64,000 nucleotides of DNA from Cladopsammia gracilis (taxonomy: Eukaryota; Cnidaria; Anthozoa; Scleractinia; Dendrophylliidae). Shown here in pieces: positions 1 through 64,000 of this stretch. The position numbers were made by a program, and so were the translations under genes. Numbering within the stretch: the stretch's first letter is position 1; every line of letters begins with the position of its first letter. A model generated the notes under the pieces. It had not been told where the DNA came from. It made no database searches and saw only the letters and a program-made list of their open reading frames with translations. Location of the stretch: positions 372,501 to 436,500 of the forward strand of contig JAJGOT010000219.1 of assembly GCA_022457155.1 (NCBI GenBank), in the 5' to 3' direction.

Positions 1-132
1 ACCCGTTCATTACGCATGCGCGTATATTCACGGGTTAAAAAATTGGGCGCAAGAGAAAAAACGAGGGGAGGCTGGGGAGAGAGAGATTCGCTCTCTGCCA
101 GTTTTTCCTCGCGCCGACCCTATCTCTATCAA

Positions 133-263
133 GAGCGAGGCTCATTTGATACACAAATGCCTCTCAAGAGAGAGGCTCATTTGATACACAAATGCCTCTC
201 AAGAGAGAGGCTCATTTGATACACAAATGCCTCTCCCGAGAGAGGCTCATTTGATACACAAAT
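133..263. repeat. 35-bp tandem repeat, about 3.7 copies
   Basis: The unit GGCTCATTTGATACACAAAT recurs at an exact 35-bp spacing, joined by CTCTCAAGAGAGA-type palindromic linkers. The short open frame across it is only the repeat read through. No gene is supported in positions 1-420. Confidence 0.85.
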
Positions 264-426
264 GGAAAACGTTATCTCCTTTAGGAATAAATAGACGTGA
301 CGAAACTCATTGACATACGACACCTAGTCTCCTACACCAATAATAATCTATTGTTTTTATTTTCATAATTTCAAACTCTTATTTGTAACGAACTTTTAGT
401 TTTAACTTCATTTTTCATTTTTTCTG

Positions 427-690
427 TTAGCCCCTGAAGAAGGTTTGTTTTCAAACCGAAATATTGGGCAAATTTGTTTTAATATATATAAATTTTGTTT
501 TATTCTTTTATTTACTCCTTCATCGCCTTGCCGTAAGGATCAGTTTGCCGTTTTCTGATTTTATACAAGTAATTATTGTACTGATCCAGGTCTACATCTG
601 GGAGATCCGGCACCACTCAACGGTTTGTCGCTGTGGTCTTGCTGATATTTTATATTTTATAACTGTATACCCAATTTCAGGCTAGAAGTC
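427..690 (+). mobile_element. Penelope-like element 3' end fragment
   Basis: It starts with CCCTGAAGAAGG, a short GGTTTG/CAAACC stem, then CGAAA. This is the arrangement of the hammerhead-like motif found near Penelope-like element ends. The following 200 bp match, on one arm each, both halves of the palindromic insertion at 36349-36622. The family call rests on that motif and on the better preserved copy at 31437-32311; no coding sequence is present here. Confidence 0.5.
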
Positions 691-1060
691 AAAATATACC
701 CATTTCCATTGCAAAATTGTCAAATTCTTTAATCAATTTCACACCATACCTGTACAAAGATTAAATAGAGTTAAAGAGGTTGTTGGCCATGTATTCGCTG
801 ACGGATGGTTTATGACTATCCTCACTCTCTTTATCGCGACAACGACATGATATTTCAAATTCTTTGCCTGTTGCTCAAGGTCACGCGCTGTGACGTTGAC
901 CGATTGGCAAACATTTGAATTTGACCTCGTCTGAGGTCATCACCACGTGCAATTTGGTAGAAAATTTGCTGTTACACCGTGCTGACGAGACTCAATCAGG
1001 TCGAAACAGCTGTCAACGGTTGCATTTTGGCTTTCAGTTTCGGCTCTATCATGTATGTGC
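691..1060. other. no gene seen; upstream region of the Kelch-like gene
   Basis: No repeat or supported ORF. It contains a CACGTG E-box near 953 and leads into the TATA-bearing promoter. It is probably 5' regulatory DNA of the plus-strand gene that follows. Confidence 0.4.
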
Positions 1061-1066
1061 TGGGAG

Positions 1067-1074
1067 TATATAAG
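1067..1074 (+). promoter_or_regulatory. candidate TATA box of the Kelch-like gene
   Basis: TATATAAG lies about 265 bp upstream of the start codon at 1339. It would place transcription start near 1100 and give a pyrimidine-rich 5' UTR of about 240 nt. No initiator was identified with confidence. Confidence 0.45.
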
Positions 1075-1338
1075 CTTCCCTGAACTTTTTACCTGTCTGA
1101 AAGCTATGAAAACGCTCCGTAAAAGACAGGAAAAACTCGCCGATCAATGACAGTTTCAGCTTTCTAGCACCCATACCCCTCCGTCAGCGCTCGCAATATT
1201 CTGTAATTCCTTCTTCCCGCTCCTTTAGAGATTCGCCGTTCCATTCCAATATTTCCCCATTCTCTCTCCCGTCCCCAATCTTCTCTCAAGCGTAATCGAA
1301 ATCGAGGTTTTCTCTCACTTCCACGATTTCAATCCAAC

Positions 1339-3117
1339 ATGGCGGACTTGTCTCAGCCCATGACAGCAGATCCTTCACAGCATCGTCAAGAACTAGTCGA
1401 ACGTCTCGACGCCTTGAGAAGAAACGAAAATTTCTATGATGTGACAGTCGTTGTAAAAGGCAAAGAGTTTAAAGCTCACAAAGTTGTGCTGGCTGCAGCA
1501 AGCCCGTTCTTCCTGTCACTTCTAGAAAGCGACATGAGAGAAAGCAACGAACAACTGATCAGAATAGAGCTTGAGGAGGCAACTGCGTCTGTCATGGAAG
1601 ACGTACTAAAGTACGTTTATACAGGAAATGTCTCGGTTACTGAGGAAAGCGGCCACAATTTGATCGCAACGGCGGATTATCTTCTTCTACCAGGCTTACA
1701 AAATCTGGCCTCGGGTTTCTTGAAGGAGAGAGTGACAATTGAAAACTGTGTTTTCAATTATTATTTCGCTGACAAGTATCAGTGCTTGGAGCTAAAGGAC
1801 ACATGTTGCGTGACGATAAATTCAAATTTTACTGCAGTCATGGAAACTGATGACTTTTTGAGCCTTGACTTGAAGCAACTCATGGAATGGGTGTCTAGTG
1901 ATGACATTGATATCAGTGCTGAAGAAGAAGTTTTCATGGGAATTGTCAAATGGGTCTCTCACAACAAGAGTGAAAGAGAAAGTTGTTTTCCTGCTTTACT
2001 GCATCACGTCCGCCTAAGCTCCATATCACATGACTTTCTCCTAAAGAAATTAGTGAAGGAAGAGCTCATAACTACTAATATTGAGTGTGTTAACTATGTG
2101 TTGGGATCCATAGGATCAATTTTTGCCCCCACTGGTGAAAGTGTTACCAAAGCACCAAGAAACTGCCTAAAAATGCTTGTCGATGGCATTTTTGTTTGTG
2201 GTGGAAAGAAAGCATTATGTTACCTACCCCATGAAAACATGTGGTATCAGCTAGCGAACATGACTTTGGAACATCAAAACCATGCTGCCGTACAATACAG
2301 AGATAAAGTTTATATTTTTAGTAAACAAAGAGTTGTGTCTAATCAGTCACAAGTAGCAGAATACCACCTGCCTTCCACTAACTCATGGGGGTCAATTCAA
2401 ACAAACTTTGAGTACGATGAGCAATTTTCTAGTTTGTCAGTACTGAATGGCTGCTCGAGTTTGTATGTATTAACAAATTCTGAAACTGTTCCTGAGAACA
2501 CAATTTTTACATATGATCCTGATGAAAATAAGTGGGAAATACGAGGAAGTGGAGCCCTTGATCGATGGGGAGCTTGTGGCGTGACTGATGGATGTCACCT
2601 TTATATAATAGGTGGCACTTATCGTAACAATCCAGCTGTAGTTAATGCAACAGTAAAAGTGGAAAGATTCGATTCAAGTGCAGAGTGTTTGGAAGAAGTT
2701 GCACCTTTGAATGAGGCAAGGCATGATGCATTTGGGGCAGCTGTGAATGGCAAGATCTATGTAGCAGGTGGAATGCAAAGGAAAAATCAAAATCCTTATA
2801 GTACAGCACTCAACACTTGTGAGATATACAACCCAACAACCAATGAATGGCATCTGATGCCAAGTCTCAGTGTACCACGTCATTCTGCAAGCATGGTCTG
2901 CTTTAAGGGAGATTTGTATGTTGGAGGTTTGTATAATTTTCTGCAAACCAGAGAGTTATCAGTTGAAATGTTTGATTCTGAAACAAGCGAATGGAAGAAG
3001 AAGTGTACCATACCTGTTAGCCATGAAGATAAAGAAGAAAGAAAAAAACAAATTTACTACAAGGCTTGTTTTGCAACAATTCACCGAGACGTGTTAGAGA
3101 AGCCTATTGAACTTTGA
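1339..3117 (+). CDS. Kelch-like BTB-BACK-Kelch protein, intronless
   Basis: This complete 592-residue ORF sits in one exon. A BTB fold spans about residues 30-130 (NFYDVTVVV, then FKAHKVVLAAASPFF), a BACK domain about 135-255, and Kelch propeller blades run from about 283 to the end. The blades are marked by FVCGGK, YIIGGT, YVAGGM and YVGGL; several others lack a clean GG pair, so the propeller is diverged. Proteins of this family normally bridge CUL3 to substrates in a ubiquitin ligase: BTB-BACK binds CUL3 and the propeller binds the substrate. The segment DMRE (65-68) fits the phi-x-E motif used for CUL3 contact. The start is chosen for its position before the BTB domain and an A at -3; an internal Met at 8 is the alternative. 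Single-exon structure is common in expanded cnidarian Kelch-like sets and could mean retrogene origin. The exact KLHL orthologue and substrate cannot be told from the sequence. Confidence 0.93.
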   Translation: MADLSQPMTADPSQHRQELVERLDALRRNENFYDVTVVVKGKEFKAHKVVLAAASPFFLSLLESDMRESNEQLIRIELEEATASVMEDVLKYVYTGNVSVTEESGHNLIATADYLLLPGLQNLASGFLKERVTIENCVFNYYFADKYQCLELKDTCCVTINSNFTAVMETDDFLSLDLKQLMEWVSSDDIDISAEEEVFMGIVKWVSHNKSERESCFPALLHHVRLSSISHDFLLKKLVKEELITTNIECVNYVLGSIGSIFAPTGESVTKAPRNCLKMLVDGIFVCGGKKALCYLPHENMWYQLANMTLEHQNHAAVQYRDKVYIFSKQRVVSNQSQVAEYHLPSTNSWGSIQTNFEYDEQFSSLSVLNGCSSLYVLTNSETVPENTIFTYDPDENKWEIRGSGALDRWGACGVTDGCHLYIIGGTYRNNPAVVNATVKVERFDSSAECLEEVAPLNEARHDAFGAAVNGKIYVAGGMQRKNQNPYSTALNTCEIYNPTTNEWHLMPSLSVPRHSASMVCFKGDLYVGGLYNFLQTRELSVEMFDSETSEWKKKCTIPVSHEDKEERKKQIYYKACFATIHRDVLEKPIEL

Positions 3118-3196
3118 CATTATCATCATCAGTTCCTTTTCCCAAGTGGGGAATAGCATGGGATTCAACTTTGACAAATGACTACATGTATTATTT

Positions 3197-3346
3197 AACA
3201 ATTATTGGATGAGGTTGAGCATGATAGCGACAATTATCAAGGCCAAAGTTTGTGTTATCTGCCGAAGCCGAAGGCTGAGGCGGATAACACAAACTGAGGC
3301 CTTGATAATTATCGCTATCATGCAAAAACCGAATCCAATAATTGTT
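3197..3346. mobile_element. palindromic MITE-like element
   Basis: AACAATTATTGG at the left is mirrored by CCAATAATTGTTT at the right. About 70-bp arms (ATGATAGCG, ATTATCAAGGCC, TTTGTGTTATC) meet at a short GC-rich centre. It may be the core of a longer element reaching about 3655. It lies just past the Kelch-like stop codon and could form a strong hairpin in that gene's 3' UTR. Confidence 0.7.
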
Positions 3347-3449
3347 TTATTATGCATATTCCTGAGCTGCACTTGTAAAGACAATAGCACGCACAAAAAA
3401 GTGAGCAATGCACAGCAGTCAACTTGTAAGTAAACAACTTACGTCACTT

Positions 3450-3572
3450 TTGCATGCATATAAAACTACTGTCTGTAGGTATGATGTCACTTCTGCATGC
3501 ATAAAACTATTGTCTGTAGGTATGACGTCACTTCTGCATGCATAAAACTATTGTCTGTAGGTATGACGTAAC
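3450..3572. repeat. 41-43-bp tandem repeat, three units
   Basis: The unit GCATGCATAAAACTATTGTC followed by TGTAGGTATGACGTCACTTCT occurs at 3452, 3495 and 3536. Each copy ends in a TGACGTCA/TGATGTCA CRE-like site. Confidence 0.75.
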
Positions 3573-3659
3573 AGAAACAGCAAGCAATAATTAGCTGCAT
3601 GCTTATAGCCAATCAAAATCGAGCTAGTGACACCAATGTATAATAATATAGTTTCTTGG

Positions 3660-4432
3660 AGTTGAATTCTAAATTATCACTGCAAGTCTTCTTTTACAAC
3701 AATCATTTCTGACGTGAACAGTTAAACTGGAGGTGCATGTCTGCAGTGTTATACATGTACATGTACATGTAGTTACATGGATAAATAAATTTCCAATTTT
3801 ATCAAATGCATGATTACCAGTAGTGTAGGTAATACAATGGTTTCTAGGAGTATTTGGGATAAATACCTTGAATAACATTTCATAATTGTCCCAAGCTATT
3901 ATGAGCTGCTTCAGCTAGTGATATTGGGGACAATTTTGAAATTAACCCAAATTCCTATAGAAAGTGTTGTATTTTTTGTTTATACTACAAGGGTTCAGAG
4001 AAACTTCACTTTTTCTAATGCTATGATCCTCGACCCACAACCAAAGTTTACTTTAGAATAATTTTCTCAGACAAAGCGACAACTCGCCATCTCTAGTTCA
4101 TCTTTAAATTTTAACAGAAAAACTTTGATAACTGATTTCCAAGGCACCAAGGAGCTCTTCAGACTGCAACAAACCTTCATCTAACATTGTCGGAGCCATT
4201 CTTGACTTTATCTTACTCACTTTGGCAAAGAACTTCTCCATTTGCTTGTCTTATTGTCTGGCATCGTAGCTCAAACTATTTGCATTGTATCCTTTGCTTT
4301 CAACTCAGCTCAATTGCATGAGGATATAATAGGTCTTCGTACCTTTTTTCATGTTGGCAATTTCTAAACTGTCCTTCAATTATTGTATTTCACTGTTGTC
4401 AAATTCTGGAAAGCTATCCGCCATTGTTTCAT
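3660..4432. other. no gene seen
   Basis: AT-rich sequence with a short alternating ACATGT run near 3752-3774 and a candidate AATAAA at 3784-3789. No supported ORF or repeat. The AATAAA could serve the Kelch-like transcript only if the MITE and tandem repeat lie in its 3' UTR. Confidence 0.4.
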
Positions 4433-5970
4433 GATATGGAAAACAGTGCAACGCCATTCCAAGCGTTTTCTTTAATATTCCTTGTTGGGTACCCTGTAAA
4501 GGCACTAAAATAATATGAAAAACAGTACAACGCCATTAAAAGCGTTTTCTTTAATATTCCTTGTTGGGTTCCCGGTGAAGGCACTAAAATGATATGGAAA
4601 ACAGTACAACGCCATTACAAGCGTTTTCTTTGATATTCCTTGTTGGGTTTCCTGTAAAGGCACTCAAATAATATGAAAAACAGTACAACGCCATCACAAG
4701 CGTTTTCTTTAATATTCCTTGTTGGGTTCCCTGTAAAAGCACTAAAATGATATGGAAAACAGTGCAACGCCATTCCAAGCGTTTTCTTTAATATTCCTTG
4801 TTGGGTTCCCTGTAAAGGCACTAAAATGATATGGAAAAACAGTACAACGCCATTACAAACGTTTTCTTTAATATTCCTTGTTGGGTTCCCTGTAAAGGCA
4901 CTAAAATGATATGGAAAACAGTGCAACGCCATTCCAAGCGTTTTCTTTAATATTCCTTGTTGGGTTCCCTGTAAAGGCACTAAAATGATATGAAAAACAG
5001 TACAACGCCATTACAAGCGTTTTCTTTAATATTCCTTGTTGGGTTCTCTGTAAAGGCACTAAAATGACACGGAAAAACAGTACAACGCCATTCCAAGCGT
5101 TTTCTTTAATATTCCTTGTTGGGTTCCCTGTAAAGGCACTAAAATGATATGGAAAAACAGTACAACGCCATTACAAGCGTTTTCTTTAATATTCCTTGTT
5201 GGGTCCCTGTAAACGCACTAAAATGATATGAAAAATAGTACAACGCCATTCCAAGCGTTTTCTTTAATATTCCTTGTTGGGTTCCCTGTAAAAGCACTAA
5301 AATGATATGAAAAACAGTACAACGCCATTACAAGCGTTTTCTTTAACATTCCTTGTTGGGTTCCCTGTAAAGGTAACTCTCAAATAAAGCAAGGACCACT
5401 TGGACAAACAGCACTTGCATTCAGTTTTAAGTTCCCTGTAAAGGCACTAAAATGATATGAAAAACAGTACAACGCCATCACAAGCGTTTTCTTTAATATT
5501 CCTTGTTGGGTTCCCTGTAAAGGCACTAAAATGATATGGAAAACAGTACAACGCCATTACAAGCGTTTTCTTTAATATTCCTTGTTGGGTTCCCTGTAAA
5601 GGCACTAAAATGATATGAAAATCAGTACAACGCCATCACAAGCGTTTTCTTTAATATTCCTTGTTGGGTTCCCTGTAAAGGCACTAAAATGATATGAAAA
5701 ACAGTACAACGCCATTAGAAGCGTTTTCTTTAATATTCCTTGTTGGGTTCCCTGTAAAGGCACTAAAATGATATGGAAAACAGCACAACGCCATTCCAAA
5801 CGTTTTCCTTAACATTCCTTGTTGGGTGCCCTGTAAAGGCAGTAAAATGATATGAAAAACAGTACAACGCCATTACAAGCGTTTTCTTTAATATTCCTCG
5901 TTGGGTTCCCTGTAAAGACACTAAAATGATATGGAAAACAGTACAACGCCATTACAAGCGTTTTTCTAAA
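4433..5970. repeat. 79-bp satellite array, about 19 units
   Basis: The units share CAACGCCATT, AGCGTTTTCTTTAATATTCC, TTGTTGGGTTCCCTGTAAAG and GCACTAAAATGATATG at a 79-bp period. The minus-strand open frames across the array are by-products: 79 is 1 mod 3 and the unit has few stops, so each 237 bp cycles all phases. Between about 4740 and 5340, units with CCATTCCAAG alternate with units with CCATTACAAG, which suggests a 158-bp dimer. One block near 5372-5430 breaks the array. Confidence 0.95.
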
Positions 5971-6046
5971 CATTCGTCAATGTGTTCACCGAATGATGTT
6001 TAAAGTGAACAGTCATGCATTTAAAGGCTAAACAAAAATTAGCAAA

Positions 6047-6332
6047 TAGAGCAGTTTTAAATTGAGTGTCGTAAAACCAAAACCAAAGTAATTACTCTGA
6101 CCAATCACAGCAGTCGTAAACAATCCAATGAACAAATCAGAGCTCGAAGCAATTACATGTCGGCAGCGCCAGGCGCGGGAAAACGCGTGCGAGCAAGTCA
6201 CGATTGGTTTTGGTTTTATTTCTGATTGGTCGAGAAAGTGGCGCGAGATATTTTAGCCAATCACAAAGCGTAGCAATGCAAAACCAAAGCAATTGTGCAA
6301 TTACTTTCAACACTCAATTGAAAACTGCTCTA
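6047..6332. mobile_element. 286-bp MITE, copy 1, TA-flanked
   Basis: It begins TAGAGCAGTTTTAAATTGAG and ends CACTCAATTGAAAACTGCTCTA, giving an inverted repeat of about 20 bp with TA at each edge, as in Tc1/mariner-type insertions. The interior is itself partly palindromic (ACCAAAACCAAAG against TTGGTTTTGGTTTT). Copy 2 lies 152 bp downstream. Confidence 0.85.
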
Positions 6333-6483
6333 TCCACAAAAACCAAACCAAAAACGCTTTGTAATGCTCAAAATAATACAAAATGCCATACCATGAGGTT
6401 CGAGTTATATCAACGAACTGATGACATCGTTTTAACTTAGCCTAAATCGGTTAAATAAATTGCTAAATTAACTTTCTAAGGTA

Positions 6484-6769
6484 TAGAGCAGTTTTCAATT
6501 GAGTGTCGTAAAACCAAAACCAAAGTAATTACTCTGACCAATCACAGCAGTCGTAAACAATCCAATGAACCAATCAGAGCTCGAAGCAATTACATGTCGG
6601 CGGCGCCAAGCGCGGGAAAACGCGTGCGAGCAAGTCACGATTGGTTTTGGTTTTACTTCCGATTGGTCGAGAAAGTGGCGCGAGATTTTTTAGCCAATCA
6701 CAAAGCGTAGTAATGCAAAACCAAAGCAATTGTGTAATTACTTTCGACACTCAATTGAAAACTGCTCTA
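6484..6769. mobile_element. 286-bp MITE, copy 2, TA-flanked
   Basis: Same length, orientation and ends as copy 1 at 6047-6332, with scattered substitutions. The pair could be two insertions or a segmental duplication. The spacer between them (6333-6483) is unique in this window. Confidence 0.85.
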
Positions 6770-7090
6770 TTTAGCGTAATGGTAATAACTAACATTGATA
6801 ATAGTCCTGCCATACCGTAGCTTGTCCAAAACCCACCACATTCGCTTAATAACAGAATTCTGAAAACATTCGATCAGATCTACAACCTAAGCTACCATAA
6901 CTGACAAATCTGGCGGCCCAAATGTAGTAGTAATGATTAAGTAATGATCCGCATAAGAAGGATAGCGTTAAACGGCAATGCCCGATGGAACGTCAACTTT
7001 TTTCATTGTTACAACTAGTGATCTCATTGGCCTGGACTCAAAAACTGCGAAAAAGTTAAGGTTCAAGGAGCATTTTATCTATTTTTTTTT
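6770..7090. other. no gene seen
   Basis: Unique AT-rich spacer between the second MITE and the TTAA-flanked element. A T-run at 7082-7092 abuts the left TTAA of that element. Confidence 0.4.
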
Positions 7091-10000
7091 TTAAAGTGGT
7101 ACTATGATCAAAATTTTGCACCTCCCTTTCTCTTCAGTTTTGGAAAGTAGAAGTGCTGAATACTTACCATGCCAAATTTTAAGTTAAAATTCCAACGGGA
7201 AGCGCAGTTATTTTAAACGTAAATTTCAGCTTCGGCTTGCCGCCATTACTCGATTTAAAAATGGCCGAGAACGACATAGAGAGCTGGATCTAGTTGAGTC
7301 GAGAGGAAGATGACGTCATATTCGCAACACAACAATGGCCGCTTCGTTGTGTGGAAAGGCTGATCTCGCATAAACAAGACCTTTATTTTAATCTTGGTGG
7401 TTCTAGGGCCTGCTTTATGCCGAAGATGTTTTTTTTAACGTTCGAGAAGATGCCTCCTGGTAATTTTGTACAACACGGGCGCCGAAACACTCTCAAAAGG
7501 CAGAATTTCTTTACACAAATCCCGGCACAAATCGTCTACCAGCCAGTTCTGTGAGAGTTCAACGTGCCGAACCGCTCAAGATGGATACTTTCTTTTAATA
7601 ATATCAGGGGAAACTCGACCGCTAGGAAACGCTTTGTAATAGTTTACTACTGCTACTACCGCGGATTTACTTTCCAAGGGAATTTGAGAGACTGAGTGAA
7701 ACGTGTGAACCAGGAAGATTCGAAACTGTTGATTGTATTGTGAAACAACATTCATGTACCGGGTGAGTGGCGTACATGTATGCATTTTTTGTTTCTCAAA
7801 CGTGCACATCAACTGGCTATATAGGCTTTCAGGCTTGAGTTTTTTTAAATACTCCACTGAAAATATTCTTTTTGTTATCCAATTTATTATCTGTGTTAGT
7901 TTTCTATTTTAAAGTCACATGAAATTGTTGCTCATTGACACATGTTAACTGTTGTGTTTATGTTGGTCCTGCAATATTTACAGATTAAAAATTTAATAAA
8001 GCACAGTGCAGTGGGACTGCATCCTTGATGCATCTTGTACTGTTTGTTTTTACATTTTAAAGGGGAAAAGTCAAGGGGATTTTGCTTTCTTGTGCAAAAC
8101 TACTAATTGTTTAACTAACTACCTTTGGTTCTTTGATAGAAGTGATTCCTTCAACAGAGAACAAGTAAAAGAAATTAAGTGATATTTCCAATACACAAAG
8201 GAAAAACCATTTTTCTTTCAAGTTGTAATCCAGTCCATCTGCAGTCAAAGACGCGTAGTTATAGTTTCATTGCCAACAAAACTGAAGCATTTTTTTATTT
8301 CCTTTACAAATGTTTTTTTTTTTTTGGCTTTTCAAAGTGATACTAGAAAAGTTGGCATTGCCCTAGGTATGAAACATTTCTGTGTAAAATCAGGATAGCA
8401 AACTCTATTTAAATTTGTACCATTTAGTCATATATAATATGTTTGGATTTAACATTGAAATCTACCCAAAATGAAACTGTGAGGCAATATTCCCCAAGGT
8501 GGTCTCTTCCAAGCACTAAGTGTGTGTGATGTATTGAGCAATGTTGGATTATTACCCAGCCACTTTCTTTGTGTGTATTTGCAATACCTCTTTTTATTGA
8601 CTTTCCTGTTAATGGAGAATCTGACCCCGTAAACAACTAAGGATAGAAATGTGAACATGTCAGATAGCTAACGAGCTGCCATGCCATCATGCTTTCTGAA
8701 GGTACAGTTGAATGCTATTAGATCTCTTTTATAACAACACTGTGGGAAGGGCAATTTTAAAGAAAAAACATATTGGATGTAATTCAATTGGGAGAGAGGA
8801 AACTGTCTGCAATAATCAATATTATTGTCAGTATTAAGCAGTGTCTACATGTATAAAGCATAGCTCCATACACAATGTACTGTATATTAAAGGAAGATTA
8901 ACCTTTTTGTTTATAAAACACTTAATTTACTTTAGTAAGCCTAGTTCTCATTTACTGCTATTTTCTGTTTTTTTTTTCATTGAGCTCCTGACTCAGCACA
9001 TAAAGGGTTTATGTAGAGTTTTGACATTTTTCACTCACAAAGTATTTTTTTAGCCAAGAATGTACTCTCTTGCAAAAGTAATAACAGGTTCTGTTCATGT
9101 AAGATAAAGTAAATGGAGCCAATCAGGCCAAAAGATCCTGTATTTTCACAGAAGAAAAGGGCAAAATACATTTCAGGTCAAAATATATTTTCAAAGGTGT
9201 GGGATGTTTATGTCTAACCGAATCTCTTTTAAATCAGCTAATGGTAATCAGCAACAACAGAAATTATGGTATTTTGCTTTTGGATAATAAAACACCGTCA
9301 ACTGAGTGAAAAATGTCAAAACTCAAAATTGGCCCTTTATGCACCTAGCTACTCAATGTATCCCAGGTGTATATAAATGATCAAGGTGTTTATTTACAAA
9401 CTAATGTGTTTCCAGGAGTTATTTCTGGTATGCACTGGAAATATTCTGCTTGTGATGTTCTCTAGGAAGGGCCTTCCTCATACAGCATCTGCATACCGGT
9501 AGTTAAACTAAACTCAACTTTGCAGGCAATTTCTTTCTCCAAAAAAAAGGGGGGGGGGGGGGGGGGAATAGAGGATTTTCAGTATGTCAAATATCCAAGA
9601 TATTTGGAGTTTTTTATGGTCACATGATCTGCTATTTTGCAGGGCCTTCTCTGTGGCCATGCGAACCTGGCTTTAATAAAGCATAAAAGAGCAAAATAAG
9701 AAACCACAGTATTGCCTGGTGATCTCTTGTGCTAAACTACAACATATTCTTTTCACCCACACACTGTTGAACTGTAATCAGTTTAAAGGCACCCGGGAAG
9801 GCAACAAGATGATAGTAAAATGTAACAAAGTATTAATAATGTTCATTCTGCAAATTCCTTTGTTAGAAAATCAAATAATGGTTATATATATATCAATATG
9901 TTCATTCTTTCATAACTTGCACATTAAACTTTCATATGCCAACCTTGTGTGATTTTGGGAGAATTAAAAAATACACACTGACAGATGCTAGCTCTTCCAA

Positions 10001-11062
10001 CAGTGCTTATTATTGTGTTGACCTTGCAGGAGGCTGAGTAACTGATTTGTTTGATTCACTCAGATTTATGGAGACCAACGATAAGGAAATTTAAATGGAT
10101 GAAATCGATGCGGACAAAATTTCCCTTCTGCCCCAACTATCTGCTACTGGGACTATTGATGAGGTTTACAATTATTCAAGATGACAGCAACCTGAGCTGT
10201 ACACTTTGATGTCTGCAGTGTTATCAACAACAGTAATAACAACATCGTTTACTTTTCTACAACACCAATTTATTCTTTTAGTTTTGCACTGTAGAAACTC
10301 AAGGAACTGAATCTAGTGAGAAACAGTTTATCGAGCAGTTGACTTTATTTGTTATTATATGGCTAAACTTCAGTGTGGAATGATAATACACGTATCGTAA
10401 ACAAAAGTCAAGATTCGATGCTTCTGCACACAGCCGGCACACAGCCATTATAATCCGTTTACCAAACTCAAACGGGGAAAAGTTCACCATAAATATTTAA
10501 AAACATTTCCTTATCGTACCATGTATAAACGTCCACTTCCTGAGTAAATATTCCTTGAAATCGACGGTCTTCTTCGGCTTCTTGAGCCATTCTTGCCTCC
10601 CAATTCGGCAGCTTATTTTGTGAAGCCATACGTCGCCAAATCGTCATGAAACGAAATAGATCCTGAAAATTCATCGAGTTCTTCGCAAAATTGTCCTTCG
10701 CAACGCTTTCCGACGAACTGGAAAGTAAATTTTACGGCGAAGACGTCTCCAAATCCTTTTCAGTGACTTCTTTCGCTGTTGTCCAAGAAATGTCCACGAT
10801 CTTCGTTGCGAATATGACGTCACGAGACAACTCACACGTGAGACCGCTTTCTAGAATAATCACGGGCTTGACTTTTTAAACTGAGTAATGGCGGCCGGAT
10901 TTTTGGTGGTTTTGGGCTGTTTTCGGCCAGCAATTTCTAGCTTCAGTGAGCTTATATCGTTCTAAATTATAGCGATTTATGTTATTATGAACTCATAAGA
11001 TAAACTGAAATAGAAAAAAGTCCAAAAGAAAGACAAAAATTTTCGTCGTAGTACCACTTTAA
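7091..11062. mobile_element. 4-kb TTAA-flanked inverted-repeat element, coding remnants unclear
   Basis: TTAA at 7091-7094 followed by AGTGGTACTA is mirrored by TAGTACCACT followed by TTAA at 11059-11062. Imperfect inverted similarity continues inward: ATGACGTCATATTCGCAACA near 7309 and its reverse complement near 10800. TTAA target duplications are typical of piggyBac and Kolobok superfamilies. No transposase is recognised inside; a few 60-90-codon frames (7294-7554 plus, 10468-10674 minus) are not convincing genes. A homopolymer G run sits at about 9549-9566. The element is probably a decayed or non-autonomous copy, inserted downstream of the receptor's last exon. Confidence 0.6.
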
Positions 11063-11462
11063 GGTTTCAAGTAATTTGAGACCCAATCGCACAACATGCA
11101 AGTTTTAAAAGATATTGTATTTGAGGAACGTCATCAAGGAAGCAAAATTATTAGCTATTGTCTTCTGCTATTCTGATTGGTTAAGCACGAATATTTCCTA
11201 AAAGTTGTTTGACGCAAAATATGGATTTTCTTTATTTTTATGATGAAATATAATTATGAACCATAAGCTCCTCCTCTATTCTTGAAACCAAAGATATTCT
11301 ATGTGTGAAAGAGCCAATGTCGCAGAACAATGAAGTTTACTATAGTTCTTATGTGAAGCATTACTTAACAACGTCATTAGGTAACGACTCTATTATAAAT
11401 GTCCGGGAGCGGCTTAGAATGCCTTCATAGTCCTCCTTTGCTTGACAGCGATAGCAGATCGC
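11063..11462 (-). other. presumed 3' UTR of the receptor gene
   Basis: Read on the minus strand this follows the receptor stop codon. A reverse-strand AATAAA at 11231-11236 is the first candidate poly(A) signal. No other feature is seen. Confidence 0.4.
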
Positions 11463-11833
11463 TTAGGCATCAGCGTTGCAGCCTACTATTTCATACTCAT
11501 CTTCACCTTTTCTTGTGTTTCCTTGGTTTGACTCTACGTTGTAATAGCCGAGAGATGTGTCTTTGCATTGCAGTGACTGGTACTCAAGTGGGTCACTTGA
11601 CTGCTCTCCTGAAGGCCTTTGGTGGAGTTCCATATATACACCTCGCTCTGACACCTGCTGGTCATGTGTCATTTGACGCTGACCATCTCTATCAGAGGTA
11701 TGCTGGTCTGGAGTGTGTGCTTTATCAGGAGGCTTTCGTCTTTGTCGCCATATTAACAAGCCAATTACAAGAAACAACAGGACAACAACACAGGACAAAG
11801 CGACGACAGCAGCACGGTAGATGTTGAGTTGTT
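11463..11833 (-). CDS. receptor last exon: TM helix and tyrosine-rich cytoplasmic tail
   Basis: The acceptor TTTTTTAATAG precedes 11833. The exon encodes QLNIYR, then a 22-residue hydrophobic helix (AAVVALSCVVVLLFLVIGLL, IW), then RQRRK as the stop-transfer signal. The tail has Y899 (YMEL), Y917 (LEYQSL), Y929/Y930 (LGYYNV) and Y946 (YEIV). LEYQSL and LGYYNV both fit the ITIM consensus. YQSL and YYNV are eight residues apart, which fits ITAM spacing except that the last position is V. The TAA stop is at 11463-11465. The plus-strand ORF at 11399-11827 is its shadow. Confidence 0.85.
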
Positions 11834-14800
11834 CTATTAAAAAATGCCAAAAATTTTGATTTTTCAATTTAATACTCGGACGTGCAAGGAGGAGGGTGGG
11901 AGAGTGTTGGTGGATGCCACCCCCCTTAAGGTTTTTCTCCCATTTTTTCAAGAGCATTTATTGTTAGCATATGTCGTCTTCAGTAGACACATTTAGGTAA
12001 CGTTTAGCGACCATCAATCACTATGGTAACGAGATATGATGTCATAAGTACCTTGAGGTCAAGACATTTTTGAAAAAAAAATGCATGTTTTTCACCTTTT
12101 TTCGGTGAAAAAAATTATAACACGCTACCAGTCTGTTTAACTGTATCATATTTAACAGCTTTAACAAAAAATATTTGCAATTATTGCATTTTTCCGATAA
12201 AGTTGAATTTTTTGTAAAATCCAAGATGGCGGCCATCATCGCGGCCATTTTGGATGACGTCACGGAGCCCCAGCAGCACCTTAGCCCATACTGTTTACCT
12301 TAACTTGTAGAGCACATGCCAGGCTATCTATTAGATGTGCAATATTTCCGATATATTGTAACACCGCAAAAACCCATGGGAGGGGTTGCAGCCCCTTCCC
12401 ACCTTGTATCCCAACCTCATTCCCAGGGCTTTTCCCGCCGCCCTCTCTCGAAGGGAAAAGCCCTGGGAACGAGGTTGCTTGTATCCCGGTAGGTGGTATA
12501 AGTTTGCGTGTAAGTCTGAGGGTTAAAGGCATTCCTATTACTGCTAAAGGAACTCTGCAGTTAAAGAGCTATACTCAGACCTTTGCATTTTGTACTTATT
12601 CACTTCAATAAAATAATTTTTCTCAAAGAGGCAGTTTGGACATCTCGTCAATTACAAAAACATTCGCCAAACCTATACGAGCAAGAATTATTGTAACGAG
12701 TAAACGGCTTCAATCTTTATAGTCTTTATCTCTCTCTAGACATTGAATTGCCGTTAATAACAGATTTAAAATTGGTATCTCTTAAGGGAAAAGGGAATTT
12801 CCGCCAATTCCACAAAACAGGATTCCGACATTTCTTACTTAAGAAAGCTGTGTGATATTTAGCTAACAAACCGTTGTTTCGTTTATCGTACAGCCTAACG
12901 CTTTTTCAAATATAACTAACTGAAAACGTACCCCGAAAACGAAAACGAATAGTGAACATTTTGATGTGGGAAACAAAAAAGTGTGATTCAGCCAACAAAC
13001 CGTGCATTCGTTTATCGTACAGGCTAACGCTTCTTCAAATCTAATTAAGAAAACTTACCCTGAAAAAATGAACACTTTTATCTGGGAAACAAAGCATCAA
13101 TTTTCTTGTCTCTAAAACAGTTCAGTTTTATTTTTGATTTCCCTTGAACGTTTTACAATCATGCAATTAATTCTGCATTGAGATATTATTCTTTAGTGCT
13201 ATCCTCTGTGAAATTCTAGAAAAAAGATGGGAACATGATCCACGGAAACCAACGCTAAAGCTATTATTTTTGAAGTATTTTTTCTGGAAGGACGATGAAT
13301 TTTGTGAGAAACAGACACTATTTATTTTAAAGGTCACTGCATCTGAGGTGTCAACAATACTTACTATCATCCTTTTCGATCTTTTCGGCAAAACCACCTG
13401 ATAAAACGAAAATAAAGAACATGAAAACATTAAGAGAGGCATGTAACCACTACATAACTACACCAAACATTTCGAATAAAAGGGTCAAGTTACACTAGGA
13501 ATCATGTATAATAACATCATTTTGCACCAGAAAATGGATTGCAGAAAAAAAAACCGCAGTATCTATGTTGTGGTGCAATTTTGTCCTTGGTGCAAATGTT
13601 ATTTTCCTTTCTTTTATTGGGTATGGAAATGTATGATAATGAGTTTTAAACAAAGGAAAATAACATTTGCACCAAGGACAAAATTGCACCACAACATCTA
13701 CTTTGGAAGAGATATTTTACAATAGCAATAAATACGGGCAATTTGTTGATTTGTTTATGTAAACATAACTTCGAATATCCAAGTCTATTGCACAAAGCAC
13801 ATGCATGTACAATACATGTAATTCCGGTTAAATAGCGATGTTGTATGTATGTATATAGAAAAAGTTATATATACGTATAAATGAAATGAAATTATTTTGA
13901 TGAAAGTATTAACAGTCACTTTACAGTAATAAAATGACTACATCTGTACGTCAGGTGCCCAGAGTGAAATGTTATCAGACTCTGGAGCGCCACATGTAAT
14001 GGGATACAGTCTGGCTCTGGAATTCCACTCAGGACCAATTCAACTTCCACTTGACTTCAGGGGGCCGTTTCTCGAAAGACCCGGTGTAATTACCGGGCCC
14101 GGAAAGCTGTTTTATTTTCAAAAACTTTGCAGATAATACGATAAAACTATCAGTTAGCAAAACAAAATGGACTGGTTTGTTCGCTAGGACCCGCGCTTTT
14201 ATTCTTTAGATTTTGATTTCAATATTTGGCTTCGGGCCCGAAAAGTTACCGGGAGTTTCGAGAAACGGGACCCGGAACCGGAATTCCACTGGACTCCGGA
14301 ACCCGGACCCAGTATTCCACTGGACTCCAGAGGCTGGACCTGGCAATCCACCGGACGTTTGAATTCCGGGTTCCATCTATCTGGAATAGGCCATTTGCAC
14401 GATGACGTCATATGACTACAACTACCAGAATCCTTCAGTTTTTTGTTTTGTAGTGCAAATTAGGGCTATTGTTATTGAAACCGCACTGGGATTACAAAAT
14501 TTAAATAAGAAAGGAAAAACGAAATGAATTCTGGTAGTTGTAGTCAAATGACGCCATCGTGCAAATGGCCTATTCCGCCGCACTTCACGACTCCGGACTC
14601 CGGACTCCGGATTCCGGATTCCGGACTTGGAATTCCACTGGACTATAGAACTACGGGTATTTGGAACCCGGAATTCCGCCGGATTCCACCGGAATCTTGC
14701 GTGGACCTGCAAATCCGCCGGAATTCCGCCGGAATTCCGCCGGAATGTCAGGTCTATTTTTACTAGGGAATAGTACATATACTTTAATTAGTTTAGAGTT

Positions 14801-17800
14801 CTACAGATTTAAAGACTGGCTTGATTGTTTTCGGTTGCTTTGTATTGTAACAATGACTCAGTCTCTTACCATCCACCATTGTTCTCTCAGACTTTACAGG
14901 ACTCCACGGTCCATCACCAACAGAAGTGAAGGCCAAAACGTGAAACTCATATTCTGTGTAATAAGCAAGCCCAGTAACTGTTTTAGTGAGAGTTGCTCCA
15001 TCGTTAATGGTTGCCGTGGTAGTTGGTGAGCCAGCAGGGTTTTTCTTTTTGTAGCTTAGTTTAAATCCTCTGATGATTCCATTTCTGGAGTCTGCTGGTG
15101 GTAACTGCCAGTTCGCAGTGATACTGGTAGAAGAAGCTACAGCCACAGTGAAGCTGGTAGGAGCTTGCGAAGGAGCTGAAATTTATAAAAACAAACTTTG
15201 ACTACGGATGTCTCTTATCAACTTACTTAACACTTCTAAAAGCATGAGCTATAATACAAATGCATTTTGACGCCATAAAAGTGACTATTTACAATACTAT
15301 TTACAACTTCAGTAGCTGTTCGTTCATCCTTGAGACACATTTTGGTAGACTTTGGAGATAATCGGTTGCTATGACAACGTGATGTGAAATATGTTCAATT
15401 TCTGCATTTTTCTGAACAATTTGAATTTTTGTAAAATCCAAGTTGGCGGCCAACTTGGCCGCCATATTGTTTGACGTCACAGATCTCCAACAGCGCTATA
15501 ACCCATAATATTTACCTTAACATGTAGAGCACATCACAGGCTATCTATAAATGTGTGCATGTCTATGATATGAATATACTCGGAGTCTAAAGTAGTAACG
15601 TGGCGTGTAGTTTTGCTTTTGAAGAGCACTGGTGAACGTTACGTGGTAAAAATGTGGTCGTTTCAATCCTGTGGCGCGAATACTAAGAATGATACTGTTT
15701 TTCTCGTATAAGTTTTAATCTCTAAACATAATTTCGTGATGAGATATATCCATGTGGAAACTTTTGCCAGAGAGCAGGAAATCAGTCCTCAAAAATTTTC
15801 TGTTATGTAATAAATGTGCCAAACGCAATGCTTTAAAATTGTAAATATTAAGAATAGTTACCCTAACTCATCCTTTTCTAACATTTCGTGCAAGATAGAA
15901 AAGGCATTATAATGTATTCAAATATGTATAGACATTACTTGTTATCGTTTATGGATTACCGTCTTCTTTCGTTCTCACAACCTGCACAGACCGAGGTCCA
16001 TTACCGATAGATGAGAAGGCCAAGACTTGAAATTCATATTCTGTGTATATCCCAAGTCCAGTTACATCTCTTGTGAGGGTTGAATTAGTTCCAATGGTTA
16101 TAACAGTAAGTGGGTCTCCTGCGGAGCTCTTGTTTCTGTGCAACAGTTTATATCCGATGATTATTCCATGTATGGAGTCTGTTGGGGGTAACTGCCAGGA
16201 TGCGCGAACACTGGTGGAGGTCAGCGGTATCATATTAAAGCTGGCAGGAGCTTGGCTTGGACCTGAACGAAAGTGACATTGTTAGTGGGAACCTTACTAG
16301 TGTAAATGGACAGTGAGTTAAGGCCTTATTGAAAAATTATCATGGAAATTTTTGTTTGGAATAATTCTGTTATCACCCCCATCCCCCTCATGTTATTATG
16401 TCATTTTGCTAAGTCTTTGTAAAAGAACACCGTAACCTTTGTTGTTTGTTTAACATTAAAGCAGAAATGAAAAAGACTACATTTAATTGTATCGATATTA
16501 CACTGAACTTCGACCAAACCGTGGATGAAAAAAGCTTACGAACTGTGAGAATTCTCATTAATTACAGGTTTGAACAGAAAGAATATAATGAAATATATCG
16601 TTAATATATTAATATGTAGTGACAGTTACCTGCAGGCTTTAGCAGTCCATACACTTCTACTCTGAGAGCTTTTCCATTATTATAATCAGTTGGCTGGAAC
16701 CGGATGAACCTCGCTCTATTGATCCCCACTAGCATGTGTTTCACAATGTCATTTCTTCCATCATTAGCGTTAAAGATCTGCAGTCAAAGTCAAATGTTTG
16801 CTTAATTAATTGGTCAGATTTATACAGATTAAAACAACTAAGATTAAAAGCTGCATTTAATATATTTGTTAAACAACCGCGTGGCGAGTTCGTATTATGC
16901 TAAGTGCTCATGTTTTCCTCCAGGTGGTATCGATAGCGGTTTGCTGTAAAAAGTAAATCGAAAATCGTTATCAAGTCTAGCGCTTTACCAACCTACATTT
17001 ACCTTACCAATGTGTTGTATCCTATATGCAAAGGTTGCATGTGATTGAAATGACTAAAATGACGTGTTCTACCCTATTTCTGTATTCGTTGTCTTACATG
17101 CTGAACGAGCTCCTCCTTTATTTTGCGTCCTAATGCTAAAACAAACCTTATCAGCATTGTTTTCCTGGTAGGTTACCCAGTCGGTGTTGTTCAATGATAA
17201 AAGCAATTTGTATTTCTTTGTCCAATGATCAGCAGTTGAACTTCCTTGAGTAGCTACAGCACAGACAAAGAACTCGTATTGCAGGTTGATTTGTAGGTAG
17301 TCATTAGCATTACCATTAGTGCTGGGTGACCACGCACCAGTCCCATTTAGTCGACCTTTATAAGCTTCATTACCAGAAGCTGATGTCGAGGCTGTAAAGC
17401 TGCTGTTTGGAAATGCGTAACTGCTGTGCAAACCGAGTGACTGAATTGGACAGGCTATAATAAAAACAAGTCTGATAAATGTGCATTGCAGATATGTTTT
17501 CCTTTCTTCCTTTTTTTATTTTCCTTTGCTTCAGGCGAAATGGTGAAAAGCATATGTTCTACCTGTTGGCCTCCTTTTTGACCTCTTTTTGTGTGTGTGT
17601 CTGCCGTTCCTGACCTAATCTAATTTATTTCTATTTGTAAATAACTTCTATTTTCTAAGTGAGCCCTGTTACGCCACAAAATGTAATAATTGACGCAAAA
17701 TGTAATAGTAACCCAAAATGTAATAACTTTTGACGCAAAATGTAATAGTAACCCAAAATGTAATAACTTTTGACGCAAAATGTAATAAACTCGGTAACCC

Positions 17801-20800
17801 AAAATGTAATAACTTTTGACGCAAAATGTAATAAACTAAAGTAACGCAAAATGTAATAAATTTGACGCAAAATGTAATAACTTCAGTTTTACAAACGCCA
17901 CCTATCAATCAAGTTGTACACGTCATCGATCACCTGACTAGATCGAAAATCGCTTCTATCTCCGTTTCAATTATACAAGTCAACGTATTAACCAGAAACA
18001 CTTGACAACCATATTTAAGTGAGTAAGAAGCCCCTTGAGCAAAGTATAAGTTGGATATCGAGCGTTTGCCTAGCGATTAAGATAAACCTGGAACCTTCGA
18101 AGTAACGAACAGAAAGCTATATCAAAATGGCTACAAAAGGATTAAAAACGACAATAAAAATAACACCAAACATAATAAAAGTTCACATTGTCTCCTTCTA
18201 TGCATAAGGTAAGGTCTGAGAAGTCGAAATCTCTGAGCTTTCCTGGGAGTGGGGGGTGAATCGGTCTACGGATCTGAGGATTGCGGATTCAGAGCAAAAT
18301 TTTAAAGGATTTTGGGATCATGTCCTGCAAATGCAGCATATTTATCCATTTTGGGGGTCTTTCTGCATGTACTGGTATCCATGATCTTCTATTGTCTTCT
18401 ATTGTTTGTGATTTATTGTATTATTGGTCTTGTTTTGCATTTGTATTCTTGTCGTTCCTTGTTCCTTTGTTTTACGTAATATGTGCTCCGGTACATGCAG
18501 AATCTACCCATTTTTGGGCCCCAGATTTTGGTTTTTGTTAATTATAAAGTTCAGGTGGTGGATTTCAACCCTTTTTAGAAATTTGTTTTGTTTTGTTTTT
18601 ATGAGTCCGTATCAACCTTAATGCATGATATCAATTATGATAAAGCCCCAGCAAACATGCTCAATTTATTTCAGAAAACGTCTAATATTCACTCATACAA
18701 TACACGATCGTCTACATCTGGAAAATTCTATGTTAAATGTTCCAGACTAGAAATATTAAACAATTCTTTCTCTCGGCTCGGAGTAAAGCTGTGGAATAAG
18801 ATACCACGCTATATAACGGATCTTCCTAAGAATGCTTTCAAAAGAGCTCTTCGCAAATTGCTATTCAATATTTTAGAAAAGGAGGATGACTATATTCAAA
18901 TCTCCATGATTATTAATAAAGTATAAGTACATAGATACACTTACTATAGTCAGAGAATCCTTGTCTTAATTCAATTAGATCACTTAACTTCTGTGTTTTT
19001 ATTCATTATTACGCGCAATCTGCAAGGCTTTTCAATAGTATAAGGTTTTTGATTTTGTAGATATTTATATTTTTCATGTACTTGTTTTGCCCCGCCCCGA
19101 TTAGCTTTCCAGCTATTTGCAGGGCAAACAAATCAGTCAACTCTTTCATTATTATACTAAGAATACATTGTTTGTTGTTGTTTCTTGTTGAATAAATTGT
19201 TATTGTTGTTGTTGTTTTCATGGCCAAAACGTTTTGCTAAAACACAATCTCATACAAGGCTACTGTAAAATAATTCGTGGTTTTGGATTTGTGAATTTTA
19301 TTTTTGTGGATCAACGGATTCAAGTACAAATTTAGAAGGGATCTGTGGATTTGTGTACCTTTATTCACTTCCCTCCTGAGAACAATGATCAGAAATAGAG
19401 CCCACGTAGCAAACATAGATCAATAAACCGGCTGAAACAAAATCGCTGGCTATTTTTTCATAAAGTCAATTTACTGGAAGAAATATGTTTTTCTACATGC
19501 GATCCTCGTTCCTTTTTTTACCACAAAATGTTGTTTTGTGTAATAAAACGGAAATAGTAGATTTTTCGATCTAGTTACGTGATCGATGACGTGTACAGAT
19601 TGATTGACAGGTGGCGTTTTTCGTTTCCAAGTATAGATGTCCCCATTGAGCTAAGACAAAACTGAAGTTATTACATTTTGCGTCAAATTTATTACATTTT
19701 GCGTTACTTTAGTTTATTACATTTTGCGTCAAAAGTTATTACATTTTGGGTTACCGAGTTTATTACATTTTGCGTCAAAAGTTATTACATTTTGGGTTAC
19801 TATTACATTTTGCGTCAAAAGTTATTACATTTTGGGTTACTATTACATTTTGCGTCAATTATTACATTTTGTGGCGTAACAAGCCCTCTCGATGACTGTT
19901 GTAACTCTTAGGGCGAACTTCGCCAACAAATATGTTTAAATAAAAAAATAAGTCAGCTTCACAGAAAAAATCGCTTATGGCTTGAATGCTGTTAAGGTTG
20001 CAGTGTACCTTCGGAGGTGTCTCCAGTATAACAGCTCTAGTGTCTTAAGATTACACTTAACATACCTAAACCCAGATATCAAATTAAAGCTTATAGAGCT
20101 GGCTATCTAAATATGGAAAGCATTTGGTAATAAAATGAATTGTCGAATTTTTTACGACGTCTAAATTCGAACGTCCGAATCAGCTTTAGAACGCTATAAC
20201 TCAAAGCGATTATTGTATTTTGCTAATTTGATTTGTTCTCGGGTTTCCGGACACGAAGCGCTAAAAAAACGTGTCGGCGATTTCCCATTTTTAAGGTTAC
20301 AGTGTACCTTCGGGGGTGTCTCCAGTATAACAGCTCTAGCGTCGTAAGATTACACTTAATATACCTAAACCCAGATATCAAATTAAAGCTTATAGAGCTG
20401 GCTATCTAAATATGGAAATCATTTGGTAATAAAGTGAATTGTCGAATTTTTTACGACGTCTTAATTCGAACGTCCGAATCAGCTTTAAAACGCTATAACT
20501 CAAAGCGATTATTGTATTTTGCTAATTTGATTTCTTCTCGGGTTTCCGGACACGAAGCGCTAAAAAAACGTGTCGGCGATTTCCCATATTCAATTGCAGT
20601 GAAAAGTTACAGAATATTTTCGAAACAGGGAGAAAAAAAATTGGAATGATCGCACGGAAATGGCTCTTGACGAAAAAGTTTTCGGAAATAAGAAATTCGC
20701 CGACACGGTTTTGTTGATTATATGTTAGCCTAGCTTCTGTCCAAATTTGAGGAAAATCGAACAAATTTCCTTTGAGTTGTAGCTTTTTAAAGTGTCCCCA

Positions 20801-23800
20801 ACAAGCGAAAAATGAACTTTGAGAAAACAGCGCTTAAAAAAACATATCGCTTCATAAACAAACTCCGCCCACAAAAGTTATACCGTCATTTCTCCGTCAA
20901 TTTTCAATATTTGTCGATAATTTTTTTTTTGGATGAAAGTTCATTCTGTAAACTTTATTTTGACGCCAAAAAAAAATTTTCGATAAATTTTCGATCTGAA
21001 GGTACACTGTAACCTTAATTGTAGTGAAAAGTTACAGAATATTTTCGAAAATGGGAGAAAAAAAATTGGAATGATCGCACGGAAATGGCTCTTGACGAAA
21101 AAGTTTTGGGAAATAAGAAATTCGCCGACATATTTTTGTTGATTATATGTTAGCCTAGCTTCTGTTCAAATTTGAGGAAAATCGAACAAATTTCCTTTGA
21201 GTTGTAGCTCTTTAAAGTGTTCCCAACAAGCGAAAAATTAACTTTGAGAAAACAGCGCTTAAAAAAACATATCGCTTCATAAACAAACTCCGCCCACAAA
21301 AGTTATACTGTCATTTCTCCGTCAATTTTCACTATTTTTCGATAATTTTTTTTGTGAATGAAAGTTCATTCTGTAAACGTTATTTTGACGCCAAAAAAAA
21401 ATTTCGATAAATTTTCGATCTGAAGGTACACTGTAACCTTAATACTGAGCCCAAACTACTGGAGAAACGGCAAAAGTACGGGGTACAGTGTTATCTTAAA
21501 ATTCCGTTTTCTTTTTTTGCCAACAAGTCATGAAACAAATGAGATTAATTAAAACGTCCTTTTTTGTTTACTATGAACTTGGACATTCTCTTCAGTAAAT
21601 AATTATATTATGTAACTTGATTAAGGTGACCTGGCCTACAAAGCGGGGAATATTACATACTTCTCTGTAATATTCCCCCAGAGGATATTAGCCCCGGCCT
21701 TCTCTCTCCTGGTGCAATCAATTCCCCCACCTCCTCCCCCACTTGTTCAGCCAGTTGGTAATTGACAAGGTTTATGCAATACAATCACCTGGAAGTATAA
21801 AAAGGAAAACGAACCATGTGGGTACTGTTTTCTTTTGTCTTCGTTTTTAACCATGAATACGCGAAGCGTAATGAACGGGTTATTGAAGACGAAGGCAAAA
21901 TTGACTCACTCGCTCACTGAGCTGTAAACTTAATGACGTAATATTGCTTTGTTACGAATGCGTTTCCTAACAAGAACAACGTGAATCCAGCGATTATAAC
22001 TAATTTGTTGTAAACGAATATAAACAACAATAAGCTTAAAGATGTTTCGCATTTGGAGTCTTTAATGCAACATTAAAATCGATCCAAACGGATTTTTCAA
22101 CACGCGTTTTGATGCGTATCTACCTTGAAATAATAAAATTTGATGTTAGTTAGGTATGTTATTCCAGGATGGTCATGTGGTTGAAGGTTTTCTTTTTCGT
22201 GCTGACGGACGACGAGGGACCAAGGGTTCGAATCTTGCCCGGGCCCTTTTTTGTGATGTACTGTCTTTTTTTTTTCTTGCATTCGTCAAAATTCGTTACG
22301 TTTAATTTATTTATGGTTGGCTCACAGGAGCCTTTCATTTCTCTTGGTGCCCCCTGGTCCATTGACCTTTATAAGAAAAGGGGGACCTAGTCGAAAGTAA
22401 AGATGAAAAAGAAATGTGGTGTTACATTGCTGCAATAATTAACAACTGTTCACCGAAGTGGAGGTGGGTAGTGGTGGATATTTACCGAGCCGCGCAAATT
22501 GCTGGGAGGTGAATAGCACTTGTTATTCCGAGTTTCAGTAGCCAATCAGAGCGCGCCAACAATGCTATCCACTGTTTCAGTATATACTAAAAGTATTTAT
22601 GGACTGAAAAGTAGATTTTGAAAATAACCGAGTGGCCTGCAAAAATTACTTTAATGTCCGCTTACTTTTAAGCACCAAAATGTTTTCAAAGGACCAAACA
22701 TTCATTTTCAGTTTCACTTTTGATCAAAATAAGACCACCTGTTTGAAAAATACGAGGTCATAGGTGTCTCATTTTCAGCTGCTCAAAAAGACAGGTTCCC
22801 TCTTCCTTAAAATTATAAAGCGGGTCAAGCTGCCAGGAAAACAACTAAAAAACCGTACTATATTTGTGGAGAGGAAAAATAAATACGTCAGTAACTTTCA
22901 TTGTGTGTTATTTCTAGTCGGCAATGGATACTCTCGTAAAATAATTCGATATTAGAGTATTACCATACCTCTTCGGGCGGAGTAAACTTCGACTTCACAC
23001 AGCGTGAGATGAACTTGAGTGCTTTTAGTAATTCGTATGGTCACATATCTTCCGTACAAACTTGGGCGACAGAAGAAGGATGCACCTCGTCCTTGAGGAA
23101 CACTGTAGTTACCATCACCACACTTAGGATTGGCTATACCCCCATTATTTGAATTTGTACCTGATAAATAGTTTATAATGACTGAGGCAATTCATGAGAT
23201 AGAGACACATACGGTTAACGTTATACCCCGCCCAAAACAACTTTGTTTTATAATGACTGAGGCAATTCATCAGATAGAGACACATACGATTAACGTTATA
23301 CCCCGCCCAAAACAACTTTGTTTTCAAGTTTAAGGACGCATGTGCAACGTCTATTTGCTTTGCCTTCACTGTAGTTTTCAATGTAATTTTCCAAAGAGTT
23401 AAAATTTTAGGTTCAAAATAACCCCTCTTTGGGCATCATTTGAACTCCAAAATTAACTCCGAATCCGGGATTAAAATAAATCCAGCCGCCAATGGAGTTA
23501 TTTTAACTCTTTGAAAAACACTGTGCTCGTAAGATTTTGCGCGCTAAAGCGCGCAGAAAACGCGCGCGGCAGCAAATCCGCATTTTTAGGCGACGCCTAA
23601 TACTATAGTTAGGGATAATCAACGTCAGTCCTCACTATAGTCCTTTTTTACTGTATTTGTTAAGGTAAGTCCATTTGAGGTTGTAAGTTAGTTAGCTATA
23701 CCGTGTGAGAGAAGCTGATAGCAAGCAAAGCGCTAAGAAAATTATTTGATATATCTTTACTTTTTGTTCTTTAAGTTTTGTTGGCAAAGAACCCAACAAA

Positions 23801-26800
23801 AGTAAGGAAAACTGTATCGATTATCTATCTTTGTCGATCATTCTTGCTTTATTGAACTTTGAAAGATTTCATTTAACCTGGTTTGGACTTACCCACTCTA
23901 ATCTCGAATTGATTCAATCTATCCCCACAGCAGTCTCCTCTGTTGACTACGTACACTTCAATCACAGGCTCCACTTGCCCCAGGTCCACTCGCCACCAGG
24001 GGTCATTTTCTTGAAGTGTGTGTGTACATGATCCACTGTGAAAGTTCGTGTTGCTGTCTCCATCCAGTGCTAAGCCGCCATTATACTGATTAAAAGTGCT
24101 TATCTGCGCCGTGTTCTTGTTGTACGCCAGATTATCTTAAAGAAAAAAGCGAAAATCACAGAAATAAATTACTGAATACAGTTGGCTAAATAAAATTGTT
24201 TTATAACCACTATAATATACATCTTTCCAGCGAAAACGTTATCAGATTAGTTAAAAACTGCTAAAACAAATTGTGTCTAAATCTGAACAGCTAATTCCGC
24301 TAGTAAATGGAATTTCTGGCGTTTGAGTGAATACGAATTAGCCGGAAATGAAATATTTCTGCGGCACGAAAGCAGTGGGGACTGGGGCTAGCCCAGTGAA
24401 ATGAGCATGTGTATGAGGGAGGGCTATATAAGAGATAAATATCACGTGGGATATCATTCTAGGCCGACACCTCAGCTTAATTAGCTAACGTTATTTTTAC
24501 TTTATTTTATTTATTTATTTATTTATTTATTTTACTTTATTTTTAAGTATGTCGTCCCTCGTGTAGCTTCGCAGGATGAGCTATTTAAAGCTTGAGCCAT
24601 GGTTCCTACCCAGATTTCCTGCCGACTTTTTTTCCCCAATGGGGATATTTTCCGGCAGGTTTTTTCTGGCCTCCGTCTGACAGTACTATCTTTAACTGTC
24701 GCTCAGCTCTGTAACATGTTACGTATCGCATACTTGGATGTAATAAGAGGTTGTAGTATAATGTATTGTTATAGTTCCCGGTGCTCCGGGCCGAAACAGC
24801 CAAAATAAACCTAACGGTTTTCGGTCATGTTGTTTAAAGTGTAGTGGAGCTGAAATACGCTGTTAGGAATTATATTCTATTAAATTTTAGAGTGATTTTC
24901 CCGCCCCGCCATTTTGAAGGCAGAGAGGGCCCTGGGGACAAGGTTGTATTGAGATTGATAAAACATGAAAAAATTACACAGCTTAAAAGTCTCTCTGCCA
25001 GGCTGCGATTCACGTTTTGTCGAATGGTCTTGTCCATATTTCACCCTTGCCTCTTTTCACGGCCCGGCTCAGAAATTTATTTAAGCCAATTTTTACAGTA
25101 CGCACGACTTTTTCGCATGCGTTCAGTGCTTACGATAAACTTACCGCATAAATCGCTTCATGTAAATCAAACCTACGACTGGTTTAGCGGGGCGTTGCAA
25201 ACGGCATGAAAAAATGTCGTGGGATTTTAAAACATAATTTAAATCCTACGGCATCGCAGCCGGAGAAAACTAATTACCGTGACACAGTAGAGAAAAAACA
25301 TTGCGTAACGCTGGAAATATTCTCATATTAAAGTGAAGTTGAATGTAACTGAAATGTCAACTTATCACTTATGTTATCTTAAACAAAACTTCCATTTCAC
25401 AGTTGTTCAGGTCACGCAACATTCCCTGTCTTCTCTTCTGCGACCAAAAATGTTAAAAAAAGGTGCATTGAAGTTAAATGAAGCTAAATTCAAAATTCAA
25501 TTCAACTAAAAAATCAAAATTATGATGGAGAGCGGCGTAAAACGTAAACCTAGCTTAGTTGCATGGGCTTTGACCTTCAGAGTTCACGTATAATTGAAAG
25601 GCGTATGCAGTACAGCAAAGGAATATATCTTTGAAAGCGAACTCGTCGTCATGTCCTTTATTTTGCAATCATTATTCTCAACGGCTGACTGTTTTAAAAT
25701 AACATGCAGAGCATTTTGAAAATATCTCTTTTTCGCATTTTTCGCTTAAAAAAAATTATTTGCTTTATTACTGTTTTGACTATCACGCCCTAAAAATGAT
25801 TTTTGATTTACTTGAAAACCATCTTATAAATTTTCTTGACACTTCATCTGCAGTTAGTGAAACGTGAGTACTACGAAATTTGAAAGTATCATTATGGAGT
25901 GTCTGACTAGATTTTGAGAAAAACGACATTGTTTAAAACAAAGTGCAATAAGTTGATATTCCTATAGTAACTGCTGTCGCTTGGAAACCAGTGACACATA
26001 GACTTTTCATCGCATTTCATATCTGAAAGCATGTCTTCCCTGCGAAGATTTGATTCAAAACATACATCCTACGGCAAAAAAAATAAGTTGAACCTCCTTA
26101 AAACAGCCGGCTTAAAAGTGTCTTCAAATTCAAATTGTTAAATTACCTCGTGAGTACACTTCCACCTCGCATAGCTGAAGAAACTGTCTCTTCGTGGTCA
26201 TAATACCAAGATATCTGCCAGTTTTCAGTGGATTTATGTAACACACAGCAGATGCTATGAACTGAATAAAAGTGTACAGTCCCACACACGCAGGATTACT
26301 TGTTACAGTCGCGCTGTTACCTGCCATAATAAAGCAAAATACAATTGTAAAAAAAGGCCCCAAGCCCTCAGCTTCTACATGTAAGCTCGTGCTACATGCA
26401 TATTGGATCAACTAAGTAGAGTTATAAAAGAATAAAATAGTAGCGTTAAACTCTTTTTTGCAGTTAAAAACACCCGCGGATATTATCGATCGGTAGGAGT
26501 AGTCCTTCAGTTTCAAGATCTGTGTTTAAAATTAGTTATGACTGAGGTTCGGTCGAAGGTAATTTCACGCGGACAAGTATGTCCGTTAGCGATTTTCCTT
26601 ACTATAGGCGACAATCGGTTGTTTCAGTTTTGAAAATTTTGGCAAGCCCCGTTGGGCTCAGCTCTACAAAATTTGGAATGTTACTACGTTTTTATAGTAT
26701 ACGGGGACAGATATGCAAATTTGTTATTTTTTTTCATTCGCCAGTGTATTACGTCATTCAGTTGTCTAGACAGTCTCGTTTCACACAATGCATATTAACT

Positions 26801-29800
26801 TTATGTCACGCTAAGATGTTTTGGTCGTTTTAAATCTGTTTTACTCTTCAATTCTTTAAAGGAGAAGTATCATGAGCGGCGTATCAATCTCAGTATGGCA
26901 GACTTAACTTTGTCCGCCTCAAAAAAATGATCAGGCTTAATTTAGCCCGTTGAATAGTCCATAAAATGTCTACATATTTGCAACGTAATTTATTAATAAT
27001 TTCCACTGCCTATTTATTTCCCTAAATGTTTAACAGTTTTCTATAATCACAATACCCACCTAATGTTATTTTATAGTCTTGATTTCTTTGCTGTATAAAG
27101 CTGGACACTGAGAACCTGTTGACTATGCGAACTTCAGAGACTGGCACGTGATCTGACCCAAGGTCCACTCGCCACCAGCTGGGGTTGTCTTCTGTAGTAT
27201 GTGAACAGGGTCCATAATCATAGTCTGTATCAGCATTGCCATCCACTGCTTTTGCTGAAACACCAGTACTGTAGGTAGAAGATTGTTGAGTGGTCTTACC
27301 AGCAGCAAGGTTCTCTGGGTTAATAGTCAAAATTATCGTAAATTTAATACTCGCTTGTACGCTCAAAGGTTTACAATACAAGTGAAAGAAAGCGACGTAC
27401 TGCAAGTGTACATGTATGTGGATCTCGATGCGAAGTATGTAAATAAAGTCGCACTCGGGCCACGATGGCCCACACGGCCGGAGCTTAACCCGGTTTCCGT
27501 AGCATGAAGCAACCAGGAATATTGCTACTCCCCCCTGGATGGGATGCTAATCCATCGCAGGGTTGTAAATGTAAAAGTATGCAAATGGTAGCTAATAAAT
27601 AGTTGCGAGCAGTTCACATATTTCTTGTTCTATAAATCTTTGCTTATGATCTTCTTTATGAGATTACGAAATAAGGTAAAAGCTCCTGCATTTAGTGTGA
27701 TGCGCGGTGGTTCAGTGGTCAGCACGTTGGGTTACAGATCTGAAGGTCAGTTGTTCGAGGCTCAGTCACTGCCGTCCTGTTGTTTGCGTTGACCTGAATC
27801 TTTGCTACACATTCTCTCTCTTCGCATAGGTGTATACAGCCATTTCGGGAAAGGTTGTCACATAGATGCGTTTAAGTGTACGCCACAATACTGTGAAATA
27901 GTTTGAGTAATACTAACATCTAAAGAGGCATCGGCGTTTTGCTGTCATTAAATAAGTAGAAAAAGAAATCAAGAATTACGAAAAATTTTGTAGAGTAAAG
28001 TAAATCTCAAGCTGTTGTGTTATTTTCAGACCTGTAGTGTAGAACTGTACAATTTCGTTTTAATTTTAGCACGTGAAGAATGTGTTTGCTTCTTATTAGA
28101 ATAATGTTTTGTTTTCTTTTTGACCCTGACTATCTGACCTACGTTCTTATGACGAACGCTTACGGGCCATTTGTCAGAACAGGACGGCTGGTCCGGCCAA
28201 TTCATAAATGGACTGCCATATTGATTTTCAGGAAAGGCGGCCATAGGGGTTAAGTCAAAAATAGTATATCAGTGCATCATTTTGATAGACTTGTAGAACT
28301 AGGTTCTCATACATAAAGGCGCATATCACGAAATGTCCAATCCAGCCGGTCAGTTCTGACAAATGGTAAGCTCGCTAAGTTTAATTAAGTTCATTTCGAT
28401 CTGACAGGGTCAGTTTTCTCTGAAACGTGATGTTTTATATCGATACGGTATATTCAAAGAGTGGACCACTTATTTTATAACAACCCACACTTCCTTTCGG
28501 TCTTGTCGACGCATACACTTCAAACTGTTTCAACTGTTTCAATTGTTTATTAATAATCACAAATTTTACATAAAGCAATATCCACTGCCCGCAGTTAGCA
28601 GATTAGCTAGTCGAGGCGGGCAGTGGTTACACGTATGTAATACATATACAGACAGAACACAAGAAAGACTAGAGAAAAACAGTAGTTAAATAAATAAACA
28701 AATAAATATAAATAAATTCAATTTAATTAAGTTTACAATCATGAACATTGCAAATATAAGAAGGCCAAGTTTTCAGGAAATTTTTGTTATTAAGTCGGGT
28801 AAATCAATATAATCATTTTCTTCTGAAAGTATTCGGAGTAAAGTGTCGTGGACATTGATTTTAAAGTTATTTTTGGACATTTGACGCATTTCACACGGTA
28901 AGCTATTCCAGACTTTTACACCATATCTTGAAAAAGACTTAATTTGTTTATCTAACCTTGAGTGTTTAACATAATAGTCACCTCTTGAAGATGATCTTGT
29001 ATTATATGAATGAATATTAGATTGGGAAGCAAATAAGTTAGATATGTTAGTAGGTGTTAAACTGTTAGATATATCATGCATTAGAATAGCAACGGATTTA
29101 AAGTACAGTAGATCTAAGGGAAGAAAGCCAGAGGAGGCAAAATAAGGTACTGCATGAGAATTATAGTCACCAAAGAACATGAGGCGGAGGGCGCGTTTTT
29201 GAAGAATGAGAATTTTGTTTTTGTAAGTTTTAGCAGCTTGGCCCCAAGCGACTATGCCATACAATAAGTAGGGCTGAATAAGAGATATGTATATGTGGTG
29301 TAAAGTATTCAGGGGTACAAAGTGTCTCAGGCTGGCAATGATGCCAATTGTTTTACTTATTTTTGAAGCGATGTGAGCGATATGGTATTTCCAAGAAAGA
29401 TTTTCATCAATAAGACTTCAACTTCAACTTCAACTTCAAGACTTAAACATGTATGACAACCTTTCCCGAAATAGCATGGGCACCGGCGAGATAATTCTAG
29501 TTGTAACCCTGCAATGAACTCATCCAGCCCCAATACTCCTGGATGTTTTACGCTACAGTGGGATGCATGCTATTCTTGTGCGACTTCACTTTACCCCTTA
29601 ATAAACATTGGCTAACGACGCTTATAACCATGTAGTTAATATTTTCCACAGTAAATGCAGGATACTGAATCTATTTATAAAGGCAAACGAACCACATTCA
29701 CCTGGTTTATACTTCACTCCAAACACCTCCGTTCTCATACATGAATATTGGTTGTGTTTAGTTGCTATTACAAATCGTAACCACCTCGTTAAGGCTCCTT

Positions 29801-32800
29801 CGTATAAAATGTTCTTTTTCACTGTAGTCTCATCGCTATTCCCCGTAAAGGTCTGAAAACAAAATTATCATGTTAGTACACTTTTAATCGGTTTTGTAAT
29901 CAACTTTTGAGATTCATACAGACAGTGCTCTTCCGCTACTTAACTTATTAGACTTACATTACAATTACTCAAGTTCTCACACCAGTGGCATAAAAAGCAA
30001 CTTCCCAATATCTTCGACAACCACCTTCGCTACGCCAGTGACGTCCACACGTATAACACTAGATATGCTGCAAGAGGTAACTTCTATAAAGCACGCTTCA
30101 GGACTAATATCGGGAAAAAAAACATCATCAGCTTTAGCAGTTGATTCTTGGGAAAAATTACCAAAAGAAATCAAAGATCTTAGTCATTTTGATTTCAAAA
30201 AAAAAGTTAAACGGTATTTATTGTCGAAACAGATATACTGTCCAACCCCAGTCGTCTTCTAATTTTCGCTATTATTTGCTATTATATTTTTGCTATTTGT
30301 GTGCAATGTGTGTTTATGTGTTTGTAATAGATGTCTACATGTGAATTGCTACTATACAAGACTAGTGTCTAACTAGAAAACTGTATGGTTAACTTAGACG
30401 CTAGGCATTTCCACGAATGGTATTTATATTAGTTATTCGTCCTATTGTTTTAGTAATTTTAGTTTAGCTAGATATATATTTTCTTGTAACAAAAATGTCA
30501 TGGAAATGTGAAAATAAAGTATATTGTATTGTATTCTATTCATTTGTCTTGTTGGTATAATAAAGGTTTGCGTTACTATTTTTTGCTTGCCACTCGATCC
30601 CATAAATTTGGCCGAAAAATCAGTTGTCGTCAGTTTGAGGCCAGCCCTGTCAACTATCCGTAGAATAATCAAACAAAATAAATAAAAAAATCATTCACAG
30701 TGACATCAACCAGATACAGGGATGTGTTTTGTTTTTGCGAGCCCAACATAATTGGTTTCCAAAATGAGAGAAATTTAAAATAAATTCAGTTAAGAGGAAA
30801 TGACTAGCGCGGCCAAAAAAGTTCGTGAACTAAGTCATGTGATCAAAAACTTATCCTCGAAGACAGGTACAAGCACCGCCCTGCTAATATTGCAACAACC
30901 AACCCCAATTCTACCATGCATGAAAGGCCTGAGATGTGACTGCTGCAGATCGTGTTAAAATCAAATCATAAGATAAGAGGCATAGGCAATTTCACTGCTA
31001 GGGAGCACCACCTGCCAAACAACAAATATTGTTGGTTTGGGTAGCTTTTTAAAATCTCAAAATTGCCCACAACGGGAGCAACGTTTTACATTCGATTCCC
31101 TCTCGCGCATGGTCGAAATTGTTCGGTATTCTTGCATATTCGATAATAAAAAAGTACTATAAAATTAATATTTTAAAGCTCCCGCAAAAACATACTGTAA
31201 AACCTCACGGTAGCATCTAAAAATGCCATCAAAGCTCATGACCTTGTGTCTGTTATTGGAAAAATATTGTAATCAACGTTCAGACTTTATTTCATATATT
31301 TGTCCTGGCGTGGAAGACAATATGCCGCGTTGGTTTAGCAGGTTTACTTTTCATAACCCATTCCGTTCTTTTCACAATTTTTTCACTCCTCCCCCGTTAG
31401 ATCATTTCCAGCTTAAGGTGGCTCCATATTATTGAGATGAAAAACATGTGTAAAATTTGACGCTGTTTGTAGAATGATTTTTCCCGCCGTTTCGGCAATG
31501 CTGCCTTCTTCAGGGTACAAAACTATTTAAAAAACCGTTGAAAAGTTCGTTAATTTAGCACACGTGTCCAATTACATGATCACGCACGTGGCAGCGCGCG
31601 CTGGCGCGCGAGTGGGCAAAAAAGTAAATTCACGTAAAACTAAAGTCTTGATTCAGACCACTCGGGGCCATGGTTCCTTGCCTAAAAATGAAACGCATTT
31701 CCTGTTCCTTGCGATATTCTTGGTTGGCCAGGCCCGCTTTCAGTACAGCGACTTTCAAATCCTGCAGTGAGTGATTCGGTTGGTTAAAATGCGCAGGTAC
31801 AGGAAGGTCATGTAATCAAGGTCATGTTAGGTCATCAAGGTCATGTAAGGTCATGTAGGGATGTAATCAACAGCAGAAATGACCTTCCTGTACCTGCGCA
31901 TTTTAACCAACCGAATCACTCACTGCAGGATTTGAAAGTCGCTGTACTGAAAGCGGGCCTGGCCAACCAAGAATATCGCATGGAACAGGAAATGCGTTTC
32001 ATTTTTAGGCAAGGAACCATGGCCCCGAGTGGTCTGAATCAAGACTTTAGTTTTACGTGAATTTACTTTTTTGCCCACTCGTGCGCCAGCGCGCGCTGCC
32101 ACGTGCGTGATCATGTAATTGGACACGTGTGCTAAATTAACGAAATTTTCAACGGTTTTTTAAATAGTTTTGTACCCTGAAGAAGGCAGCATTGCCGAAA
32201 CGTCGGGAAAAATCATTCTACAAACAGCGTCAAATTTTACACATTTTTTTCATTTCATCATTCAGTATAACGCTGCGCAGGTAATTTAAATATTTAATTT
32301 AAATATTTATCATCCATATTATTGAGCCCTCCCGTCTTTTGCATTCCATTACAGCTAGCCTGATGGTGTGGCTAAAAATCTTTTACTTGAAACCGGTAAA
32401 TTTTTTCAGTAGCTACGCAGCTCTTTAGAACCTCTAATTTCATTGGACCTGTATACCACGCAGCTCTATTGTTTTTAGGTCTAGGTTCTATTGTTAGCCA
32501 TTGTTGTGTTGTTTGTTCTATTATTTTTTCAGCTAATCAGAGAAGACCTTGTAAGACCTGCGTACCGCCCCAATTTTTTATCAGTCAACAAAGTGGTATC
32601 CAAACGACGTCATCATTCGTTGCCATGGCAACGCGAAAAGAGGTCGAAATTACGCTATTTTGGACCATTTGAGGCGAATAACTTATAAACTACACGGTGA
32701 AAGTTTTACTTTTCGATATATTTTTGTTTAATTGGCAAGACAAACGTTTTAACAATTTACCTACCTTAAATTTATGTAAAAATGACATATCTCTGAAGTC

Positions 32801-35800
32801 TATGCACAGTTTTTTTTTCAAAATTGCCACAAATGTTTGTTATGTTTACTGAGACGAAAATATATAAAAATCAAAAAATTTTACCTAGCAGTTTTGAAGT
32901 TATTAGCCTCAAAAGATTGAAAATGGGGTCTTTTTCGCCTCTTTTTACGTTGCCATGGTAACCAATTTCGATTTCGAAGCCACCTAAATTTGTTCATTGG
33001 TTAAGTGTTTACAAACCTGTACTAAACGTTTTCTCTTAACTTTACTGGTGTAGCTGTGATTGAATATCATAGATGTATCATGATAGGAATGTTTAAACTA
33101 TTAGGAGCCACCTTAACATTTGTTTTCACTGGGTCTGAAACACCTCACCGCCACTCACTCTCTTATCGTTTTTTATTCTTTTTTTGTCCCAGTCGCATGC
33201 AGTTTGATTTATTAAAAATTAAAATATAATTGAAACCAAGGGAAAGGAAAGGAAAAGGAAAGGTTGTAGCAAAACTAAGTTTTCTTAGACAATACATGGA
33301 TGCATTAAAAACTGGCACTTTAAACGGCGGAATCATTACCGATCCTGTATACGGAGGATGTGCCCGCGGTACAAGTGGCAGTCAAAACAGAGTTGTTGTA
33401 CGTCATCAGCCACTAAATAATTGTGCTTTTTAGTGTCGACTAAATGAAGTACCTATCGAAATCACATTGTTTATGGCACTCGAGAGGACGCTATAACAAA
33501 ACAATTTGGAGAAATAATAAGAATAGTAAATCACTGTTTTTGAGTTAAACTTAACCAATAACTTTCCAAAAGCATTGGAATTACAACGATCGAAACACCA
33601 AAAAGGTAGTCTAAATCCACATGACACAAATGACGTAGGACACTCAGTTTTTTCCGCGCGCTGGGCTGTGATTGCTTAATTCAGATCAGGCCGTATGCAA
33701 GGCAGGCAATAGGAACAACAAGCTACCTTAACTTGTCCAATGTCTTTATAATCTGTCCAAGTTGTCCCATCTGTGGATGTCTGTAGGGTGTATGTCTTCA
33801 CCCAATCCGCTGATTTGGAATTCCCCTGAGTGGACACAGCACAGATGATATGAAGTGTCTTAAAGTCGATCTGCAGAAATGGAGAACTGTCACTTGTGGA
33901 TGCACACCATGCTGGCCCTGCCGTGTATTTCAATCGGCCATGATTGGCCGGTGTGTTCAAATTTAGTTCAGAAGAAGCACTTATTTGACTGTTTAGGATT
34001 GCATTACTTTCCATTCCAAGATCAAGATCAATACAGTCTCCTGCAGTAAAATAGTATAAAAAACATTAACCACAATTATAAAATTCTCTACTTGCACAAA
34101 TCCCATGATACACCTCTTTTACCCCCCGAAATTTTGCATAATCATTGTTTGCAATTTCTCCTGGGACATGAAGATGTCCCAAGGGAAATCTAAAACAATG
34201 CCTATGCAAATTTTTTTTGGGGGTAGAAGCGGTGTATTATGATATTGTGCAAGTAGAGAATGCTCAAGGAAATGCGCGCTCTATGATTGGGTAAAACGAG
34301 TTCATTATAACTCGATAAAGCACGCGCGTGACGTAAGGTTCATTATAAAAGAAATAAAAAAACTTGTTCCTCGTGCATTGTTTAGTTATATGAGCCCTTG
34401 GGAATTAAGAACACTCGAGAAGTACGAGGAGCACTCGCCTTTGGCTCGTGCTTCTCTGCACTTTTCTCGTGAGTCTTTAATATAGTGCGCATGGCGTGAC
34501 ATACTGCTACGTCATGCAACAGGGTATTTCAAACAACAATTACATGTAAAACGTTTCCTGATGTGGATTTGCGTGCTTCTTGTCATTTTCTTTGTCCTTT
34601 TCCTTTCATTAATTTTGTAACAGTTTGAATACAAGATTAATATAATTTCCTTTGTTTTTTCAACAGAAAGTCTTACGGGTTGTCATATTTTAATTTTGTT
34701 CTGCTTGGTTCAAGCAAACTCGATAAACTAAGGCATAAGTTGTCATCAACAATTCGTTGGATGTAATTCGCACATCATGTGCGAATTACATCCAGTGATT
34801 GCAGGAAAAACAACTTTCGCTTAATCAGATTAGTACTTGGGACTTTCCACTCTTTATACTAGCCTTCCACATGCCAAACTTAAACATCAACTCCACGATC
34901 TACTCGCAAGGGTTTTTAACACCAGATGGAAGAGTTTCATAGCAACCAATAATTTCCACACATTCTGGGCCAATGATAGGAAGTCTACGAAGTACACTTA
35001 CTTCTCCTTTTGGCAACTGTGCCTCGCTATTGACCTTCCTATCGACAATATCTACGTCCGCTTCGGAAACTCAGTTTTCCGGCAAATTATTTGCATACCA
35101 ATGGGCACTAAAAGCGCGCCTTTGTTGGCTGATCTGTTCCTCCACACCTTCGAGTATGAGGTTCATGCTCAGAACAATGAAGCAAGATATGACCAAAACC
35201 ATCCAATTTAGCAACACCTTTCGTTATATCGACGATTTATTGAGCGTTAACAATGACAATTTTGGAAATTACATCAGCGACATTTACCCGTCGCCCTGGA
35301 ACTAAAGGACACTACCTTAACATCAAATGAGGTGTGTTATCTGGACACGAGAATCAAGAATGGTGACAGCAACACACCTTTCCATCTCAACGTCTACGAC
35401 AAGAGGGATGACGGCTCATTTCGGATTGTCAATTTTCCTCATATGGACAGCAACATTCCCGCCAATCCGGCCAATGGTGTTTATATATCTCAATTGGTAA
35501 GATATGCTAGAATTTGCACATCGAGTTGGATTTTATACATAGACTTCGCCGACTTTCATCACGTCTCCTTCATCAAGGGTTCAAATCTACGCTCCTTCGT
35601 AAATCGTTTCCTTACGGGTAACCACTCTTAATTACAAAAAGTTGTAATTGGATAGTGACCGCGTGCTTAAATTACGTAAAAATAGGCCTAGGATGACCAA
35701 ACGCAATCTAAAAGTTTGTTGTTAAAACTTAACGATTAATTTAGAAATAGCACGCAGCTACTCTCAATCTAAAAACAAAAACTTGCTTATAGAGAAACAT

Positions 35801-38800
35801 TTTTGTTTCCTCTTGTCTGCAGAGTTAACGAAAAAAAGATGTTGGCCATTGCTAAAATATTTTACACTATGAGATCTTTATCTGTTATTTGTAAAATAAT
35901 CTTCTGGATAACTCTACTGACTCGAGTCTACAATAAAGGAAATCTAATCAGAAAACTTGAAAATATGTAACAACGGCCTCAAATGTACATAATAGCGGAG
36001 CTATTGCCCGGCCGAAGGCCTGGCTGCGCAGCACCATACTCATAGAACCAGAGAACCATAGAACCCATGGCCGTCATTTTTCATGGTCATGGCTAGCGGA
36101 ATGTTTCGCGGGCGCGTTGTGTGCCCGCCGCCGCCGTCGCTTAGGGCTAACTCGCGGGCGCGTAGACCGTCGCAAAACATGCGCGTATGACGCCACACAA
36201 CATCCGGGATCTTTGCAATTTTCACGTGAAATGGGAAAACACTTTTGACGTTTTGCTGTGTTTAGCGGAGAAAACCGATTCAAATTAAAGTCGTTATTCT
36301 CCTGAATTTTTTCGCGGTTTGCTACTCAAGACAGGGATACTAATTAAGATATAAAATATCAGCAAGACCACAGCGACAAACCGTTGAGTGGTGCCGGATC
36401 TCCCAGTTGTAGACCTGGATCAGTACAATAATTACTTGTATAAAATCAGAAAACGGCAAACTGATCCTTACGGCAAGGCGATGAAGGAGTAAATAAAAGA
36501 ATAAAACAAAATTTATATTTAAACGAATTTGCCCAATTCGTTTAAATATAAATTTTGTTTTATTCTTTTATTTACTCCTTCATCGCCTTGCCGTAAGGAT
36601 CAGTTTGCCGTTTTCTGATTTTATACTAATTAAGGGATACTCAGAAGCCGCTATTAGTGGAAATAGAAGAGCTTTCAGAGATAAAATCTTGCTTCGAGGA
36701 TGGGAGCAATGCGGGAAGATGTTTGTCACTTCGGGTTTCAGAACTGAAGAAGCGGAGATTTAAACAATTTCCAAGCAGTGGAGGGACTTAAAGGTAAAAC
36801 AAAATACATTTTTCGATGGGAATTTATGTTGATATCAATCTGTGATTGACTTTTTTGTCTTCTCGCTAGTTTTCGGGAGAATTGTTTATAACGCGCTCAA
36901 TTAAATTCAGTTGTTTTGATTTCTTTCATCGGAGACATCTCGGCCTCGATGAGCTCTTAATGGTTCGCGTTCTGCTTTTAAACATAAACGTTTGGAGATT
37001 TGAATAAAATTTTTCGAAAGAAGATTATGTTGTCCATTTTTATGCGTTTGTTCATTCATTACATAGGTTGAAAAGCGATTTTATGTAAACAAAACAAAAC
37101 AAGACTTGGATTTTATAATTGTAAACTTCACTAGCTCGCGTGGTCTTATGCAAATATGTTTGTGTATTTTTTGCAATTTTGATTTCCAAATCAGTTTCTC
37201 GGACAATTTTTATAAGCAGCAGGTGTATTTTATTTGGAAATTAGTCGTACTAATTATTCTAGACGGAGAAAAAGTTGTTTTTGTGAACTTTTGTACGGTC
37301 TAAATGTACTGTGCAAACGGTCGCGTAAGTCTGTTTTTGAGAATTGCTAAAATTAAAAGATAGGCCGGTCGTCAATTTATTCTTGTGCTTCCGACCTTTC
37401 ACCTCAGTTAAGTTTATCATCGGCTTTCTGTTCAAAGAGCGACGCTGTTAGGCTCAGGCTATCTATATATATTAATTAGTACACAAAACAGACAGCATAA
37501 AATTGTGACTTTTCAGGTCACACCTTAGGATTTCAACCATTAAATAAAAGTTAAAAGCGCATTACAGGAGTCAACGTCTCACGTCTTGTTTCTTCCGTCG
37601 ACGACATCAGAACTTTCATTCAAGCTGTGGAGGTTTTAATCCCTTCTCTTTACCTTCAGCTAGTATGTAAATTCTTCAGGTGCAATAGTTATATTCATAA
37701 AGAAAACTTAGTCAAGTGCTGGGCTAGTCAATCTCTACATACATCGCCAAAACAGTACGCAAACAAATGAACCTTTGTCCATTACATAGACATATTACTG
37801 GAATAAATATAACAAGATTAGTTTATTGCCTGCATTTGAGGTTTTCGCAACCTATTCCAGTAGAGCGAAACATAGTTTGTGTCGGTCGATACGGCTTTTC
37901 AGTGTAAAGTACCAATCAAACAGTGCAGGACAGTCGATGATAGTTATGGTGAGAGTTTTAATGCCAACCATGATGTCCTGTCATGCTGGCGATGAAACGT
38001 TGCATTGTGGTACAAAATAGTTGTCGATAGTTGGTGGAATATAACATGAACAAAGTCACCCATTAACTCCTCGCTTGACCGCTCGCAGACACTATTTCAT
38101 GACGAACAAACAACTTGTTGGCTGAAATCGTCTTAGTTTTCGGGCCTCGAAAAGACTGATGACTTTTCGTGGTCACTTTCAAATGTACAGCTGAGCAAGC
38201 TACTTCAGGTGACTAACTGACCGAACAACCGACATCAACTATCACGCGCTCGGTCAAACGATCAGTACTATCAACAACTAGAGTGATCAGTTTACTTAAC
38301 CGTGCCGCCCCCATGAGTATTTCAGGATTTTCCAGCAGGATTTCTATTAACATGACATGATAATTACCTTCGAGATTCAAATTCTGTCAACAAAGACACT
38401 AAGCACATTAACCAAAGTGTTGCGGCATGTCAAGCTCATCAAACGAACGTATTTGAAGACCTACTGACACAAGGAGCAGAGGAGCCAAATTTGACCTTTA
38501 CGCGTTCGATCTTCGATCTGTTGTTTACGAGTTTGTTTTTCGCCCCAGCGGGACCCCAAGCGTAATGGTAAGTACTTCATGTATCCCCTTTCCGTTGGGT
38601 AACCGCAAATTGTTGACTGTGGGCGCCACAAAATCGTTACGCAGCAAGAAGAGAGACAAGGGAGGAAACATATTTGAGCCTAATTTTTGATCCCCGATTA
38701 CTCGCTTTTGATTCAATAAAAAGTTCTGATTTTTGGCATGTAGCTTTATATGGACAGTCTCTGGACAGCTTTTCAACAATTTCGATGAAGAGATCCATTA

Positions 38801-41800
38801 AACGCTCTTTTCGGTGATCGCTCTTTTTGGCGTTCAAAGTTGACTTTCGTAGGATGTGGACCGCAACATACTGGTGACGGAAATACGTCATACGAGAGGT
38901 GTGCTCCACTCCACTGCAGTGGAGCACCGAAATAACGATAACTCGCCAAAATCGCGCTAAATCGCCCCGAGGAGCAAGCAAACAGCAAAGAAAACAACAC
39001 AGCAACAGGGTAAGTCAATTTTATTCACATAAGATTCGAATTTTTAAGTTTTGAAGCAAAACCGTTACGTTCTCATACAAACCTTTATAAACACAATACC
39101 GCTCATAAAGCAAGGGTCACGTCCCGGTTATCTAATAGTGAGCTTGGGCCGCCTGTGGTCGACTTTGCGGAGCTATATCTCCACTTTTTTAAAAGATATC
39201 GCTTTTAAACTCGGCCACTTTGCTAATTTTGAGATGCTTTTTCCAGCAGTGTCGATGGATTTTTGCTGTCAGGCCAATATAAAAATTTGATAAAAACGTG
39301 ACAAGGTCTATTTTGAACGGTTGGCATAACTTCCGTTTTATTGACGGCGTGTCACTTTCGGAGTTTTTATCTCGTTAATGCGCTTGCGCATTAAGCGAGA
39401 TTTCGAAGTCGAGTACTAAAAAGGGACAAAAGTTGTTAACAAAATTTTGTGGACTTTTGTCCGGGGGGGTTTCTTGTTCCTTCTTTATAGAAGCTATATT
39501 AGGGCATTGAGGATATGGTTGGTTAAAGCGGTTAGGATTTCAAGAAGGGCGTCACATACTGCCACTAAAATGTTTGGGGAGCACCCCCGGACCTATTGTT
39601 AATTTCCCTAGGGTATTGGGATGTCAGAACTTGTGATGAACTTGTCATATCTCACATTACGTTACCGCAAAGGCATTAAGTTCTTCTTATAAAGTTTCGA
39701 TATCTCATGTTACCTATCAGCTTCAATCATTTATCGTAAAGCCAAAAATAGGTCAAATGCGTTTTTTGGCAAACGCAGTTTGAGAATTTCACGGTGTATT
39801 TTTACGAATGGCGACGTTTTAAGAAAGTTAAATGGGACGGGAAAGTTTGTGTTTTAATATGAGCGATATGGCAGAGCAAAATTTGCGTTTGTTCTAGTAC
39901 GCGGGTGGCGGCTTAGAATTTTAAACATGAACGCTTATCAGCATAAGTGGAAAAGCGTTATTTCCTGAATTATTCTACAGCTCTCACGCAATGCAAGTAT
40001 GAACGTCCCAGTATGGGAATCCCGAAACGTCGAGTTGGATATCGAGTTCGAGTTCGAGTTCGAGTTGGACTTCGAGTTGGATTTCGAAATATGAAAAACT
40101 ATAATCGATAAAAATCGACAGTCTCCTTACGGACACCTCTCTAATACGGATACCTCTCTATTACGGACAGTTTCCTGTGTCCCGACAAAATTCTCACATA
40201 TTTTCTTTAAAAAAAGACCTCTATAATACGGACCCTCTCTAATACGGACAACGGACACTAAATTCGGTCCCAGAGAGCAAATTAATATAAACTTAACCTC
40301 TTTATCACGGACACTCCGGTGATCAGGTGATGATAGTTTGAGTAAGTAATACAATTTCCTGTTTGCGGTTACAAACATGTATCGCAAGACGTTTTCAGAA
40401 TAGACCTTATCACGGTTTTTCCAAAATTTTATATGGGCCTGATAGCAATAATCCATCGACACTGCTGGGAAAAGCGTCTCAAAATTAGTAAAATGGCCGA
40501 GTTTAAAAGCGATATCTTTTAAAATAATGGAGATATAGCTCCGCAAAGTCGGCAAATTTCACAGACGTTTGTATCGCGCGGCCAAATATCTTGCCTACCG
40601 GTAGGCAAGAAATTTGGCCGCGCGGATCTGGATCAGTAAAATCCTGTACAAGATAAACTAGTAGTTTCCATTGGAAAGTGAAGTGCTGCGAGTAAAGCTT
40701 ATTGCAGAAGAAGACTTGTTTGGAGATATCTCGTTAATTGCATGTACTTTAGATAGTGAACAGATCATTGCCATTATTAGATTTAGGTACATGGTGGAAT
40801 GTATTGACGGTGATAAAAATTGCGCTTTGATTATGCAATAGTATGCAAGGGATCTCGTGATTTTGCTGAACAAACTAATTGTGCAAATGTAGAAGTTATT
40901 GTTTGCTGCAATTCTTTCTACAGTTCTATTCGTGTAAAAGGAAAAGTTTGTTGTTCTGAATTGAATGACAAAGCAAGCATTTTAACAACCATTTTATAAA
41001 CGATTTCAGCGTTTCGATTCAAGACATACATTGGCATTATTACGGACTTAACTGAGAAGATATTAGTGCCATTTATACGGGAGAAAATAAGACGCGTCTT
41101 ATCTAAGACGCGACTTAAATAAGATGCGAAGTGTACCATTTATACGTTTGCGTCCAACATAAGACGCGAAGATCACGTATAAATGGTTCGCGTCTTATTT
41201 TGATACGGCGCACTTGTTGTTCACGTCTTATTTAGGACACGAAAGCATTTATACGAGGAAGTTCACGTCTTATTTAAGACGCGGACAAAATAAGAACTTA
41301 AAAAATAAGTCGCGTCTAAAATAAGACACGAATGCTTATTTTGTACTGTTTATACGATCGGTTCGCGTCTTATTTAAGTCGCGTCTTAGATAAGACGCGT
41401 CTTATTTTCTGTCGTATAAATGGCCCTATTATTTGAGTGCCAATACTACTCAAGTAAAAAACATTTGATAAACGTTTTTTCACCTTTTTTCCGGATCCAC
41501 GGTTGTGGCGTGCAGGAAAGACAGAAACATTTCCGGTGAAGATCACAAGAAAAGACAGAAAAGTCAGAAAAATATAGCACTGCGACAGCTTGAGACTCAG
41601 TTGAAGTAAAAAGTAGTGAAAATTGCTTTTCAGTGTTTATCTGGCTTTGACAGCTTTCGTAATAAAGTTTCTTTTTTATCATTGTGGAATGTCCGGTTTC
41701 CGGAAGATTAGAAAGAACGGGAGAGAGCGAATCTTAAAAATAAAATTAAAGTTGGAAAAATAAATATTTGCTCAATTCTTTCTTTGAGGAATAGAGGAAT

Positions 41801-44800
41801 TCTAAGGATATGCACTTTTTGTCCTGACTTCCTAACTGAATTTAAGTCTTAAAATAGCAATGAATATGCGTGAACGGACTCTGATCGATCAATGACAGAC
41901 ATTGTAGCGACCATAGGTCATGGATCAGTTCTTTTCTGCTTTAAAATCTCAGTAAAATTCTTAGATGTTTATATCTTATATATAAAGATCTACAAACGCG
42001 GATAAGCGTAAACATTTATCCGATGCGTTGTGGCACACATCAAAGATTTAAATTGGATGATCCCACAGGCAGACCAATCGTGATATCCAGTACACAGTAA
42101 TGAAATATACTAGGTAATAATACGATTTGTCACGGAATTGATAAGCGATAGAAAAATCGAAAGTATTACACACTAAAGTCTTCTCACCTTTACTTTATTG
42201 TCTCTTGATGTATCCTGACCGGTTTAAATGCATTTTTACAACTTTTGTCACTCGCCCCACTATCCACTATAAAAGAAGGGAAGGCTGGAGACCTCTGAGC
42301 GAACCCTCGCCACGCGAAAGCCAATAATTTCTAAACAATTTAACTCAAGCTCCCCGAATTGCCACCAGTGAGGCCGCAGGTTAAATGTCTACCCGTGCGA
42401 TTCGTGCTAGCTTCCAAATTCCCTTTCACGGGCTCTAAAAGGGCTCCGTTTTGGAGCGATTCTGGCCATCTTCGCTTCGCCATTGTCCGCGATCCAAACG
42501 GCTGTACCACGAAATTCTAAAGCTTAGCGACCGCGTCACAGAGATAAAATGACATTCACCCGAGGGGAGGGTCGTTACTTTTGCCCTCGCGCAAATTGAC
42601 ACCGTCGGGGGAGCCGGTGCGTGTAATTCGAACGGAAACCACACGCGTGACCTGTCACTTATTTGTCTTTATTTGATAAAGTGCAATTTTTCATCAAGAT
42701 CAAAAGTAAAGTCTCTTTTTAAAATAAAAATGCTCGAAGGAAAATTATTAAGCTTGTTAAAACCAATTTGCGCCAAAAAATCAAAAATCAAAGGTCACGG
42801 ATATGTATGTGTATACCGGGAGTCTAGGGTGTACTCTAACTGCACCTCCGATCCAAGAGAGAGGAAGATAGGGGCCTTGGGAACGAGGTTGGTAGACGTT
42901 TCAATAACAAATTGATCATTAAAACAGACCGTTGGCCGTCGGGTGTTGATATGAACGATATGGTCAATAATGTTTAATTTTTATTGGTAAATTGCACAAC
43001 CTTCTAAAGTCGCTGTCGTAATTTGTCGTATTTTTGAAGCGGAATCGAGCCGCTTCTCGCTGTTCAGAACGTCTCATGTCGGCAATTTTCGGGGCCAGGT
43101 CGCTTGTCGTTTTTACCAAGGCTTCTTTAAGCCGAGATGTTTTGAAAACAGCTTCAGCTATAAAAGGAAACGAAATCCTAATCACCAGCTCTATTCCTAC
43201 AAGAGTCACCATTCTGCCCGAAGGTACACAATTTTTTAGTTGACGGAAAAAGCGACAAGTCAAATATTTTCATTTGCCTTTTTTACAATAGTCTACCTTA
43301 GTGAAGTATTTAGATAAAACATTCCTTTTTTACTGAAGTCTTTTTACTGAACTTATTCACATGCACAAAGTTCTTGTTTTGTCTCATACATCCACATATA
43401 CACTGCACATATAAATTGGCTGTTTAAAAACATTGCTAGTAAATCAATTTTAATCCCAAATGAAAATCGTTGCAATATGTTTTAGTTTTGTTTAAATGTC
43501 AATAAATAAAGATAGTAAATATTTCTTAACCTTCGAACATCTTTCCCAAATTTCGATTGATAAGAAAATCGCCATTGTAATGCCATACAAGTCATTGCTA
43601 CTAAAATACTGTGACTGATACAAAACATAGAAAATTAACTAAGTAAAAGGGCTCTCTAAAGATAGATTGAATCTAAGTAGTTTTGCCACCCCCATCCCTC
43701 CTCATAATTTTCCCCCGTAGCAACCAAATTGGCCTCGGCTCATTCGCTTAATATTATCAAGTTGAAGTTTCCCCTCAGCTGTAAAATGAAGACTATTTTG
43801 AACAAATACGCTAAATTAACATGAAAATTATTTATATTCATACTCGTGATTATTTTGTTGCTCATGACTTTTATTGATTTGGTGGCTCCTAAAAGAGCCC
43901 TTAAGTCCTCTATGACTGCAATGTCTAACTCTACGATTAGACCTACAGGTATTTTCAATCTTTCAACTTCAATAAACCATTTAGCAGCTTTACACATATT
44001 ACCTATCACGTCTTTACAACATTTACCTATCAAAGGCACCCAACTTTTCCAATTCTTGTTGTTGTTGTTGTTGTTTATTAACCTTACATTCTCTCGCATT
44101 AACGAGATGGCTTTAAGAGCCCTTTGATTACTTCCGTCACCAGTATGTTGCGGTCCACATCCAACGAATCACGTGGTACTATGTTTCCTCCCTTGTCTCT
44201 TTTTCTTCTCGGCACTTCGTGCCTCGCTCGGAAAGCTTACGCTTTCCGGAAAGCGCCGATTACGCTTGGGGTCCCGCTGGGAGAAAAACTCGAAAACTAC
44301 AGATCGAATAACGCAAGACACAGCGCGCGTTTTAAGCTCAAAGATCGAACGCGTATTAGGTCAAATTTGGCTCCTCTGCTCCCTGTGAATATATTACAAA
44401 GTATCAACATCGGGATACTATTACCTTCCACGTGCGCAGTATTTCGGCGCGACACTTAACAAGAGAGAAAATATTTTCGACTTGACTCCGTTTAAAGCTC
44501 GTGCGAGCAAAGTTAGAATCTACGGCGACTTATCTATCAGGTGAGGTGAGATTTATCGAAAAATAGCCGGTAAGTAAAATTATTTATTGTGATTTCAGGC
44601 AGGATGCGAGCAAGTAATGAAACCATTCGATCGGCTTTCGCGGCAATGGTGAAAACCTCTGCAAGAAAGGTCAAACTGTAGCTACTCTAATTAATCTCGA
44701 TCTGTAGTGTGTTTAAAAAGCGGATGACATTTTCGTGAATAAATGATATTCAGGATTGTTGTCATTTTCAAGACATGCAGGCAAATACATTTTGTCGGAT

Positions 44801-47800
44801 TTTGGCGCGCGCATTGCGCCATTAAAATGTCAGATAACTCCATGCAACACCAGTCCATCAATCCTAACAATCCTTGGATAAATTAAGTCGCCTTTTATTG
44901 ATTTTATGTTGTCTTTCAGTTCAGTTAGGCATGTAGAAATGAATTATTTATCAGTCTTGACTCCTTGAGTGACCTATACAAGCCTTTACGGCTATATGCA
45001 ACAGGCACATACTGATTAGGCTTTCGAAAGCCGGAAATGTTTCTGTCAATTTAGTATCTGAATTCCCTTTCAAGGGAACAAAAATCGATCTAATAATTTA
45101 AGGGAAAACCTTTTTTGTTGAAACTTTAACAGCTAATCACTGCTTAATATGTTCCCCGTGCATAAGCATTTTGTTTTCTTTCGGCGTGTACATTGAAATT
45201 GTACTTGGTTTTTCCAAATTTTGTGATCAAGATAATGGTTTCTGCCGGCTGTTGTCTTCATGACTGAATTTCATGTCAGGCAATTATGAGATTGACGGTG
45301 CCATTAACTTCCTAAGCAGTTGTTATAACATATAACCCGGGGCAAAACTTTGCCTATTTTTAGATCTAACACAATCCTTAACTGTTACACTAGGACATTA
45401 GTTTGCCTGTTTAACCCTAGGCAGTCCTTAACAGATACACTGAGGCATTAGCTTGCCTGTGTTTATCCCTAGCAATCCTTAACAGATACACTGGGGCATT
45501 AGTTTGCCTGTGTTTAACCCAAGCAATTCTTAACAGATACACTGGGGCATTAGTTTGCCTGTGTTTAACCCAAGCAATCCTTAACAGATACACTGGGGCA
45601 TTAGCTTGCCGGTGTTTAACCTTAGCAATCCTTAACAGATACACTGGGGCATTAGTTTGCCTGTGTTTAACCTTAGGCAGTCCTTAACAGATACACTGGG
45701 GCATTAGTTTGCCTGTATTTAACTCTAGGAAGCCCTTAACAAATACACTGCGGCATTAGTTTGCCTGTTAACCCAGGCAATCCTTAACAGATACACTGGG
45801 GCATTAGCGAGCCCGTCTGTGTTTAACCCTAGGCAGTCCTTAACAGATCCACTACGGCATTAGTTTGCCTTTGTTTTTCCCTAGGCAGTCCATAACAAAT
45901 ACAAACTAAGGTGCATTAGTTTGCTTCAGTAGGAGTGGCGAATGGTCCCTTCAAAATCGTGGGTCTCGGAAAATTTTGGTCCGGTCTCGAAATCTCGGCA
46001 GGTTTGTTTTAAGTCTCAAAGTCTCGTTTGGCTGGTGCTTTTTCTGTCTCGGAGTCTCGGATTTTTTTCCTCAAGGTCTCGGAGTCTCGGATACTTTTGT
46101 CAAGCATTCTCATTTTTCCTCCTTGTTTGTTGTTTGATAGGTGAATCGGATATTTTTGGCACTGAGTCTCGGGCTCGGTTTTTTCCCGCATTGGGTCTCA
46201 GGCTCGGATTTATAATAGACAAATTCGGCTAACGCATTGTTGTACCCAATTCAAACCTTCTGGGAATAAGATTCTTTGTTCACAATATTTCCATATAATT
46301 TCCATGTCAATGCTTCATTGATATGGAAATATGACAAACAAAGGGTTCTAATCCCAAAGGGTTTGTATTGGGTACAACAATGCGTTAGCCGAATTTGTCT
46401 ATGTAGCTGCGGTCGCGGTCTCGGATTTTGAAACATGGGTCTCGGCGTCTCGGCGAGTCTCGGATTTACCATTCGCCACCCCTTTCGGTGTTAGTTTAAC
46501 CTAAGCAACCCTGGACAGATACATTAGGATATTAGTTTGCCGGTATTTAATTTTACTAAGTCCTTTGCCTTTTACAGATAGATACAGTCACTACATATTG
46601 TGTGTTAAATAGCCCACGGGTAGTCATTTATTGCTATCAGGGACAATCGCGCGAGTGAAACATGCGAGCAACTGCGAAAATATTGCCTGCTGCGACGCGG
46701 CGATTTTCTTTTTAAAATATTTTGGTTCGAATTTGAGCGCAAAATGCGCCTCTAGTAAAGAAACTCGGTTTCAGTCAGAAAACTGAAATGAAATAAAGCC
46801 ACAACTTGATGGCTTCGTTTGCAATTGCATGTATTCGCACAGAAACGTTTTAATTTATAACGTTAACTGTCAGTGAGTGTTATCTTTTTCGTTTCCTTAA
46901 AGAGGTATGCTGTATTTGCAACTATAGGTTTTTGGTTCTTCCGTCTCTAATAGGGATTTACCGTTAAAAGAAATTTTGACTTGTAACTTGCAGGGGCACC
47001 CAACGAACAATCTTTGGTAAAATGTATTATTTTACACAAATAAATTAAAATAAATGATATAAAAGCATTTCCAGGTGTTCTTGTACGTTGCTGGGAAAAA
47101 TATATCTGTTCCTTTTTCCCAGCATAACACATAGGGAAATTCCCAGCCAGCTGGATAAAAAAATGTCTGTTTCCTAGCCAGCAATTAAAAAAAATGAATA
47201 GACGAAAAAAACAATAATAATAAGTTACCAAAAGGGACTTGGGAACTAATGAAACATTAATGGCAAACTATTTGAAGCTTTTTGTTTATTGTTTTGTACA
47301 TTTGCTGCCGTCTCGAACTTACCATTGATTTCACTGTTACGCGACCCTTCGAATCAAAACTACTTTGAGCAATTTCAATTTACTCTGCCGTCAATCATAC
47401 CTAGTAGGAGGAGTTTGTATACTCCTGATTTGCATCGGGCATATTAAATTAGTGAGCTCCTCTGGCGTTGGACGTTTTATCGGCTTCAAAAGTTTGCATC
47501 GAAAAAAATTCGACGACTTGAGATGGGGAAAACCTCCTTCAACTTCCATGGAATATTTCATTTAGATGCTCGCAAAATCGACTCCGCTGGCGAGCCGAGA
47601 AGTTTGAGCTTTTCCTGTTGTTTAATACAGTTACGGTCGACCGGTCATGCATCAACGGTAATAATATGCAAATGTAAACTGACAGTATGTATGTGGAAGA
47701 CGAATGTAGTAACGACGGAAAATACCGGTATTTTCAAACTTCTCGGCTCGATGCAAACTTTTGAAGCCGATAAAACGTCCAACGCCAGAGGAGCTTACAA

Positions 47801-49836
47801 ATTTAATATGCCCGATGCAAATCAGGAGAATACAAACTCTTCTTACTAGGTATGATTGACGGCAGAGTAAATTGAAATCGCTCAAAGTAGTTTTGATTCG
47901 AAAGGTCGCGTAACAGTGAAATCAGTGGTAACCGGTTCGGGTATCTCTAAGTACTGCTTAAATTTGTTACTACGAAGCTGAACCCTTTTAAGCCCCAAAG
48001 TGTCCTCCGATTTTCTTCGATCCAGTCTCTTTTCGATCTGCTCAAGTTAGCCAGCACCGTTTGTTCTTGCGACTCCTTTCTCAAGTATGGTCACCATACT
48101 AAAAAAAAAACTAAAAAAAAAAAATATGTACAGAATATTTTGCCAGCCAGCAAGAATTCCACTGGGGAACAGATAAAGTGAGGAACAGATTCGTTGGGTG
48201 CTCCTGTACTTGCCTAGTAAATGCTTAATGAATGTTTTTTTATTGTATCGGGAGGTTTAGAATTCACGACAATTCTTGGTTTTCACGTGACGTCATCAAA
48301 TTCGAAAATCATAAATTGTAATGCCTTCTGAATTTATATGTCCACCAGGTTGAAGATGACTAAAAAATAAATCTTTTCACAAGTATCCAACCCGGTAGCG
48401 TCTTTCGTTTTGAAAATACAGCATTTTGAATTTCTGACTTTTCACCGTACGTGACACCAACATGGCGTCCGTGACAAAGCTTTTTCCTATGAAACAAGGG
48501 CCTCTCCTCGTGATTTTTGGCACTTTGGGCAGTTAAAGTATTAGGAATGCAGTTTATGCGAATGAATAGTAGTTCACGAGAGAAAAGTAATCGCTTTCAG
48601 AGCGAAAGTGAAGTCCAGATGTTTTTATTGATTTCCGGCGGAGGGGCACCAAGATGGCGTTTCCATACAAAGCTCTGTAAATTTGAGTCGAGTGCTTCGG
48701 CGAATAATTCAACAACGGGATACTGCACAGATCTGAGACTTAGCGAAGTTTTTTATTTGTTACTTTTTTATAACATTGCAAATTATTGGCTTCTTTCACT
48801 AAATAGTTTCGATTCTAAAACATTATATCTTGGTGTCCCTAAGGGATGGCGTTTCCATACAAAGACAAAAGTTTATTAGCATTCCCATATACATACATGG
48901 TATTGCCTATATACTATATACTATATATATATATACTATATACTCTTTTATAACATTACAAATTATTGCCTTCCTTCGCTAATTCGTTTCGATTTTAAAA
49001 TTTTATGGCGTGACAGTGAAAACCAAGAATTGTGCAAATGTGGTTGTTAAAATTTCGTGTGTCATGAACAAGAAACTGGTAGAACTGCAAAGCTTTCAGT
49101 CCAAAAAACGGAGTAAATAAATGTTTGCGTGTTAAGAAAGACGCTTGAGAGAAGCCAAATAAAACTTATACGAAAATTTAAAGAAAGATTAGGAAAAAAT
49201 TGTCATCTTTCACAACACTGATGACGATCGAAAGTTAGCCGCATAATTATAAGCGTGTCCGGGTTAAGCCGACTTTTAACACCTTTCTCTGTCTTAATTT
49301 TTTGGTCTGCGTGGTTCTTGTTACAACTCCTACTGAGATTTAGGTAAACGAATTTTACCTAAGCAGCGGGGATCCCAAATTCTGAACTGGTATAAGCTCA
49401 GGGTACGCACGAATCAGACATCTGCGTGATCATGAACAACATGGAACAGCCAAATCAGGGTAACAGAAAGTAAATTACATTTATTATACATATCCGGAGA
49501 AACAACCAATCTTTTTGCAATTTCAAGATCTGCTAAGTTACTTATAATTATAGAAACCATATTAAACAAAGTAAAGTGCAGATTTTACTGTTTACTTCGA
49601 TGCAAGATTCAATTTTATTCAAAGCATCATCGCGCATACTAAGCAGATATCAAAATATTTTAAGTTCGGTAAAATTCCACTATGAAATTCGCGTTTAGAC
49701 TGTCGAAATTCCTGCAAAACAAACAAACTTAGCATATGGCCACATAGCAGATAACACTGGACTCACCTGACGCCAAACGAAGAAGAAGTGCGAGTAGTAA
49801 CAGCCGGAAATACAGGTAAAAATCACATGACGCCAT
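11463..49836 (-). CDS. modular lectin-type receptor: SP-F5/8C-FTP-FTP-F5/8C-FN3-FN3-TM-tyrosine tail
   Basis: I assembled this gene from 13 exons: 49767-49836, 33727-34040, 29702-29852, 27060-27314, 26147-26320, 23893-24135, 22969-23160, 17147-17454, 16630-16777, 15960-16262, 14870-15175, 13365-13397 and 11463-11833. They total 2,868 nt (955 residues plus stop), and every junction has GT-AG ends and a matching phase. The order is: signal peptide (1-23), discoidin (25-178), two fucolectin/FTP domains (179-321, 322-466), discoidin (467-618), two fibronectin III (619-821), juxtamembrane, TM helix (about 840-861) and a 94-residue tail. Known roles of F5/8C and FTP domains are glycan or lipid binding at cell surfaces; tails with YxxL/V motifs recruit SH2 proteins after phosphorylation. 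A receptor for glycans, symbionts, pathogens or neighbouring cells is inferred. No kinase or phosphatase domain follows the TM. The first exon and the 33-bp exon are the least certain parts; other splice forms or extra exons cannot be excluded. Confidence 0.75.
11834..12208. other. intron sequence, no feature
   Basis: Receptor intron between the last exon and the 33-bp exon. AT-rich, with no supported gene on either strand. Confidence 0.4.
12209..12350. repeat. dispersed 140-bp repeat, copy 1
   Basis: It shares TTTGTAAAATCCAAG, TGGCGGCCA, TGACGTCAC, TTTACCTTAAC and TGTAGAGCACAT, in the same order and orientation, with 15425-15560. Both copies lie in introns of the receptor gene. The copy contains a GGCGGCC palindromic block and a CRE-like TGACGTCA. 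Confidence 0.7.
12408..12476. repeat. inverted repeat with CTGGGAACGAGGTTG end
   Basis: CCAACCTCATTCCCAGGGCT and AGCCCTGGGAACGAGGTTG form arms around a short GC-rich loop. The CTGGGAACGAGGTTG-type end recurs near 24930 and 42875, so it belongs to a dispersed family. Confidence 0.6.
12480..13364. other. intron sequence with a weak internal duplication
   Basis: Two related stretches near 12850-12990 and 12990-13100 share AACAAACCGT, TCGTTTATCGTACAG and GCTAACGCTT. No gene is supported. Confidence 0.4.
13365..13397 (-). CDS. candidate 33-bp juxtamembrane exon of the receptor
   Basis: The acceptor CGTTTTATCAG and donor GATGATA|GTAAGT flank a 33-nt open segment reading GFAEKIEKDD, phase 1 at both ends. 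It can be included or skipped without breaking the frame. It would place a charged linker between the second FN3 domain and the TM helix. The call rests on strong splice sites and phase only. Confidence 0.5.
13565..13700. repeat. snap-back inverted repeat in intron
   Basis: TTGTGGTGCAATTTTGTCCT and TGGTGCAAATGTTATTTTCC are mirrored about 40 bp further on, giving nearly perfect arms of about 45 bp. The ORFs on both strands here arise from the palindrome. Confidence 0.8.
14040..14780. repeat. GAATTCC-rich low-complexity block around an inverted repeat
   Basis: Short CCGGA/TTCCGG and GGAATTCCGCC units repeat on both sides of arms at 14387-14432 and 14525-14571. The arms carry CCATTTGCACGATGACGTCA on one side and its reverse complement on the other. 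It looks like a decayed fold-back element in the receptor intron. Long open frames here are composition artefacts. Confidence 0.6.
14870..15175 (-). CDS. receptor exon: fibronectin type III domain 2
   Basis: A 306-nt exon, phase 1-1, between AAATTTCAG and GTAAGAGAC. It encodes SQAPTSF, the FN3 tryptophan in ANWQLPP, the GFKLSYKKK strand, and the TGLAYYTEYEFHVLAF core with the conserved tyrosine. One exon equals one domain, so it is a duplicable module. It is the membrane-proximal FN3. Confidence 0.9.
15425..15560. repeat. dispersed 140-bp repeat, copy 2
   Basis: Same orientation as 12209-12350. It carries TTGGCGGCCAACTTGGCCGC and TGACGTCAC. It lies between the two FN3 exons, so the two repeats flank FN3-2 and the 33-bp exon as direct repeats. 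Confidence 0.7.
15960..16262 (-). CDS. receptor exon: fibronectin type III domain 1
   Basis: A 303-nt exon, phase 1-1, acceptor TTTCGTTCAG and donor GTAATCC. It encodes SQAPASF, ASWQLPP, the GYKLLHRNK strand and TGLGIYTEYEFQVLAF. It is clearly homologous to the next FN3 exon, consistent with exon duplication. Confidence 0.9.
16630..16777 (-). CDS. receptor exon: second half of discoidin (F5/8C) domain 2
   Basis: A 148-nt exon, entry phase 0 and exit phase 1. It encodes IFNANDGRNDIVKH, then ARFIRFQP and ALRVEVYG, the usual C-terminal strands of F5/8C domains. The usual final cysteine is replaced by the LLKPA linker. Confidence 0.9.
17147..17454 (-). CDS. receptor exon: first half of discoidin (F5/8C) domain 2
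   Basis: A 308-nt exon, entry phase 1 and exit phase 0. It encodes CPIQSLGL, FTASTSASG, the GRLNGTGAWSPS strand, DYLQINLQ, VCAVATQG and the KKYKLLLS core. The split site inside the domain is at the same place as in domain 1. Confidence 0.92.
17668..19880. mobile_element. 2.2-kb transposon with repeat-filled terminal inverted repeats
   Basis: The ends GTTACGCC and GGCGTAAC carry inverted arms of about 300 bp (17668-17970 and 19548-19880). Each arm is a run of ACGCAAAATGTAATA and ACCCAAAATGTAATA units, followed by a shared block with ACGTCATCGATCA. Flanks TGAGCCCT and AAGCCCTC share GCCCT, an imperfect match to an 8-bp target duplication. No transposase is seen. A LINE tail is inserted inside. 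It lies in the 5.5-kb receptor intron. The ORFs across the arms are repeat artefacts. Confidence 0.75.
18600..19217 (+). mobile_element. 5'-truncated LINE (CR1/L2-like) 3' end
   Basis: The reading frame ending at 18926 encodes the C-terminal tail of a non-LTR reverse transcriptase, with IHSYNTRSS, SFSRLGVKLWN and DYIQI. The 3' UTR has a CCCCGCCCCGATTAGC hairpin region, and the copy ends in a (TTG)n tail at about 19198-19217. It is 5'-truncated, as usual for this class, and inserted in the 17668-19880 element. The minus-strand copy at 28520-29411 is a relative. Confidence 0.8.
19996..21438. mobile_element. outer TTAA element (719 bp) split by its own relative
   Basis: TTAA at 19992-19995 then GGTTGCAGTGTACCTTC, and GAAGGTACACTGTAACC then TTAA at 21439-21442, bound the outer copy. 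Its middle is interrupted by a second copy of the same element at 20295-21014. Without the insert and one TTAA the outer copy is 719 bp. Non-autonomous: ORFs here are short and not conserved between copies. Confidence 0.88.
20295..21014. mobile_element. inner TTAA element, full 720-bp copy
   Basis: GGTTACAGTGTACCTTC starts and GAAGGTACACTGTAACC ends this copy, with TTAA at 20291-20294 and 21015-21018. The host sequence on either side rejoins into the outer copy after removal. TTAA targeting points to a piggyBac- or Kolobok-type transposase acting in trans. Confidence 0.9.
21443..22158. other. intron sequence, no gene
   Basis: AT-rich stretch with a pyrimidine-rich block near 21715-21745. A short palindromic segment near 21850-21885 resembles positions 1-35 in inverted orientation (CATTACGC, AACGGGTT). 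Nothing else is supported. Confidence 0.4.
22160..22260 (+). mobile_element. tRNA-derived SINE head, candidate
   Basis: GGATGGTCATGTGGTTGAAG resembles an A box of a leucine/serine-type tRNA, and GGTTCGAATCTTGCCCGGG resembles a B box, about 50 bp apart. A T-run follows. It is not an intact tRNA gene because the acceptor stem does not pair cleanly. Confidence 0.4.
22969..23160 (-). CDS. receptor exon: second half of FTP (fucolectin) domain 2
   Basis: A 192-nt exon, phase 1-1, acceptor TATTTATCAG and donor GTATGG. It encodes NPKCGDG, FFCRPSLYGRYVTI and LTLCEVEVYS, the standard closing strand of the FTP family. Together with 23893-24135 it makes a 145-residue domain, the usual family size. Confidence 0.9.
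23173..23322. repeat. 75-bp tandem duplication beside an exon
   Basis: Two copies of a 75-bp unit (TTATAATGACTGAGGCAATT onward, ending in the CCCGCCCAAAACAACTTTG block) differ at about two positions. The nearer edge is only 12 bp from the receptor acceptor at 23161, so the duplication changes the branch-point region of that intron. Confidence 0.85.
23893..24135 (-). CDS. receptor exon: first half of FTP (fucolectin) domain 2
   Basis: A 243-nt exon, phase 1-1, acceptor TTTCTTTAAG and donor GTAAGT. It encodes DNLAYNKNTAQIS, GLALDGD, CTHT, DPWWRVDLG and NRGDCCGDRLNQFEIRVG. The RGDCCGDR segment matches the R-x-D-C-C-x-x-R fucose site of eel agglutinin, including the vicinal cysteine pair, and the histidine lies upstream in CTHT. 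This domain is the best candidate for actual fucose binding. Confidence 0.92.
24136..26146. other. intron between FTP domains, with microsatellite
   Basis: It holds a (TTTA)n microsatellite at about 24496-24545 and a GGGCCCTGGGGACAAGGTTG-type repeat end near 24930. The ORF 24844-25209 has no family resemblance and is left out. Confidence 0.5.
26147..26320 (-). CDS. receptor exon: second half of FTP (fucolectin) domain 1
   Basis: A 174-nt exon, phase 1-1, acceptor before GTAACAGC and donor GTAATT. It encodes NSATVTSNPACVG, KTGRYLGIM and LQLCEVEVYS. The Cys pattern and the LCEVEVY closing strand match FTP domain 2. Confidence 0.9.
26321..27059. other. intron within FTP domain 1
   Basis: No repeat or gene recognised. 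The plus-strand ORF 26579-26833 has no supporting evidence. Confidence 0.4.
27060..27314 (-). CDS. receptor exon: first half of FTP (fucolectin) domain 1
   Basis: A 255-nt exon, phase 1-1, acceptor TTAACCCAG and donor GTGGGT. It encodes ENLAAGKTTQQSST, AVDGNADT, CSHT, SWWRVDLG and EVRIVNRFSVSSF. The fold signature is complete, but the R-x-D-C-C-x-x-R fucose signature is replaced by RFSVSS, so this copy has probably lost or changed its sugar specificity. Confidence 0.92.
27699..27790 (+). mobile_element. tRNA-derived SINE, candidate
   Basis: GCGCGGTGGTTCAGTGGTCA looks like a tRNA A-box head and GTTCGAGGCTCAGTCACTG like a degenerate B box about 40 bp on. Nearby 27480-27560 has a GGATGCTAATCCATCGCAGG block, a common dispersed-repeat type. 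Family identity is not certain. Confidence 0.4.
28520..29411 (-). mobile_element. 5'-truncated LINE (CR1/L2-like), minus strand
   Basis: A frame open from about 29411 to 28773 encodes the C-terminal part of a non-LTR reverse transcriptase: IDENLSWKYHIAHIASKIS, LLYGIVAWG, NIHSYNTRSSSR and FSRYGVKVWNSLP. The 3' UTR has a GCCCGC...GCGGGC hairpin at about 28590-28625. (ACTTCA)n sequence borders the 5' truncation at about 29415-29440. It lies in the intron between the FTP and discoidin exons, in the same orientation as the host gene. Confidence 0.85.
29702..29852 (-). CDS. receptor exon: second half of discoidin (F5/8C) domain 1
   Basis: A 151-nt exon, entry phase 0 and exit phase 1, acceptor TTTTCAG and donor GTGAAT. 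It encodes TFTGNSDETTVKKN, ALTRWLRFVI and RTEVFGVKYKP, the last strands of an F5/8C domain. The first half is 3.9 kb away, with two large insertions in between. I found this exon by looking for the missing half of the domain. Confidence 0.85.
29980..30540 (+). mobile_element. LINE 3' fragment with a frameshift
   Basis: Two overlapping frames together encode a reverse transcriptase tail: HTYNTRYAARGNFY in one, then DSWEKLPKEIKDLSHFDFKK in the other; a frameshift lies near 30135. The copy ends with AATAAAGTATATTGTATTG near 30515-30540. It belongs to a different LINE lineage from the one at 28520. Antisense to the receptor gene. Confidence 0.7.
31417..33112. mobile_element. TTAA-flanked element carrying a Penelope-like insertion
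   Basis: TTAA at 31413-31416 then GGTGGCTCC, and GGAGCCACC then TTAA at 33113-33116, bound the element. It is interrupted at 31437-32311 by a palindromic Penelope-like insertion with a 14-bp target duplication. Without that insert its own length is about 0.8 kb. It lies in the receptor intron within discoidin domain 1. Confidence 0.8.
31437..32311. mobile_element. Penelope-like fold-back: two 3' ends head to head
   Basis: Arms at about 31458-31812 and 31880-32240 are inverted copies meeting at a small AAGGTCATGT-repeat centre. On the right arm the plus frame encodes HFNQPNHSLQDLKVAVLKAG and PSGLNQDFSFT, the C-terminal part of the GIY-YIG endonuclease region of Penelope-like proteins. Each arm ends in ACCCTGAAGAAGGCAGCATT then GCCGAAACGTC, a hammerhead-like motif. 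The insertion is flanked by TCCATATTATTGAG on both sides (31423-31436 and 32313-32326). Confidence 0.85.
33117..33726. other. intron sequence, no gene
   Basis: No repeat or gene recognised. A purine-rich GGAAAGGAAA run sits at 33240-33265. Confidence 0.4.
33727..34040 (-). CDS. receptor exon: first half of discoidin (F5/8C) domain 1
   Basis: A 314-nt exon, entry phase 1 and exit phase 0, acceptor TTTACTGCAG and donor GTAGCT. It encodes CIDLDLGMESNAI, QISASSEL, GRLKYTAGPAWCAS, FLQIDFKTLHIICAVSTQG and YTLQTSTDGTTWTDYKD. This is a well-kept F5/8C half. It begins with the first cysteine of the domain, directly after the signal peptide in the proposed protein. Confidence 0.93.
34083..34261. mobile_element. 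snap-back MITE in receptor intron 1
   Basis: TTCTCTACTTGCACAA and TTGTGCAAGTAGAGAA bound about 80-bp inverted arms around a GGGACATGAAGATGTCCC centre. It starts 43 bp upstream of the discoidin-1 acceptor. Confidence 0.75.
34759..34793. repeat. perfect 17-bp hairpin
   Basis: GGATGTAATTCGCACAT, one central base, then its exact reverse complement. It lies just before the reverse transcriptase fragment. Confidence 0.85.
34820..35635 (+). pseudogene. reverse transcriptase fragment, two frameshifts (Penelope-like or related)
   Basis: Three consecutive frames read as one reverse transcriptase: STLYTSLPHAKL and IPMGTKSAPLLADLFLH (to 35208), then FRYIDDLLSVNNDNFGNY, then CYLDTRIKNGD, VYDKRDD and NGVYISQLVRYAR (to 35631). 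The YIDD catalytic box is intact, but frameshifts near 35205 and 35300 break the gene. The IPMGT-YIDD arrangement is like Penelope-type polymerases; the exact clade needs a tree. No endonuclease region is seen. Antisense in receptor intron 1. Confidence 0.8.
35833..35930. repeat. dispersed 95-bp repeat, copy 1
   Basis: It shares ACACTATGAGATCTTTATCT and CTGGATAACTCTACTGACT with 57811-57905, in the same orientation. Class unknown; it may be the end of a larger element. Confidence 0.65.
36349..36622. mobile_element. short palindromic Penelope-like insertion with 12-bp target duplication
   Basis: Arms meet near 36535 at GAATTTGCCCAATTC and extend outward through the same sequence as 475-640. 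The flanks repeat ATACTAATTAAG exactly (36337-36348 and 36623-36634). It holds no coding sequence. Its structure parallels the larger fold-back at 31437. Confidence 0.8.
36635..38455. other. intron sequence, no supported feature
   Basis: Part of receptor intron 1. Short ORFs (37106-37303, 37826-38020) have no resemblance to known families. No clear repeat structure is seen. Confidence 0.4.
38460..38900 (-). repeat. dispersed repeat, inverted partner of 44130-44390
   Basis: CCAGCGGGACCCCAAGCGTAA near 38545, GACAAGGGAGGAAACAT near 38655 and GGATGTGGACCGCAACATAC near 38857 each occur, reverse-complemented and in mirrored order, at 44150-44290. The 122-residue minus ORF here is part of the repeat and has no known family. 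Confidence 0.65.
39150..40556. mobile_element. inverted-arm element with tacggacacctct-type internal repeats
   Basis: Arms at about 39160-39315 and 40395-40556 mirror each other (GACTTTGCGGAGCTATATCT, AAGATATCGCTTTTAAACT, CAGCAGTGTCGATGGAT). Inside lies a block at 40120-40320 with repeated CTCTCTAATACGGACA units, resembling ends of pogo/Tigger-type transposons. A GAGTTC microsatellite is at about 40040-40085. No transposase is seen. Confidence 0.6.
40575..40624. repeat. 50-bp near-perfect palindrome
   Basis: CGCGCGGCCAAAT and TCTTGCCTAC are mirrored around CCGG with one mismatch in 25 pairs. It abuts the right arm of the 39150-40556 element. Confidence 0.85.
41066..41426. mobile_element. 361-bp MITE built from AAGACGCG repeats
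   Basis: The ends GTGCCATTTATACG and CGTATAAATGGCCC continue into inverted arms of about 60 bp (AAAATAAGACGCGTCTTATC, TAAGACGCGACTTAAATAAG). TATTA flanks both sides (41061-41065 and 41427-41431). The interior repeats TTCGCGTCTTATTT-type units in both orientations. No coding capacity. Confidence 0.85.
41432..44129. other. intron sequence, no supported gene
   Basis: Some frames are open (42964-43263 minus, 43740-44099 minus), but none has a recognised domain. A (TTG)n run lies at 44057-44074. A GCCTTGGGAACGAGGTTGG repeat end lies near 42872. Confidence 0.4.
44130..44390 (+). repeat. dispersed repeat, inverted partner of 38460-38900
   Basis: It carries GTATGTTGCGGTCCACATCC, ATGTTTCCTCCCTTGTCTC and TTACGCTTGGGGTCCCGCTGG, matching the left partner in reverse complement. 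The pair could be two copies of one family or the two ends of a 5.9-kb insertion. Confidence 0.65.
44391..45361. other. intron sequence, no supported feature
   Basis: No gene, and no repeat clear enough to annotate. Confidence 0.4.
45362..45931. repeat. 51-bp minisatellite, about 11 units
   Basis: TCCTTAACAGATACACTGGG, then GCATTAGTTTGCCTGTGTTTAACC, recurs at a 51-bp period. As 51 is a multiple of three, the minus strand stays open for 76 codons as a 17-residue repeat, but there is no start, exon or conservation argument for a gene. Part of the array reappears at 46483-46560 beyond an insertion. Confidence 0.9.
45932..46482. mobile_element. 551-bp hAT-like MITE inserted in the minisatellite
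   Basis: The ends GGAGTGGCGAATGGT and ACCATTCGCCACCCC match over 15 bp with one difference. Flanks CTTCAGTA and TTTCGGTG agree at 5 of 8 sites, the rest being transitions, consistent with an eroded 8-bp target duplication. The interior is GTCTCGG-rich, with a snap-back core at 46215-46402 (ACAAATTCGGCTAACGCATT and its mirror). Confidence 0.75.
46483..46560. repeat. minisatellite remainder beyond the insertion
   Basis: About 1.5 diverged units of the 51-bp repeat continue after the 551-bp insertion. Confidence 0.7.
46561..47318. other. intron sequence, no supported gene
   Basis: AT-rich. The minus ORF 46947-47231 has no recognisable domain. CCCAGCCAGC/GCTGGGAAAA short inverted motifs occur near 47085-47160. 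Confidence 0.4.
47319..47937. mobile_element. 619-bp MITE with 185-bp inverted arms
   Basis: Arms at 47319-47507 and 47751-47937 mirror each other: TTTCACTGTTACGCGACC, TTGATTCGAA-type, TTTACTCTGCCGTCAATCAT and GTTGGACGTTTTATCGGCTT. The open frames on each arm are the same sequence read from both ends. The central 240 bp is unique. Confidence 0.85.
48270..49037. mobile_element. MITE-like element with CAATTCTTGGTTTTCAC ends
   Basis: CAATTCTTGGTTTTCAC at the left is mirrored by GTGAAAACCAAGAATTG at the right. The interior holds two direct copies of GGCGTTTCCATACAAAG (48656, 48846) and of a TTATAACATT(G/A)CAAATTATT block, plus an ATACTATATA microsatellite at 48905-48945. Confidence 0.65.
49038..49766. 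other. start of receptor intron 1, no other feature
   Basis: No gene or repeat recognised. The intron's donor is at 49761-49766 (GTGAGT on the minus strand). Confidence 0.4.
49767..49836 (-). CDS. candidate first coding exon of the receptor: signal peptide
   Basis: ATG at 49836 opens MASCDFYLYFRLLLLALLLR, then LAS, then a donor G|GTGAGT. The hydrophobic LLLLALLL core and the small LAS end look like a signal peptide. The phase-1 exit matches the next exon exactly, giving S-G-D-C at the start of discoidin 1. The 15.7-kb intron is long but is filled with transposons. No better signal exon was seen between here and 34040. Assignment is inferred. Confidence 0.55.
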
Positions 49837-50108
49837 GTTAGCCTGTTTTAATTATGGCCACAGAAGGCCGTCTCGTCTGTAAATGCACGTTTCGGTTGAC
49901 CAGCCTTTTTAACATTTGTTTTCTTCGTCATCATATTCATGACAGCGTAAAGCATAAGACCACAAAGACAAGTTTTGTTTTCGTACTTATAAATACATAT
50001 TTTCGGTGGCATCAAGATTTCAAATAATAGGGTGCGATTGTAGCCTTATTTAAGCATTCTTGCTTAACAGCTGAGGCAAATACACAACATATTTGGAAGC
50101 TTATAGTC
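49837..50108 (-). promoter_or_regulatory. presumed receptor 5' UTR and promoter region
   Basis: About 270 bp between the proposed start codon and the left end of a 4.6-kb transposon. No TATA box is clear. Distal promoter sequence must lie beyond or inside the transposon. Confidence 0.3.
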
Positions 50109-50710
50109 CAGTGCGGTGTGTAATCCCGTAGGATTTTCTTGCCGAAATTGATTTTTTTGCTGTTTTGCACTAATTTTGGGTCGAATAATAAGAATCCGAT
50201 GGGGGCCAATTTTTTCGACCACGCCTCCCCCTGTTTCCCGCTGCTAAATGACTTAATTTATGCTAATTTATGTAAATAAGATGCAAAAAAACAAATTTTA
50301 CGAATATCCTTACTCCGATTTAAGATACTAGGACTAAACTTTATTAGAAGCTTACTCTTGATGAAATAAGTCCTGTGACCTAAATTGGTAACACTGGCAG
50401 CCTGCGATAACGTCAGGATTAACTACCTGCTATTTTGTTGGCGGCCATCTTGGATCCGCCATCGTGGATTTTCGAACTCTCATTTATAAAAGCCAAAAAT
50501 TGTTGGGTTTTTTTTTACTAAAACGTTAACTTACGAATTATTTTAAATAAAAGAGTTGCCTACTTAGATGGAAAACTTTCTTTAGTTCCCTTCTTTTGTT
50601 AAACGCGAAAAAAATATGGACTTTTGTTAGAGAATACTAAAGTAATACATGTAATACTATTAAGTACCGTTCCGTTTGAAGTGTTTGTGCATAGAATAGG
50701 ATTCAAGTTC

Positions 50711-52744
50711 TCATGCGCTCAGTGCATCATCATCCTCATCCTCATCTTCAACTTGAGTGTCTTCTTTCAATGGATTCGTACAGTTTTTACCGAAGCATTT
50801 GCAAAGAGGAGTGCATGGAAGACCGTTTTTGAAGCAGCTGCAGCGTCCCTTGCAGTCTGACTTGCATCCGCATTTCGTAAGCTCGATTACAGCTTGGGGC
50901 GCAGAGAGAGACAGGCACGTCACGGGAATGTATGCTCCTTGGTCTTCATTCCAGCCATTCTCTTTAATTGGAGGCAGATCTGGGCAACTGACTGTATATT
51001 AAGATTTGTCGCGCATGGCCATGAAGTTTGCACGCGTGATGTGTGGGAGTAAGGCAGATCGCGTTGGAGGCAGCATCTCACCTTCCAAGTTCCTGGATCT
51101 GAAGAGCCCCCATCGAAGTTCAGGAAGGTTGGTTGGTCCAGCCTTGCAGTATACTTGACAAACAAATTTCTCAAGCTCCTTAACTTCAGTTGGCAGTTCG
51201 CCGTTGGCTAATTGGTTTTGGATAGGACGGTCACCAAGTTCTCTGAAGCAGTTGATAACGGGATGCTCGTCATCGAGGGCCATGTATGCTTTCACCCAGG
51301 TCTTCTTGGTGATGCCAACAAACTTCCCTCCCCAGTCGGCTCCGGTGAAGTGATGCAGTCCAATCAGACCTTGACACTTGTGTACTCCAATCGCTTGGAC
51401 TCTCTGAATAACATCAATCTCTCTGTACTTTGGGCCCTTTCCTGTCAAGAACTTCAGGCCATTCAGGTTGCCATGACGTCCCCTGGAAACTAAGTCAAGC
51501 AGCAGGACAAGTACGTCAGTGTCCGGCGAGGAAACACAAATCTCTTGCAACACATGCTCATCCAGTGAACGCAACACCTGGTTAGGGGATCAGCGTATCC
51601 GCTTCTTCGTGGGTGTGTTCTTCTTCACAGTCGAGACATTTGATTTTGTTTTCGTAAACAACGACAAGCTTGACGGTTGTGCTACAGAAGAAGCGTGCTA
51701 ACAAACCGTTGGCGAACAAAGTGACCAGCTGGCTTTTGGACTTGGATGATGAGAGAAGGTCTTTGATGGACATGGTGAGCCTCATTTCTGGATGTACCTG
51801 AAACTCGACAGATGTTGTGGATCTTTTCTGGCGCGTCTTGTTCTTCAAGGAGTTTTCTAAGTAGCGATCAAACACAACTCGGCCTTCATCAAAACCCGAC
51901 AGCATTCGCTCGATACGCTTGATAAATGCGTCTAGGAGATCAGACATTTTCAGGACAGCACTTGTCTTTTTTAGACCTGTATACAAATCATAAATATAAA
52001 ATTTTATTTATACAGAATATAATTTTTATCATTATCATTATCATTTTTATTATCATTATTATTGTAGTTACCTTGAACGACGGCCATAGCATCAATGACA
52101 AGTATTCGATGTAGATTTCCGGTCGCTGGTGGTGTTTCTTGTGTTGGCTGCGGCTTTGCCTCCTCTATCAATTTCATCAGGCTGGCTTTGTCAGTTGGAA
52201 TGTAAAGCGATCCATCGACAGTGCATAAGGAACGCGGCACCACTGCCATCTCGTAATCACCGATGGTTTCCTCGAGTCTTGGCACAAGCTCTGGCCTACT
52301 TTCTTGGATGATGAGAAACCTTCCGAGTAGCTCACGCTCTTCTCGCAGTTTGATGACTTTGTCCCCTACACGAACTTTAGTTTTCTCCATCCAGTTTGAG
52401 AAGGTCTTCAGTTTCAGCTTTTTCATGGCGTCCCATAAGGAGTGCTTAGCAGATAGCAACAGTCTATTTTCGACGAATTCTTCAAACCGCTTTTGGCCTT
52501 TCCCTGCATAGCACAGAATGTCATCCTTTGTTTTTTCTGGCACAATAGCTGACGACACCACACTCTTCAAGGGAGACTCAACTGTGAATGGGTTGCCTTC
52601 GCAGTGCAGCTCTATCGACTGGCGGAGTTTCATGGCGTTTACGCGTGTTCTTACGCGTATTTTTAGTATCCATGGATGTCTGTAGCTTGTATACAAACAT
52701 TCCACTGGATGGATGTTATATGTGGAGCATTCGAAAAGTTCCAC
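50711..52744 (-). pseudogene. decayed transposon ORF with SPDTDVLVLLL motif and Cys-rich tail
   Basis: Exon 1 (52744 down to about 52069) and exon 2 (51978 down) join at a GTAACT-AG intron. The frame then shifts near 51583, and an in-frame TAA stands at 50999-51001 before the tail. In order: GKGQKRFEEFVENRLL, SNWMEKTKVRVGDKVIKLRE, ILVIDAMAVVQG, HTHEEADTLIP, VSSPDTDVLVLLLDLVSRG, FTGADWGGKFVGI and a CGCKSDCKGRCSCFKNG tail like a CXC zinc module. The DTDVLVLLL/GADW pattern resembles PIN/FEN-type nuclease-like proteins of cnidarian transposons; that identity is from pattern memory only. The N-terminus is cut off by the Penelope-like insertion. Confidence 0.7.
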
Positions 52745-53640
52745 AATTATAATCCCCCGATACCAACACGCTTCCTAAGGGAAATGTTTGGTCTAATTCT
52801 AAGAGAGAACTCATTCCAGTTCAATAACGATAATTATCTCCAAACACATGAAACCGCCATGGGAACGAAAATGGCAGTATCTTTTGCCAATGTCTTCATG
52901 GCGGAAATCGAAACAAAACTAATTCAACAAAACAGTACCAAGCCACGAGAATGGAAACGTTACATTGATGTCGTATTTTGCCTTTGGGATAGCAATAGAA
53001 ACGACGTGGATCATTTTATTGAACAAGCTAATAGATTCCACCCTACTATTAAATTCACGGCAGAAATATCAGAGAATGAAATTCATTTCCTTGACACAGT
53101 TGTGTTTAAAGGGGAAAGATTCAAAAAAGAATCCATACTGCATATCAAAACCCACTTCAAGCCGTCCGAAACCTTTCAGTATACACATCTCACTTCCTGT
53201 CACCCACCAGGCGTGAAGAGAGGTTTTGTAAAAGGCGAGGCAATCCGACTACTTAGAAAAAACTCTTCAAAAACAACATTTGAAAAGTGCCTTTCTGACT
53301 TCAAACTACGTCTCGAAACAAGAGGCTATCCTAAAACAATGATAGAAAGGTCACTAACAGGGGTCACATTTGCCTCAAGACAGTCGGCACTTCAACAAAA
53401 GATAAAAAACAAAGAGAGGATACTGCCTTTTGTCACTACACACCATCCCGCAGTGAAAAACCTTAAAAAAACAGTGATGGAAAATTGGAGTTTAATACAA
53501 AATCAGCCTTTGCTGAACACAATCTATGAAAAACCTCCGATCATATCATACAAGAGGGGTAAATCCCTTAAAGACACGCTCGTAAGAGCTAAAATCTGAA
53601 GGCTGTAAATGCAACGCAACCACAAAACCACGTGGGGAGT
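52745..53640 (+). pseudogene. Penelope-like reverse transcriptase fragment
   Basis: The ORF continuing to 53599 reads NPPIPTRFLREMFGLILREN, QTHETAMGTKMAVSFANVFM, KRYIDVVFCLWD, IHFLDTVVFKG, HPPGVKRGFVKGEAIRLLR and LVRAKI, the palm-to-thumb part of a Penelope-type polymerase. The catalytic YIDD is changed to YIDV, so it is inactive. After the stop at 53597-53599 a GCKCNATTK stretch resembles the start of the cysteine-containing linker before the endonuclease, but no GIY-YIG domain follows. It is inserted in the 50109-54703 transposon. Confidence 0.88.
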
Positions 53641-54309
53641 CCGCGCAGGCCTGTCTTTATCTATCTATTCAATGAGTAAATAACACAAACTTGTCGAGGT
53701 TTTAGCCCAAAACTTTTTTCACATTATGATGGCGTGATAGCGCGCGCACAGCATATTTTAATTCAATGTAAACAAACCGCTCAAAGGAACAAAAGCAGCT
53801 TTTAAACTCATCTTATCGTTAACTTTCGATAGAAAGGGTCCATGCATTGAATACAGTGTTGTTTATCTGCCAAACTTGACACAGTAATCAAGACTTTTGC
53901 CCCTTCTTTGAAGATAACTTTAAATTTTGGTTTTCTACGCAAGGAACCCATTAAATTGCCGCGGGAAATTTTCAACCAATCACAGGCTGGTTTCTGAGAC
54001 GACAATACGACTTTATATTGACGTCTCAAAAGCAGACAAAACTATCTGAGAATCGTGATACTAGATGGAATGAGACAGCAGTGTGTTTTTCGGCCAGACA
54101 TGCAACATACATATCGGATTTTCCCACGGAAAGAAACCAATTTAAGTCATATACGACGCACGTGGCTTCGTGGCACGTTTGGCACGTTTGGTCAAAAGAA
54201 TACATGCGTTTAAGAATACATGCGTCTAACTGGAAATAGCTGGTAATAATAATAATAATAATAATCATTTGTTGTTTAATTTTATAAAAAAATGCGCTGT
54301 TTTGCCTTA
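53641..54309. other. interior of the 4.6-kb transposon, no clear gene
   Basis: The minus ORFs 53808-54029 and 54026-54334 have no recognised domain. An (AAT)n microsatellite lies at 54244-54264. Confidence 0.45.
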
Positions 54310-54703
54310 GAAAAATGAGAGTTCGAAAATCCAAGATGGCGGATCCAAGATGGCCACCAACAAAATAGCAGGTAGTTAATCCTGACGTTATCGCAGGCTG
54401 CCAGTGTTACCAATTTAGGTCACAGGACTTATTTCATCAAGAGTAAGCTTCTAATAAAGTCAAGTCCTAGTATCTTGAATCGGAGTAAAGATATTCGTAA
54501 AATTTGTTTTTTGCATCTTATTTACATAAATTAGCATAAATTAAGTCATTTAGCAGCGGGAAACATGGGAAGACGTGGTCGAAAAAATTGGCCCCCATCG
54601 GATTCTTATTATTCGACCCAAAATTAGTGCAAAACAGCAAAAAAATTAATTTCGGTACAAAAGTCCTACGGAAGCGTATTTTTGGACATACTGGACCGCA
54701 CTA

Positions 54704-55426
54704 TTACATTCAGCAGTCGGCTTTGCAGCAAGTCAAAGCAATCAAGTCAAGGCAAATTCCACAGCAATTTCTGTGCAGCCGATTTGTCGAATCTTGCTCA
54801 CAATAAAGCTTAAAGTCTTGGAACTTATTGAGCTTAATTAGAAACAAATCTGTCATCGCATGATGAAAAATAGTAGCCTTTTTCTTAAAAAGCGGGGTTT
54901 CCTAAAACATGCTTGTAACTCTTAATCGCTTATCTCATTTGCACTAAAACGGAAAGTCCTGTATAACTTAAAGACGCTTTTATTGACCTACCAACTTACA
55001 GAAATCGGTTAACGCTTACATGTCGAAAATTCGTTTTATAAAAGGGAGCCCCCACGCCATAAATAGCCGGGGGCCACGTTAAACATGCTTGAAATAAATT
55101 AAAACTCCAAAACAATTTTTGGGCCCGAGACAATGCTTAGTTTGAGCAGCGGTAGTTCCATGAAATTTTTAAGTTGATAAGATTCAGCTTCACAGTTTAT
55201 GGGTGGTTTTCACGTTACGTCACGGCGGCCATGTTGGTGCACACCTACAAAAGAATTTTTTATGAACTTCTTTTGTTATGTGCACCAACATGGCCGCCAT
55301 GGCCTTTGTTATTTGAGCCCCACAGGACTGAAGGTCACGTGAGCGAAAACCATCTATATGTTGATCATAAAACTGTCTATTCATCATGCGCTCTTTTTCG
55401 AGCTTAATTATAATAGAACTAAAAAC
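54704..55426. other. no gene seen; short inverted repeat at 55223-55306
   Basis: GGCGGCCATGTTGGTGCACA is mirrored by TGTGCACCAACATGGCCGCC around a short AT loop, with TTACGTCAC just outside. The rest is featureless. Confidence 0.55.
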
Positions 55427-55870
55427 TGCAAAAGACCGCAAACGATAATGCTGTAAACGATACGTAGGAAATACGAAAGACCTACAGCAAGGCTGATCTG
55501 ATTACGCAAAAAAGTAGACTTTGCCAGACACCAATACGACAGAAACCGATAAAGCAGGGTAGCAACCGCGAACAGCTGTTTCGTTCTGTTAGAAGGAAAT
55601 GAAAATGTTATAATTTGCATACTTCATTCATTTATTTCCCGTGTCTGCCACCAATATCATGATTTCATCTGAAGCTTTAAAATAATCTGTATTTCTGCAG
55701 ATCAGCTTCTGTATTGTTATATTGTTATGTTGTCTAACTTTCATTATTTTCAGTTACATTACTTTTCCCTGCCTCGAATAGCGTTTTTGCTAATTTGTAG
55801 GGCAAATACATTTTGCAAAAGACCGCAAACGATAATGCTGTAAACGATACGTAGGAATTACGAAAGACCT
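55427..55870. repeat. 57-bp direct repeats 387 bp apart
   Basis: TGCAAAAGACCGCAAACGAT through CGAAAGACCT occurs at 55427-55483 and 55814-55870 with about two differences. The arrangement could be a solo duplication or the ends of a small element. Confidence 0.75.
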
Positions 55871-56697
55871 AACCAGCCAAAAAAATGAACAAATATAACC
55901 GACAAACAGCGTTTAGCGTTATACTAAATTGGCCTAAATTGGAGTGAGCAAAATTGTTTTTTCCGCGATATTTTTTTCAGAACGTTTACTCTTTTTAAAG
56001 GTCCAATATTTGCTTCGACGTTCGATGAACTTATGAAGGAAAAAAAAGTGAAACGAATGTTGAAACCGTTTGAGCAGGACCGGCTTGTTCAAAGCACGAA
56101 TAAGCTAACCCAGGATTAGCGTCAATTTTGAATCCAGTTAAACAACTCAACAATTGAAAATTTTCCAAAGTTTTCTGCCCTTCAGTTTCGACTTTAACTT
56201 GTCTTCACTACAAGCTATGAATGACCTTTTGAAAACATTTTTAAACAGGGAAATGTAATCCTCGGTTAACTTTTAATCCGAGATTAGCGCTAATCGGCTT
56301 TCGAACAACCGGGCCCAGGTCTTTTAAGAAAAATGAGTTATATGAAGAGGACGTTGACGTTTTTGGATGAAAATCGCCCCAAATTAAACTATGCAACTTT
56401 GTTATATATTTAATGCTTATAGAACACTAAGAGGAAGATATCACGTGAATTAGTGAAGAAGGTGTAAACCATAATAAATTTTTAGGGAGTTTCCCAAGAC
56501 ACAAGGCGCGAAGTGATGGAAGTAATAAAGTTACAAGTTACAAGTTACAATTTTTTCAAGTTGCAATCCGTTTCCATCCCGGCCATCTACAGCCCAAGAC
56601 ACTTATTTTTACTCTTAGTGCATTAGTAGAATAATTTTGAACAAAACAAGACCAATATTTTTGGGTTTTCACTGATATAAATATGTACTTTGGCTTT
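55871..56697. other. no gene seen
   Basis: AT-rich, with no supported ORF. A short ACAAGTT/ACAAGTTAC repeat lies at 56530-56555. Confidence 0.4.
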
Positions 56698-57071
56698 TTA
56701 ACCCTTTAAGCCCTAAGAGTGATCAGAATCAAATTTCTCCTTGTAATATCAATGCCTTATCAGTCAAAAAGGTCATGAGAATTAAGGACATGATCACACA
56801 AGATGAATTCTCTTGATATCTAAACAATTTCTCCCAAATACTTCTATAAGAATGAGTGATCATACTTCTATAAGTATGAGTGATCAGAATCAAATTTCTC
56901 CTTGTAATATCAATGCCTTATCAATAAAAAAGGTCATGAGAATTAAGGATTATGATCACACAAGATGAATTCTCTTGATATCTAAATAATTTCTCCCCAC
57001 TACTTCTATAAGAAATGTATGGGAACAAGAAATGAGAATTTAAATTTTGAAATTGGGGCTTAAAGGGTTAA
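56698..57071. mobile_element. 374-bp TTAA-flanked MITE with an internal direct repeat
   Basis: TTAACCCTTTAAGCCC and GGGCTTAAAGGGTTAA are the ends. Inside, a block of about 130 bp (AGTGATCAGAATCAAATTTC onward) is duplicated at about 56717 and 56878. Non-coding. Confidence 0.85.
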
Positions 57072-57544
57072 ACTAACCGACTAAAAATGGTGGCACAGCC
57101 CCTTTAAATATTGTTGAGACGTGTTGAATAAAAACAGTGGTTTCATTGGGACACATTGATTTTTCGGCACCACAGCATATTAACTTTGAACGTTTGATAC
57201 TTCACTGCCTAAGCTTGGTCGGAAGAGCTGCTTCACACATTTACTAGACTTTCCAAACAAGTAAGTTTGATTGACACTGGAGTTACTATAGCAACGATTC
57301 GGTGACATTATAGGCTAGATGTAGATCTACAAGTCTGCGAATTTTAAAACGACATGTAGATTCGCCTTACTCTCTGTTAATTCGTCCACGACAGTGTATT
57401 CCTGACATGCTATGAGTGAAATGCTATTTTAACTGTATATTATTCCTTGAAAGTTTCATCCAGTTTTCTAATAACGAGTCATATTTGCACTCGTTTTGAT
57501 GCGTATTTGCACTCTAGAATGCTATGTCGAATAATAATTCAGGG
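57072..57544. other. no gene seen
   Basis: Unique AT-rich sequence without repeat or coding signal. Confidence 0.4.
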
Positions 57545-57670
57545 TGAAGTTGTGGAATACGGCTGAGTGTTTTTACGAGTCAGTTTTAATTTTTTTCGAT
57601 TTTTTAGGCGAGAAAAAAAATAAAAACTGACGAGTAAAAATGCCCAGCCGTATGACACAACTTTTCGCTG
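57545..57670. repeat. fold-back inverted repeat
   Basis: GAAGTTGTGGAATACGGCTG, then TTTTTACGAGTCAGTTTT, is mirrored after a 10-bp loop by AAAACTGACGAGTAAAAATG and CCGTATGACACAACTT. The minus ORF 57539-57772 reads across it. Confidence 0.75.
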
Positions 57671-57810
57671 AATAAATTGTTTATTATACGACGGTAATCT
57701 TCTCCTAAAACTAAGTGTTTGAAGAAATAGGCGAGTGGACTGGGACCAAACACAGCACGCAATTACTTTCAATTTAAAAACTAATGCTGCTTATACATGT
57801 AGGGGAACAT

Positions 57811-57905
57811 GTTGGCCAGCAATGAAATAATTTAACACTATGAGATCTTTATCTGTTGTTTGTAAAATAATCGTCTGGATAACTCTACTGACTTTTAAGT
57901 TCTTT
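57811..57905. repeat. dispersed 95-bp repeat, copy 2
   Basis: Partner of 35833-35930, same orientation, about 85-90% alike by eye. Confidence 0.65.
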
Positions 57906-59687
57906 AATAAACACAGGGAAGGGGGCAGTCCGCCTTGAGGCTTTAAAAAAGGAACCCCTCCCCCCCTTTAACATGTCACATGATATCCTTCCTACACCAC
58001 TGTCCTCATCCGAGAACACAGAAATGACTTAGGTATTTGTTTCGGAAGAGTGTGGCAAGAATCTGAGTCTTGAAGTTGGATTCAATGATTGGAAAGCTCA
58101 CAAACAGATGCCTCAGTTGTCTACATACTTTGGATACCCACTACAGTCTGTGTGGGCATAGTGCGTGACCATCCCAATTCAGACGCTCGGGATGCTTGAC
58201 GTGACAAGAGCGTTTATACCCAAGCAGCATTTCGAGCGCATCACCGTCACGTCATAAAATGGCGGCTAAGTCGGCTGCAACGAGCGACTAAATCTGATAA
58301 AAACGCTGGCTACACAACATTCTGTAATAAGAGATCGTGTGAACACACTCGTTGAAATAACAATTCGGTAGGTAACCTTGTTTATCTCGCCCAAGAGAGG
58401 AAAGTTTACTTCAGTTTCAGCACACGTTTGGCAGTGGGAAGAAATCTACTCACGCCAAATAGTTTATCTATCATTTTCTATTTTCCCTTTGCGAACTGAA
58501 ATGAACTGAACCAAATGTCCTCAAAATAAAAGGTTATTTTAATGACACATTTTGCTTTGGAAAATTGTGTTCATTATCATCCTAGCGTCATGCAAGTTTT
58601 CTAAAAAAATATCCATAAAGTGATACCTGCTATTTGAATATTGTTTATCTTATCATAAACACGAATATAATGTATTTACAGTGGGAAATGCGAAATTATG
58701 ACCCTATTCTTTATGTCGGGCTTCTATGCGGCAGCGAATGACGATCCTATTAAGTTGATGTTACTAATCCGTTTTCTATCTTTCCACAGTTCAGAACTAT
58801 TCACTATCACAATTCTGTACATTCCGAGTGTACTGTCAACTAAATAACATTTGATTATTTCATGGTAAAGAAACTTTGTCTTTAACCTTGTGCGTTTTTT
58901 ATCATAATAATTATACGGAGATTTTGTTAAACGCCTTATTATAACGTTATCCTTCCACACGTCTTTGCTTCCGATGCTAAAAAAAGTCAGGAATAAAATT
59001 TGTCTATCATTTAATGCCGTGTCTTTTATCTTTTTCCCTGATAGCTTGTTAGTTAGGGGTAGAACTGGAAACCCATAATTGGATTGAAACGTGTAACGCG
59101 TATTTACCGATTCCGAATATTCATTTTTTTGCTTAGTACCATATTTAGAAACCCCTCGGCCCCTCGAGATAGGAGGCAAGTTGTTCTAGCGAATTGATTG
59201 GTTAATATTTTTATCTTGATTTTCGAAATATGGCTGTAACACCTTCTTCGCAAATTGAATAATCGGAAGCTTGTTTTGAAGCGTACAAGAGACAGTTGCA
59301 CGTTTCAACCCACTTATGGGTTTCTGGTAGAACATATACACCTTAATGTTGTGTTAACTATCCGTTGCAAAGCGGCACGCCTTACCATGAGCACTCTACA
59401 AACTTTTTTACAGGTTAGCCAATCAGAGAGCTTGAATTCAATTGACGGATACGCCTCATCGCAAAGTTGAGAACGATGGATTGTGACATTTGTGCTTCGT
59501 TGTTATCACACGGGTATAAATTCATTCACTTTATTGCATCACACTTATCCGCAGTTACGAAAATGATTTTATGAATTAGCTGGTAATATCGTTTACACTT
59601 GAAAAAAGCTTGTTAAGTGCTCACGGTATCGCACATCGCACTGTAACTATTGTGACAGTTGTTGTATCCTTGTAAGATGGTTGCTGT
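57906..59687. other. 3' flank of the repeat-protein gene; no confident gene
   Basis: A 151-codon minus ORF (58724-59179) contains LPLTNKLSGKK, faintly like the repeat motif TNKLS of the gene at 59688; otherwise it has no known family, and its GT/AG link to that gene is not evident. An inverted pair lies at 59068-59100 and 59292-59325. CGTCACGTCATAAAATGGCG near 58245 resembles a CRE plus Kozak start, but the frame closes after ten codons. Confidence 0.4.
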
Positions 59688-62600
59688 TCAGTGAAATCCT
59701 GCGGGAATAACAAGCCTCCCAGGGGACATGCTATCCACTTTTTTAACTGACTGCTTCCCGTGTGTTTGCCGAACTGCATTTTGTCGGCTGTCAGCTTTAT
59801 TGTTGGCAAGTGGTAATGTTCTGAGCTGTTCGCGTGACAAGGAGTGTGTTACCCACTCCTTAGCATTGCTCTCTTGCACGTTTGGAGAAGAACGTTTCTC
59901 TTGAACGTCTATGGAAAAACTGTGCTGCTTAAAGTCGGGAATAACCACTCTACCCGGTGACACTCTATCACCCTTTGTAGCAACCAGACTCTCTTGTGTT
60001 TGAAAATGGAGCTTATCTGTTGACAGCTTGTTTGTTGAAGAAGGCAATTCGGACCTGAACTCTCCATTCGTACCCTGTTGCGCTAACCACACTTGAGAAT
60101 TCCCTTTCTTGTTCTTAAAAGGAGAAGCAGGTTCTTGCACGTCAATGGAAAATTTGTGGGCACCGTAATCTGGAATAACAATTCGTCCAGGTGACGAACC
60201 AAAGGACATTCTATCTGGTTGCATGCCTTGATTCTGAGCAAACTGCAATTTCTCTTCTTCCCTGAGATTTTCGTGTGTCGTAGTTAACAATGTCCACTGC
60301 TCTGCCTTGCGTTTATTCTCTTCTTGATATTCAGTTACTCCAGTCTCCAGTCTCCCAACGGACGACTCATGCGATGTCTGCGGGCTTTGCCTGTGAAGAA
60401 ATTGAAATTTCTCTGAAGAAAGTTTGTTTGTTGCACGAGTCACTTCCGTTGAAACTTTTTCATCCATAGACGTTCCCCCAACCCACTTAAGGGAATTACG
60501 TTTGTCCATTTTGGAAGGCTCCGAAACATCTTTCATCTCCACGGAGAAGCGATGGTGATCAAAATCACGAACGGCCAATCTCCCCGGTAAAGAATCATCC
60601 AACTGTTGACCTTGATCTCTTTCTTGTTTGTGGACAAATTGCATACTGCCTCCTGAACGTTTGCTTGTAGAAGGTAGCGGTAATGCCCGGAGTTCCTCTT
60701 GCGTCATAGAGTGTGTCATCCACTCTTCGGCGTTAAGTTTCCCCACTTTCGAAGGAGATGAAACTACACGGAGATCAACATAACTACTGTGCTGATGGAA
60801 GCTAGGAACAACTACACGTCCAGGAACTGAGCCATTAGACACTCGCGAATGCTGTGCACCTTCGGTGTTAACAACAATTCTTTTCTCTATTGACGGCATG
60901 TTTGATGACTGAGTCAGTTTGACTCCATGTGCTTCTTCAGAATAATTTGGAAATTTCAATTTCTCTACTGTCAATTTGCTTCTTGAACGGAGTGGTATCG
61001 ATTTCAGATCCTCGTTTGTCATGGAGTGCGTTATCCACTCCTCAGAGTTATGCATCTCCACTTTAGAAGGAGACGACTTTTCTTGAACATCAACAGTAAA
61101 ACTGTGCTGCTTGAAATCGGGAATCAGAAGCCTGCCTGGCGAGATTATATCCGCCTTTGAACCTGGCTCCGTATCTTCTGTTTGCAAAAGTTGCAATTTA
61201 TCGGCTGAGAGCTTGTTCGTTGGAGGAAGCAGTTCTGATCGGAGCTCTTCTTGTTTAATGGTCTGCGTTATCCACTGGTCGGTTTTCAGCTTTTCTACTT
61301 TTGGAGGCGGCGGTTTTTCTTGATTTTCTATGGCATAGCTATGCTGATCAAATGCAGGAATGACCAGCTTGCCTGGTGAAGAGCCGTCAACTTTTGTGGC
61401 AGGCTGTGTTTCTTGTGTTTGGAGAAATTGCACTTGATGTACAGACAGCTTGTTTGTTGGAGGAGGCAGTTCTGATCGGAGCTCGTCTTGTTTAATGGTC
61501 TGTGTTATCCACTCTTCGGCCGCTTTGCGTTTCTCCACCTTTGGAGGGGGCGACAGTTCCTTCACTTGTATGGATGAGCTTTCCTGATTGTAGTCGGGAA
61601 TGACTAGCCTCCCTGGTGACGACACATTCACCTTCTCGACTCTCTGTGTTTCTTGGTTATGAAGAAATTGCACTTTATCTGCTGAGAGCTTGTTGGTTGG
61701 AGGAGGCAGTTCTGATCGGAGCTCTTCTTGTTTAATGGTCTGCGTTATCCACTGTTCGGTTTTCAGCTTTTCTACTTTGGGAGGCGGCGGTTTTTCTTGA
61801 ACTTCTAAGGCATAGCTATGCTGATCAAATGCGGGAATTACCAGCTTGCCTGGTGAAGAGCCGTCAACTTTTGTGGCAGGCTGTGTTTCTTGTGTTTGGA
61901 GAAATTGCACTTGATGTACCGACAGCTTGTTTGTTGGAGGAGGCAGTTCTGATCGGAGCTCCTGAGGTTTCGTTGATTGTGTTATCCACTCTTCGGCCGC
62001 TTTGCGTTTCTCCACCTTTGGAGGGGGCGACAGTTCCTTCACTTGTATGGATGAGCTTTCCTGATTGTAGTCGGGAATGACTAGCCTCCCTGGTGACGAC
62101 ACATTCACCTTCTCGACTCTCTGTGTTTCTTGGTTATGAAGAAATTGCACTTTATCTGCTGAGAGCTTGTTGGTTGGAGGAGGCAGTTCTGATCGGAGCT
62201 CTTCTTGTTTAATGGTCTGCGTTATCCACTGTTCGGTTTTCAGCTTTTCTACTTTGGGAGGCGGCGGTTTTTCGTGAACTTCTAAGGCATAGCTATGCTG
62301 ATCAAATGCGGGAATTACCAGCTTGCCTGGTGAAGAGCCGTCAACTTTTGTGGCAGGCTGTGTTTCTTGTGTTTGGAGAAATTGCACTTGATGTACCGAC
62401 AGCTTGTTTGTTGGAGGAGGCAGTTCTGATCGGAGCTCCTGAGGTTTCGTTGATTGTGTTATCCACTCTTCGGCCGCTTTGCGTTTCTCCACCTTTGGAG
62501 GGGGCGACAGTTCCTTCACTTGTATGGATGAGCTTTCCTGATTGTAGTCGGGAATGACTAGCCTCCCTGGTGACGACACATTCACCTTCTCGACTCTCTG

Positions 62601-64000
62601 TATTTCTTGGTTATGAAGAAATTGCACTTTATCTCCTGAGAGCTTGTTGGTTGGAGGAGGCAGTTCTGATCGTAGCTCTTCTTGTTTAATGGTCTGCGTT
62701 ATCCACTGTTCGGTTTTCAGCTTTTCTACTTTGGGAGGCGGCGGTTTTTCTTGAACTTCTAAGGCATAGCTATGCTGATCAAATGCGGGAATTACCAGCT
62801 TGCCTGGTGAAGAGCCGTCAACTTTTGTGGCAGGCTGTGTTTCTTGTGTTTGGAGAAATTGCACTTGATGTACCGACAGCTTGTTTGTTGGAGGAGGCAG
62901 TTCTGATCGGAGCTCCTGAGGTTTCGTTGATTGTGTTATCCACTCTTCGGCCGCTTTGCGTTTCTCCACCTTTGGAGGGGGCGACAGTTCCTTCACTTGT
63001 ATGGATGAGCTTTCCTGATTGTAGTCGGGAATGACTAGCCTCCCTGGTGACGACACATTCACCTTCTCGACTCTCTGTGTTTCTTGGTTATGAAGAAATT
63101 GCACTTTATCTGCTGAGAGCTTGTTGGTTGGAGGAGGCAGTTCTGATCGGAGCTCTTCTTGTTTAATGGTCTGCGTTATCCACTGTTCGGTTTTCAGCTT
63201 TTCTACTTTGGGAGGCGGCGGTTTTTCTTGAACTTCTAAGGCATAGCTATGCTGATCAAATGCGGGAATTACCAGCTTGCCTGGTGAAGAGCCGTCAACT
63301 TTTGTGGCAGGCTGTGTTTCTTGTGTTTGGAGAAATTGCACTTGATGTACCGACAGCTTGTTTGTTGGAGGAGGCAGTTCTGATCGGAGCTCCTGAGGTT
63401 TCGTTGATTGTGTTATCCACTCTTCGGCCGCTTTGCGTTTCTCCACCTTTGGAGGGGGCGACAGTTCCTTCACTTGTATGGATGAGCTTTCCTGATTGTA
63501 GTCGGGAATGACTAGCCTCCCTGGTGACGACACATTCACCTTCTCGACTCTCTGTGTTTCTTGGTTATGAAGAAATTGCACTTTATCTGCTGAGAGCTTG
63601 TTGGTTGGAGGAGGCAGTTCTGATCGGAGCTCTTCTTGTTTAATGGTCTGCGTTATCCACTGTTCGGTTTTCAGCTTTTCTACTTTGGGAGGCGGCGGTT
63701 TTTCGTGAACTTCTAAGGCATAGCTATGCTGATCAAATGCGGGAATTACCAGCTTGCCTGGTGAAGAGCCGTCAACTTTTGTGGCAGGCTGTGTTTCTTG
63801 TGTTTGGAGAAATTGCACTTGATGTACCGACAGCTTGTTTGTTGGAGGAGGCAGTTCTGATCGGAGCTCCTGAGGTTTCGTTGATTGTGTTATCCACTCT
63901 TCGGCCGCTTTGCGTTTCTCCACCTTTGGAGGGGGCGACAGTTCCTTCACTTGTATGGATGAGCTTTCCTGATTGTAGTCGGGAATGACTAGCCTCCCTG
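59688..64000 (-). CDS. partial gene for a long protein of 159-residue tandem repeats (3' end only)
   Basis: The frame is open from the window edge to TGA at 59688-59690, more than 1,430 codons with no intron; the N-terminus lies outside. It is built from units of about 80 residues, each with an EEWITQ or EQWITQ tryptophan, ELRSELPPPTNKLS, a VQFL segment and SPG(R/K)LVIPDF or IPAF. Types A and B alternate, so the true period is 159 residues (477 bp). About five AB pairs are nearly identical, then six or so diverged units lead to the C-terminus. It is polar, proline- and lysine-rich and lacks membrane helices in the visible part, so an extended intracellular scaffold or structural protein is plausible. 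I do not recognise the family. The first Met-like start at 63950 is a GTG inside a repeat and is not a real start. Antisense 83-codon ORFs recurring every 477 bp are shadows. Confidence 0.85.
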   Translation of the reverse strand, partial: GRLVIPDYNQESSSIQVKELSPPPKVEKRKAAEEWITQSTKPQELRSELPPPTNKLSVHQVQFLQTQETQPATKVDGSSPGKLVIPAFDQHSYALEVHEKPPPPKVEKLKTEQWITQTIKQEELRSELPPPTNKLSADKVQFLHNQETQRVEKVNVSSPGRLVIPDYNQESSSIQVKELSPPPKVEKRKAAEEWITQSTKPQELRSELPPPTNKLSVHQVQFLQTQETQPATKVDGSSPGKLVIPAFDQHSYALEVQEKPPPPKVEKLKTEQWITQTIKQEELRSELPPPTNKLSADKVQFLHNQETQRVEKVNVSSPGRLVIPDYNQESSSIQVKELSPPPKVEKRKAAEEWITQSTKPQELRSELPPPTNKLSVHQVQFLQTQETQPATKVDGSSPGKLVIPAFDQHSYALEVQEKPPPPKVEKLKTEQWITQTIKQEELRSELPPPTNKLSGDKVQFLHNQEIQRVEKVNVSSPGRLVIPDYNQESSSIQVKELSPPPKVEKRKAAEEWITQSTKPQELRSELPPPTNKLSVHQVQFLQTQETQPATKVDGSSPGKLVIPAFDQHSYALEVHEKPPPPKVEKLKTEQWITQTIKQEELRSELPPPTNKLSADKVQFLHNQETQRVEKVNVSSPGRLVIPDYNQESSSIQVKELSPPPKVEKRKAAEEWITQSTKPQELRSELPPPTNKLSVHQVQFLQTQETQPATKVDGSSPGKLVIPAFDQHSYALEVQEKPPPPKVEKLKTEQWITQTIKQEELRSELPPPTNKLSADKVQFLHNQETQRVEKVNVSSPGRLVIPDYNQESSSIQVKELSPPPKVEKRKAAEEWITQTIKQDELRSELPPPTNKLSVHQVQFLQTQETQPATKVDGSSPGKLVIPAFDQHSYAIENQEKPPPPKVEKLKTDQWITQTIKQEELRSELLPPTNKLSADKLQLLQTEDTEPGSKADIISPGRLLIPDFKQHSFTVDVQEKSSPSKVEMHNSEEWITHSMTNEDLKSIPLRSRSKLTVEKLKFPNYSEEAHGVKLTQSSNMPSIEKRIVVNTEGAQHSRVSNGSVPGRVVVPSFHQHSSYVDLRVVSSPSKVGKLNAEEWMTHSMTQEELRALPLPSTSKRSGGSMQFVHKQERDQGQQLDDSLPGRLAVRDFDHHRFSVEMKDVSEPSKMDKRNSLKWVGGTSMDEKVSTEVTRATNKLSSEKFQFLHRQSPQTSHESSVGRLETGVTEYQEENKRKAEQWTLLTTTHENLREEEKLQFAQNQGMQPDRMSFGSSPGRIVIPDYGAHKFSIDVQEPASPFKNKKGNSQVWLAQQGTNGEFRSELPSSTNKLSTDKLHFQTQESLVATKGDRVSPGRVVIPDFKQHSFSIDVQEKRSSPNVQESNAKEWVTHSLSREQLRTLPLANNKADSRQNAVRQTHGKQSVKKVDSMSPGRLVIPAGFH

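What the first reader, a model, noticed from the sequence alone, without database searches (positions are those of the whole stretch)
11463..49836. Candidate lectin-type receptor: discoidin + fucolectin + FN3 + ITAM-like tail
Thirteen exons read by eye join into one 955-residue frame: signal peptide, F5/8C, FTP, FTP, F5/8C, FN3, FN3, TM, tyrosine tail. I know of no standard named family with this exact order. Glycan-binding domains outside and YxxL/V motifs inside are what one expects of an immune, symbiont-recognition or allorecognition receptor. The domain exons are seen directly; the function is inferred.
Basis: partly seen in the sequence, partly recalled or inferred. Interest (0 to 1): 0.85.

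Follow-up and report, generated by a model that had tools for sequence, protein, structure and literature searches.

The report
Coral lectin-type receptor with tyrosine tail
The sequence holds what looks like one intact, 12-exon gene from a stony coral for a cell-surface receptor with sugar-binding-type domains outside and a tyrosine signalling tail inside; it belongs to a multi-member coral family that databases leave uncharacterized, and its function is inferred, not tested.

Summary
On the minus strand, 12 exons (49836 to 11463) join into one 944-residue frame: signal peptide, F5/8C, F-type lectin x2, F5/8C, FN3 x2, transmembrane segment, tail. Every intron is GT-AG. I could not reproduce 13 exons and 955 residues. 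Homologues match each exon after the first; P0003 aligns from signal peptide to tail, so "two genes" is unlikely. The ectodomain is not unique: 49 of 79 cnidarian hits examined share the D-L-L-D core, all stony corals or unnamed JGI records; the exact string with a tail and no Ig was seen only here. The second lectin domain keeps the full fucose triad; the first does not, and only 16 of 50 members do. The tail carries YMEL, LEYQSL, YYNV, YEIV, a signature shared by relatives; no strict ITAM, two ITIM-pattern motifs, one ITAM-like pair ending in V. Some relatives carry the ectodomain on a tyrosine phosphatase or kinase instead. Best reading: a fucose/glycan recognition receptor signalling by SH2 docking; anatomy is shown by sequence, ligand and function are inferred. 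Interest moderate; higher if the family proves to be a coral recognition locus.

The parts
49767..49836 (-). Exon 1: start codon and signal peptide (MASCDFYLYFRLLLLALLLRLAS), donor CAG|GTGAGT, phase 1 out
   Evidence: N-terminus aligns with P0003 up to the shared GDCIDLDLGMES
33727..34040 (-). Exon 2: first part of F5/8C domain 1
29702..29852 (-). Exon 3: second part of F5/8C domain 1 (phase-0 intron inside the domain)
27060..27314 (-). Exon 4: F-type lectin domain 1, first part; His217 and Arg245 kept, following loop altered (RFSVSSFIQQR)
26147..26320 (-). Exon 5: F-type lectin domain 1, second part
23893..24135 (-). Exon 6: F-type lectin domain 2, first part, with fucose triad H360, R387 (RGDCCGDR), R394
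22969..23160 (-). Exon 7: F-type lectin domain 2, second part
17147..17454 (-). Exon 8: first part of F5/8C domain 2
16630..16777 (-). Exon 9: second part of F5/8C domain 2 (phase-0 intron inside the domain)
15960..16262 (-). Exon 10: FN3 domain 1
14870..15175 (-). Exon 11: FN3 domain 2
11463..11833 (-). Exon 12: short linker, transmembrane segment, cytoplasmic tail with YMEL, LEYQSL, YYNV, YEIV, stop codon

Best explanation
A stony-coral gene for a type I single-pass membrane receptor: signal peptide, F5/8C, two F-type lectin domains, F5/8C, two FN3, TM, about 94-residue tail. SHOWN by sequence: the open exon chain, domain order, the complete fucose-binding triad in lectin domain 2, and a tail signature kept by relatives. 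INFERRED: lectin domain 2 binds fucosylated glycans on a neighbouring cell, symbiont, microbe or tissue; the F5/8C domains add a second contact; clustering lets a tyrosine kinase phosphorylate the tail, which docks SH2 proteins (YEIV/YEEI resembles a Src-family site, YYNV a Grb2-type YxN site, LEYQSL and LGYYNV match the ITIM pattern for SHP-type phosphatases; these assignments are recalled, from no call). It would thus work as a recognition receptor with mixed docking output, beside paralogues that put the same kind of ectodomain on a tyrosine kinase or phosphatase.
For: Gene model; Pfam; homologues, alignment along the whole chain with P0003, all 1866 tblastn hits on exons. Fucose triad H-R-R aligns without a gap over this stretch to lectin 1k12 and to the first domain of 3cqo; motif definition from PMC5712786 passages. 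Tail signature among 17 tail-type proteins, the window included: YM[ED]L in 14, [EA]Yx[SNT]L in 11, Y[YC]N in 11 (two of the 17, P0014 and P0038, have identical tails). Kinase and phosphatase relatives.
Against: No transcript, ligand, expression or signalling data here. The triad is not kept across the family (HRR in 16 of 50 aligned members), so fucose binding may not be the shared function. No strict ITAM. Seven of the nine tail-type D-L-L-D members in the trees have a membrane-proximal Ig, which this gene lacks. A tail-only protein search found nothing at E<=1 among 42 candidates.
Confidence: 0.6

Rival explanations
1. Cell-cell or cell-matrix adhesion and guidance receptor (neuropilin, contactin or LAR-like), in which the lectin domains are structural and the tail is a cytoskeletal or endocytic docking site, with no immune or allorecognition role.
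For: Apart from lectins, the best solved relatives by sequence are coagulation factors, neuropilins, LAR-type receptor phosphatases and contactins; the fucose triad is incomplete in 34 of 50 members; Yxx-hydrophobic motifs also serve endocytosis (recalled).
Against: Several divergent members per species, apparently on shared contigs, with differing lectin loops and repeated tail modules in Oculina, are unusual for a conserved guidance receptor (inference).
Confidence: 0.25
2. Allorecognition receptor specifically: a polymorphic coral locus working like Hydractinia Alr or the Botryllus fester co-receptors.
Against: No polymorphism or genetic data; no Ig domain in this gene, unlike both named systems; the same features fit microbe or symbiont recognition.
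Confidence: 0.12
3. The chain is an artefact: exons of two or more genes, or a decayed copy.
For: Introns of 15.7, 5.5 and 3.0 kb, some repeat-rich, allow misjoining; the membrane-proximal Ig of most tail-type relatives is absent.
Against: All exon frames open, GT-AG everywhere, phases consistent; P0003 joins signal peptide, D-L-L-D, FN3, TM and tail in one protein.
Confidence: 0.03

Closest known systems
Uncharacterized tail-type coral proteins (Porites lutea P0001, unnamed JGI P0003, Oculina P0006, P0012 and P0016, Acropora palmata P0010)
   Same: D-L-L-D-FN3 ectodomain, 56-66% identity over the aligned part, TM; tails with YMEL/YMDL, EYxxL, YYN and YEE-type motifs in varying completeness
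   Different: These six have one or two Ig domains before the TM; FN3 number varies; P0003 has FMEL in place of YMEL
Coral 'receptor-type tyrosine-protein phosphatase S-like' or 'T-like' (Acropora palmata P0026, A. muricata P0028, A. digitifera P0032)
   Same: Same D-L-L-D-FN3 ectodomain; P0026 and P0028 even share the window's string D-L-L-D-N-N-TM (Pfam counts three fn3 in P0026)
   Different: Tyrosine-phosphatase domains inside, one with VHCSAGVGRT, instead of a docking tail
Coral kinase forms (Montipora P0018, P0039, P0045; Oculina P0088; Pocillopora P0090)
   Same: D-L-L-D-FN3 ectodomain
   Different: Tyrosine-kinase domain inside (PF07714); P0090 ends before the catalytic loop
F-type lectins: eel agglutinin (1k12) and FBP32 (3cqo)
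   Same: Lectin domain 2 has the same H, R, RGDCCxxR layout
   Different: Those are soluble lectins (recalled); here the domain sits in a membrane receptor
Hydractinia Alr proteins and Botryllus FcoR receptors
   Same: Recognition receptors with ITIM/hemITAM-type tyrosine motifs from gene-rich recognition loci (PMC12065747 and PMC11999971, passages)
   Different: Immunoglobulin ectodomains; the passages that I saw mention no F5/8C or F-type lectin domains

Membership tests
F-type lectin domain | Basic triad: His, then RxDx4(R/K) | tested here: met
   Lectin domain 2: H360, R387-G-D-CCGD-R394. The review gives 24 residues between H and R; here there are 26, and lectin 1k12 aligns without a gap over this stretch.
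F-type lectin domain | Same triad in lectin domain 1 | tested here: not met
   H217 and R245 present, but RFSVSSFIQQR stands where RxDx4R would be
F-type lectin domain | Calcium motif h2DGx | tested here: inconclusive
   Domain 1 has AVDGN; domain 2 has ALDGD, with an L that is not among the examples V, A, I (sequence; motif)
ITAM receptor | YxxL/I-x6-8-YxxL/I (consensus recalled) | tested here: not met
   0 strict; one relaxed match YQSL-x8-YYNV
ITIM receptor | [S/I/V/L]xYxx[L/I/V] in the tail (consensus recalled) | tested here: met
   LEYQSL and LGYYNV; two or more in shuffles with P=0.002
ITIM receptor | Recruits SH2 phosphatases when phosphorylated | not testable with these tools
   Needs biochemistry
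Receptor tyrosine phosphatase / receptor tyrosine kinase | Catalytic domain inside | tested here: not met
   Pfam finds F5/8C, the NedA-like family, fn3 and one hit below its cut-off, no catalytic domain
Hydractinia Alr / Botryllus FcoR | Immunoglobulin ectodomain | tested here: not met
   No Ig in the model and none found in the last intron
Stony-coral D-L-L-D-FN3 family | F5/8C, lectin, lectin, F5/8C, FN3, TM with homologous tail | tested here: met
   the window pairs with P0003 at 95/90 among 17 labelled rows, though its place in the 50-row tree is unresolved
Polymorphic allorecognition locus | High allelic diversity linked to fusion or rejection | not testable with these tools
   Single sequence; no population or genetic data

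The most novel reading that the evidence does not exclude
Stony corals carry a clustered receptor locus in which one glycan-binding ectodomain (F5/8C, two F-type lectins, F5/8C, FN3) is mounted on three outputs of one signalling chemistry: a tyrosine docking tail, a tyrosine kinase and a tyrosine phosphatase. Together they would form a writer, reader and eraser set that sees the same or related glycans and serves as the coral's recognition complex for symbionts, microbes or kin.
Probability: 0.15. Interest if true: 0.85.

Novelty: new variant of a known kind. Interest (0 to 1): 0.5.

Why it matters
Which receptors corals use to accept algae, reject microbes and tell kin from strangers is largely open. 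A coral family whose members can carry an intact fucose-type lectin site and a conserved SH2-docking tail is a concrete, testable candidate set. The one coral lectin census passage that I saw (PMC10236652) lists eight InterPro entries used to call lectin-like families; as far as I recall what they mean, none is the F-type lectin or F5/8C entry, so families like this one may have been passed over.

Tried and rejected
Thirteenth exon or Ig exon in 14870-11833: searched with Ig, linker and tail segments of five homologues; only the TM/tail exon matched, the rest had E of 0.089 or worse. Tail-only homologue search: 42 candidates, none at E<=1, so the tail evidence rests. Repeated moves of the kinase between ectodomain lineages: in the 50-row tree the AU test rejected one kinase clade (p 1.4e-48) and one tail clade (p 1e-9), but 33 of those rows have no known inner part and may be truncated models, so the test was unfair. 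With the 17 labelled rows only, one origin of the kinase forms is not rejected (p-AU 0.33), so I dropped the claim. In the 50-row tree the inner-part labels were no more clustered than many shuffles (as low in 37 of 200); among the 17 labelled rows they were (0 of 200). Naming the species: the kelch-like neighbour is at most 71% identical to the 120 listed of 808 hits, so I say only stony coral, by inference from the homologues. Hypervariable triad: its columns lie between the 28th and 79th percentile of entropy, not extreme. Papers: nine answered searches listed none that I recognised as describing this family; a tenth did not run. Whole-genome search of the window's own assembly did not complete. 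No structure prediction was run.

Full report
WHAT IS THERE. Between 49836 and 11463 on the minus strand lie 12 exons that join into one open frame of 944 residues. Every intron is GT-AG. The two introns that split the F5/8C domains are phase 0; the other nine, including those inside the two lectin domains, are phase 1. Phase-1 domain borders are usual for modular extracellular proteins (general knowledge). Introns range from 367 to 15,726 bases. The order is signal peptide, F5/8C, F-type lectin, F-type lectin, F5/8C, FN3, FN3, transmembrane segment, tail. Pfam scores: PF00754 212.9 bits, PF22633 139.5 bits, fn3 90.3 bits.

IS IT ONE GENE. The protein search gave 556 proteins at E<=0.001 among 7,984 scored candidates, of which the best 120 are listed. 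tblastn of those 120 against the window gave 1,866 hits at E<=0.001, all overlapping one of the 11 non-signal exons by at least 30 bases. P0003, a 1,022-residue protein from an unnamed 5,539-base JGI contig, aligns from signal peptide (MAQSHHKLYFAVVILALVLCLVSGDCIDLDLGMES against MASCDFYLYFRLLLLALLLRLASGDCIDLDLGMES) through TM into the tail. A contig that short could not hold introns like those of the window, so it is probably from a transcript; that is inference. The first exon, 15.7 kb upstream, rests on this match, on its donor and phase, and on its signal-peptide character.

THE FAMILY. With profiles built from the window's domains I drew the architecture of 79 of the 120 listed hits and of the window. 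Of these 80, 50 have an uninterrupted D-L-L-D: Porites, Oculina, Stylophora, Pocillopora, Acropora and Montipora, two unnamed JGI proteins, and the window. The one sea anemone among the 79 (Actinia, P0115) has four F5/8C-type domains, FN3, Ig and a tail with YMEL, without lectin domains. Seven of the nine tail-type D-L-L-D members add one or two Ig domains before the membrane; the window and P0011 do not. The window's exact string D-L-L-D-N-N-TM recurs only in two phosphatase and two kinase forms, so with a tail it was seen only here; the strings are approximate, since Pfam counts three fn3 in P0026. In the 17-row tree the window pairs with P0003 (95/90); in the 50-row tree its place is unresolved. 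Several hits per species sit on contigs of identical length (my reading): 7 Oculina hits (25,581,907 bases), 6 A. palmata (18,272,776, one a phosphatase form), 9 A. muricata (27,243,440, one a phosphatase form), 8 M. capricornis (42,763,911, two kinase forms). Hits are not genes: some are labelled isoforms, and P0070 and P0075 are identical over the D-L-L-D part. Together with near-consecutive locus names this suggests clusters, but positions were not available.

INNER PARTS. Four relatives carry a tyrosine phosphatase (PF00102; VHCSAGVGRT in 4 of 4), three of them with the full D-L-L-D. Six carry a kinase (PF07714; HRD and DFG in 5 of 6, P0090 being cut short), five of them with the full D-L-L-D. 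Phosphatase regions of Acropora P0026 and Pocillopora P0096 are 56% identical over 405 columns; kinase regions of Montipora P0018 and Oculina P0088 are 39% over 515. The phosphatase forms group with the tail-type P0010 at 100/100, so the inner part seems to have changed within one ectodomain lineage. Whether kinase forms arose once or more often is unresolved (p-AU 0.33). These are gene models of other species and may contain fusion errors, although several species agree.

THE TAIL. It reads YMEL, LEYQSL, YYNV, YEIV. Shuffles of the same 94 residues give a mean of 0.47 Yxx[LIV] motifs against 4 seen (P=0.00015); two or more ITIM-pattern motifs have P=0.002; strict ITAM 0, relaxed pair 1 (P=0.0048). 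Across 17 tail-type proteins, the window included: YM[ED]L in 14, [EA]Yx[SNT]L in 11, Y[YC]N in 11, ITIM pattern in 10, relaxed ITAM in 6, strict ITAM in 1 (Actinia). In Oculina P0012, P0006 and P0041 the EYxxL...YYNV module is repeated. A conserved multi-site docking tail fits better than the word ITAM.

THE LECTIN SITE. Lectin domain 2 has H360, R387, D389, C390, C391, R394 and aligns without a gap over this stretch to lectin 1k12 (eel agglutinin, name recalled) and to the first domain of FBP32 3cqo. PMC5712786 (passages) defines the motif. Lectin domain 1 keeps H217 and R245 but not the RxDx4R loop. Across 50 members the HRR triad of domain 2 is complete in 16, the window included; some misses may be misalignment, for example in Montipora. 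The window's receptor is therefore a plausible fucose binder, and the family as a whole need not be.

HOW IT PROBABLY WORKS. A ligand on a cell or particle is bound by lectin domain 2 and perhaps F5/8C; receptors cluster; a cytoplasmic kinase or a kinase paralogue phosphorylates the tail; SH2 proteins dock; phosphatase paralogues may reset it. Only the anatomy is shown. Tyrosine motifs of ITIM or hemITAM type on candidate recognition receptors are reported for Hydractinia and Botryllus (PMC12065747, passages), which is precedent for the mechanism, not for membership.

NOVELTY. Database entries exist, named uncharacterized or after distant proteins. Nine searches of the open library listed no paper that I recognised as describing the family. 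Of the papers I saw passages only: PMC5094078, PMC5712786, PMC8162421, PMC6208414, PMC12065747, PMC11999971, PMC10236652, PMC12314368, PMC9145168, PMC12005167. Most subscription papers are not in that library. I rate it a new variant of a known kind: lectin-type receptor with tyrosine-based signalling.

Noticed in passing
1207-3117 +: Uninterrupted BTB-BACK-kelch (KLHL-type) ORF; best of 808 hits 71% identical; a Porites lutea kelch-like 7 (64%) lies on a contig of the same length as receptor relatives P0001 and P0007, hinting at a conserved neighbourhood.
   Followed up: partly
61191-64000: 477-bp tandem array, 5.9 copies, with a repeated, nearly identical 114-residue open frame; the one copy given to Pfam had no match.
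   Followed up: partly
4431-5964: 79-bp satellite, 19.5 copies.
   Followed up: no
17677-17880 and 19668-19871: A 46-bp repeat array (CAAAATGTAATA...) and an array of what looks like its reverse complement 2 kb away, in the intron before the second F5/8C domain.
   Followed up: no
19992-21443: Two adjacent tandem duplications, 299 bp x2 (96%) and 425 bp x2 (95%), in the same intron.
   Followed up: no
28776-29417 -, 34834-35631 +, 50711-52774 -, 52667-53599 +: Open frames that look by eye like reverse-transcriptase or transposase remnants; the seven pieces given to Pfam had no match at E<=0.001, so this is unconfirmed.
   Followed up: partly
23172-23324: 75-bp duplication just upstream of exon 7 of the receptor gene.
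   Followed up: no
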